Positions 1 through 38,253 of a stretch of DNA of 38,253 bases are shown here, in pieces. The stretch lies in assembly GCA_903839865.1 (NCBI GenBank), contig CAIMEE010000023.1, forward strand, positions 1-38,253, written 5' to 3'. Position 1 is the first letter of the stretch. Each line of letters starts with the position of its first letter. The stretch comes from Enhydrobacter aerosaccus (GTDB taxonomy: Bacteria > Pseudomonadota > Alphaproteobacteria > Reyranellales > Reyranellaceae). The notes below the pieces were generated by a model, which saw nothing but the letters and a program-made list of their open reading frames with translations, did no database searches and was not told where the DNA came from. Position numbers and translations under genes: made by a program.

Positions 1-253
1 GCAGCACCGCGTCCGGCACGCCCCAGTGCTGCGTCACCTTGAGGCCCGCCGCGCCGAGGGCTGCGTTCCACGAGCCAAAGCGGCGCGCCAGCGTGTTGGG
101 GCGGAAGGTGCCGTGCTCGGCATAGAAGGCGGAGGTCACGCGGCGCCGGCCGGCCGCGCGCGCGACGCGGCGCAGGTCCCGGACCAGCTCGCGGTCGGGA
201 ATGTCGCGGTGCTTGAAGTGCACGAAGGAGGGCCGGCGGGGCGCCACCGCCAT
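1..253 (-). CDS. HNH-repeat (homing-endonuclease-associated repeat) protein, partial
   Basis: The frame opens with ATG at 253 and stays open to the window edge, giving 84 residues; the C-terminus lies outside. Residues about 37-71 read as a Tyr-x-x-His-Gly element followed by a Thr-Leu-x-x-Arg-Phe-Gly-Ser-Trp-Asn-x-x-Leu-x-x-Ala-Gly-Leu pattern. That is the signature of the homing-endonuclease-associated (HNH) repeat, a small DNA-binding helical module. The first 30 residues are basic. Proteins of this kind may carry several such repeats with or without an HNH nuclease domain, and the missing part would decide this. There is no clear Shine-Dalgarno sequence before the ATG. Function beyond probable DNA binding is not established. 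Confidence 0.6.
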   Translation of the reverse strand, partial: MAVAPRRPSFVHFKHRDIPDRELVRDLRRVARAAGRRRVTSAFYAEHGTFRPNTLARRFGSWNAALGAAGLKVTQHWGVPDAVL

Positions 254-291
254 TTTCTAGGGCATGGCGGGCGAATCGCGAATTACGGTCG

Positions 292-1560
292 TTACTGGCG
301 ATATAGTGTTGGCGGGCTTGAACTATCTGGTCTCGCCGCGGACGGGAATCCGGCCTCGATCGGGCGCTGAGGGGAGAATTCCGGAGGGCTGAGCGCGGAT
401 TTCGGCGCAATCGAAACGCAGGTTCCTACCGGGCTGCTCGTCACCGTGACCTGGGCGCCAAGCTGCTGGGCAAGCGCCTTGACGAGGTTGGTGCCAAGGC
501 CGCCGCCCGGCCGCGGCGCCGGGGCATGCCGGGCATATCCGACACCGTCATCGGTGACTTCCAGTTTCCAGTCTGCGCCCGTCGCCTCGTAGCTCACGAC
601 GATATGGCCCCCGCGGTCTTGAGCGGGGAAGGCGTACTTCACGGCGTTGATGACGAGTTCGGTGACGATCAACCCCAGGCTCACGGCATGCTTCGAGCCG
701 GTTTCGTTGCCGTTCGCCCTGACGCTGAGCGTGAGGGGCCGCTTGTCGCCGATCATCGACGAGGCGAGGTTGGCGCAGAGTTCCGTCATGTAGGGCGCGA
801 CCGGGATCACGTCGCCGCCGCCGGCCTTGAGAAGGTGCTTTTGCACGGCGGCGACCGCGAGGACGCGCTGGTGGGCGTCGCGCAGGCTCGCGCGCGTCTC
901 TTCCGATTGCGCGGCACCCGACTTCAACGAAAGAATGCTGGCGATGACCTGCAGGCTGTTGGCGATGCGATGCTGCATTTCCTGCAGCAGGATCGCATTC
1001 TCGTCCGACAGCTTCTGCAGCGCCTGTTCGGTCTGCTTGCGCAGGGTGACGTCGCGGATTGCGGTCAGCACCAGCGAACCCTGGCCGCTCCGGAAGGGGC
1101 TCAAGCTGATCTCGACGGGAAACTCCGAGCCGTCCTTGCGCAGCCCGAACAGCTCGATGCCCGCGCCCATGGCCCTCTTTCTCGGCTGTGCGGCGTAGCC
1201 CGATCTCAGTCCGAGGTGACTGGTGCGAAAGCGCGCCGGCATGAGCTCTTCCACGAGCCTGCCGTTCAGCTCGTTTCGCCGGTAGCCGAACAAGTCTTCC
1301 GCAAGCCTGGTCGCCAACACGATCCGCCCGCCGGGGTTTGCCAGAACGATGGCGTCGGGCATGTCATCCAGCAGGTCGCCAAACTGTGCGGCGAGAACTG
1401 CCGAATTGGGTTGGATGGAGTCTACTGGCGCAGCCTCGCAGGAAACCTCAATGCGTAGGGCCCGAACCGGCTCTTGTCTGGTTCCAATTGACCACTTTTC
1501 GAAAAATAGAGATCGGTCGCCGGCAGGAACCCGTTCCGGGAAAAGGCGTTTTTCCAGCAA
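292..1560 (-). CDS. PAS-domain sensor histidine kinase, HisKA_2/HWE type
   Basis: This is a cytoplasmic signalling kinase with no membrane segment. A PAS domain spans residues about 57-172 (conserved Arg-Lys-Asp-Gly-Ser near 141-145). A short coiled linker leads to a HisKA_2 dimerisation/phosphoacceptor region with the H-box at 193-210 (His197 in Glu-Met-Gln-His-Arg). The ATPase domain shows an N-box at 300-311 (Asn305) and a G-box at 337-341 (Asp-Asp-Gly-Val-Gly). This is the class that usually phosphorylates stand-alone receivers, including the PhyR/general-stress pathway of alphaproteobacteria. The start is uncertain: the longest frame begins with TTG at 1560 without a Shine-Dalgarno, and the first in-frame ATG (1362) would cut the PAS edge. 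No response regulator is adjacent. It is divergent from the stress genes, which may be related targets (inference). Confidence 0.85.
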   Translation of the reverse strand: MLEKRLFPERVPAGDRSLFFEKWSIGTRQEPVRALRIEVSCEAAPVDSIQPNSAVLAAQFGDLLDDMPDAIVLANPGGRIVLATRLAEDLFGYRRNELNGRLVEELMPARFRTSHLGLRSGYAAQPRKRAMGAGIELFGLRKDGSEFPVEISLSPFRSGQGSLVLTAIRDVTLRKQTEQALQKLSDENAILLQEMQHRIANSLQVIASILSLKSGAAQSEETRASLRDAHQRVLAVAAVQKHLLKAGGGDVIPVAPYMTELCANLASSMIGDKRPLTLSVRANGNETGSKHAVSLGLIVTELVINAVKYAFPAQDRGGHIVVSYEATGADWKLEVTDDGVGYARHAPAPRPGGGLGTNLVKALAQQLGAQVTVTSSPVGTCVSIAPKSALSPPEFSPQRPIEAGFPSAARPDSSSPPTLYRQ

Positions 1561-1583
1561 TCGTTAGAGTTGCCGGAGCACCA

Positions 1584-1979
1584 ATGTCCCATACCCATGC
1601 CGTCGTCTGGCTCGACTTCAAGGAAGCGCACATCTTCCTGTTCAATGCCGAAGACGTGGAGCGCAAGCAGATCAAGGCGCACGCCCCCTCCCACAAGGTT
1701 CACCAGAAGGCCGGCGTCGTGGGATCGGGTCACGCGCACGACGACAACGCCTACTTCAAGAGCATCGTCGAGGCCCTGGCGGGCACGAAGGGCTGGCTGG
1801 TCACCGGGCCGGCCGCAACCAAGAACGAACTGGCGAGCTACGTCGAGAAGCACGCGCCGCAGCTCAAGAGCCAGCTGATCGGTATCGAGCCGATGGACCA
1901 TCCGACCGATGGCGAACTGGTCGACCATGCACGCCGCTTCTTCAAGGCCGCCGACAAGATGAAGCCCGTCAACGGTTGA
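1584..1979 (+). CDS. 'Translational machinery' protein, eRF1/Pelota-domain-like
   Basis: 131 residues. The opening His-Ala-Val-Val-Trp-Leu-Asp, the repeated His residues and the C-terminal Asp-His-Ala-Arg-Arg-Phe-Phe-Lys match a small family annotated in proteobacteria as translational machinery protein. That family is thought to be related to the eRF1/Pelota-like domain found in bacterial release-factor homologues. The likely role is a ribosome-associated stress function, but the activity is unproven. A His-rich stretch (residues 36-53) could bind metal or RNA. The start is fixed by GGAG at 1575-1578, five bases before the ATG. It is first in a forward run with a YflT/DUF1269 protein, a universal stress protein and a BON protein, which supports a stress context. 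Confidence 0.75.
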   Translation: MSHTHAVVWLDFKEAHIFLFNAEDVERKQIKAHAPSHKVHQKAGVVGSGHAHDDNAYFKSIVEALAGTKGWLVTGPAATKNELASYVEKHAPQLKSQLIGIEPMDHPTDGELVDHARRFFKAADKMKPVNG

Positions 1980-2059
1980 CGAGACGACGACGTGTTCCAG
2001 CGTGTCGCTGGACGCAAATACAATCGCCGGGTCCGACCCGGCCTGAAGGATCACCTAAA

Positions 2060-2617
2060 ATGGAAAGCCAAAACTCGGTCGTTGCCGTGTACGACGATCA
2101 TGTGGCCGCCGAGGCAGCCGTCAAGAAGCTCGGCGATGCCGGCTTCGACATCAAGAAGCTGAGCGTCGTCGGCAAGGGCTATCACACCGAAGAGAAGGTC
2201 GTGGGCTTCTACAATACCGGGGACCGCATCAAGTTCTGGGGAAAGCGCGGCGCGTTCTGGGGCGGACTCTGGGGCCTGTTCGTCGGCGGACTTTTCGTGA
2301 CCGTGCCGGTCGTGGGCCAGGTCGTCGTCCTGGGCTACCTGGCGACGATGGCAATCGGCGCGCTCGAGACCGCCGCCGTCGTCGGTGGCTTGAGCGCCCT
2401 CAGTGCGGCGCTCTACGGCATCGGCATTCCGAAGGACAGCGTGATCAAGTATGAGGCCGCGCTGAAAGCCGACGGCTTCATGGTGGTGGCGCACGGCACT
2501 GCCGAGGAAATGGCGCGCGCCAAGGCCGTCCTGGGAACCACCAGCGCCGCGAGTCTCGACATGCACCCGAGCCTGGCGGCGGAACCGAAGATCGGCGCTC
2601 TCGTCCGCGAAGGCTAG
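2060..2617 (+). CDS. General stress membrane protein (YflT/DUF1269-like)
   Basis: 185 residues. Residues 5-50 form a YflT-like alpha/beta module (Val-Ala-Val-Tyr-Asp-Asp-His, then Ala-Ala-Val-Lys-Lys-Leu) also seen in heat-induced stress proteins. Residues about 60-125 are a glycine-rich hydrophobic hairpin of two or three membrane segments. A second small alpha/beta stretch follows (Lys-Ala-Asp-Gly-Phe-Met-Val-Val-Ala-His-Gly-Thr). The protein is therefore probably anchored in the inner membrane with soluble flanks. GAAGGA at 2045-2050 serves as ribosome-binding site. The 80-base spacing from the previous gene and the shared direction suggest co-transcription. Biochemical function is unknown for the family. 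Confidence 0.75.
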   Translation: MESQNSVVAVYDDHVAAEAAVKKLGDAGFDIKKLSVVGKGYHTEEKVVGFYNTGDRIKFWGKRGAFWGGLWGLFVGGLFVTVPVVGQVVVLGYLATMAIGALETAAVVGGLSALSAALYGIGIPKDSVIKYEAALKADGFMVVAHGTAEEMARAKAVLGTTSAASLDMHPSLAAEPKIGALVREG

Positions 2618-2668
2618 ACGCGAACTCCATCTCCGTTTTTTCGGGATGACGTCCCGGACAGGAAAATC

Positions 2669-3499
2669 ATGACCTACTCCACGCTGATGGTGCATCTCGA
2701 CGTCGGCAGCTCGAATGCAGGCCGTCTCCAGGTGGCCGCCGATCTTGCCGACCGCTTTCAAGCCAGCGTCGTCGGCATCGCGGGCTGCCAGCCGATGCAG
2801 GTCGTCTACGCCGACGGCTATGTCTCCGGCGAGATGATCGAGGACGACGTCAAAGCCAAGGAAAAGGAGATCGCGGCGGCCGAGGCCGAATTCCGCGGCG
2901 CCTTCCAGAAGCGTCCCAACGCCCTCGAGTGGCGGTCGACGGTCACGATCGATCCGCTCTCCGACTTCATCGCCTGCGAGGCGCGCAGTGCCGATTTCGT
3001 CATCACCGGTGTCGACCACAACTCGTCCATGTTCGACGGCTCCCGGCACGTCGAGCTGGGCGACCTCGTGATGCGGATCGGCCGGCCGGTCCTGGTGGTG
3101 CCCGAGGCGGTCGGCAAAATCGGCTTCGATCGCGTTCTCGTCGGCTGGAAGGACACACGCGAGACCCGGCGCGCCGTCGCCGATGCGCTGCCGCTGCTGC
3201 AGAAGGCCACTTTCGTGAGCGTGGTCGAGATCGCGCCCGAAAGTGAGAAGGATCAGGCCCGGCGGCATCTCGACCAGGTCGTCGAATGGCTGGGGCGCCA
3301 CGGCGTCGTCGCGCAGTCCCTCGTCGGCGCCTCGCTCGGCAGGGATTCCAGGCACCTGGCTGAGATTGGCCGCGAGCAGAAGGTCGATCTGATGGTGGCC
3401 GGCGCCTACGGCCACAATCGCGTGCGCGAGTGGATGCTGGGGGGCGTCACGCACGATCTCCTGACGCGGCCTGAAAGCTGCGCCTTCGTGTCCCACTGA
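2669..3499 (+). CDS. Universal stress protein, tandem UspA domains
   Basis: 276 residues, the length expected for a two-domain UspA protein. The N-terminal domain (about 1-145) ends in the Val-Leu-Val-Val-Pro strand. The C-terminal domain (about 152-276) begins Arg-Val-Leu-Val-Gly-Trp-Lys and ends with Ala-Gly-Ala-Tyr-Gly-His-Asn-Arg-Val-Arg-Glu. This last stretch resembles the G-x2-G-x9-G-(S/T) ATP-binding motif of Usp proteins in degenerate form. Such proteins are cytoplasmic and accumulate in stationary phase, hypoxia or other stress. GGAAAA just before the ATG is a weak ribosome-binding site. A 5-bp inverted repeat (2642-2646/2652-2656) lies directly upstream. The gene is part of the stress cluster with its neighbours. 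Confidence 0.9.
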   Translation: MTYSTLMVHLDVGSSNAGRLQVAADLADRFQASVVGIAGCQPMQVVYADGYVSGEMIEDDVKAKEKEIAAAEAEFRGAFQKRPNALEWRSTVTIDPLSDFIACEARSADFVITGVDHNSSMFDGSRHVELGDLVMRIGRPVLVVPEAVGKIGFDRVLVGWKDTRETRRAVADALPLLQKATFVSVVEIAPESEKDQARRHLDQVVEWLGRHGVVAQSLVGASLGRDSRHLAEIGREQKVDLMVAGAYGHNRVREWMLGGVTHDLLTRPESCAFVSH

Positions 3500-3649
3500 G
3501 ATGAAGGCGCTCGCCGCCGATGACGACGTCCGCAATGGCGTCGCTCGGTAAAGAGTCGACGTCTCGCACGACGGGATCGCCACGGTGAGTCGCCCCGTGA
3601 CGACGCAAGGCCGAGCTATTTTTACATTAACCTCCACGGGAAAAATCAC

Positions 3650-4300
3650 ATGACCAAGGATACTTTGCTGCAGCAGGCCGTGCTCGCCGAACTCAACTGG
3701 GAGCCGAGGGTGACGGCGAGCCACATCGGCGTGAGCGCCGACAACGGGGTCGTGACGCTGACCGGGCACGTCGAGAATTTCGCCGAACGGCGCGCTGCCG
3801 AGGCCGCGGTCGGCCGGGTGAGCGGTGTGAAGGCCGTGGTCGAGAATATCGAGGTCAAGCTCCCGTTCGCGATGAAGCGGATGGACAGCCAGATCGCCGC
3901 GGCGGTTCTGGAGCGTCTCGCCTGGGACGTCGTGGTTCCCCAGGACAGGGTCAAGGTGAAGGTCGAGAACGGCTGGATCACCCTGACGGGCGACGTCGAC
4001 TGGAACTTCCAGAGCCATGCCGCCGAGGACGCGTGCCGGCAGATGCAGGGGGTCGTGTCCGTTCTCAACCAGATCGCGATCAAGCCGCGGGTCAACGCCT
4101 CCAACATCCACGAGAAGATCATGACCGCGCTTCACCGCTCGTGGTACGAGCCGGTGAAGATCAAGGTGTCCGCTGACGGCGGCAACGTGCGCCTGACCGG
4201 AAGCGTCCGCACCTGGCACGAGCGGCAGGAAGCAGAGTCCGCCGCCTGGGACGCGCCGGGCGTCACGATGGTCGATGACGCGATCGTCATAGATCCCTGA
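3650..4300 (+). CDS. BON-domain protein with three BON repeats
   Basis: 216 residues made of three consecutive BON domains (about 1-70, 75-146 and 149-216). Each carries the Val-x-Leu-Thr-Gly core strand (Val-Thr-Leu-Thr-Gly-His; Ile-Thr-Leu-Thr-Gly-Asp; Val-Arg-Leu-Thr-Gly-Ser). No signal peptide or lipobox is visible, so unlike OsmY or many BON lipoproteins this appears cytoplasmic. BON domains bind membranes or phospholipids and are tied to osmotic and envelope stress in other bacteria. The gene lies 150 bases after the Usp gene. That gap contains AT-rich sequence (about 3617-3630) that could hold its own promoter, and a purine run before the ATG. Confidence 0.9.
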   Translation: MTKDTLLQQAVLAELNWEPRVTASHIGVSADNGVVTLTGHVENFAERRAAEAAVGRVSGVKAVVENIEVKLPFAMKRMDSQIAAAVLERLAWDVVVPQDRVKVKVENGWITLTGDVDWNFQSHAAEDACRQMQGVVSVLNQIAIKPRVNASNIHEKIMTALHRSWYEPVKIKVSADGGNVRLTGSVRTWHERQEAESAAWDAPGVTMVDDAIVIDP

Positions 4301-4595
4301 TCGACCGGATCTATCCGCTGTCGGGCCTTGTCCATATATCGCGGCGACGGTACTGCCCGCTTGCATTCCCGTTGCCGCGACGTTCGCGGCCGATCCGCTC
4401 AACTCTCCCCGTGCTCCGAGGCGCTGCAAAGGCCGGCCGCATCGGGGAAGGCGCCGCCGACTAGGCCTCCGCCTGGCCCTCATTCCGCCGTCGCGGGGCG
4501 TTTCCGAAGGGTACGGCCTGCAGTAGATGGCTGCTGGTGCCTCGGCGTGTCTGTCGATATGAATGGGCGCTGCTCCCAGCCAAGGAAAGCCAACA
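4301..4595. other. Intergenic gap without recognisable gene
   Basis: About 295 bases between the BON gene and the small basic protein gene. Open frames through it have no family resemblance and no ribosome-binding site. I see no tRNA, repeat or convincing terminator. A promoter for the downstream small gene is expected here but none could be picked out. Confidence 0.4.
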
Positions 4596-4748
4596 ATGGC
4601 CCGCAAGCCGAACTACGAATTCGAACGTCGCGAGCGCGATCGTCTCAAGGCCATCAAGAACGCCGAAAAGGCCGCCGTGAAAGCAGCCGAGAAAGAGGCC
4701 CGCGAGCGCGCCAAGGCGGAGCTTGGCGAGACGCCGCCGAAGGAATAG
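4596..4748 (+). CDS. Small basic/acidic coiled protein (50 aa), hypothetical
   Basis: 50 residues starting Met-Ala-Arg-Lys-Pro-Asn-Tyr-Glu-Phe-Glu-Arg-Arg-Glu, followed by an almost uninterrupted Lys/Glu/Ala/Arg helix ending Thr-Pro-Pro-Lys-Glu. Short proteins with this Arg/Lys-Lys-Pro-Asn-Tyr opening are common in alphaproteobacteria and have no assigned role. AAGGAAAG at 4582-4589 is a good ribosome-binding site, which supports real translation and fixes this ATG over the one at 4563. Nucleic-acid binding is possible from the charge pattern but is only inference. Confidence 0.7.
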   Translation: MARKPNYEFERRERDRLKAIKNAEKAAVKAAEKEARERAKAELGETPPKE

Positions 4749-4753
4749 CCGAC

Positions 4754-5059
4754 CTAAGGAATTCCGCCCGCGTCGGCCCGATTACCCTGTGCCTTTGCCG
4801 CGCTTTGCGTGGCGGCAGCGGCCTTCACGGCCGCATCGACCCTGGCCGATTGCACGGTGTCGTAGTGAAACAGCGCGGCCGAGAAGATCAGATAGGCGGC
4901 ACCCGCCACGTAATAGTGCCAGGGCTCGAGTTCGAAGCGGAGCAGCAGCACCGTGAACGGGACCGGGAAGAAGACCGCCGCGAAGCGGGCCCAGGTCTGC
5001 CGCCGGTAGGCGGCAGTCAGGCGGTCGGCGCGTTGCTCGAGGCTCTCGGTCTCGTCCAC
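4754..5059 (-). CDS. Small two-TM membrane protein, hypothetical
   Basis: 101 residues read from a GTG start at 5059. Residues about 25-42 and 47-66 are hydrophobic and form two likely membrane segments. They are preceded by an amphipathic Arg-rich helix and followed by an Ala/Gln/Lys-rich soluble tail. No family is recognised. It follows the esterase-like gene by 14 bases in the same direction and converges with the small basic protein gene, leaving 5 bases between them. No strong Shine-Dalgarno is seen before the GTG, so translation may be coupled to the upstream gene. Confidence 0.55.
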   Translation of the reverse strand: MDETESLEQRADRLTAAYRRQTWARFAAVFFPVPFTVLLLRFELEPWHYYVAGAAYLIFSAALFHYDTVQSARVDAAVKAAAATQSAAKAQGNRADAGGIP

Positions 5060-5073
5060 CGAGAGATCATAGC

Positions 5074-6450
5074 CTACTTCGCGCGCAGCAGCTCCGGCAC
5101 CTTGAGCAGGATCATCTCGTTGTCGTCGGACTTGCCCAACGCGCGGCCCGACGAGAAGGGCAGGTTGTTGTCGTTGCCCACGATGATGTGGTCGGCGTCG
5201 ACGATGTCGACATTCTCTATGGTGAAGAACGGGAAGGTGAGCTTGCCGTCATGCCCGCCCTGGCGCGCGACCTTGTTGGGGTCGTCGATGTCCATCAGGT
5301 CGATGTAGCCGACCTTCTTCACGAAGCCGTCGGTGTCGGCCTGGGCCATGTCGATCTTGTAGACCCGCTTGAACTTGGCCGGCACGTTGAAGCAGTCGGG
5401 CTTGGGCGCGCCCGCGGCGCAGGCCGAGTGGACGTCGCCTTCAGTGTCATCGCGCTCGATGATCAGACCCGTCGTGGCATCGATCAGGTTGAAGTCGCCG
5501 ATCGCGTTGGTCGGCAGCTCGAGCGGGTACTTGTAGCCCTTGCCCGTGAACTCGCCCTTGGCGACGTCGAACTCGAGGATGCGCAGGAAGGTCTTGCCGT
5601 CCTTGTTCTCGAAACTGTTGCTCGCCTCGACCCAGAGCGGGCCCTCCAGCAGGCCGTAGAGAAACTTGCCGTCGGGCGACTGTGCCATGCCCTCGAAGCC
5701 CTTGCTGCGCTTGACCTCGAATTTCATCATGCCGGGCGAACCGGGCGCCACGAGATAGGGGTTGTCGGGCGAGCGCACGATCTTGCCGTCGACCTTGGTG
5801 TCGAACACCGCCAGCACCTTGCCGCTGCGGTCGGTCTTCAGCAGGAACGGGCCGAGTTCGTCGCCGAACCACAGCGCGTCGCCGATCGGCTGGATGGACT
5901 CGATGTCGAAGTCGGAACCGGTGAGATAACGCTTCGGCGTGTTCTCGTTGACGATGCGGAACGGGACCTTGCGGTCGGGATCGCTGAGGAAGGTCGTCGA
6001 GACATGCTCCAGTTTGCCGCTCTTCCAGTCCGGCTTGACGATGTGGAACATCAGCATGGCGTCGGGCGAGTTGGCCTTCGAGCCGAAGCCGTTGTCGGTA
6101 AGCGTGAGGAAGGTGCCGTCCTTGAGGTTCTTGATGCCCGAGAGACCCTGCACCGGCTGGCCCTTGAAGGGCAGCGAGATACCGATCGGCCGCGGCGCTG
6201 CCTTGTCGGAGAGGGCCGAGATGCCGGGCACGCTCTCGGGCGTGTCGACGCGCTGCGGCGTCGGGCCGGCATAGCGGCCGGAGATCTGCAGCTCGGGCGG
6301 CGCATCGGCTGGCGCCGGCACGAAGGTCTGGGCCGGCAGGATGGCGTGTCCTTCCAGGACAGCCGGGAACTTGGTCTGGGCGAGCGCCGGCGTCGCGGAG
6401 GCGAGAACGGCGAGGGTGACGGCGGCGAGGCCGATCGGAAGGGTGCGCAT
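5074..6450 (-). CDS. Secreted esterase-like / phytase-like beta-propeller protein
   Basis: 458 residues from the ATG at 6450. I prefer this to the GTG at 6468 because it gives a clean signal peptide (Met-Arg-Thr-Leu-Pro, hydrophobic core, cleavage after Ala-Leu-Ala-Gln). The mature part matches the 'esterase-like activity of phytase' family (PF13449). Its elements include Gly-Leu-Ser-Gly-Ile, Thr-Leu-Thr-Asp-Asn-Gly-Phe-Gly-Ser-Lys-Ala-Asn, Phe-Asp-Ile-Glu-Ser-Ile and Phe-Gly-Asp-Glu-Leu-Gly-Pro-Phe-Leu, and a C-terminal Asn-Asp-Asn-Asn-Leu-Pro-Phe. The family is periplasmic; some members hydrolyse phosphoesters or esters, but most are untested. Its location near an alkaline phosphatase suggests a role in organic phosphate use (inference). 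Confidence 0.85.
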   Translation of the reverse strand: MRTLPIGLAAVTLAVLASATPALAQTKFPAVLEGHAILPAQTFVPAPADAPPELQISGRYAGPTPQRVDTPESVPGISALSDKAAPRPIGISLPFKGQPVQGLSGIKNLKDGTFLTLTDNGFGSKANSPDAMLMFHIVKPDWKSGKLEHVSTTFLSDPDRKVPFRIVNENTPKRYLTGSDFDIESIQPIGDALWFGDELGPFLLKTDRSGKVLAVFDTKVDGKIVRSPDNPYLVAPGSPGMMKFEVKRSKGFEGMAQSPDGKFLYGLLEGPLWVEASNSFENKDGKTFLRILEFDVAKGEFTGKGYKYPLELPTNAIGDFNLIDATTGLIIERDDTEGDVHSACAAGAPKPDCFNVPAKFKRVYKIDMAQADTDGFVKKVGYIDLMDIDDPNKVARQGGHDGKLTFPFFTIENVDIVDADHIIVGNDNNLPFSSGRALGKSDDNEMILLKVPELLRAK

Positions 6451-6507
6451 ACCGCCTCGTAGCGGCACAACACTACGGTTTGGCGACTCCGTCTGTGGAG
6501 AAGCGCC

Positions 6508-6909
6508 TCAGCCGTCGATCACGGCCATCGCATCCATCTCGAACAGCCAGTTGGGCTGGGCGAGACGGGGCACATAAATGAAGGTGCTGACCGGCGGCGC
6601 GGCGGTGTTGATGAAGCGGTCGCGAATGGCGCGATAGCCGTTGCGCTGCTCCTGGCCCACCGAGATGTGGCAGTAGTTGTTGATCTTCACCAGATTCTTC
6701 CAATCACCGCCCGCAGCCTGCAGCGCCAGGCCGAGGTTGCGGAAGACCTGCTCGACCTGGGCCTCGAAGTTGCCTTCGCCCACCATCTTGTCGTTCGCGT
6801 CGTGCGGCACCTGTCCCGCGATCAGCACCAGCTTCCCGCTGGTGACACAGGCGATCTGCGAATAGCCGCGCTTGGCCATGGTCGAGGGAACGGAGAAGGT
6901 GACGGGCAT
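6508..6909 (-). CDS. RidA/YjgF-family protein lacking the catalytic arginine
   Basis: 133 residues with a RidA-like fold, including the Gly-Gln-Val-Pro strand, the Gln-Val-Glu-Gln-Val-Phe-Arg-Asn-Leu helix and a C-terminal Phe-Glu-Met-Asp-Ala-Met-Ala strand. RidA proper deaminates reactive 2-aminoacrylate-type enamines through an arginine in a Pro-x-Arg motif. Here the equivalent position reads Pro-Val-Ser-Thr, so the arginine is replaced by serine. This places it in a Rid subfamily not expected to act as a 2-aminoacrylate deaminase. AAGGAGCT lies five bases before the ATG, a strong ribosome-binding site. It starts 28 bases after the ABC permease stop and may be the last gene of that transcript. 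Confidence 0.88.
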   Translation of the reverse strand: MPVTFSVPSTMAKRGYSQIACVTSGKLVLIAGQVPHDANDKMVGEGNFEAQVEQVFRNLGLALQAAGGDWKNLVKINNYCHISVGQEQRNGYRAIRDRFINTAAPPVSTFIYVPRLAQPNWLFEMDAMAVIDG

Positions 6910-6937
6910 GGCAGCTCCTTGAGATCGGTGCGGGAGG

Positions 6938-8161
6938 TTAACGCAAGGCGTCGCTGACCGGCTTGCGAAAACTGGCGAGAGCCGGCAACAGCGCCATCAG
7001 GCTTCCCGTGGCGAGCAGTACCGCGACGCCGAGAATTTCGGGCAGGCCTATGTCGACGGCCAGCGCAAGGCCCGTTCTCTGCTCGACCAGATATCCGGCC
7101 AGTCCAGCCGCCAGTCCGCCCAGGGCGAGGCCTCCCAGGCATCCCGCCCCCAGGATCAGCGCCCCGCCCAGCCAGACCGACAGCAGGATGTAGACCCGCG
7201 AGGCACCGAGCGCCCGCAGGACCGCGTAGCGTCTGCGCCGGAGTCCGGCGAGAGCGAGCAGCAGCATGGTCGTGGTAACGAAGATCAGCACGTCGTTCAG
7301 CGCCGTCGCGACCACCAGCACATCGCGTACGTCGCCCAGCGTGCGGTAGAGGCCGACCAGGATCTCGGCGGGGAAGAAGGCCACGGTGCCCTTCTGCCGG
7401 TACTGCGACCGCAGCGCATAGGCATCGGCCACGGCGCGCGGCTTCACCACGATGGCGGGAATGCCCGGAACTTTGCGCGCATCGAACGGCGGCCCCAGCG
7501 CGGCGCCGTCGGAGGCGTGACCGTTGCCGAAGCCGTGCGTCTCCCACACGCTCTCGATCGGAACCAGGATCGCCCTGTCCCAGGCAGTGCCCAGCCGCGG
7601 CAACCGGCCGACGACGGCATACTGAACGCCTTCATGGCGATGCTGCTGTTCGGTGGCGGCATCGGCCGCGCGCCCGATCGGCAGGCCGTGCGACGGGGTG
7701 ATGGCGTCGCCCAGCCTCAATTGCACGTCGGCGCCGATCACGGCCTCGCCCTCGCGGGTGAACAGCCGACCTTCCGTGGGCGACAGACGGCCCCAGCGGG
7801 AGGCGAACGCGGCGTTCGTGCCGACCAGCGGATAGCCACGCACCGAATCGCCGAACACGATGGGCGCGGCCGCCGCGACACGTTCGTCGCCGGCCAGCGC
7901 GTTGAGGAGGGCGCCGTCCATCAGGGGCAGCGCCTCGGGCTGCAGGTAGATGGTCGTCAGCGCGAGCTGCGTGTTGCTTCCGGGCGCGCCGATCAGCAGG
8001 TCGAAATCGTCGGCCGCCGAGGTGGCGGCATGACGCAATGCCGCTTCCTGCGCGCTGACGGCAATGCCGACGGCGACCGCGATGGCGATCACCAGCGGCG
8101 TCACCCAGGCGACCCAGCGCAGCGCGCGCAGATCGGCTTTGACGACCGGCCACGGGTTCAT
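6938..8161 (-). CDS. ABC transporter permease, MacB/LolC-FtsX type
   Basis: 407 residues from the ATG at 8161. A GTG at 8173 that overlaps the ATPase stop codon as GTGA is an equally possible coupled start. The architecture is one N-terminal membrane segment (about 15-35), a large periplasmic domain (about 40-270) and three C-terminal membrane segments (about 280-395). Between TM2 and TM3 is the FtsX signature Leu-Arg-Ala-Leu-Gly-Ala-Ser-Arg. Such permeases pair with a LolD-like ATPase to extrude or extract lipids, lipoproteins or small molecules at the inner membrane rather than import them. The preceding ATPase gene is the obvious partner. The substrate is unknown. Confidence 0.88.
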   Translation of the reverse strand: MNPWPVVKADLRALRWVAWVTPLVIAIAVAVGIAVSAQEAALRHAATSAADDFDLLIGAPGSNTQLALTTIYLQPEALPLMDGALLNALAGDERVAAAAPIVFGDSVRGYPLVGTNAAFASRWGRLSPTEGRLFTREGEAVIGADVQLRLGDAITPSHGLPIGRAADAATEQQHRHEGVQYAVVGRLPRLGTAWDRAILVPIESVWETHGFGNGHASDGAALGPPFDARKVPGIPAIVVKPRAVADAYALRSQYRQKGTVAFFPAEILVGLYRTLGDVRDVLVVATALNDVLIFVTTTMLLLALAGLRRRRYAVLRALGASRVYILLSVWLGGALILGAGCLGGLALGGLAAGLAGYLVEQRTGLALAVDIGLPEILGVAVLLATGSLMALLPALASFRKPVSDALR

Positions 8162-8169
8162 GCCGCGAC

Positions 8170-8889
8170 TCACGGCGCGAGTTTCCCCGCCTCGAGGCGC
8201 AGCACGATGTCCGCCCGCGCCAGCGCCGCGGGATCGTGCGACACCACGACGACACTGGCCTGGGCCCGGCGGGCCGCGCCGATCAGCAAATCCATGACGC
8301 GCGTGCCGTTCACTGTGTCGAGGTTCGCGGTCGGTTCGTCGGCGAGGACGAGCTGCGGGTCGCGCATCAAGGCGCGCGCGATGGCGACGCGCTGTTGCTC
8401 GCCGCGCGACAAGGCGCCGGTGCGCTGATCGGGCCGGTCGAGTCCGACCCCGGCGGCCAGCCGTTTGGCCTTCGCGACCGTGACGGCGGAACTCCACCAG
8501 CGATCGAAGCGGGTGGGCAACAGGATGTTCTCGAGGACGCTCAGCTCGTCGAGGAGGTGGAAGTCCTGGAACACCAGGCCGACCGTGTCGCGGCGCCAGC
8601 GATCTCGCGCGGTTTCGGGCAGGGCAGTGATGTCGAGATCGCCCCAGGACACCGTTCCCGCCTCTGGCGTCACAAGCCCCGCGATGGCGTGCAGCAGGGA
8701 GGTCTTGCCCGCGCCCGACGGGCCGGTCACGGCGACGACCGCGCACGGCGCGATCGCGAAGCTGATGCTGTCGAGGATGCGGCGGGTGCCGCCGGCCGTG
8801 TCGTCTCGCTCGATCGACAGCCCCCGAAGGACGACTGTTCGCGGTCCGGACCTCGACGGTTCAGGCGCTGCGGAAGGCTGCGTCGACAA
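8170..8889 (-). CDS. ABC transporter ATPase, LolD/MacB-like
   Basis: 239 residues. Walker A is at 56-64 (Gly-Pro-Ser-Gly-Ala-Gly-Lys-Thr-Ser), the Q-loop at 107-109, the signature Leu-Ser-Arg-Gly-Glu-Gln-Gln at 160-166, Walker B Leu-Val-Leu-Ala-Asp-Glu at 180-185 and the switch His at 218. This is the LolD/MacB/FtsE subfamily, which energises FtsX-type permeases. The only start codon before the first strand is TTG at 8889, which overlaps the upstream gene by 29 bases and implies translational coupling. The gene is followed after 8 bases (or overlapped by 4) by the cognate permease. Confidence 0.92.
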   Translation of the reverse strand: MSTQPSAAPEPSRSGPRTVVLRGLSIERDDTAGGTRRILDSISFAIAPCAVVAVTGPSGAGKTSLLHAIAGLVTPEAGTVSWGDLDITALPETARDRWRRDTVGLVFQDFHLLDELSVLENILLPTRFDRWWSSAVTVAKAKRLAAGVGLDRPDQRTGALSRGEQQRVAIARALMRDPQLVLADEPTANLDTVNGTRVMDLLIGAARRAQASVVVVSHDPAALARADIVLRLEAGKLAP

Positions 8890-9313
8890 GGCGGACCTGG
8901 CTCACGAAACCGGTCTCGGGATCGGTCCAAGATCCGACCTCGAGACGTCCCGTGACGACGACCGGATCGCCGCCGCTGACCAGCGGCGCGACCCTCTTGA
9001 GATAAACGACCACGATATCGGCCGGCCAGTCGGCATCGGACTGGCAGAAGGGGCAGAGCGCCAGCGGCTCGTTCGTGAGCACGAAGAACTGGCTCTCGGG
9101 CTTGAGCGGCGGGGCCATGAAGCCGTGCATCAGCACCGGCTTGCCCTTCAGGCCGATGACGGTGTCGGAGAACACCAGCCCGCGAACGCCGACGCTCTTG
9201 TAGAGCTGGTCGAACTTCAGCGTCGCAGGCTCGGCTGCCCGGGCGGCGGGGCTGAGAAAAAGAGCGGCGACGCCCAGCATCGTCCTCCGATGGAGGGATC
9301 GCCGCTCTGTCAT
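8861..9313 (-). CDS. Exported DUF3299-like protein with CPFC motif
   Basis: 150 residues. The N-terminus (Arg-Arg-Thr-Met-Leu-Gly, then a hydrophobic stretch ending Ala-Arg-Ala-Ala) is a signal peptide with a possible twin-arginine motif. The mature domain has the Val-Leu-Met-His-Gly-Phe-Met-Ala-Pro-Pro-Leu-Lys-Pro strand and Cys87-Pro-Phe-Cys90 followed by Gln-Ser-Asp-Ala-Asp-Trp-Pro. It resembles DUF3299 proteins, which sit beside MacB/Lol-type ABC genes and have no proven function. The Cys pair could bind metal or form a disulphide. The ATG at 9313 shares its A with the phosphatase stop (TGATG), and the 3' end overlaps the ATPase gene, so it is tightly embedded in this operon. Confidence 0.7.
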   Translation of the reverse strand: MTERRSLHRRTMLGVAALFLSPAARAAEPATLKFDQLYKSVGVRGLVFSDTVIGLKGKPVLMHGFMAPPLKPESQFFVLTNEPLALCPFCQSDADWPADIVVVYLKRVAPLVSGGDPVVVTGRLEVGSWTDPETGFVSQVRLVDAAFRSA

Positions 9314-11052
9314 CACTTGGCCGGGGCCAGGCCGAGCGCGGTCGCCATGAAGCGGAAGACGCGCGTGTTGTCGATGCGGCCATGGAACTGCTCGGAGCCC
9401 GGGCCCATCGCGGTCAGCAGGGCGTCGTCACCCGAGTGCACGCCCTGGCTGGCTTCGAGCGGCAGGTTGCCGGTGCGGCGGAAGGCGCCTGCCACGGTGC
9501 AGTTCTTCTCGTTGGCAACGAACACGTCCTTGGTCGCGCCCGCGACGGCCGGCACGTTCTCGCCCTCGAGATAGGGATGGCCGGTCTCGCAGTTGTCCGG
9601 CACGGCGCCGAACGACAGCGCGAGGCGGCGCGACACGTCGACCTTCTCCGGATAGCCGTCGGCATTGGCCGCCGGATAGTTCGGGAAGCGCGATTCGCTG
9701 TAGACGCCGAGCTTGTCGCGCAGCTGCTGGCCCGGCCGCTCGTCGTCGTAGGTGCCGACGATCGAGATCGGGTGGGTATGATCGGGCACGACGATGATCA
9801 GCGTGTCGTTGCGGGTGCCGGCGAACTCCTTGGCGACCTTCACGGCGTTGTCGAGCATGATCGTGTCGAACGCCGCGCGCTCCCAGTCGAGCGAGTGGCT
9901 GTACTTGTCGATGCGGCCCGACTCGACCATGAGGACGAAGCCCTTGTCGTTTTTCGAGAGGGCGCCCAGCGCCGCCCGCACCTGGTCGGTGAGGTCGGGC
10001 TGGTCGGGGAACTTGCCGACGCTGCCCTTTTTCAGGACCATGCGGTCGAGCGCGCCGTCCATGTTGCCGGTATTGAAGAGGCCCAACAGCTTGTCCGACG
10101 AGGCCGCTGCAGCGAGTTCCGTTTTGGTCGAGACGAACTTGTAACCTGCGCCCTCGAACTTCTTGATGTAGTCCTCTTCGTCGGTGCGCTTGGAGCCGGG
10201 TGTCGCCTTGGCGAGGAAATTGGGCGAGCCGCCGCCCAGGATCACGTCGGGCTTCACGTCGAAGAACATCTTCACGATGTCGTTGTAGTCGGAGCGGCGG
10301 CGCGTATGCGCCACCATGCCGGCTGGCGTCGCGTCCTCGATCTCGGTGTTGGTGACGATGCCCACGGACATGCCGCGCGTGCGCTTGACCAGTTCGGAGA
10401 TGGTCTCGACCTTGGGATGCTCGAGCGTGTTCTTGTTGCGGGCGCAGTAGACGCCCAGCGCGTTGACGCAGGACTTATGGCCGGTCGTATAGGCCGACAT
10501 GCTGTTGGCGCTGTCGGTCACCACGGAGTCGGTGCCGGAGGTCGAGACCAGTGCCATGTAGGGCATGTCGTCGATCGCGAGCTCGCCGCCGTAGCGGCCT
10601 TCGACGATGCCCTTGGACAGGATGCGCGCGGCAGTGCGATGCGCGATCGACATGCCGTCGCCGATGAACAGGATGACGTTCTTGGCCTTGGGCGCGCCGG
10701 TGTCGAACACCTCCCAGGCGACGCTGGCCTTGCGGTCGCCAGCCGTTGCCTCGACTGCGTACTTGCCGGCCTTGGGCAGGACGGCGTCGCGGATCCAGAA
10801 GGCCGAGAACTCGCCGCCATCCTCGCGCTGGACGAAGGTTGCGCCCTTGCCGAGAACGGTCGCGGCGTCCTGGCCGTCGATGGTTACTTTCACGGCGGCT
10901 TGCTCGGGCGCCCCGGGGAACTCGACCTTGAAGTCGAATTTGGCACCGGCAAGGATCTCGGCGCGGTTGAGCGGGTAGATCGTCTGGGCCTGCGTGGGAA
11001 TCGACATCAGGGCCATGGCCCCTGTCAGACAGACCGTTGCGATGCGCTTCAT
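9313..11052 (-). CDS. Alkaline phosphatase, PhoA superfamily, with N-terminal Ig-like domain
   Basis: 579 residues from the ATG at 11052, which has GAGGA upstream and gives a proper signal peptide (cleavage after Ala-Gln-Ala near 22). Residues about 25-118 form a beta-rich domain before the catalytic domain. Active-site elements are Asp132 in Ile-Gly-Asp-Gly-Met, nucleophile Ser181 in Val-Thr-Asp-Ser-Ala, Glu377/Asp382/His386 in Val-Glu-Ser-Gly-Arg-Ile-Asp-Lys-Tyr-Ser-His, and Asp424-His425-x-His427. Another metal-ligand histidine lies near the C-terminus in Val-His-Ser-Gly-Asp-Asp. The enzyme is a periplasmic phosphomonoesterase that releases phosphate from organic esters. It leads an operon with the CPFC protein and the ABC pair, and a PHO-box-like repeat lies 72 bases upstream. 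Confidence 0.93.
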   Translation of the reverse strand: MKRIATVCLTGAMALMSIPTQAQTIYPLNRAEILAGAKFDFKVEFPGAPEQAAVKVTIDGQDAATVLGKGATFVQREDGGEFSAFWIRDAVLPKAGKYAVEATAGDRKASVAWEVFDTGAPKAKNVILFIGDGMSIAHRTAARILSKGIVEGRYGGELAIDDMPYMALVSTSGTDSVVTDSANSMSAYTTGHKSCVNALGVYCARNKNTLEHPKVETISELVKRTRGMSVGIVTNTEIEDATPAGMVAHTRRRSDYNDIVKMFFDVKPDVILGGGSPNFLAKATPGSKRTDEEDYIKKFEGAGYKFVSTKTELAAAASSDKLLGLFNTGNMDGALDRMVLKKGSVGKFPDQPDLTDQVRAALGALSKNDKGFVLMVESGRIDKYSHSLDWERAAFDTIMLDNAVKVAKEFAGTRNDTLIIVVPDHTHPISIVGTYDDERPGQQLRDKLGVYSESRFPNYPAANADGYPEKVDVSRRLALSFGAVPDNCETGHPYLEGENVPAVAGATKDVFVANEKNCTVAGAFRRTGNLPLEASQGVHSGDDALLTAMGPGSEQFHGRIDNTRVFRFMATALGLAPAK

Positions 11053-11106
11053 GGTCGGTTCCTCGTTACCGGTTGCGAATGCCGGCCCAAGGGTGCCAGC
11101 CGTCCG

Positions 11107-11141
11107 CATATGCCGCGCCAATCATTGCAGATTTATTGCAG
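11107..11141 (-). promoter_or_regulatory. PHO-box-like direct repeat and -10 upstream of the phosphatase gene
   Basis: On the minus strand CTGCAAT-AAAT-CTGCAAT occupies 11141-11124. It is two perfect 7-base repeats separated by four A/T bases, an 11-base period. This is the architecture of the PhoB box (CTGTCAT-N4-CTGTCAT), with the two middle bases changed in both copies. CATATG (11112-11107), 11 bases downstream, is at the right place for a -10 element, as PhoB boxes replace the -35. The phosphatase ATG is 72 bases from the repeat. PhoB control is inferred from this and from the gene's function. Confidence 0.55.
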
Positions 11142-11173
11142 GGCACGCCAGAGAGGCTGGCCCGGGATGCCAA

Positions 11174-11221
11174 GGCGTTGACGCGGAAGTGGAAGACGTC
11201 GTCGTCCTGCGCGTATTCCCT
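11174..11221 (-). pseudogene. Displaced remnant of the ychF 3' end
   Basis: Directly after the hydrolase stop codon the minus strand reads Glu-Tyr-Ala-Gln-Asp-Asp-Asp-Val-Phe-His-Phe-Arg-Val-Asn-Ala. The intact YchF C-terminus is Glu-Tyr-Met-Val-Gln-Asp-Gly-Asp-Val-Phe-His-Phe-Arg-Phe-Asn-Val. At the DNA level, 32 of 35 bases (11176-11210) match the end of ychF. The likeliest explanation is that the hydrolase gene entered at the end of ychF, bringing or copying a new tail and pushing the old tail downstream. A partial duplication of ychF is the alternative. Confidence 0.6.
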
Positions 11222-12175
11222 TTATTGGCGTGCCATCCCGGCCTGCACGAAGGCGATGATGCGCTGCCGCATGTCGCTCGTGGTGGCATCGCTCCGGCAG
11301 ACGGCGAAGTGATTATAGCTGTTCATGGCATAATCGCATTTGCCATCGAGAGCGGGCAAGCGTGCGCCGCGATTGGCGGTATCCCAGGCATGGGTCTGGT
11401 CGGGGTAGTGCTGCCAGGTCTGCGCTGCGGTGAACACACGTCGCGCGCATTCGCCGGATGGTGTCGCGGTGTCCTTGCCACCCGTGAAAACGATGATCGG
11501 TGCCGAATAGGGCCCGAGCGTTGGGCGGTAGGGAGTGCCATCAGCGGTGCAGACCGGATAGAGCGCTATTCCGCCGCGATAGAGCGCGGACGCCTCCATG
11601 CGTAGAAACGGCTCGTCAGTGAAGGTACGCAACACCGTCCAGCCTCCCTGGCTGTCGCCGTAGAGGAATGTGCTGGCCGGGTCGGTGTGCTGCGTATCGC
11701 GGAGCCAGCGTGCCGCGGCGAAGGCGTCGAGCGCCCGCATGTTGGCGCCGAAGCGGGTGGCGGTGAGCCAATTCTCTTCGCGGCCACGGCTCCAGAAGCT
11801 GTCGAGGATCAGAGTGTTCGCGCCCAGACTCTCGCGCAGCCACAGGGCTGTCGCGAAATTGGTCGGGACGAGGCCGTGCCCGCCATGCACGATCACAAAA
11901 GTCGGCCGCCCGGCAGCGCCGTCGGGATGGGGGTTCCAGCTCGCCAGCAGCCGTCCCTTGCCGTCATACGCCGGAACCAGCGGCGCCATGTCCGCGAGCC
12001 CAACCCGCCTGGTATTGTTTGCAAGATCCCAGGACCCGCGCAGCGGCCGTGCCGGGGCCGCCTCGGTGACGATCGGCGGTTGAAACGATTCGATGTCCTG
12101 TTGCGCCAGGCTACGAGTGCAGCCGGATTCTGCCAGAACTCCCAAGAGCAACAGGCCCCAGCGAATTGCCCGCAT
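11222..12175 (-). CDS. Exported alpha/beta-hydrolase (dienelactone hydrolase-like)
   Basis: 317 residues from the ATG at 12175, which shares its A with the ychF stop (TGATG). A hydrophobic N-terminus ends in a cysteine near residue 19 (Glu-Ser-Gly-Cys). The lipobox is imperfect because Glu replaces the usual Leu, so lipoprotein status is uncertain. The hydrolase fold shows Val-His-Gly-Gly-His-Gly as oxyanion loop, nucleophile Ser in Gly-Asp-Ser-Gln-Gly-Gly, an acidic candidate in Thr-Gly-Gly-Lys-Asp and a catalytic His in Gln-Thr-His-Ala-Trp. The substrate is not predictable. The gene sits between ychF and a remnant of the ychF tail, a sign of recent insertion into a conserved housekeeping run. 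Confidence 0.82.
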   Translation of the reverse strand: MRAIRWGLLLLGVLAESGCTRSLAQQDIESFQPPIVTEAAPARPLRGSWDLANNTRRVGLADMAPLVPAYDGKGRLLASWNPHPDGAAGRPTFVIVHGGHGLVPTNFATALWLRESLGANTLILDSFWSRGREENWLTATRFGANMRALDAFAAARWLRDTQHTDPASTFLYGDSQGGWTVLRTFTDEPFLRMEASALYRGGIALYPVCTADGTPYRPTLGPYSAPIIVFTGGKDTATPSGECARRVFTAAQTWQHYPDQTHAWDTANRGARLPALDGKCDYAMNSYNHFAVCRSDATTSDMRQRIIAFVQAGMARQ

Positions 12176-13272
12176 CAAACGTTGAAGCGGAAGTGAAAGA
12201 CGTCGCCGTCCTGCACCATGTACTCCTTGCCCTCGAGGCGAAGCTTGCCGGCGTCGCGCGCGCCGGATTCACCCTTAAGGCTGATGTAATCATCGTACGC
12301 GATCGTCTCCGCGCGAATAAATCCCTTTTCGAAGTCGGTGTGGATGACGCCGGCGGCCTCGGGCGCACGGGCCTCGCGGCGCACCGTCCAGGCGCGCGCT
12401 TCCTTGGGACCGACGGTGAAGAAGGTCACGAGGTCGAGCAGCCCGTAGCCCGCATGGACGACGCGGGCGAGGCCGGTTTCCTTGAGGCCGAGCGAGGTGA
12501 GGTATTCGGCCTGGTCCCCGGGCGGCAGCTGGGCCACCTCGGCCTCGATCGCCGCGGAGATCACGACCGATGGCATGCCGCGCGCCTTGGCGAACGCCTC
12601 GGCCTTGGCGCTGTGCGCGTTGCCCGTTGCCGCCGCGCCTTCCTCGACGTTGAGCACGTACATCATCGGCTTGGCGGTGATGAGCTGCAGGCGCTGGAAT
12701 ACCGGGCGTTCGTCGGCGGTGATCGGCGCCTCGCGCGCGGGCCTGCCCTCGCGCAACACGTCGAGCGCCTTCTTCACCACCGGCGCTTCGGCGGCGGCTT
12801 CCTTGTCGCCGCTCTTGGCGCGCTTCTCGAGGTTGGGCAGGCGCTTCTCGAGGCTGTCGAGGTCGGCCAGCATCAGCTCGGTCTCGACCACTTCGGCGTC
12901 GCTCACCGGATCGACCTTGCCGCTCACGTGCGTGACGTCGCCGTCCTCGAAGCAACGCAGCACATGGGCGATCGCGTCGACCTCGCGGATGTTGCCGAGG
13001 AACTGGTTGCCCAGTCCCTCGCCCTTCGACGCGCCCTTCACGAGACCCGCGATGTCGACGAACTCGAGCTGGGTCGCGATGATCTTGGCGGAGCCTGCGA
13101 TGCCGGCCAGCGCGTCGAGGCGCGGATCGGGCACGGCGACGCGGCCCACGTTGGGCTCGATGGTGCAGAACGGATAGTTGGCGGCCTGCGCTGCCTGCGT
13201 GGCCGTCAGCGCGTTGAACAGGGTCGACTTGCCGACGTTGGGCAGGCCGACAATTCCGCAATTGAAACCCAT
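12175..13272 (-). CDS. ychF: YchF/OLA1-type ribosome-associated ATPase
   Basis: 365 residues, full length for YchF. The Obg-type G domain has G1 Gly-Leu-Pro-Asn-Val-Gly-Lys-Ser-Thr (10-18), switch and G3 Asp-Ile-Ala-Gly-Leu-Val (about 73-78), and the altered G4 Asn-Val-Glu-Glu that gives this family ATP rather than GTP preference. A coiled-coil region (about 130-170) is followed by a C-terminal TGS domain ending Asp-Val-Phe-His-Phe-Arg-Phe-Asn-Val. The cytoplasmic protein binds 70S ribosomes and is linked to oxidative-stress control in other bacteria. It lies 4 bases after pth, as in many proteobacteria. Confidence 0.97.
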   Translation of the reverse strand: MGFNCGIVGLPNVGKSTLFNALTATQAAQAANYPFCTIEPNVGRVAVPDPRLDALAGIAGSAKIIATQLEFVDIAGLVKGASKGEGLGNQFLGNIREVDAIAHVLRCFEDGDVTHVSGKVDPVSDAEVVETELMLADLDSLEKRLPNLEKRAKSGDKEAAAEAPVVKKALDVLREGRPAREAPITADERPVFQRLQLITAKPMMYVLNVEEGAAATGNAHSAKAEAFAKARGMPSVVISAAIEAEVAQLPPGDQAEYLTSLGLKETGLARVVHAGYGLLDLVTFFTVGPKEARAWTVRREARAPEAAGVIHTDFEKGFIRAETIAYDDYISLKGESGARDAGKLRLEGKEYMVQDGDVFHFRFNV

Positions 13273-13276
13273 TTTC

Positions 13277-13903
13277 TTACTCTTTTTTGATATCCAGCCG
13301 GGCCGGCAGATCGGGAGGAGGCGCGAGAGACGCCACCCGGCTCATGTATTTTTCGTCGGCCTTCTGGCCGCCTTCGGCCAACAGCGCCGATTCATCGGCC
13401 AGTGCGCCCAGCAGCCTGGGCAGCCAGCCGGTCTTCTCGTCGCGCTCGTCCGGCTCGAAGTCGCGCAGCACCCAGTGCAGCACCAGGTCCTTGTGGCCGG
13501 GATGGCCGATGCCGATGCGGACGCGGCGGTAGTCCTTGCCGACATGGGCGTCGATGTCGCGCAGGCCGTTGTGGCCGCCGGCGCCGCCGCCCTTCTTCAT
13601 GCGCACCCTACCGGGCGCGATGTCGAGCTCGTCGTGGAACACCACGACCCGTTCGAGCGGAATCTTCAGGAAGCGCACGGCCTCGCCCACGGCGCGGCTC
13701 GATTCGTTCATGAAGGTCATGGGTTTGAGCAGGAGCGTCTTCTCGCCGCCGAGATGGCCCTCGGCCACCTCGCCGTTGAAGCGCTCGCGCCAGGAAGAGA
13801 AGACACGGCGGCGGGCAATCTCGCCCACCGCCATGAATCCCACATTGTGCCGGTGCCCCGCATAGCGCGGCCCGGGATTGCCGAGGCCGACCAGCAAAAG
13901 CAC
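13277..13903 (-). CDS. pth: Peptidyl-tRNA hydrolase
   Basis: 208 residues. The protein cleaves peptidyl-tRNA released from stalled ribosomes and so recycles tRNA. It shows the family opening Val-Gly-Leu-Gly-Asn-Pro-Gly with Asn9, then Arg-His-Asn-Val-Gly-Phe with catalytic His19. Next come Lys-Pro-Met-Thr-Phe-Met-Asn, the Val-Phe-His-Asp-Glu-Leu-Asp strand with the catalytic Asp, and Gly-Gly-Ala-Gly-Gly-His-Asn-Gly. The C-terminal Pro/Leu tail is slightly longer than in E. coli. It lies 9 bases after rplY and 4 before ychF, so prs-rplY-pth-ychF forms a compact translation/nucleotide block. Confidence 0.97.
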   Translation of the reverse strand: MLLLVGLGNPGPRYAGHRHNVGFMAVGEIARRRVFSSWRERFNGEVAEGHLGGEKTLLLKPMTFMNESSRAVGEAVRFLKIPLERVVVFHDELDIAPGRVRMKKGGGAGGHNGLRDIDAHVGKDYRRVRIGIGHPGHKDLVLHWVLRDFEPDERDEKTGWLPRLLGALADESALLAEGGQKADEKYMSRVASLAPPPDLPARLDIKKE

Positions 13904-13912
13904 CGGGGACGC

Positions 13913-14641
13913 TTACTTCTTGCCCGGAGCCGGCGCCTTGCCACCCGCCGCCGGCGCCGCAGCGCCAGCAGCTGGAGCTGCACCCGCGGCCGGCGCCGCA
14001 CCCGCCGCCGGAGCCGCGCCCGCAGCCGGAGCCGCACCGTCGGCAGCCGCCGCGGTCGGTTCGACTTCGCGCACGACCGTCGGGGGCGCGATCGAGGCCA
14101 CCGTCTGGTTCTTGTCGCGGGCCACGACGCGCACGCCGTCCGGCACCTTGAGCGTCTCGAGATGGACCGAATGGCCGATCTCGAGGCCGGTCAGGTCGAC
14201 CTCGAAGTACTCGGGGATCGATGCCGGCTTGGTGCGCACGGTGATCTCGTGCAGGACGATGTTCAGCACGCCGCCGCGCTTGATGCCGGGCGAGGCCGCT
14301 TCGTTCTTGAAGTGCACGGGGACCTGCACCGAGATGATCGACTCGGGGCCGACTCGCAGGAAGTCGAGATGCAGAGGCTTGTCCGTCACCGGATCGACCT
14401 GAATGTCGCGCGGCAGCACGTCGATGGACGTTCCGTCGACTTCGACCTTGAGGGTGTGGTTGAAGTAGCCCTCTCTGTGCATGATCCGCTCGACCGACTT
14501 CGGTTCGACCGCGATCATCAGGGGGGCCTGCTTGTCACCGTAGATCACGGCGGGAATCAGTCCTTCGCGACGGCTGGAACGGGCGCCCCCTTTGCCGGCC
14601 CGGTCCCGCTTCTTCGCGATGACCTTTGACGTCTCTGCCAT
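13913..14641 (-). CDS. rplY: 50S ribosomal protein L25/Ctc with Ala-Pro-rich tail
   Basis: 242 residues. Residues about 6-95 are the L25 5S-rRNA-binding domain (Arg-Asp-Arg-Ala-Gly-Lys-Gly-Gly-Ala-Arg, then Gly-Leu-Ile-Pro-Ala-Val-Ile-Tyr-Gly). Residues about 100-190 are the beta-rich CTC domain found in long L25 proteins. Residues 201-242 form a low-complexity tail of repeated Pro-Ala-Ala-Gly-Ala units ending in Lys-Lys. AGGAG lies 9 bases before the ATG. The gene lies between prs and pth in the usual order. Long L25/Ctc proteins are general-stress-inducible in some bacteria. Confidence 0.95.
   Translation of the reverse strand: MAETSKVIAKKRDRAGKGGARSSRREGLIPAVIYGDKQAPLMIAVEPKSVERIMHREGYFNHTLKVEVDGTSIDVLPRDIQVDPVTDKPLHLDFLRVGPESIISVQVPVHFKNEAASPGIKRGGVLNIVLHEITVRTKPASIPEYFEVDLTGLEIGHSVHLETLKVPDGVRVVARDKNQTVASIAPPTVVREVEPTAAAADGAAPAAGAAPAAGAAPAAGAAPAAGAAAPAAGGKAPAPGKK
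13943..14038 (-). repeat. 18-base in-frame tandem repeat in the rplY tail
   Basis: About five copies of an 18-base unit (GGTGCGGCTCCGGCTGCG-like) encode the hexapeptide Gly-Ala-Ala-Pro-Ala-Ala. The copies differ mostly at third codon positions, which indicates that the peptide is maintained while the DNA drifts. Copy number is likely to vary between strains. Confidence 0.8.
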
Positions 14642-14746
14642 TTCAACTTCTCCTAACGTTAAGTGTTCAGTTCTCGCTCATCGCGGCGTGGCCTCCAGGG
14701 GTGCCAATCGCCGGATCTCTTGAATTCCTTTTAGTCGACCATTCTT

Positions 14747-15679
14747 TCAGTCAAAGAGGCTCGAGACCGACGTCTCCTCCGAAATGCGCTTCACCGCTTC
14801 GGCCATCAGCGTCGCGATGCTCATCGGCTTGATGTTGGGCGACACACGCACGGCTTCCGTCGGCATGATCGAATCGGTGATCACCAGCTTTTCCATCGGC
14901 GAGGCCGCGATACGGGCGACGGCGCCGCCGGACAGGACGCCGTGCGTGATGTAGGCGCAGACCGACTTGGCGCCTTGGTCCATCAGCGCGACGGCGGCGT
15001 TGCACAGCGTGCCGCCCGAATCGACGATGTCGTCGATCAGCACGCAGTCGCGGTCCTGCACGTCGCCGATTACGTTCATCACTTCGCTGACGCCCGCGGC
15101 CTCGCGGCGCTTGTCGATGATGGCGAGGTCGGCGTTGATGCGCTTGGCGAGCGCGCGGGCGCGCACCACGCCGCCGACGTCGGGCGAAACGATCGTGATG
15201 TTGCGGTCCTTCATCGTGGCCGTGATGTCGCTCGACATCACGGGGCCCGCGAACAGGTTGTCGACGGGGATGTCGAAGAAGCCCTGGATCTGGCTGGCGT
15301 GCAGGTCGAGGGTCAGCACGCGATTGGCGCCGGCATGCGTCAGGAGATTGGCGACCAGCTTGGCCGAAATGGGCGTGCGCGGTCCGGTGCGGCGATCCTG
15401 ACGGGCGTAACCGAAGTAGGGCATCACCGCGGTGATGCGGCGCGCCGAGCTGCGGCGCAGCGCATCGATGGTGATCAGAAGCTCCATCAGATGGTCGTTC
15501 GCCGGGTAGCTGGTCGACTGCAGGACGAACATGTCCTCGCCGCGCACGTTCTCGAGGATCTCGACAAATATCTCGTTATCCGAGAAGCGGCGGATGTTGG
15601 CTTTCACCAACGGCAAGGCCAGCTTGGCGGAAATGGCTTCCGCCAGCGGTTTATTGCTGTTGCCGGTGAGGATTTTCAT
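14747..15679 (-). CDS. prs: Ribose-phosphate pyrophosphokinase
   Basis: 310 residues from the ATG at 15679, the start matching the family's usual Met-Lys-Ile-Leu-Thr-Gly-Asn-Ser-Asn. An earlier in-frame start would add 42 residues foreign to the family. It makes PRPP from ribose 5-phosphate and ATP for nucleotide, His, Trp and NAD synthesis. Visible are the flexible-loop/ATP region Tyr-Phe-Gly-Tyr-Ala-Arg-Gln-Asp-Arg, His-Ala-Ser-Gln-Ile-Gln-Gly-Phe-Phe, and the PRPP-binding signature [12 protein letters not shown]. The gap of 105 bases to rplY probably contains an rplY promoter. Confidence 0.97.
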
Positions 15680-15770
15680 GCTTAAGCCGTTGATCTCAAA
15701 CGAGAAAACGGCCATTCCCCTGGCCGCGACGGGGCGGAACATACCAATGAGTCGAGGGGCTGTAAACGCC

Positions 15771-15790
15771 CTGAAATACTGAGATTTCAG
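15771..15790. promoter_or_regulatory. Palindrome between prs and the divergent RidA gene
   Basis: CTGAAAT-ACTGAG-ATTTCAG is a perfect 7-base inverted repeat in the 145-base divergent region. It could be a dimeric regulator site for either gene. No regulator is suggested by the sequence. Confidence 0.3.
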
Positions 15791-15824
15791 AGGCTTGCAC
15801 GGCATGATCGCCTATCCTGCCGGG

Positions 15825-16193
15825 ATGACAACAGATATCGAGCGCGTTCCCAACAAGAAGCTGCCCAGCAAGTCGTCGGTGGCGATCTACCGGCTGCCGG
15901 GCGGCGGCGGATTCATGTGGGCGGTGGCGACCTCGCCCGACCGGACGCAGGACATCAAGGCGCAGACCTTGGGATGCCTCGGCGTGATCGACGGTTACTT
16001 GAAGGATGCGGGCCTCGATCGCACGCGCATCGTGAAGGCGGAGGTCGTCGTCACGGACCACGACAACAAGCCCGCCTTCGATGAGGCATGGGCCACCTGG
16101 ATGCCCGACAAGTACGGGCCGGTACGCTCGTTCGTGGAGTCGGTGATGCCCGAGGGCGACCTCATCGAGATCATCATCACCGCTGCGCTTTAA
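15825..16193 (+). CDS. RidA-family protein
   Basis: 122 residues from the ATG at 15825. This start gives the usual short N-terminus, although 15804 is also in frame. A Val-Ala-Thr-Ser-Pro strand, a helix with Gln-Thr-Leu-Gly-Cys-Leu-Gly-Val-Ile, and Lys-Tyr-Gly-Pro-Val-Arg-Ser-Phe-Val with an Arg at the catalytic position are visible. The C-terminal strand is Asp-Leu-Ile-Glu-Ile-Ile-Ile-Thr-Ala, close to the RidA pattern. It may detoxify enamine/imine intermediates or act on a related small molecule. The gene is alone and divergent from prs, and it ends just before a palindromic repeat that separates it from the convergent dioxygenase gene. Confidence 0.82.
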   Translation: MTTDIERVPNKKLPSKSSVAIYRLPGGGGFMWAVATSPDRTQDIKAQTLGCLGVIDGYLKDAGLDRTRIVKAEVVVTDHDNKPAFDEAWATWMPDKYGPVRSFVESVMPEGDLIEIIITAAL

Positions 16194-16212
16194 GGTCTTT
16201 CTGCACGCACGA

Positions 16213-16320
16213 CCTCATCCTGAGGAGGCCCCCAGGGCCGTCTCGAAGGATGGGCAACAGACGCGGTGCTCGTTCCCATCCCTCGAGACGCGCCGCTGCG
16301 CGTCGCTCCTCAGGATGAGG
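16213..16320. repeat. Palindromic intergenic repeat element, copy A
   Basis: A 108-base element with perfect 15-base outer arms (CCTCATCCTGAGGAG / CTCCTCAGGATGAGG) and inner arms GTCTCGAAGGATGGG / CCCATCCCTCGAGAC (one mismatch). The arms surround a conserved asymmetric centre. A second copy lies at 37125-37236 in the same orientation. Here it fills the gap between two convergent genes, where the hairpin could act as a bidirectional terminator. Confidence 0.88.
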
Positions 16321-16340
16321 TTATTGCCGGGTTCCCGACT

Positions 16341-17234
16341 CTAGTAGGGCGCCTTGTCGTCGATCGTGATGATACGGTGCAGGCGCCGCACCGCGCTCGA
16401 CTCGTCCCATTCGCTGGCGCGATGGATCGAGCAGCGATTGTCCGACATCAGCACGTCGCCGGGCAGCCAGCGGTGCTGATAGGAAAAGCGATCCTGGATC
16501 ATGTGCTGCAATAGCTCGTCGTAGAGTTCCTGCGCCGCAGCCGGTTCCATGCCGTCGATGGCCGAGCCCCACTCGCCGCCGAGATAAAGCCCACGCTTCT
16601 TGATCTCCGGATGCGTGCGAACCAGCGGATGCACGACATCGGGGATCTTCTTGCGCTCGGCTTCCATCTCTTCCTTCGTGGCTTCGGGGAAGAGGTTCTT
16701 GAACAGGCGCGCGCGCGAATGCAGCACCTTCAGCCCCTCAATCTCGGCGCGCTTTTCGGCGGACAGCGCTTCATAGGCCGCGATGCCGTTGGCGTAGCGC
16801 GTGTCGCCCTGGTCCTTCGGCACCTGGATCGCGTGGAGGTAGGTGAACAGGCCGGGCTCCGGCAGGTGATAGTGATCGGTGTGCCAGTTGAGGCCGACCT
16901 TGGGCGAGCCGACCTTGGCTTCCTTCTCGTGCACGTTGCCGACGACGAAGATCTCGTGATGCTCGGGCAGGCAATAGTGCCGCAGCGAGTGCAGGTCGGG
17001 CCGTCCGCCGAAGCGGTTGGCGAAGGCAAGATATTCGCCGGGCGTCACGTGCTCCTGCCCCCGGAACAGCAGCAGGGTACGCTCCACGCACGCGGCGCGG
17101 ATGATCCCGACCATCTCGGCATCGAGCTCTTCACTGAGATCGACGCCGTCGATGCGGGTGGCAACATTCTCGGCAAGATCGGTGACCTTGAGACCGCGCG
17201 CCGCAGCGGCCGAGCGCCAGTTGAACTGCTCCAT
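16341..17234 (-). CDS. TauD/TfdA-family Fe(II)/2-oxoglutarate dioxygenase
   Basis: 297 residues from the ATG at 17234, preceded by AAGGAGGG. The iron facial triad is His118-x-Asp120 (Trp-His-Thr-Asp-His) and His271 (Ser-Ile-His-Arg). Arg284 or Arg287 is the likely 2-oxoglutarate ligand. The family hydroxylates taurine, phenoxyacetates, amino-acid derivatives and other small acids; the substrate here is not evident. It is divergent from an amino-acid-type ABC operon, so the imported compound may be its substrate (inference). A sigma-54-like promoter faces it from within the 72-base divergent region. Confidence 0.92.
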   Translation of the reverse strand: MEQFNWRSAAAARGLKVTDLAENVATRIDGVDLSEELDAEMVGIIRAACVERTLLLFRGQEHVTPGEYLAFANRFGGRPDLHSLRHYCLPEHHEIFVVGNVHEKEAKVGSPKVGLNWHTDHYHLPEPGLFTYLHAIQVPKDQGDTRYANGIAAYEALSAEKRAEIEGLKVLHSRARLFKNLFPEATKEEMEAERKKIPDVVHPLVRTHPEIKKRGLYLGGEWGSAIDGMEPAAAQELYDELLQHMIQDRFSYQHRWLPGDVLMSDNRCSIHRASEWDESSAVRRLHRIITIDDKAPY

Positions 17235-17248
17235 CGCACCCTCCTTGG

Positions 17249-17264
17249 TGGCACCGTTATTGCA
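17249..17264 (+). promoter_or_regulatory. Sigma-54-type promoter for the amino-acid ABC operon
   Basis: TGGCACCGTTATTGCA matches the sigma-54 consensus TGGCACG-N4-TTGCW at every defined base except one (G to C after TGGCAC), with the required GG-N10-GC spacing. The predicted start near 17275 gives a leader of about 32 bases to the ATG at 17307, with AAGGAAGG as ribosome-binding site. Confidence 0.65.
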
Positions 17265-17273
17265 CGCCATTAA

Positions 17274-17289
17274 AGCAAGCTTTATGCCG
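17274..17289 (-). promoter_or_regulatory. Sigma-54-type promoter for the dioxygenase gene
   Basis: On the minus strand CGGCATAAAGCTTGCT keeps GGCA and TTGCT with the exact GG-N10-GC spacing. The predicted start near 17263 gives a leader of about 29 bases containing AAGGAGG. It overlaps the palindrome TAAAGCAAGCTTTA (17271-17284) and lies face to face with the opposite-strand sigma-54 site. Confidence 0.5.
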
Positions 17290-17306
17290 ATAAAGGAAGG
17301 TCTCCC

Positions 17307-18137
17307 ATGCGTACTCGTTGGCTCTCTCTTTCCGTGGCGCTTGTGTGTTTTAGCGTCCTGCCGGCGGCCGCGCAGACCTGCAAGTCCGCCATTCCCGATT
17401 CCGACCTCGTCGCGCCGGGCAAGATCCAGATGTCCATCAACCCCACTTTGCCGCCGCAGCAGTTCATCGACGAGAAGGGTGAGCTGCAGGGTTTGAACGT
17501 CGAACTCATGAAGGAGATTGCCAAGCGTCTGTGCATTCCGCTGGAATTCATCCGCATGGACTTCCCGCCGATGGTGCCGGCACTGACGGCAGGCCGCTTC
17601 GATGGCATCGACACCGGCATGTTTTGGACGGAGGAGCGCTCGAAGATCGCCTACACCGTGCCGTACGCCCAGCAGACGATCAGCATCACCGTCGCCAAGG
17701 GCAAGCCGAAGCTCGCGTCGATGGAGGCTATCGGTGGCAAGAAGGCGGGCGTCGAGGTGAACTCCTACCAGGAGCGCTGGCTGCGCGGCGCCGACAAGGA
17801 AGCAACCGCCAAGGGCGCAAAGCCGATCGAGATCCTCACCTTCACGACCCAGACCGACGTGATCGCGGCGCTGCGGGCCGGGCAGGTCGAGGCCGCGATC
17901 CTGATCGACCAGACCGCGAAGGAGATCGAGCGGCGCGGCGTGGTCGAGGTCACCGCGACGGGCCTGGGTGGCGCGCCGACCACGATGATGTATCGGAATC
18001 GCGCCGTCGCGGAAAAAGTCGCGGCGACGTTGACCGCAATGAAGGCCGATGGCACCTACGATAAACTGTTCGACAAATTCGGGATCACCAAGGCGCCCGA
18101 GTCGGTCTTCACCATCCGCGGGCCCGGTCCGAAGTAA
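17307..18137 (+). CDS. Amino-acid-type ABC transporter substrate-binding protein
   Basis: 276 residues with a Sec signal peptide (cleavage after Ala-Ala-Ala-Gln near 23) and an SBP family 3 fold. Typical elements are Asn-Pro-Thr-Leu-Pro-Pro-Gln-Gln-Phe-Ile-Asp, Glu-Leu-Gln-Gly-Leu-Asn-Val-Glu-Leu-Met-Lys-Glu-Ile, Arg-Phe-Asp-Gly-Ile-Asp-Thr-Gly-Met and Val-Glu-Val-Asn-Ser-Tyr-Gln-Glu. The protein is periplasmic and delivers a polar amino acid or similar compound to the permease encoded 30 bases downstream. A near-consensus sigma-54 promoter precedes it, suggesting nitrogen control. Confidence 0.92.
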   Translation: MRTRWLSLSVALVCFSVLPAAAQTCKSAIPDSDLVAPGKIQMSINPTLPPQQFIDEKGELQGLNVELMKEIAKRLCIPLEFIRMDFPPMVPALTAGRFDGIDTGMFWTEERSKIAYTVPYAQQTISITVAKGKPKLASMEAIGGKKAGVEVNSYQERWLRGADKEATAKGAKPIEILTFTTQTDVIAALRAGQVEAAILIDQTAKEIERRGVVEVTATGLGGAPTTMMYRNRAVAEKVAATLTAMKADGTYDKLFDKFGITKAPESVFTIRGPGPK

Positions 18138-18167
18138 CGCCGGCGGCGCCCATATAGAAGGCGCGTC

Positions 18168-18878
18168 ATGCAAGGCTTTGCCGTCCAGAACTTCCTCGAT
18201 GCGCTGGTCAACCCGTTCCTGCTGATGGGCGCGCTGGTCACGGCAGGCCTGACCGTGGCCGGCCTGACCGGTGGCTTCGTGTTCGGCCTGCTGGTCGCCG
18301 TTCTGCGGTCGTCATCCTACCGCGTGCTCTCGCGCTTCGCGCAGGTCTACATCTGGTTCTTCCGCGGCACGCCGCTCCTGATCCAGATGGTGGCGATCTA
18401 TTCCGGCCTGCCGCAGGTCGGCATCAAGTTCGGCGTCTTCACGTCGGTGATGGTGGCGCTCATCTCCAACGAGGCGGCCTACATGGCCGAGATCATCCGC
18501 GGCGGCTTCCTCGCCATTCCGCCCGGCCAGACCGATGCCGCGAAGGCGCTGGGACTAAACCGCTGGCAGACGCTGACCAAGATCCAGTTGCCGCAGGCAG
18601 TGCGGATCATCCTGCCGGCCGTCGGCAATTCGGTGAACGGGCTGCTGAAAGCCACTTCCATCGCCTCCGTCATTTCGATGGAAGAGCTGATGCGACGCAG
18701 TGAGATGATCATGCAGCTCAAGTTCGACGTGCTCGAGGTCTTTGCCGCCGCCGCCGTCGACTATCTCATCCTGACGACCCTGTGGGACCAGGTGCAGAAG
18801 CGCCTCGAGAAGCGCTTCAATCGCGGCGAGAGGCCCAAGGTCGCAGCGGCCGTGGAACAGGCCGCCCTGCCGCGTTAG
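18168..18878 (+). CDS. Amino-acid-type ABC transporter permease (HisM/GlnP family)
   Basis: 236 residues with about five membrane segments. The region near 60-85 (Trp-Phe-Phe-Arg-Gly-Thr-Pro-Leu-Leu-Ile-Gln) and the EAA loop near 115-135 (Asp-Ala-Ala-Lys-Ala-Leu-Gly-Leu-Asn) are diagnostic of polar amino-acid permeases. It is co-transcribed with the upstream binding protein. No ATPase gene lies in this operon, so the ATPase must be supplied from elsewhere. A single permease would act as a homodimer unless a partner is encoded elsewhere. Confidence 0.93.
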   Translation: MQGFAVQNFLDALVNPFLLMGALVTAGLTVAGLTGGFVFGLLVAVLRSSSYRVLSRFAQVYIWFFRGTPLLIQMVAIYSGLPQVGIKFGVFTSVMVALISNEAAYMAEIIRGGFLAIPPGQTDAAKALGLNRWQTLTKIQLPQAVRIILPAVGNSVNGLLKATSIASVISMEELMRRSEMIMQLKFDVLEVFAAAAVDYLILTTLWDQVQKRLEKRFNRGERPKVAAAVEQAALPR

Positions 18879-18887
18879 GCTCGGGCC

Positions 18888-19280
18888 ATGAGCGCCATCA
18901 AGTTCCACATGATCGACGGACTGCCGAGGTCCGTCTCGCCGTCGAGCCACGCCACCGAAGCCGACGGCTTCGTCTACCTGACCGGCCAGTTCGGCCGCGA
19001 CCTCGACGACCCGGCCAGGCCGCTGCCTGACGGCATCCGCGCGCAGACCGAACGCACCCTGTCCAATATGCGCCGCGTGCTGGGTGCGCTCGACCTCACG
19101 ATGGGGCAGGTGTTGCGGGTGCGCGTGTTCCTGACCCACTTCAAGCGCGACTACGACGCCATGAACGACGTCTACGCCGGCTTCTTCCCGGCCGCCGCAC
19201 GTCCGGTCCGGACCTGCGTCGGCGTTACCGATCTGGTGCGCGACGCATTGATCGAAATCGACTGCGTCGCGAAGCGCTAG
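18888..19280 (+). CDS. RidA-family protein, amino-acid ABC operon
   Basis: 130 residues. The Tyr-Leu-Thr-Gly-Gln-Phe-Gly strand, the Gln-Thr-Glu-Arg-Thr-Leu-Ser-Asn helix, the catalytic Arg in Ala-Arg-Pro-Val-Arg-Thr-Cys-Val-Gly-Val and the final Leu-Ile-Glu-Ile-Asp-Cys-Val-Ala fit an active RidA-type protein. It begins 9 bases after the permease stop, so it is co-expressed with the importer. It probably handles an imine or enamine formed when the imported compound is broken down. It converges with the M81 peptidase gene, with one base between them. Confidence 0.9.
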   Translation: MSAIKFHMIDGLPRSVSPSSHATEADGFVYLTGQFGRDLDDPARPLPDGIRAQTERTLSNMRRVLGALDLTMGQVLRVRVFLTHFKRDYDAMNDVYAGFFPAAARPVRTCVGVTDLVRDALIEIDCVAKR

Positions 19281-19281
19281 C

Positions 19282-20754
19282 TCACGCGGCGTGCGGGTTC
19301 GCCACGAACGGCCACTGCGTCTTGTCGGCCTTGGTGTAGGGCAGCAGCGCCCAGTCCGGCACCAGCGCGCCAGGGGCGGCCACGTAGACGACCTCTGAGG
19401 CGATCGGCGCGTAGGCGGCGTGAAAGTGCTGCATCGATTTCACCACCACGACCTTTTTTGTCGAGGGATCGACGCCCAGCTTGGTGAAGCAGTCGAGGCT
19501 GTGGCACTGGCTGCGCTTGGTGTTGACGATCACCGTCACGTTGTCGAGTTGCAAGGCCACGGCGTCACCGATCGGGTTGGTGCCCTTGCGCGAGCCGCCG
19601 AACTTGATGAACACGTCCTTCTCGAGCTTCAGCACCTTGGCGCGCGCGTCGATCGGCGGACCGGACTGCGGCCCGAGTTTGCCGCCCAGGCGAATGTCGA
19701 ACTCGGCGCCCTCGCCGACCTCGAAGGCGAGCTTCACGACGCCCGGATCCCAGAACATGGCGATCGCGGCGTCCTGTACCTTCTTGTCCAGAAGTTCGCG
19801 CAGGATGAAGGTCGAGTCGGAAGCAGCACCGCCGCCGGCGTTGTCCGACACGTCTGCCAGCACCATGGGCTTGGGCAGATTGTGCGAGCTCGCGCGCGCT
19901 ATCGCCGTGTTCAGCTCGACATAGGGCGGCTGGGTCTGGTGGCGTAGCTCGAAGAATTCCATCGCCAGTTCCCTGGCGATCTTCTGGGCCTTGGGCCTGT
20001 CGTTGTCGGTGATGGCAATGATCTTGCTGCTCATCTCCTTGATGTCCGACCATGGAAAGCCGTGCGCGATCGAGAGCGACAGCACGCCGTCCTTGCCTTC
20101 CATCGCGGAGAGCTTGTCGACAAAGCCGCGCATCGGCTCGCGCGTGGTGTGGAACACGCCGATCATGCGGCAGTCGTAGGAGGCCATCACCGGCTTGGTG
20201 CGCCCCTCGATGGCGCCTTCCATCACGTTGAAAAGATCGTCGGCGCGGTCCGAGACGTCGACGTGCGGATATTCCTTGAACAGCACCAGCACGGTGGCGT
20301 CGCGCATCGTGCCGTCGCCGATGTTGCAGTGAAGGTCGAACTCGACGCCCACGGGAATGTCGGGACCGACGACCTTGCGCACATGGGCGAGCAGGTCGCT
20401 TTCGCAGTCGTCGTAGCCTTCGGCCACCATGGCGCCGTGGCAGGACAGGAACACCGCATCGACCGGCATGGCAGCTTTCAGGTCGGCCACGATCTCGTCG
20501 CGGAAGCCCTCGTAGACCTTCTTCACCGTCTTGCCGGCGGGCATCGCGAAGGCGCAGAGGCTTTCGACAACCTCCCAGCCCTTGGCCTCGGCGCGCTGGC
20601 GCCAGACGGCCAGCGGCGCGCCGAACATCGGCACATTCTTGCCGTAGCTTCCCTTGCGGAAGAGACAGGTGTCCTCGAACAGCTGATGGCCGGTCGGGAT
20701 GGAGGCGAAGGTGTTGGTCTCGGTGCCGAGGCACGCCGTGAATATCTTGGTCAT
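19282..20754 (-). CDS. M81-family metallopeptidase (MlrC-like)
   Basis: 490 residues. The start Ile-Phe-Thr-Ala-Cys-Leu-Gly-Thr-Glu-Thr-Asn-Thr-Phe and Leu-Ser-Cys-His-Gly-Ala-Met-Val (103-110) are family hallmarks, as are Val-Glu-Phe-Asp-Leu-His-Cys-Asn (137-144) and the Asp-Val-Ser-Asp-Asn-Ala-Gly-Gly-Gly motif. The conserved Asp/His residues are the expected zinc ligands. MlrC, the founding member, degrades linearised microcystin, but most soil-bacterial members sit near ABC importers and probably hydrolyse other amide compounds. No signal peptide is seen, so it acts in the cytoplasm on imported substrate. Confidence 0.93.
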   Translation of the reverse strand: MTKIFTACLGTETNTFASIPTGHQLFEDTCLFRKGSYGKNVPMFGAPLAVWRQRAEAKGWEVVESLCAFAMPAGKTVKKVYEGFRDEIVADLKAAMPVDAVFLSCHGAMVAEGYDDCESDLLAHVRKVVGPDIPVGVEFDLHCNIGDGTMRDATVLVLFKEYPHVDVSDRADDLFNVMEGAIEGRTKPVMASYDCRMIGVFHTTREPMRGFVDKLSAMEGKDGVLSLSIAHGFPWSDIKEMSSKIIAITDNDRPKAQKIARELAMEFFELRHQTQPPYVELNTAIARASSHNLPKPMVLADVSDNAGGGAASDSTFILRELLDKKVQDAAIAMFWDPGVVKLAFEVGEGAEFDIRLGGKLGPQSGPPIDARAKVLKLEKDVFIKFGGSRKGTNPIGDAVALQLDNVTVIVNTKRSQCHSLDCFTKLGVDPSTKKVVVVKSMQHFHAAYAPIASEVVYVAAPGALVPDWALLPYTKADKTQWPFVANPHAA

Positions 20755-20769
20755 GCCCCGACTGTAGCG

Positions 20770-22146
20770 TTATTTCAGCGTCGCGACATCGGCGATCAGG
20801 CGCGCCACCGAATCGAGGTCGTTTCGCCGCTCGAACGACATGCCCATCCGGACGACGACCAGGTCGAGCGAGGGCACGACCACGACATATTGTCCGTAGG
20901 CACCGCGCGCCATGAAGGCATCGGCCGGCATGCCGCGCCCGATGCGATAGCGCGCGCCGCCGCTGTCGCCGCGGTTGGTCCAGAAGCCCGCAGCATAGCC
21001 GTACTCGTCGCTGTGCGGCGTGTATTTCGCCGAGTAGTCGACCCAGCCTTCGGGCAGGAGGCGCTCGCCGCCGACCACGCCGTCATGCAGATAGAGCAGC
21101 CCGAAGCGGGCCCAGTCGCGCGCCGAGGCCAGAATGTGGCTGGACCCGATCGGGGTGCCGGTGGCGTCGAACTCCAGGGTGACACGGCGCATGCCGAGCT
21201 TGTCGAACAGTTCGCGATGCGCGAAGGCCAGCGTCGCTGCGGCCGTGCCGCCCGCCTGGTCGCGGATCACGCGGGAGAGCAGCAGCGTGTTGCCGTTGGT
21301 GTAGTTCCAGTCGCTGCCCGGCGCGAACTTCAGCGGGACTTTCTCCGCGAAGCCCGCCATGTCGCGCTCGACGAAGACCATCCGTGCCGAGGGATCGAAG
21401 GCGTCCGTGGCGCTGGCCGTCAGCGACTGGCCGATGTCGAGGCCGCTGTTCATGCGCAGCAGGTTATCGAGTGTGATCGCATGGCGTGGGTCGCTCGGGT
21501 CGGACCAGGCGGCGATCGGGGCGGGACCCTGCATCGAGATCCGGCCCTGGCGCACCAGGATGCCGAGCAGCGCGTTGGTCACCGATTTGGTCATCGACCA
21601 GCCGATGATTTTGCTCTCGATGCCGTAGCCCGGCGCGTAGCGTTCGGCGATGACCTTGCCGCCCTTCACGACCACGACGGCCTTGGTGCCGCGCTGCGGT
21701 GTGCCGGGTTCCTCGAACAGACGGTCGAGGGCCGCCTTCAGCGCGGGATCCGTCGGCTCGACCGGCGTTGGCCCCGCGATCTCCGGCAGCAGGCTGGGGG
21801 CTGCTTCGCCGAGGGCGATCCGTTCGGCCGGCGCCACAGGATCCTTCAGCACGATACAGCCCAGCGGGCCGCGGTAGGCGGCTCGGCTCTCCGCCATGCC
21901 GGCGAAGGTCGCCGTCACCTCGCCCTTGTCGCGGTCGACGGTGTGGCCGAGCAGGAAGTTGGCCGGCCCCATCGTGGGCGCCACCGCCTCGCGATAGAAG
22001 GTCTCGGGATCGACGCCGGTAACGAAGGTGGCGGAACAGAGCTGGTGGCTCACGAAGCCGGTGGCGACATGGGTGGCGCGGTCGATCGAGCCGCAGCCGG
22101 CGAGCAGAAAGGGCAGGGCGGCGAGCGGAAGCAGGGAACGGGGCAT
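20770..22146 (-). CDS. Serine hydrolase, class C beta-lactamase/NylB-like lipoprotein
   Basis: 458 residues with a lipoprotein signal (Leu-Leu-Ala-Gly-Cys, Cys18). An N-terminal domain (about 25-125) precedes the beta-lactamase/DD-peptidase fold. That fold carries Ser184-Met-Thr-Lys187 (SxxK nucleophile and base) and Tyr282-Thr-Asn284 (YxN). The third motif is not a clear KTG; Arg-Gly-Ala-Tyr-Gly-Gln-Tyr occupies the region, as in 6-aminohexanoate-dimer hydrolase and esterase relatives. It is probably a membrane-anchored periplasmic amidase or esterase rather than a resistance enzyme. It lies 15 bases after the M81 gene on the same strand. Confidence 0.9.
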   Translation of the reverse strand: MPRSLLPLAALPFLLAGCGSIDRATHVATGFVSHQLCSATFVTGVDPETFYREAVAPTMGPANFLLGHTVDRDKGEVTATFAGMAESRAAYRGPLGCIVLKDPVAPAERIALGEAAPSLLPEIAGPTPVEPTDPALKAALDRLFEEPGTPQRGTKAVVVVKGGKVIAERYAPGYGIESKIIGWSMTKSVTNALLGILVRQGRISMQGPAPIAAWSDPSDPRHAITLDNLLRMNSGLDIGQSLTASATDAFDPSARMVFVERDMAGFAEKVPLKFAPGSDWNYTNGNTLLLSRVIRDQAGGTAAATLAFAHRELFDKLGMRRVTLEFDATGTPIGSSHILASARDWARFGLLYLHDGVVGGERLLPEGWVDYSAKYTPHSDEYGYAAGFWTNRGDSGGARYRIGRGMPADAFMARGAYGQYVVVVPSLDLVVVRMGMSFERRNDLDSVARLIADVATLK

Positions 22147-22185
22147 GGAAGGCTCCTCGGGGACGGCGGAAATGCCGCCGCCACC

Positions 22186-23295
22186 CTAGGGAGCGGGCGA
22201 AATCCTTCTCGCCGAAGTCGAAAACCCGCTCGCTGATTCCGGAATCGGCGGGTTTTTCTCTCCTGATCGCCTGAATTGGCTGGGCGTCATGCCGGTATCC
22301 GCCTTGAAGGCGCGATTGAACGGGCCGAGCGAACTGAAGCCTGCGTCCAGCGCAAGGGTCAGCACCGGTACCTCGGCCTGGGTGGGATCGATCAGGGCGG
22401 CCTTCACTTCCGCAATGCGGTGGTCGTTCAGGAAGCTGTTGAAGTTGCGATAGCCCAGCGCCTGGTTGATCAGCCGGCGCAGGCGGTATTCCGGCACGCC
22501 GAGCTTCTCGGCCAGCCCGCCGATGGTCAACCCCTCCTGCCGGTGGGCTTTGTCGATCGCCATGCTGCGCTCGAGGGCGGCGAGAAGCTCCTTGTCGACC
22601 GGTTCGGCGGCGGCGGGGGGCCCGGTGGCGCCCAGCGGCGCAGAAACGAACAGCGCCTGGCCAGTATCGAGCCGCAGCAGCGACCAGGCGACGGTGCCGG
22701 CGATGGTAAGCAGGCCGAGCGACGCGGCGATGTTCGGCGCGCCGGTCTCACGGCCGGCCGGCGCGCCGGCAAGCTGAAGCAGTGCGATCGCGCCGATGTA
22801 AAGTCCCGACGCACCGACGATGAACAGCCGCAGGCGCCGGCGGCGCTCGACCAGGTCGGCGCGCCAGGTCGTCACTGTTCGCGCAATCGCCAGACCCGCG
22901 AACACGAGCGAGGAAACAGTGAGCGTCAGGCCGAGCGGAAGACTGGGAAAGAAGCAGTCGACCGTGCCCAGGACGACGAACACCAGCCAGACCGCGCCGT
23001 GCCACCAGCGCAGGCGGAACGTGTCGTCGAACAGCACGCTGGCGAACAGCCAGAAGATGGTGTTGTTGCCGGCCGACACGGCGAGCAGGGGAATCTGCCA
23101 AGGTGCGCCGCCGCCGTGAAAGGCGCTTGCCGACACGATCGCATACGCCGCCGCGCCGAGGGCGAACAGGGCACCAAGCCGCGCCGACACGACGGCGGGA
23201 TACGCGCGCAGCAACGCCGTCGCCGTCAGCACCGTCAACGCAACAGTGCCGCCGCGCAGCGCCCAATCGAGCGATTGGCCGACCTCCTGCCCCAT
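22186..23295 (-). CDS. AraC-family regulator with seven-TM N-terminal domain
   Basis: 369 residues. Residues about 10-225 contain seven hydrophobic segments. Residues about 255-350 are the AraC/XylS DNA-binding domain, with both helix-turn-helix motifs (Ile-Gly-Gly-Leu-Ala-Glu-Lys-Leu-Gly-Val-Pro; Ala-Leu-Asp-Ala-Gly-Phe-Ser-Ser-Leu-Gly-Pro-Phe-Asn-Arg-Ala-Phe). It would act from the inner membrane, sensing through the membrane domain. Its ATG at 23295 shares the A of the LysE stop codon (TGATG), so the two are co-translated and the exporter or its substrate may be the sensed partner (inference). Confidence 0.9.
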   Translation of the reverse strand: MGQEVGQSLDWALRGGTVALTVLTATALLRAYPAVVSARLGALFALGAAAYAIVSASAFHGGGAPWQIPLLAVSAGNNTIFWLFASVLFDDTFRLRWWHGAVWLVFVVLGTVDCFFPSLPLGLTLTVSSLVFAGLAIARTVTTWRADLVERRRRLRLFIVGASGLYIGAIALLQLAGAPAGRETGAPNIAASLGLLTIAGTVAWSLLRLDTGQALFVSAPLGATGPPAAAEPVDKELLAALERSMAIDKAHRQEGLTIGGLAEKLGVPEYRLRRLINQALGYRNFNSFLNDHRIAEVKAALIDPTQAEVPVLTLALDAGFSSLGPFNRAFKADTGMTPSQFRRSGEKNPPIPESASGFSTSARRISPAP

Positions 23296-23927
23296 CAGTG
23301 TCCGCTGTCGAAGGCGAGTTTGGCGGCCAGTCCGCCGAACACCGTTCCCAGGAAATATTGCGGCCAGCGGCTTGGGCGGTCGTGGCCGGAGAGCGCGTGC
23401 CGCAGGCGGCTTGCCGTCAGGATGACTGCGCCGTTGACCGCGAGACCGATCGCGTTGAGGACGGTGGCCAGCAGCATGATCTGCAGCCCAACCGATCCCG
23501 CCTCGGGCCGCACGAACTGCGGGAACAGCGCCAGCACGAAGAGCGCCATCTTCGGATTGAGCAGGTTGGTGAGCAGGCCCTGGCGGAACGCCGTGACGAT
23601 CGAATAGCGCGGCAGGCCGGTGGTCGTGGCGAGACTCGTGCCGGGCGACCGGAAGGCCTTCCACGCGAGGAAGAGAAGGTACGCAGCGCCGGCATAGCGC
23701 ACCGCATCGTAGGCGGGCGGCACCGCGAGGAAGAGCTGCGACAGGCCGAAGGCGGCAGCAAGCGCGTGGCAGTAGGTGCCGGCCTGGATGCCGGCCAGGG
23801 TCGCGAAGCCCGAGCCCTTGCCCTGCGTCGCGCTGCGCGAGGCGATCAGCAGCATGTCCGGTCCGGGCGTCGCGGTCAGCGCGAGGCAGGCCACCGAAAA
23901 GAGCGCGAGTGTCGACCAATCAAGCAT
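23295..23927 (-). CDS. LysE/RhtB-family amino-acid exporter
   Basis: 210 residues from the ATG at 23927. About six membrane segments are seen, with the family motifs Thr-Pro-Gly-Pro-Asp-Met near 20-25, Gly-Ile-Gln-Ala-Gly near 46, and Asn-Leu-Leu-Asn-Pro-Lys-Met-Ala-Leu-Phe near 122-131. It exports amino acids or related metabolites and may provide overflow relief next to several importers. Upstream extension of the frame is unlike the family, so this start is secure. Confidence 0.93.
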   Translation of the reverse strand: MLDWSTLALFSVACLALTATPGPDMLLIASRSATQGKGSGFATLAGIQAGTYCHALAAAFGLSQLFLAVPPAYDAVRYAGAAYLLFLAWKAFRSPGTSLATTTGLPRYSIVTAFRQGLLTNLLNPKMALFVLALFPQFVRPEAGSVGLQIMLLATVLNAIGLAVNGAVILTASRLRHALSGHDRPSRWPQYFLGTVFGGLAAKLAFDSGH

Positions 23928-23961
23928 GACGTCAGGCCTCCAGGGCCCAATCGTACCTCGT

Positions 23962-25592
<1,631 letters not shown>

Positions 25593-25593
<1 letters not shown>

Positions 25594-26531
25594 CAGACCT
25601 TTTTGCTCATCTTTGGATCGAGCGTGTCGCGCAGACCGTCGCCCATGATGTTGATCGCCAGCACCGTGAAAGCAAGGAAGATGCCGGGATAGAGGATGTT
25701 GTGCGGGAACACGCGGAACAGGGTGCGGCCCTCGGCCATGATGTTGCCCCAGCTCGGCGTTTCCGGCGGGATGCCGATGCCCAGGAAGCTCAGGATCGCC
25801 TCGGTCAGGATCGCGGCGGCGGCGGTGAAGGTCGCCTGCACGATCAGCGGTGCGATGGTGTTGGGCAGGATGTGGCGGAACAGCAGGATCCAGGTCGGCG
25901 TGCCGACCGAGATGGCGCCTTCGACATAGGGCTCCTCGCGCACGGTGAGCACGATCGAGCGCACCAGGCGCACAACGCGGGGCACGTCGGGAATGACGAT
26001 GGCGAAGATCACGGTGATGAGGCCGGCGCGCCAGATCGAGACCAGCGCGATGGCGAGCAAGATGCCCGGGATCGCCATCAACCCGTCCATGATGCGCATG
26101 ATGATGCTGTCAGCCCACCTCACGTATCCAGAGATCAGGCCGATCACGAGGCCCATGCCCACGGCGCAGATGGCGACCGAGACGCCCACCATCAGCGACA
26201 CGCGCGTGCCGTAGAGGACGCGGCTGTAGACGTCGCGGCCGAGGCTGTCGGTGCCCATGATGACGGTGCGCTTGGCTTGCGTGCCGTCCTCGAGCTTGTA
26301 GGTGATTTCGGTGCCGGGCTTCTTGTTGCGCGAGGCGGGGTCAATGCGCGTCGGATCGACGGTACCCAGCACCGGCGCTGCGACGGCGATAAACAGCATC
26401 ACCAGCAGGATGACGCCGCCGAAGATGACGGACGTGTTGCGGATGGCGAGCTGCCATAGGGGGCGGCGCTTGGTCGACGCCGCGGCGATCGAGGCGGAAT
26501 CGACGATGTCGTCAGGAACTATCGCGCTCAA
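25593..26531 (-). CDS. Peptide ABC transporter permease, DppC-like
   Basis: 312 residues with about six membrane segments, the N-terminal OppC-type segment (about 30-50) and a BPD_transp_1 domain from about 110. Elements include Met-Gly-Thr-Asp-Ser-Leu-Gly-Arg-Asp-Val-Tyr-Ser-Arg near 91-103 and the late Phe-Leu-Gly-Ile-Gly-Ile-Pro-Pro. The only usable start is TTG at 26531, which overlaps the dppB-like stop by four bases (TTGA), so its translation probably depends on the upstream gene. Confidence 0.94.
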
Positions 26532-27469
26532 TAGCGGATCCTCGGGTCGAACAGGGTGTAGCTGATGTCGATCAGGAGATTGACCACCACGTAGACGACG
26601 GAGAACAGCAGGATCACCGTCTGGATGGTCGGGAAGTCACGGCTCAGCACCGCCTCGACGGTAAGGCGGCCGAGGCCGGGCAGGCCGAACACGCTTTCCG
26701 TCACCACCGCGCCGCCCATCAGCAGCGCGATGCCGATGCCGATCACGGTCAGGATCGGCACCGCGGCGTTGCGCAAGGCATGGCGCATCAGCACGACCCG
26801 GTTGGAGAGGCCCTTGGCGCGGGCGGTGCGGATGTAATCCTCGTTCAGCACCTCAAGCACGGAGGCGCGGGTAATGCGGGCGACCAGCGCGATGTAGATG
26901 ACGCCCAGGGTCGTGCTGGGCAGGATCATGCGCTCGAGGAAGCCCCAGAAGTCGACGCCGATGCGGATATAGCCCTGCACCGGCAGCCAGCCGAGCTCGA
27001 TCGCGAAGACGTAGATCAGGCAGTAGCCGATCACGAAGGAGGGCACCGAGAAGCCCAGCACAGACAGGCCCATGACGAAGCGGTCGAGGATCGAGCCCTG
27101 CTTGTAGGCCGCGATCACGCCCAGCGGAATGGCGGCGCTCAGCGCCACGACCAGGGTGCAGACGGCCAACGCCAGGGTCGGCTCGACGCGCTGGGCGATC
27201 AGTTCGGCCACCGTCTTCTTGAAGAAGTAGCTCTCGCCGAAATTGCCCTGCAGGATGTCGCCCATCCAGATCGCGAACTGTTGCCAGATCGGCAGGGTGA
27301 GTCCCAGCTTCTCGCGGATCATCGCGATCTGGTCGGACGTCGCATTGTCGCCCGCAATGACTGCGGCGGGATCGCCGGGCGTCAGCCGCAGCATCAGGAA
27401 GACGAACACAGCCACCACCGCGAGGACGGGAATGATGGCGATCAGGCGTCGGGCAATGAAATCGAGCAT
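26528..27469 (-). CDS. Peptide ABC transporter permease, DppB-like
   Basis: 313 residues from the ATG at 27469, with GGAG four bases upstream. The usual DppB opening (Met-Leu-Asp-Phe-Ile-Ala-Arg-Arg-Leu), Arg-Leu-Thr-Pro-Gly-Asp-Pro and six membrane segments are present, with the EAA loop (Arg-Thr-Ala-Arg-Ala-Lys-Gly-Leu) and the terminal Leu-Phe-Asp-Pro-Arg-Ile-Arg-Tyr. With the DppC-like protein it forms the inner-membrane channel for di/oligopeptides or related compounds. A strong stem-loop separates it from the binding-protein gene. Confidence 0.95.
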   Translation of the reverse strand: MLDFIARRLIAIIPVLAVVAVFVFLMLRLTPGDPAAVIAGDNATSDQIAMIREKLGLTLPIWQQFAIWMGDILQGNFGESYFFKKTVAELIAQRVEPTLALAVCTLVVALSAAIPLGVIAAYKQGSILDRFVMGLSVLGFSVPSFVIGYCLIYVFAIELGWLPVQGYIRIGVDFWGFLERMILPSTTLGVIYIALVARITRASVLEVLNEDYIRTARAKGLSNRVVLMRHALRNAAVPILTVIGIGIALLMGGAVVTESVFGLPGLGRLTVEAVLSRDFPTIQTVILLFSVVYVVVNLLIDISYTLFDPRIRY

Positions 27470-27486
27470 GAGTCTCCAGAATAAGG

Positions 27487-27514
27487 CCGCCGTCCCGGCA
27501 ATCCGGGACGGCGG
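27487..27514 (-). terminator. Intercistronic stem-loop, perfect 12-bp stem
   Basis: CCGCCGTCCCGG-CAAT-CCGGGACGGCGG lies between the binding-protein stop and the dppB-like start. It has no U-tract. It therefore probably acts as a partial terminator or 3'-end stabiliser, giving more binding-protein than permease mRNA, as known for several importer operons. Confidence 0.65.
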
Positions 27515-27522
27515 TGCAAAGA

Positions 27523-29124
27523 TCAGGCCTTTTCGATATTCCACATCACGGGGACCGGCGCCTTCAGCCAGCCCTTGATGGCAGTGCGCGCCGCGCCCGG
27601 CCCGTACCACTGGCCGACCCAGCCGTACTGCGCCGTCTCGATGGCGCGGTTCTGCACGGCTTCGGCCAACTTCTTGGCCTTAGCAGGGTCGGTTTCCTTG
27701 GCGTAGCTGTCGCGTAGCTTTTCGATCTCCGGATCGGTCGGCCAGCCAAACCACGACTTGTCGCCCAGGGCCACCATGTAGCTGTTGGAGATCGGATTCA
27801 GGATGTCGGCCGCCACGGTGAAGGTGTGGAAGAGGTTCCAGCCGCCCTGGTTGGCCGGCTCCTTCTTGGTGCGGCGTGTGACGACGGTCTGCCAGTCCAT
27901 CGACTGCATGTCGACCTTGAAGCCACCCTTCTCGAGCTGGGATTTCGTGACGGGTGCCATATTGGTGAGCACCGGCAGGGTCGTCGACTGCATCAGCACG
28001 ATAGGCGTGCCATCGTAGCCGGCTTCTTTCAGCAGCGCCTTGGCTTTTTCGTAATTCGGCTTGATGAACAATCCATCCGGCGCTTCGAACGCATTGGGCG
28101 TGCCGGCGATGAAGGCGGCCGAGCTCACCTTGTAGTACTGGGGCTCGCCCACCGTCGCCTTGAGGTATTCCTCCTGCTCGATGCAGAGCAACGCAGCCTG
28201 GCGAATCTTCGGGTTGTTGAACGGTGGGACCACGTGATTCATGCGATATACGAACTGCTGTCCGAGCGGATTCCAGTCGACCATCTGAAGGGTTTTCTCC
28301 TTCTTCATGACCGGGATCAGATCATGCGGCGGCTGCTCGATCAGGTCGATCTCGCCTGCGATGATCGCGTTCACCTGCTGTTGGGGGTCGGCCATTTCGA
28401 TGATCTCGACCCTGTCGACCTTCACCACCTTGCCGCCGGAGAGGCCCGAAGGCGCCTCGGCACGCGGCTTGTACTTGGCGTTCTTGACGTAGACGTGCTT
28501 CTCGCCGGGCTTTGATTCGGCGTTCACGTAGATGAAGGGGCCCGAGCCCATCTGGCTGTCGATCTGCTTGAATGCATCGGTCTCTGCGACCTTCTTCGGC
28601 ATCATGAAGGGCACGTTCGACGACGGCTTGCCGAGTGATTCGAGCACCAGGCCGTACGGCTCTTTCAGCTTCATGGTGAAGGTCTTGGCGTCGACGGCCT
28701 TGAACTCCGCCACGAAGTCCATGAGCTTGAGGCCCATCGGGTCTCGCTTGCCCCAGCGCTGGATCGAGGGAATGCAGTCCTCCGACGTGACCGGCGTGCC
28801 GTCATGCCATTCGAGACCGTCGCGGAGCGTGAAGGTCCACAGCGTCTTGTCGGCCGACACTTCGTACTTGTCGACCATCTGAGGCTTCACTTCGTTGTTC
28901 GCGTCCATCGAGAACAGCGTGTCGTAGATGAAGTAGCCGTGCGTGCGCGTGACGTAGGCCGTCGTCCAGATCGGATCGAGGATCGTCATGTTGCCGTTCT
29001 GCACGAACTTCAGGACCTTGTCGGCTGCGTGGGCCTTTCTGGTCGTCGTGGCGCCGCCTGCCGCGACCACGGCGCCCGCGGTCAATGCACCGAACGTACG
29101 CCGCTTGATTCCTGTCTTCTTCAT
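27523..29124 (-). CDS. Peptide-type ABC substrate-binding protein, Tat-exported paralogue
   Basis: 533 residues from the ATG at 29124, preceded by GGAGGGG. A twin-arginine signal is present (Lys-Arg-Arg-Thr-Phe-Gly-Ala-Leu, Arg8-Arg9; cleavage near Ala-His-Ala-Ala). The SBP family 5 fold shows Leu-Lys-Phe-Val-Gln-Asn-Gly, Ile-Leu-Asp-Pro-Ile-Trp-Thr-Thr-Ala-Tyr, Trp-Thr-Phe-Thr-Leu-Arg-Asp-Gly-Leu and Gly-Ser-Gly-Pro-Phe. It is clearly paralogous to the next gene upstream, but that one has a Sec signal. It binds peptides or other nitrogenous solutes in the periplasm. Confidence 0.93.
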   Translation of the reverse strand: MKKTGIKRRTFGALTAGAVVAAGGATTTRKAHAADKVLKFVQNGNMTILDPIWTTAYVTRTHGYFIYDTLFSMDANNEVKPQMVDKYEVSADKTLWTFTLRDGLEWHDGTPVTSEDCIPSIQRWGKRDPMGLKLMDFVAEFKAVDAKTFTMKLKEPYGLVLESLGKPSSNVPFMMPKKVAETDAFKQIDSQMGSGPFIYVNAESKPGEKHVYVKNAKYKPRAEAPSGLSGGKVVKVDRVEIIEMADPQQQVNAIIAGEIDLIEQPPHDLIPVMKKEKTLQMVDWNPLGQQFVYRMNHVVPPFNNPKIRQAALLCIEQEEYLKATVGEPQYYKVSSAAFIAGTPNAFEAPDGLFIKPNYEKAKALLKEAGYDGTPIVLMQSTTLPVLTNMAPVTKSQLEKGGFKVDMQSMDWQTVVTRRTKKEPANQGGWNLFHTFTVAADILNPISNSYMVALGDKSWFGWPTDPEIEKLRDSYAKETDPAKAKKLAEAVQNRAIETAQYGWVGQWYGPGAARTAIKGWLKAPVPVMWNIEKA

Positions 29125-29192
29125 AACGCCCCTCCAGTCTTTATGTTCTTCCATCGAGGAAAGCAGGCCCCCAGCCCGCTCTCGTCGATGGA

Positions 29193-29223
29193 CGCGCGGG
29201 GCCCTTTTCAGGAGCCCCGCGCG
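29193..29223 (-). terminator. Intercistronic stem-loop between the two binding-protein genes
   Basis: A 10-bp GC-rich stem (29193-29202 with 29214-29223, CGCGCGGGGC / GCCCCGCGCG) with an 11-base loop, 9 bases after the first binding-protein stop. It has no U-tract, so mRNA stabilisation or partial termination is likelier than full termination. Confidence 0.55.
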
Positions 29224-29232
29224 CCGTCGTCG

Positions 29233-30825
29233 CTACTTCTTGGTCATGTTCCAGAACACCGGCGCCGGCGCCACCATCATGCCGTCGAGGCTCGTGCGCA
29301 GCACGGCCGGCTGGTACCACTGGCCGAGGATGACGTGGGTCGGATGATTGACCCAGTACTTCTGCAGGTCGATGGCGATCTGCTTCTGCTTGGCGGGATC
29401 GCTCTCCTTGGCGTAGCCGTCGCGCATCTTCTCGATCGTCTCGTCGCACGGCCAGCCGAACATCGCCTTGTCGCACGAGGCGTTGAAGAAGCCCGCCATC
29501 ACCGGATTGAGGATGTCGGCGGCGACCCACGAGGTCAGCATCAGGTTCCAGCCGCCCTTGTCCGGCGCGTCCTTCTTGACGCGACGCGCCACGACCGACT
29601 GCCAGTCGCTCGACTGCATGTCGACCTTGAAGCCCGCGGCCTCGAGCTGCGACTTGGCGACCGGCGCGAGGTTGGTCAGCACCTGCAGGTCGGTCGACTG
29701 CAGCAGCACGATCGGCGTGCCGTCGTAGCCAGCTTCCTTCAGCAGCTCCTTGGCCTTGGCTGCGTTCTGGTTCAGCACGTCGGCCATGCCCTCTTCGCTC
29801 GCCAGCGGCGTGCCGCAGATGAACACGGCCTTGCAGACCTTGTAGTATTTCGCATCGCCGATCGTGGCCTTGAGGAAGTCCTCCTGGCCGAACGCGACCA
29901 TCACCGCGTGGCGGATCTTGGCGTTGTCGAACGGCTTCTGGATCTGGTTGAAGCGCATGACGTACTGGTTGCCGAGCGGATTGAACTCGACCAGCTTGAC
30001 GTTCTTGTCCTTGGACAGGAGCGGCAGCAGGTCGGTGGAGGGCTGCTCGAGCATGTCGACCTCGCCGTTCTGCAGGGCCGCGACCTGCGTCTGCTGGTCG
30101 GGCATTGCGATCCACTCGACGCGATCGACCTTCACGACCTTGCCGCCGGCCAGGCCGGACGCGGGCTCGGTGCGCGGCTTGTAGGCCTTGTTCTTGGTGA
30201 ACACGACCTTCTCGCCGGGCTTCCATTCCTTGGCCTCGAACACGAACGGTCCGGAGCCGATCACGTCCTCGATCTTGATCTGGGTGTTGGGGTCGGTCTC
30301 GGCGGTGTGCTTGGGCATCATGAAGGGCACGTTCGACGACGGCTTGCCGAGCGACTGCAGCACCAGGCCGTAGGGCTCCTTCATCATCATCTTGAAGGTC
30401 TTGTCGTCGACCTTCTCGAGGCTGGCGACCGAGCCCATCATCTTCTGGCCCATCGAGTCGCGGGCCGCCCAGCGCTTGATCGAGGCGATGCAGTCGTCCG
30501 AGGTGACCGGCTTGCCGTCCGTCCAGACGAGGCCGTCACGGAGCGTAAAAGTCCAGGTGAGTTTGTCCGCCGAGACCTCGTACTTGTCGACCATCTGCGG
30601 CTTGACGTCGAACTTCTCGTCCATGGCGAAGAGCGTGTCCCACACCATGTAGCCGAAGTTTCGCTGGATGTAGGCCGTGGTCCAGATCGGGTCCAGAATC
30701 TTCACGTCCGAGTGCATCACCGCCTTGATGGTCTGCGCTTGGGCTGGCGCCGCGATGGCGCCCAGCAGGCCGCCAACGCTGGCGGCAACGGCCAATGCCG
30801 CAACCGACTTCCTGACATCGATCAT
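29233..30825 (-). CDS. Peptide-type ABC substrate-binding protein, Sec-exported paralogue
   Basis: 530 residues from the ATG at 30825, with GGGAGAGG upstream. A Sec signal peptide is present (cleavage after Ala-Gln-Ala-Gln near 31). The SBP family 5 features parallel the downstream paralogue: Val-Lys-Ile-Leu-Asp-Pro-Ile-Trp-Thr-Thr-Ala-Tyr, Trp-Thr-Phe-Thr-Leu-Arg-Asp-Gly-Leu and Pro-Ser-Ser-Asn-Val-Pro-Phe-Met-Met-Pro. Two or more Cys residues in the mature part (Cys-Lys-Ala-Val-Phe-Ile-Cys and two later ones) could form disulphides. As the first gene it is preceded by a sigma-54-type promoter and upstream direct repeats. Confidence 0.94.
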   Translation of the reverse strand: MIDVRKSVAALAVAASVGGLLGAIAAPAQAQTIKAVMHSDVKILDPIWTTAYIQRNFGYMVWDTLFAMDEKFDVKPQMVDKYEVSADKLTWTFTLRDGLVWTDGKPVTSDDCIASIKRWAARDSMGQKMMGSVASLEKVDDKTFKMMMKEPYGLVLQSLGKPSSNVPFMMPKHTAETDPNTQIKIEDVIGSGPFVFEAKEWKPGEKVVFTKNKAYKPRTEPASGLAGGKVVKVDRVEWIAMPDQQTQVAALQNGEVDMLEQPSTDLLPLLSKDKNVKLVEFNPLGNQYVMRFNQIQKPFDNAKIRHAVMVAFGQEDFLKATIGDAKYYKVCKAVFICGTPLASEEGMADVLNQNAAKAKELLKEAGYDGTPIVLLQSTDLQVLTNLAPVAKSQLEAAGFKVDMQSSDWQSVVARRVKKDAPDKGGWNLMLTSWVAADILNPVMAGFFNASCDKAMFGWPCDETIEKMRDGYAKESDPAKQKQIAIDLQKYWVNHPTHVILGQWYQPAVLRTSLDGMMVAPAPVFWNMTKK

Positions 30826-30856
30826 CGAGTGCCTCTCCCTTGTCCTCGTTTGTCTC

Positions 30857-30872
30857 AGCAAAATTCGAGCCG
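30857..30872 (-). promoter_or_regulatory. Sigma-54-type promoter for the peptide ABC operon
   Basis: The minus strand reads CGGCTCGAATTTTGCT. GG-N10-GC spacing is exact, TTGCT is perfect, and the -24 block differs from TGGCACG at two bases. The predicted start near 30846 leaves a 21-base leader containing the ribosome-binding site. The direct repeats at 30928-30963 then fall about 80-120 bases upstream, where activator sites for sigma-54 promoters usually lie. Confidence 0.5.
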
Positions 30873-30927
30873 TCCCCCGACCGACAGTAGCAGCCGAAGG
30901 CCCCCCTCTGACAAGCCGATTCAGGCC

Positions 30928-30963
30928 GTGCGCAACGTCGTGCGCAAGGTCGTGCGAAAGCGC
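30928..30963. repeat. Three 12-base direct repeats (GTGCGCAA-type)
   Basis: GTGCGCAACGTC, GTGCGCAAGGTC and the diverged GTGCGAAAGCGC follow one another without gaps. The first two contain the self-complementary TGCGCA, six bases apart. They lie between the lipoprotein stop and the peptide operon promoter, so a regulator-binding array is plausible. Confidence 0.5.
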
Positions 30964-30965
30964 GA

Positions 30966-31976
30966 CTAACGCGCTTTGGTCAGAGCTTTTTCAAGGAGTT
31001 CGAGGACGCCGTCGACGGCGGCCGACGCCACGATGTCGCCGAAGCCGGCCCAGCTGCCGCGCGTGGCGGCAACCGGCACCGCATTGGACTGCTCGATATT
31101 GCCGACTTCCTTGCCGCCGGGGTCGCGGAGCGTCCACTTGATCGCAAGTTGCTGGGAGCGATCGTCGATTGGCGCCAGGGTCACGACGCCCGTCACGGTG
31201 AAGGTGTCGCTGCCGGCCTTGTCGATGACCACGATCTTGCTCGAGCCCAGAGCACGACGCATGCCGGAAAAAAGCTGCTGGTTGCCATCGGAGGGCGCGC
31301 CTGTGATCGGCGCCACCATCACCTTGACCTGCGGCGGCGGAGGCGGGGGGGCTGGCCCGGCCTTGGGATCGCGCGGCACGCCGGCACCGGGCGTCGCGGC
31401 CGCGGCCTGGACGGCGGCGTCGGCCGGGTTCTCGGGCACGGTGACGCCGGCGGCGACGGCGCCCACCGAGCGCGAGCCCGCACTGGGCGTGCGGCCCATC
31501 AGGGTGGCGACCCGCGGGGCCGCCTGCTGCGCCATGCGCGACACCAGCGCGTCGCTGGCTTCGGCATAGTCGCTGGGCTGGGTGGTGGTCTTGCTGACGA
31601 TCGGTCCCTGGACCTTGCCTCCGGCCAGCAGGTACCAGTCGATCGCGATCTCGATGCCGGTACCGGAGTCGGCATCGCGTGAGGTCATGGCGCCGGTGAT
31701 CTTGACCGGCGAACGCGCGGGCTGGAGCGCCGCTACGATGCCGTAGGCCTGTAGCTCGATCGCGAGCGCAGCGGCCAGTCGCTCGGCCATCTGTTGCGGC
31801 ATGTTCGCGGGCGTCTCGATGGTGACCTCGGCCACGTCGCGCGCCGAGCGGTCCGGGCGAAAGACCGGGACGTCGGTGATGTCGTGCTCGAACGGCCGTG
31901 GCGGGCTGATGCAGCCCCCGAGGACCGACATCGTCGCCACCGCCAATGCCACCAGCGGCGCTACATCAAGGCGCAT
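30966..31976 (-). CDS. Lipoprotein, hypothetical
   Basis: 336 residues. The signal ends in Val-Leu-Gly-Gly-Cys (Cys22), a good lipobox, so the protein is probably an inner- or outer-membrane lipoprotein. Two similar alpha/beta domains (about 45-165 and 225-336) are joined by an Ala/Pro-rich linker with six or seven consecutive prolines near 210. Both halves contain Ile/Val-x-Trp-x-Leu (Ile-Asp-Trp-Tyr-Leu; Ile-Lys-Trp-Thr-Leu), suggesting an internal duplication. No family is recognised with certainty. It follows pgeF in the lgt-midA-pgeF run, and its ATG lacks a clear ribosome-binding site. Confidence 0.8.
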   Translation of the reverse strand: MRLDVAPLVALAVATMSVLGGCISPPRPFEHDITDVPVFRPDRSARDVAEVTIETPANMPQQMAERLAAALAIELQAYGIVAALQPARSPVKITGAMTSRDADSGTGIEIAIDWYLLAGGKVQGPIVSKTTTQPSDYAEASDALVSRMAQQAAPRVATLMGRTPSAGSRSVGAVAAGVTVPENPADAAVQAAAATPGAGVPRDPKAGPAPPPPPPQVKVMVAPITGAPSDGNQQLFSGMRRALGSSKIVVIDKAGSDTFTVTGVVTLAPIDDRSQQLAIKWTLRDPGGKEVGNIEQSNAVPVAATRGSWAGFGDIVASAAVDGVLELLEKALTKAR

Positions 31977-32029
31977 GTCGCGACCAGGCCAAGCAAACAG
32001 CAGAACACCAGGATGATAAAATAGGGCAC
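31961..32029 (-). CDS. Possible 22-residue membrane peptide
   Basis: A GTG one base after the pgeF stop opens a 22-codon frame that is almost entirely hydrophobic (Pro-Tyr-Phe-Ile-Ile-Leu-Val-Phe-Cys-Cys-Leu-Leu-Gly-Leu-Val). It ends in TAG and overlaps the lipoprotein start by 16 bases. It could be a real single-TM peptide or a device that carries ribosomes onto the lipoprotein ATG. Evidence is limited to composition and position. Confidence 0.25.
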   Translation of the reverse strand: MPYFIILVFCCLLGLVATCALM

Positions 32030-32030
32030 G

Positions 32031-32798
32031 TCACTTCTCGAGCGCGATCGCCGACAGGCCCCGGCCGTAGTCGCGCACGCCGTCGAGCGTGTTGCGCCGA
32101 TAGGAGAAGAAGTCGTCGGTCGCGGTCAGCGTGTCGTGGCCGGTCGCGGTGGCCGCGACGCCGACACGCGCGATGCGGCGCACGATATAGCCCGCGAGAT
32201 CGAAGATGAAATGGCCGGCGCGCGGCGACGGCTTGAAGAAATCCTTGTTGGCCTCGTCCTGCGCCAGGAAAGGCGCGGGAAACTCGGGGCCCACTTCGTA
32301 GGAGTCGCGGCCGATGCAGGGGCCGACCACGACCTTGAGCCGCTCCCGCCTGGCGCCGAGCTTTTCCATCGCCGCGATCGTGGCTTCGGCCACGCCGCCC
32401 AGGGCGCCTTTCCAGCCGGCGTGCGCGGCGCCGATCACCCGCGCCTCGCCGTCGGCAAACAGGACCGGCGCGCAGTCTGCAGCCATCACGCCCAGCACGA
32501 CGCCCGGCCGGTCGGTCACCAGCCCGTCCGCCTTGGGCGCGCCGGGCGAGGTCCAGCGGTCGGCGGCGACGGTCATCACGTCGGTCGAATGGATCTGGTG
32601 CAAGGTCAGAAGGTCGGGCTCGCGGAGCCCGAACACCTCCGCGACGCGGCGGCGGTTCTCGCGCACGTTGTCGGGACTGTCGCCCGAGCCGTAGCCGCAG
32701 TTCAGCGACGAATAGAGTCCGGCGCTGATGCCGCCCTTGCGGGTGAAGAACCGGTGCTGCACGCCGGAGAGGTCGGCGAGCGGTCTTGCCTGAATCAT
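32031..32798 (-). CDS. pgeF: Peptidoglycan editing factor / multicopper-oxidase-like (YfiH/DUF152)
   Basis: 255 residues. Family motifs are Phe-Phe-Thr-Arg-Lys-Gly-Gly, Leu-His-Gln-Ile-His-Ser, Ala-Asp-Cys-Ala-Pro-Val-Leu-Phe, Ala-His-Ala-Gly-Trp-Lys-Gly and the Pro-Cys-Ile-Gly-Arg-Asp-Ser-Tyr-Glu-Val segment. The His/Cys residues bind zinc. In E. coli the protein removes wrong amino acids (L-Ser for L-Ala) from UDP-MurNAc precursors, and related proteins show purine nucleoside phosphorylase activity. It overlaps the upstream methyltransferase by four bases (ATGA), the conserved alphaproteobacterial arrangement. Confidence 0.95.
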   Translation of the reverse strand: MIQARPLADLSGVQHRFFTRKGGISAGLYSSLNCGYGSGDSPDNVRENRRRVAEVFGLREPDLLTLHQIHSTDVMTVAADRWTSPGAPKADGLVTDRPGVVLGVMAADCAPVLFADGEARVIGAAHAGWKGALGGVAEATIAAMEKLGARRERLKVVVGPCIGRDSYEVGPEFPAPFLAQDEANKDFFKPSPRAGHFIFDLAGYIVRRIARVGVAATATGHDTLTATDDFFSYRRNTLDGVRDYGRGLSAIALEK

Positions 32799-33895
32799 GT
32801 CACGCCCGAAATACCTGGCTCAAAGCCAACCGGCGCAGCGCTTCTATCGTCGCCCACCGCCATTACGCGGAACAAGGTGCCCATTTGGCCGGGGGCGATC
32901 AAGCGCTGCAGTGCTGCGTCGACGGCATGGCGCTGCGCCGGCAATGCACGCGCCATCAACATGTCGGCGCGCTGCCTGATTCCCAGCTGCTGCAAAAAAT
33001 CGCCCTGGCCCGTCGGTCCGAAAACGCGCGCCTTTGACGCAGCAGCCCTCACTGAAGCGGCAAGGGCCGCGAAATTGACGTGCGCGCTGAGGTCGGTCTC
33101 GCCCGGCCTGTCGAGCACGTCGGCGCCGCGATGGGCGCGCACGGCCTGCAGGGACGAGCCCGGTCCCGAGACGTCGCGGCCGTAGTCGACCAGCAGCGCC
33201 CAGCCGCCGTCGCGCATCACCCGCGTGCCGATGTCGGCGGCGAGCGCGCGGCCCTGCTCGCAGAGTTCGGCTTCGGCACCCTCGGCGGCCTCGGGCAGGA
33301 ACGCTGCGAACGGCGTCGATCCGGGCGCGAGTGCGAAAGCGAGCGATTCGCCGTCGGATGCAAGGCCCACCATGCGCTCGCTCCAGCCGCGTGCGGTCTT
33401 GTGGAACTGGCGCACCGGAAGCGCGTCGAAGAATTCGTTGGCGACCAGCAGCAACGGCCCGGCCGGCACCTGGTCGAAGCGTTCGTGCCACGACGGCTGG
33501 ACGGCGGACAGCGTCGTCGCCTGCTGGGCCATCAGCGTCTCGTTGGTCTCGACGAGATGGAGGTCGATCGCGGCATGAAAGCCCGGAACGCTGCGTGTCG
33601 CGCGCAAGGCATCGGCCATCAACGTACCGCGGCCCGGCCCCAGCTCGACGAGGCGCACCGGCCCGGGGTGTCCCATCGCCTGCCAGCGCTCGGCCAGCCA
33701 GGCGCCCACGAGCTCGCCGAACATCTGCGAGATTTCCGGCGCGGTGGTGAAGTCGCCCGCGGCGCCGAGCGGCATGGCGCGGCGATAGTAGCCCAGGGTC
33801 GGATGGCCCAGGGCCTCGGCCATGAAGTCGGCGACGGAAATCGGCCCGGAGATCGCGATGCGGCGCGCGATGCGGCGGCCGAGCTCGCTAGTCAT
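32795..33895 (-). CDS. SAM-dependent methyltransferase, MidA/NDUFAF7 family
   Basis: 366 residues. The N-terminal helix bundle has Ile-Ser-Val-Ala-Asp-Phe-Met and Gly-Asp-Phe-Thr-Thr-Ala-Pro-Glu-Ile-Ser-Gln-Met-Phe-Gly-Glu. Next comes the SAM-binding Leu-Val-Glu-Leu-Gly-Pro-Gly-Arg-Gly-Thr-Leu near 86-96, and then Ala-Asn-Glu-Phe-Phe-Asp-Ala-Leu-Pro-Val. Eukaryotic NDUFAF7 methylates an arginine of the complex I subunit NDUFS2, so the bacterial protein may act on NuoC/D or another arginine. Its position between lgt and pgeF is typical of alphaproteobacteria. Confidence 0.94.
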   Translation of the reverse strand: MTSELGRRIARRIAISGPISVADFMAEALGHPTLGYYRRAMPLGAAGDFTTAPEISQMFGELVGAWLAERWQAMGHPGPVRLVELGPGRGTLMADALRATRSVPGFHAAIDLHLVETNETLMAQQATTLSAVQPSWHERFDQVPAGPLLLVANEFFDALPVRQFHKTARGWSERMVGLASDGESLAFALAPGSTPFAAFLPEAAEGAEAELCEQGRALAADIGTRVMRDGGWALLVDYGRDVSGPGSSLQAVRAHRGADVLDRPGETDLSAHVNFAALAASVRAAASKARVFGPTGQGDFLQQLGIRQRADMLMARALPAQRHAVDAALQRLIAPGQMGTLFRVMAVGDDRSAAPVGFEPGISGVT

Positions 33896-33907
33896 GGAAG
33901 AGGGACG

Positions 33908-34720
33908 TCACGGCAGCGCAGGTCGGCGATACGCGCGGATGATCAACGCCGCGCCGAACAGCACCATCGGCAGCGACAGCACCATGCCCATGCTGAGCCA
34001 GTTCGTGCCGAGGATGAACCCCAGAAAGGAGTCAGGCTCGCGGAAGAACTCGCCGGTGATGCGCGCCATGCCGTAGCCGGCGCAGAACACGCCGGTCAGC
34101 AGGCCCGGCCGGCGGCGACCGTCGGTGTAGTGCCAGACGAGATTGACGATCGCGAACAGCACGACGCCTTCGAAGAAGGCCTGGTAGAGCTGGCTGGGAT
34201 GGCGCGGCATCGGCCCGCCGCGCGGAAAGATCATTGCCCACGGCACGTCGCTCGCGCGGCCCCACAGCTCGCCGTTGATGAAGTTGGCGATGCGTCCGAA
34301 GAACAGTCCGATTGGCGCCACGATCGCCACCATGTCCGAGAGCATGAACGGGCTGGTCCGGTTGCGCAGCGCGTAGGCGACGATCGCGGTGATCACGCCC
34401 AGCAGGCCGCCGTGGAAGGACATGCCGCCTTCCCAGATCAGGAAGATCTGCTTGGGGTCGTGCAGGAAATCGCTGGGCTTGTAGAACAGCACGTAGCCGA
34501 TGCGCCCGCCCAGGATCACGCCCAGCGCCGCCCACAGCAGGAAGTCGTCGATCTTCTCCGGCGAAAGGATCGCCGGCGGCCGCTGGCAGACGCGGCGCAT
34601 GATGCGCCAGCCGATGATCAGCCCCGCGATATAGGCGAGCGCGTACCAGCGGATGGCGAACGGCCCGAGCTGCAGCAGCACCGGATCGATCTCGGGATAG
34701 GGAATGAGGAGGGAGGTCAT
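33908..34720 (-). CDS. lgt: Prolipoprotein diacylglyceryl transferase
   Basis: 270 residues with about seven membrane segments. The catalytic His103-Gly-Gly-Leu-Leu-Gly, the Lgt signature Gly-Arg-Ile-Ala-Asn-Phe-Ile-Asn-Gly-Glu-Leu (Arg143, Asn146, Asn149, Glu151) and His-Pro-Ser-Gln-Leu-Tyr-Gln near 174-180 are all present. It transfers diacylglyceryl from phosphatidylglycerol to the lipobox cysteine, the first step of lipoprotein maturation. No Shine-Dalgarno precedes the ATG, and a TTATAA lies nine bases upstream, so the transcript may be leaderless or nearly so. Confidence 0.97.
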   Translation of the reverse strand: MTSLLIPYPEIDPVLLQLGPFAIRWYALAYIAGLIIGWRIMRRVCQRPPAILSPEKIDDFLLWAALGVILGGRIGYVLFYKPSDFLHDPKQIFLIWEGGMSFHGGLLGVITAIVAYALRNRTSPFMLSDMVAIVAPIGLFFGRIANFINGELWGRASDVPWAMIFPRGGPMPRHPSQLYQAFFEGVVLFAIVNLVWHYTDGRRRPGLLTGVFCAGYGMARITGEFFREPDSFLGFILGTNWLSMGMVLSLPMVLFGAALIIRAYRRPALP

Positions 34721-34729
34721 GTGCGACGG

Positions 34730-34735
34730 TTATAA
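34730..34735 (-). promoter_or_regulatory. Possible -10 element very close to the lgt start
   Basis: TTATAA lies nine bases before the lgt ATG with no recognisable -35. If used, transcription would begin within a few bases of the start codon. This fits the absence of a Shine-Dalgarno sequence. Confidence 0.3.
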
Positions 34736-34776
34736 CGCGCAATCGCGTTGGAAGATTGCATGCCGTCAAATTGGTC

Positions 34777-34807
34777 GCGGCGCCGTCCCTGGGGGGAACG
34801 GCGCCGC
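34777..34807. terminator. Stem-loop between the ybjN-like and lgt genes
   Basis: A perfect 10-bp stem, GCGGCGCCGT / ACGGCGCCGC, with an 11-base loop in the 161-base gap. It lies downstream of the YbjN-like gene. Neither side is followed by a good U-tract, so termination is possible but not clear. Confidence 0.4.
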
Positions 34808-34881
34808 TGGAGGACGATCCGAACAGTAGCTTTTATTGGTCTTAGAGAGGGGGCGTCGGAGGGTCCTTTTTCGTGGTCGGC

Positions 34882-35391
34882 TCAGGCTTCGCCGACAGTC
34901 TCGAGAATGGCAGCCGTCATAGCGTCGGCGGGCGACTTGCCCGCCCAGACGACGTACTGGAAGGCGGGATAGAAGCGCTCGCTTTCGGTGACGGCCACCT
35001 CGACGAGGTCGTTCAGCTGCTCGGCGCACAGGCCTTCGGTGCCCCGGAGCGGAATGGAATGCCGGAACATCGGCAGGCCTTCCTCGGTCCAGAGGTCGAA
35101 GTGGCCGAGCCACATCTTTTCGTTGATCAGGGCCAACAGGCCATGGATGTCGGAATGGCGCTCGGCCGGGATGCGGACGTCGTAGGCGCAGGTGAAGTGC
35201 AGCGCCTCGACATCGTCGCGCCAGCTGAAGAACATGCGATAGTCGCACCAGCGGCCGGCAACCTCGACAGCGATTTCACGGTCGGATGTGCGATCGAAGG
35301 GCCAATCGTTGGCCGAGACGACTTTCTCGATCATCTCGAGCGGGTTCAGATCGGGCTTCTCTCTGATCCGCTCATGTCGCGATAACGCCAT
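34882..35391 (-). CDS. YbjN-domain protein
   Basis: 169 residues from the ATG at 35391. An earlier in-frame start adds 58 residues of unlikely composition, whereas this one follows a GGGGAG element. The domain (about 18-155) shows Asp-Trp-Pro-Phe-Asp-Arg, Ile-Ala-Val-Glu-Val-Ala-Gly-Arg-Trp-Cys-Asp-Tyr, Leu-His-Phe-Thr-Cys-Ala-Tyr-Asp-Val and Ile-Asn-Glu-Lys-Met-Trp-Leu-Gly-His-Phe-Asp-Leu-Trp. This matches the alphaproteobacterial YbjN family (PF10722), with a type III secretion chaperone-like fold. In E. coli YbjN affects stress and motility, but the mechanism is unknown. Confidence 0.9.
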   Translation of the reverse strand: MALSRHERIREKPDLNPLEMIEKVVSANDWPFDRTSDREIAVEVAGRWCDYRMFFSWRDDVEALHFTCAYDVRIPAERHSDIHGLLALINEKMWLGHFDLWTEEGLPMFRHSIPLRGTEGLCAEQLNDLVEVAVTESERFYPAFQYVVWAGKSPADAMTAAILETVGEA

Positions 35392-35636
35392 CCACCCACT
35401 CCCCAGCTCTTCCGCTCTGCAGTTCCCGGCGGAACCGTTCTCGTCGCGGCGGCCGACATATCGTGGTGGGCACCCAACTACCCACAAGCTGTAGCCTGCC
35501 ACAACGTTGACTCGCTCTGCAATAACAAATGGCGCTTGAACTGGGAAAAGAGTCAGCGATTCCATGATTTTAATCCCCAGCGCTCAGATTCGAGTCGCGG
35601 AATTCCGCTGAACGAATCGCGATAGGTGCACATTTT

Positions 35637-35652
35637 TGGGGCAATTCCCCCA
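35637..35652. promoter_or_regulatory. Palindrome upstream of the nitrate-type ABC operon
   Basis: TGGGGCAATTCCCCCA is a 16-base palindrome with one mismatched pair. It is centred about 60 bases before the predicted sigma-54 start, in the 342-base gap between the YbjN-like and binding-protein genes. A dimeric regulator site is plausible. A GGTGCAC element lies just upstream (35625-35631). Apart from these and the sigma-54 promoter nothing else was recognised in this gap. Confidence 0.4.
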
Positions 35653-35678
35653 TCGCGTCGCGGATTTTACACCTCCGC

Positions 35679-35693
35679 TGGCATACGCCTTGC
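35679..35693 (+). promoter_or_regulatory. Sigma-54-type promoter for the nitrate-type ABC operon
   Basis: TGGCATACGCCTTGC has perfect TGGCA and TTGC blocks with the exact GG-N10-GC spacing. The predicted start near 35705 gives a 29-base leader with AGGGAGG before the ATG at 35734. Nitrate importers are classical nitrogen-regulated sigma-54 targets. Confidence 0.6.
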
Positions 35694-35733
35694 GTGAGTT
35701 TCGCCGACCGGCCGAAAGGCCAAGGGAGGCGTC

Positions 35734-37101
35734 ATGTCGATGTTTAAGGACCCGTTCGATCCCAAGTTGCGGCTGGGGCAGCGCTGCGCCTGCGGCGGGG
35801 ACCATCTCGCGGCGGATCATCCCCGGCTTACCGCTTCGGCGGTCCCCTCCGGAGAGGAAGAGCGCTGGAACCGCGTCGTCGATGCCGCCGTGCTGCGCGC
35901 GGTCTTTCCCGCCGACGCGGCGCGCCGGCAATTCCTGAAAACCGTCGGCGCGTCGACCGCGCTGGCTGCCATCGGCTCGGTGCTGCCCCTCGGCGCGGCG
36001 CGCGAGGCCTTCGCCCAGGGCGGCGCGCCCGAGAAGAAGAGCCTGAAGATCGGCTTCATTCCCATCACCTGCGCCACGCCGATCATCATGGCCCATCCGA
36101 TGGGCTTCTACGCCAAGCAGGGTCTCGACGTCGAAGTGGTGAAGACGGCCGGCTGGGCGGTGATCCGCGACAAGGCGCTGGCCAAGGAATACGACGCCGC
36201 CCACATGCTCTCGCCCATGCCGCTCGCGATCTCGCTCGGTGTCGGTTCTGCTGCCACGCCGTGGACGATTCCCGCGATCGAGAACATCAACGGCCAGGCG
36301 ATCACCTTGGCGACCAAGCACAAGGACAAGCGCGATCCCAAGGACTGGAAGGGCTTCAAGTTCGCCGTTCCCTTCGACTACTCGATGCACAATTATCTGC
36401 TGCGCTACTACGTGGCCGAGCACGGGCTCGATCCCGACAAGGACATCTCGATCCGCTCGGTGCCGCCGCCGGAAATGGTGGCCAACCTGCGCGCCGACAA
36501 TATCGACGGCTTCCTCGGGCCCGATCCGTTCAACCAGCGCGCTGTCTATGACGGCGTGGGCTACATCCACCTGCTGACCAAGGAACTGTGGGACGGCCAT
36601 CCGTGCTGCGCCTTCGGCGTGAGCAAGGAATTCGCGGGCCAGAACCCCAATTCCTACAAGGCGATGCTGAAGGCGATCATCGACGCCACGGCCTATGCGT
36701 CCAAGCAGGACAATCGCAAGGAGATCGCCAAGGCGATCGCGCCCGCCAACTACCTCAACCAGCCCGAGACGGTGCTGGAGCAGATCCTGACCGGCACCTA
36801 TGCCGATGGCCTCGGCGCGGTGAAGAAGGAGCCCAACCGCATCGACTTCGATCCGTTCCCCTGGAACCAGTTCGCCGTGTGGATGCTGTCGCAGATGAAG
36901 CGCTGGGGTCAGCTCAAGGCCGACGTCGACTATGCCAAGGTCGCCGCCGACGTGTTCCTCGCCACCGACACCACGGCCATGATGAAGGAGCTGGGCTACA
37001 CGCCGCCCGATCCGTCGAAGAAGACGATCGTGGTGATGGGCAAGCCCTTCGATCCCACCAAGCCGCAGGCCTACGTCGACAGCTTCGCCATCAAGCGCTG
37101 A
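35734..37101 (+). CDS. Nitrate/CmpA-NrtA-type ABC substrate-binding protein, Tat-exported
   Basis: 455 residues. The N-terminal 60 residues carry Cys18-x-Cys20-Gly-Gly-Asp-His24 and His29, and precede a twin-arginine signal (Arg64-Arg65-Gln-Phe-Leu-Lys; cleavage near 94). The mature domain is of the NrtA/CmpA type: Leu-Lys-Ile-Gly-Phe-Ile-Pro-Ile-Thr-Cys-Ala-Thr-Pro, Gly-Phe-Tyr-Ala-Lys-Gln-Gly-Leu, His-Met-Leu-Ser-Pro-Met-Pro-Leu-Ala and Gly-Phe-Leu-Gly-Pro-Asp-Pro-Phe-Asn-Gln-Arg. It binds nitrate, or possibly nitrite, cyanate or bicarbonate, in the periplasm for the permease encoded downstream. AGGGAGG fixes the start. Confidence 0.93.
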   Translation: MSMFKDPFDPKLRLGQRCACGGDHLAADHPRLTASAVPSGEEERWNRVVDAAVLRAVFPADAARRQFLKTVGASTALAAIGSVLPLGAAREAFAQGGAPEKKSLKIGFIPITCATPIIMAHPMGFYAKQGLDVEVVKTAGWAVIRDKALAKEYDAAHMLSPMPLAISLGVGSAATPWTIPAIENINGQAITLATKHKDKRDPKDWKGFKFAVPFDYSMHNYLLRYYVAEHGLDPDKDISIRSVPPPEMVANLRADNIDGFLGPDPFNQRAVYDGVGYIHLLTKELWDGHPCCAFGVSKEFAGQNPNSYKAMLKAIIDATAYASKQDNRKEIAKAIAPANYLNQPETVLEQILTGTYADGLGAVKKEPNRIDFDPFPWNQFAVWMLSQMKRWGQLKADVDYAKVAADVFLATDTTAMMKELGYTPPDPSKKTIVVMGKPFDPTKPQAYVDSFAIKR

Positions 37102-37124
37102 TGAACTCGGGGACATGGCAACGT

Positions 37125-37236
37125 CCTCATCCTGAGGCGCCGCGCGCAGCGTGGCGTCTCGAAGGATGGGCAACAGACGTGGTGCTCGTTCCTACCCTTC
37201 GAGACGCAGCCCTGCGGGCTGCTCCTCAGGGTGAGG
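37125..37236. repeat. Palindromic intergenic repeat element, copy B
   Basis: A 112-base relative of the element at 16213-16320. The outer arms are CCTCATCCTGAGG / CCTCAGGGTGAGG (one mismatch), the inner GTCTCGAAGG... / ...CCTTCGAGAC arms are perfect for at least 10 bases, and the asymmetric centre is nearly identical to that of copy A. It sits inside an operon, and its last four bases (GAGG) serve as the ribosome-binding site of the permease gene. Confidence 0.88.
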
Positions 37237-37243
37237 ATTTTCC

Positions 37244-38089
37244 GTGAAAGCCTCGCTCGGCCTGCGCGCGGGGCTGCTGTCGCTGCTGATCTTCGCCGCG
37301 ATCGTGCTGGTCTGGCAGATCGCCGTGCAGCCGGCCGCGGTCAGCGGCCCGGCCGTCGACCCGGAATACGCCAAGCTGGTCGGCGCCGCGGCGGCGACCG
37401 GCCAGAAGTCGGCGATGCCGACGCCGGCCGACATCGGCGCCACGATCTGGAAGCATCTCCAGGATCCGTTCTACGTGCGCGGCTCCAACGACAAGGGCAT
37501 CGGCATCCAGCTCGCCTACTCGCTGGGGCGCGTGCTGCTGGGCTTCTTCCTCGCCGCCATCGCCGCGGTGCCGCTGGGCTTCCTGATCGGCATGTCGCCG
37601 CTCGTGCACAGCGCGCTCGATCCCTTCATCCAGGTGCTGAAGCCGGTGTCGCCGCTCGCCTGGATGCCGCTCGCGCTCTACACGATCAAGGACAGCGCCG
37701 TGTCCTCGATCTTCGTGATCTTCATCTGCTCGGTCTGGCCGATGCTGATCAACACCGCGTTCGGCGTGGCGAGCGTGCGCAAGGAATGGCTGAACGTGGC
37801 GCGTACGCTGGAAGTGGGTCCCCTGCGCACGGCGTTGCGCGTGATCCTGCCGGCCGCCGCGCCCACCATCATGACCGGCATGCGCATTTCGATCGGCATC
37901 GCCTGGCTGGTGATCGTGGCAGCCGAGATGCTCGTGGGCGGCACCGGCATCGGCTACTTCGTCTGGAACGAATGGAACAACCTCTCGATCGCCAACATCG
38001 TGACGGCAATCCTGCTGATCGGCGTGGTGGGCCTGCTGCTCGACCAGGCGCTGGCCAGTCTCACCAAGCTCGTCACCTATCCGGAATGA
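37244..38089 (+). CDS. Nitrate-type ABC transporter permease (NrtB-like)
   Basis: 281 residues from a GTG at 37244, with GAGG seven bases upstream inside the palindromic repeat. An N-terminal membrane segment (about 8-30) is followed by a periplasmic stretch and five segments of a BPD_transp_1 domain. Elements include Leu-Gly-Phe-Leu-Ile-Gly-Met-Ser-Pro, Leu-Lys-Pro-Val-Ser-Pro-Leu-Ala-Trp-Met-Pro-Leu, the EAA region Val-Ala-Arg-Thr-Leu-Glu-Val-Gly, and Ala-Ala-Glu-Met-Leu-Val-Gly-Gly-Thr-Gly-Ile-Gly. These are diagnostic of NitT/TauT permeases of the NrtB kind. It works with the flanking binding protein and ATPase. Confidence 0.94.
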   Translation: MKASLGLRAGLLSLLIFAAIVLVWQIAVQPAAVSGPAVDPEYAKLVGAAAATGQKSAMPTPADIGATIWKHLQDPFYVRGSNDKGIGIQLAYSLGRVLLGFFLAAIAAVPLGFLIGMSPLVHSALDPFIQVLKPVSPLAWMPLALYTIKDSAVSSIFVIFICSVWPMLINTAFGVASVRKEWLNVARTLEVGPLRTALRVILPAAAPTIMTGMRISIGIAWLVIVAAEMLVGGTGIGYFVWNEWNNLSIANIVTAILLIGVVGLLLDQALASLTKLVTYPE

Positions 38090-38099
38090 CGATGACCCA

Positions 38100-38253
38100 A
38101 TGACGATACCTGCGCGCCCCCTGATCAGCGTCGAAGGACTGGCGCGGCGCTTCGGCGATACCGGGCCGCCTGTGTTCGAGGACATCTGGTTCGGCGTCGA
38201 GCGCGGCGAGTTCTGCTGCCTGATCGGCCATTCGGGCTGCGGCAAGACCACGA
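38100..38253 (+). CDS. Nitrate-type ABC transporter ATPase, partial
   Basis: The ATG at 38100 opens a frame that runs off the window end. The 51 residues include the first ATPase strands and the complete Walker A, Gly-His-Ser-Gly-Cys-Gly-Lys-Thr-Thr. The His-Ser-Gly-Cys variant is typical of NrtC/NrtD/CmpC/D ATPases. The start lies 10 bases after the permease stop; two nearby ATGs (38086, 38092) run into stop codons. It completes the importer. Confidence 0.9.
   Translation, partial: MTIPARPLISVEGLARRFGDTGPPVFEDIWFGVERGEFCCLIGHSGCGKTT

Follow-up and report, generated by a model that had tools for sequence, protein, structure and literature searches.

Sigma-54 promoters carry a GG and a GC exactly 10 bases apart, within a sequence near TGGCAC-N5-TTGCW. 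In enteric promoters of the glnAp2 type, this -24/-12 element is combined with an upstream NtrC dyad, TGCACC...GGTGCA; NtrB phosphorylates NtrC under nitrogen scarcity. Divergent pairs of sigma-54 promoters within one intergenic region are known from nif genes. In Alphaproteobacteria, the passages available from two reports describe NtrC/sigma-54 regulons that include genes for P-II, a nitrate ABC importer, amino-acid transport and amidase, and an NtrC/RpoN regulon that grows differently by taxon (PMC5343134, PMC12316311). A literature search returned no RpoN study in the genus considered here. The window analysed below is the whole stretch of 38,253 nucleotides, and it belongs to a draft assembly of 622 contigs. 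The genome is kin of 'Enhydrobacter aerosaccus' ATCC 27094.

Placement of the sites and the genes behind them

The predicted transcription start (+1) of each site was placed 12 bases after GC. Site S1 (TGGCACCGTTATTGCA, 17249..17264, + strand, predicted +1 at 17275) has the perfect consensus. It is faced by S2 (CGGCATAAAGCTTGCT, 17274..17289, - strand, predicted +1 at 17263), and S2, S3 (CGGCTCGAATTTTGCT, 30857..30872, - strand, predicted +1 at 30846) and S4 (TGGCATACGCCTTGCG, 35679..35694, + strand, predicted +1 at 35705) have two mismatches each; the -24 element of S3 reads CGGCTC. The positions, strands and leaders proposed in an earlier sequence-only reading were borne out, with predicted leaders of 32, 29, 21 and 29 nucleotides for S1 to S4, and so were the exact GG-N10-GC spacing and the TTGC block, which are present at all four sites. 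That reading had also held that every nitrogen-compound importer in the window is marked in this way. Among the open reading frames scanned, all three importer operons recognised by Pfam have one site each, but the fourth gene, behind S2, encodes a TauD/TfdA-family dioxygenase (16341..17234, - strand, PF02668, E = 4e-54), an enzyme rather than an importer, and not necessarily one of nitrogen metabolism.

Behind S1 lie the genes for a family 3 (amino-acid type) solute-binding protein (17307..18137, +, PF00497, with relatives in the PDB), an amino-acid-type ABC permease (18168..18878, +, PF00528, with TIGR01726 above its cut-off) and a RidA-family protein (18888..19280, +, PF01042). The operon behind S3 starts with a family 5 (peptide type) solute-binding protein (29233..30825, -, PF00496), and the remaining peptide-type importer genes, for a second binding protein, two permeases and a double ATPase, occupy 23962..29154 (-). 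S4 precedes an NrtA/CmpA-type solute-binding protein (35734..37101, +, PF13379), whose best PDB match is the nitrate-binding NrtA (2g29, E = 9e-55), and an ABC permease of the same nitrate-type importer (37244..38089, +, PF00528).

Conservation of the cores and chance matches

Counting matches proved uninformative: the window holds 18 with at most two mismatches, which is not above the chance expectation of 15.2 (sd 3.9), and 31 of 100 shuffles reach 18. This count was therefore dropped as evidence for the sites. The perfect form of S1 occurs 7 times in the 5.52 Mb genome, compared to 4 times for the reversed pattern. With a genus-derived matrix, which excluded the window's own loci and near-identical or duplicate ones (L077, L078, L107, L108, L137, L138, L007, L008, L010, L069) and included 27 pattern-selected sites from the same genome, the four sites together took the first four ranks in the window. 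A coding site at 25671 (- strand) was a close fifth, however, the scores at ranks 3 to 5 being 16.2, 16.2 and 16.0. When the site's own family was held out of the matrix, S1 ranked 5th, S2 2nd, S3 11th and S4 5th in the window, S1 and S4 then being outranked by a coding site. Among 20 first-order Markov sequences, two had one site scoring at least 16, and none had two.

Comparison of orthologous upstream regions was decisive for the reality of the sites. Within the genus, and with the window included in each count, the core is kept at 30 of 30 S4 loci, 8 of 8 S1 loci, 7 of 8 S2 loci and 65 of 67 S3 upstream regions (background for the latter, 4 in 10,362 other positions). In an alignment of the 30 S4 upstream regions built without the motif, TTGGCA and TTGC are invariant. 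The coding site at 25671 (-), taken as control, is kept less well: of 11 relatives, including one whose alignment is poor, 8 retain GG-N10-GC and 4 retain TTGC. Chance resemblance in a GC-rich genome, as an explanation of all four sites, is contradicted by this conservation of the cores and hardly credible, even though loose matches are as numerous in shuffles and one coding site scores nearly as high. Loci L145-L161, with products sharing 39 to 43% identity with the S1 binding protein, did not enter the ortholog counts; several of them carry CGGCGTCAAA-type matches, at 8 of 11 positions. Among 65 homologous loci taken as lying outside the genus, only 4 had, within 300 bases upstream of the match start (used in place of the true gene start), a + strand site agreeing at 9 or more of the 11 positions.

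At S3, conservation extends to a second block, TTGTCA-N19-TACTGT (30884..30914, -), a possible sigma-70-type promoter or operator that could itself be the main promoter. On one alternative reading, S3 would be a conserved operator or leader element and no promoter, with the transcript starting at the block, so that S3 falls near its +1. The block is indeed highly conserved (its CTTGTCASAGGGGG part is found once per genome in 9 of 11 genomes), and of the four sites S3 matches most poorly once its own family is left out of the matrix. However, the block pattern fails in eight upstream regions (L212, L216, L219, L223, L224, L238, L239, L240) that nonetheless keep GG-N10-GC and TTGC, their -24 elements reading, for example, TGGCTT, TGGCGT or CGGCCC; moreover, the distance between block and S3, read by eye, varies by a few bases. 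We consider this explanation quite improbable. Two further regions of the S3 type, L236 and L237, have neither the block pattern nor GG-N10-GC/TTGC, and none of 30 loci compared shows S3 in the TGGCAC form. A hairpin at S3 was discarded: its inverted repeat (GCGGCT...AGCCGC), noticed by eye in some of the orthologs, is missing from the window and from other orthologs. G046:C672 is a partial match of the S3 type.

Regulators and the extent of the regulon

The sites had been read as a local regulon, and this did not hold. The pattern TGGCAY-N5-TTGC occurs at 29 sites in the genome, compared to 6 for the reversed control, and 27 of the 29 lie outside the window, 2 within it. Sigma-54-type sites precede glnK (P-II), rpoN and genes for an ANTAR regulator, a C-N hydrolase, an isochorismatase, a RidA protein, importers and several binding proteins. 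Since such sites are spread across the genome, the regulon is genome-wide rather than local. Several of the genes behind other sites are not nitrogen-related (NUDIX, DUF4175, transglutaminase-like).

The genome has one rpoN, with the RpoN box ARRTVAKYR intact. NtrC scores 699 bits (cut-off 559), and its gene adjoins dusB and the gene of an NtrB-like kinase that scores 225, just below the cut-off of 240. Three proteins have a clear activator domain: GAFTGA is intact only in NtrC, the motif is lost in NtrX, and the remaining protein, a response regulator encoded on C607 beside a sensor kinase, has NAFTGA.

An NtrC-type enhancer dyad was sought first with the enteric consensus, then with a matrix made from the S4 loci and glnK. 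The dyad TGCACATTTTTGGGGCA (35627..35643, +) lies 52 bp upstream of S4, has its centre at -70 relative to the predicted +1, and would bind NtrC. It is the top match of the matrix in the window, which is circular for S4 and glnK, as the matrix was built from them. TGC-N11-GCA is found 67 to 70 bp before the S4-type site at 24 of 30 loci, and 40 or 52 bp before it at 3 more; glnK has a dyad of this type too, 60 bp ahead of its sigma-54 site. By our own tally, the combination of dyad and site turns up 47 times, spread over 37 of 61 genomes, compared to 4 for reversed controls. The second-best match, at 27955 (score 13.3), was rejected: it falls within a coding sequence, and the best matches in five random sequences span its score (7.9 to 14.4). 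At S1 to S3, no NtrC-type dyad was found in the 250 to 300 bp upstream across loci, and in the whole window the matrix gave nothing near these sites above the range of the five random sequences. A candidate NtrC box over S1 (GCACC...GGTGG) was also discarded, its spacing being off by one from the consensus and the box not being conserved.

Control by RpoN together with NtrC, as the sequence-only reading suggested, is thus partly upheld. Conservation, the single intact rpoN, ntrC with its ntrB-like neighbour and the similarly built glnK site lend good support to sigma-54 control of these genes in a nitrogen regulon. As for NtrC as the enhancer-binding protein, the dyad at S4 favours it, but the flanks searched at S1 to S3 showed no recognised box, and direct support for NtrC is confined to S4, through the dyad common to S4 and glnK. 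NtrC is nevertheless the likely activator of S1 to S3, as it alone among the three activators examined has an intact GAFTGA. Alternatively, S1 to S3 may be RpoN promoters that depend on a different activator, for instance the third regulator on C607, and respond to a cue distinct from general nitrogen status. These sites do not have the dyad that S4 and glnK carry, and a third regulator with a sigma-54 activator domain does exist beside a sensor kinase; its motif, however, is NAFTGA instead of GAFTGA, no link between it and these genes was found, and nitrogen scavenging suits most of the downstream genes. This alternative appears unlikely.

We favour the view that S1 to S4 are true RpoN promoters of a genome-wide nitrogen-limitation regulon, to which, judging from sequence and its conservation, we give a probability of about 0.78. 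Counting against it are the missing NtrC box at S1 to S3, the second conserved block at S3, the lack of a TGGCAC form there, the ranks of S1, S3 and S4 with their families held out, the few matches outside the genus, the genes unrelated to nitrogen behind several other sites, and the arrangement in G046 described below. NtrC would bind the dyad at -70 of the nitrate-type importer, and its AAA+ domain would remodel the closed RpoN-polymerase complex at S4. S1, S2 and S3 would be activated likewise, most likely by NtrC, from enhancers not recognised here.

Promoter geometry and comparison with described systems

The predicted +1 sites of S1 and S2 are 12 bp apart, and each core lies within the first transcribed bases of the other. 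Overlap of the two transcripts, considered at one point, is wrong for the window given this spacing, and true only in three wide-spaced relatives. The tight facing geometry was found in four lineages; in G046 the facing pair at TauD is retained, yet the binding-protein gene is not to its right. As each predicted +1 is the -12 base of the other site, only one direction could melt at once, and S1 and S2 may form one two-way promoter.

It is tempting, though doubtful, to extend this to the genus, which would repeatedly build sigma-54 promoters as tight two-way units. The two promoters of such a unit cannot be opened by two polymerases at the same time, which would make it a mutually exclusive switch. 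Their commonest form would be glnK with a divergent outer-membrane-type gene, and a second recurrent form an oxygenase gene with a nutrient importer; the TauD/binding-protein unit of the window would be face-to-face and others back to back, some of these with only 2 to 4 bp between pattern cores. If true, the switch would set the balance between uptake and oxidative release of nitrogen. In any case, the natural S1/S2 pair offers a place where the competition of two enhancer-dependent polymerases is measurable, and the sites give the genus a map of nitrogen-scavenging promoters that is both conserved and open to testing.

Overall, this is a known kind of system with unusual promoter geometry. 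Like the alphaproteobacterial NtrC/RpoN regulons, as far as the passages available describe them, it has P-II, nitrate ABC importer, amino-acid transport and amidase targets; unlike them, it seemingly also takes in the pair of TauD-family dioxygenase and family 3 binding protein, and a peptide-type importer, neither with a recognised NtrC box. S4 resembles glnAp2-type promoters in joining a -24/-12 element to an upstream NtrC-type dyad, but S4-type dyads are mostly TGCC/TGCT...GGGCA/GAGCA, and their distance from the site is almost constant. Among the literature matches listed, in the parts available, there was no report of a facing sigma-54 pair with +1 sites 12 bp apart. As in nif-type divergent pairs, two sigma-54 promoters lie between divergent genes; S1 and S2 differ in that they face each other, each core standing in the first transcribed bases of the other.

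Conservation of the four sites

The window holds four sigma-54-type sites: S1, 17249-17264(+), before the amino-acid-type binding-protein gene at 17307; S2, 17274-17289(-), before a TauD-family dioxygenase gene; S3, 30857-30872(-), before a peptide-type importer; and S4, 35679-35694(+), before a nitrate-type importer. Their positions, strands and leaders (21-32 bases), as claimed in a sequence-only reading, all matched exactly on re-reading. Loose consensus matches were not commoner in the window than in shuffles (18 versus 15.2). Genome-wide, perfect matches numbered 7, versus 4 for the reversed pattern; a single perfect match right before a gene is therefore unusual, but not proof. A matrix built from the genus, with the window's own loci left out, placed S1 to S4 at ranks 1 to 4. 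A site in coding DNA, 25671-25686(-), came close behind, and with their own family held out of the matrix S1 to S4 ranked 5, 2, 11 and 5. Five sites in the window scored at least 16; among 20 first-order Markov sequences, two had one such site and none had two.

Orthologs were sought in 61 genomes, namely the window's own (a draft of 5.52 Mb in 622 contigs, the window being contig C23) and 60 taken from a larger genus group. The nearest named relatives of the binding protein at 17307 belong to genomes labelled Enhydrobacter aerosaccus, ATCC 27094 among them, and to uncultured Rhodospirillales; ATCC 27094, the type strain, probably groups with Reyranella. All conservation counts include the window, and lineages are fewer than loci since the window's genome and G028 are almost one species. 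For S4, the pattern TGGCA[CT]-N5-TTGC lay 47 to 80 bp upstream of the start in 30/30 loci (the best 30 of 35 full-length matches, identity at least 84%) and in two loci fetched later (L243, L244); TTGGCA and TTGC form invariant columns near the start in the alignment of the 30 upstream regions. Among the loci of at least 73% identity, S1 was kept in 8/8 and S2 in 7/8, being absent from L140. S3 was kept in 65 of 67 upstream regions (identity at least 68%), nine of which are extra copies in genomes already counted; both misses, L236 and L237, are such copies. Elsewhere in the same sequences the S3 core pattern occurred at 4 of 10,362 positions. The coding site, a good match within a permease gene 78 bp upstream of an ATPase gene, served as a control: of 11 relatives, one of them poorly aligned, 4 keep its TTGC and 8 its GG-N10-GC. 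The observation of four sites is upheld as real, and their conservation argues that they matter.

Outside the genus, a comparable site preceded the binding-protein gene in three loci (L011, L070, L047). A coarser scan of all 70 loci gave a + strand match at no fewer than 9 of 11 positions in nine, four of them among the 65 loci taken as outside the genus.

Other elements were seen nearby. Before S3, at 30884-30914(-), lies a strongly conserved block, TTGTCA-N19-TACTGT, with a G run; its CTTGTCASAGGGGG occurs as one copy per genome in 9 of 11 genomes. In some relatives (L211, L215, L217 and, by eye, L209) the peptide-type importer is preceded by two sigma-54-type elements in tandem, spaced by 15 bp. 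Six GANTC motifs, presumably CcrM-type methylation sites, lie within about 110 bp (35509-35614) between ybjN and the nitrate-type importer, with 0.6 expected per 300 bp; several fall in columns conserved across the 30 aligned S4 loci.

Facing and back-to-back pairs

S1 and S2 face each other so closely that position 17263 is both the -12 base of S1 and the predicted +1 of S2, and 17275 both the -12 base of S2 and the predicted +1 of S1. A distance of 12 or 13 bp separates the predicted starts in the window species, G001, G011 and L009; G015, G044 and G017 carry extra bases that shift them into a predicted transcript overlap of 21-24 nt, with both cores kept. Strict facing pairs were found in 7 of 61 genomes, all beside TauD, with no reversed control pair; the gene to the right of the pair in G046 is not that of the binding protein. 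The amino-acid-type importer of the window (17307-19280) has a binding protein and a permease, and no ATPase was seen among the neighbouring window genes scanned.

Back-to-back pairs with gaps of 0-30 bp numbered 54 in 40 of 61 genomes, versus one reversed control pair; nine had 2-4 bp between pattern cores. Such loci include L299-L318 and G000:C445:34992-35023, in the window's genome. Twenty of the 54 were read, some proteins being assigned by Pfam and others recognised from their first residues: 11 combined glnK with a gene running the other way (the one scanned belongs to the Gcw_chp family), six an NMT1-type binding protein with a flavin or Rieske oxygenase (five at 3-4 bp), and three a 2OG-Fe(II) oxygenase with an amidase, a DctP binding protein or an unclear gene.

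Together, the facing and back-to-back data provide a basis for one possible reading of the pairs as two-way units, and we infer from their geometry that the paired promoters would exclude each other. No report of facing, overlapping or back-to-back sigma-54 promoters was found among the open-licence papers listed, mostly judged by title, or in passages of PMC4591121. In Salmonella, a ChIP-exo study assigned 20 RpoN sites (stated there to be 4.8 per cent) to bidirectional promoters (PMC10794520).

RpoN, NtrC and the probable wider regulon

The genome carries a single rpoN with an intact RpoN box. A perfect sigma-54-type site 62 bp before its start (G000:C475:13545-13559, L194) suggests autoregulation. 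The sigma-54-activator domain matched five proteins, two of them weakly; weak matches mean little, as this family also matches in all 14 control genomes. NtrC scored 699 bits (cut-off 559) and adjoins dusB and an NtrB-like kinase that falls just below its own cut-off, while NtrX (L175:1147-2556) scored 664 (cut-off 600). The third clear match is a response regulator, and none of the family scores listed for it reaches its cut-off. The GAFTGA loop is needed for action on sigma-54; among the three it is present in NtrC only, NtrX lacking it despite its family score.

An NtrC-type dyad, TGC-N11-GCA, precedes S4 by 67-70 bp in 24 of 30 loci. In three others, among them the window and G028 (both 52 bp), it stands 40 or 52 bp away; in the last three it is imperfect. 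The later loci have it at 69 bp (L243) and only at 31 bp (L244). In the window's genome a like dyad, TGCCCGGAATTTGGGCA, stands 60 bp upstream of the glnK sigma-54 site. A hand tally of one dyad-site combination, TGCC-N10-GCA with TGGCAY-N5-TTGC after it, gave 47 cases in 37 of 61 genomes, versus 4 reversed controls. Thirty were read: 16 led to a nitrate-type binding protein, five to glnK (one in frame, four recognised by context), two to another binding-protein-like gene and seven to no clear gene. NtrC control stays a proposal at all four sites, with direct sequence support only at S4; no such dyad was found at S1, S2 or S3.

TGGCAY-N5-TTGC occurred 29 times in the genome, versus 6 reversed controls. 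Two of these sites are S1 and S4, one is that of rpoN, six have no plausible downstream gene, and the downstream proteins of the other 20 were scanned with Pfam. Families were found for 18 of the 20 and none for the other two; they include P-II, ANTAR, isochorismatase, C-N hydrolase, RidA, two NMT1 and three TctC binding proteins, two luciferase-like monooxygenases and two ABC ATPases. The NUDIX, DUF4175 and transglutaminase-like proteins lend no support to a nitrogen role, and several of the 29 sites may be chance matches. A local nitrogen-scavenging regulon had been proposed; this was right in kind but too narrow in extent. Among the open-licence papers listed, none had a title on RpoN in Reyranella. 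Published work on Alphaproteobacteria or Pseudomonadota describes control by sigma-54 or NtrC for nitrate importers, for amino-acid transport, and for P-II and amidases (PMC12316311, PMC5343134).
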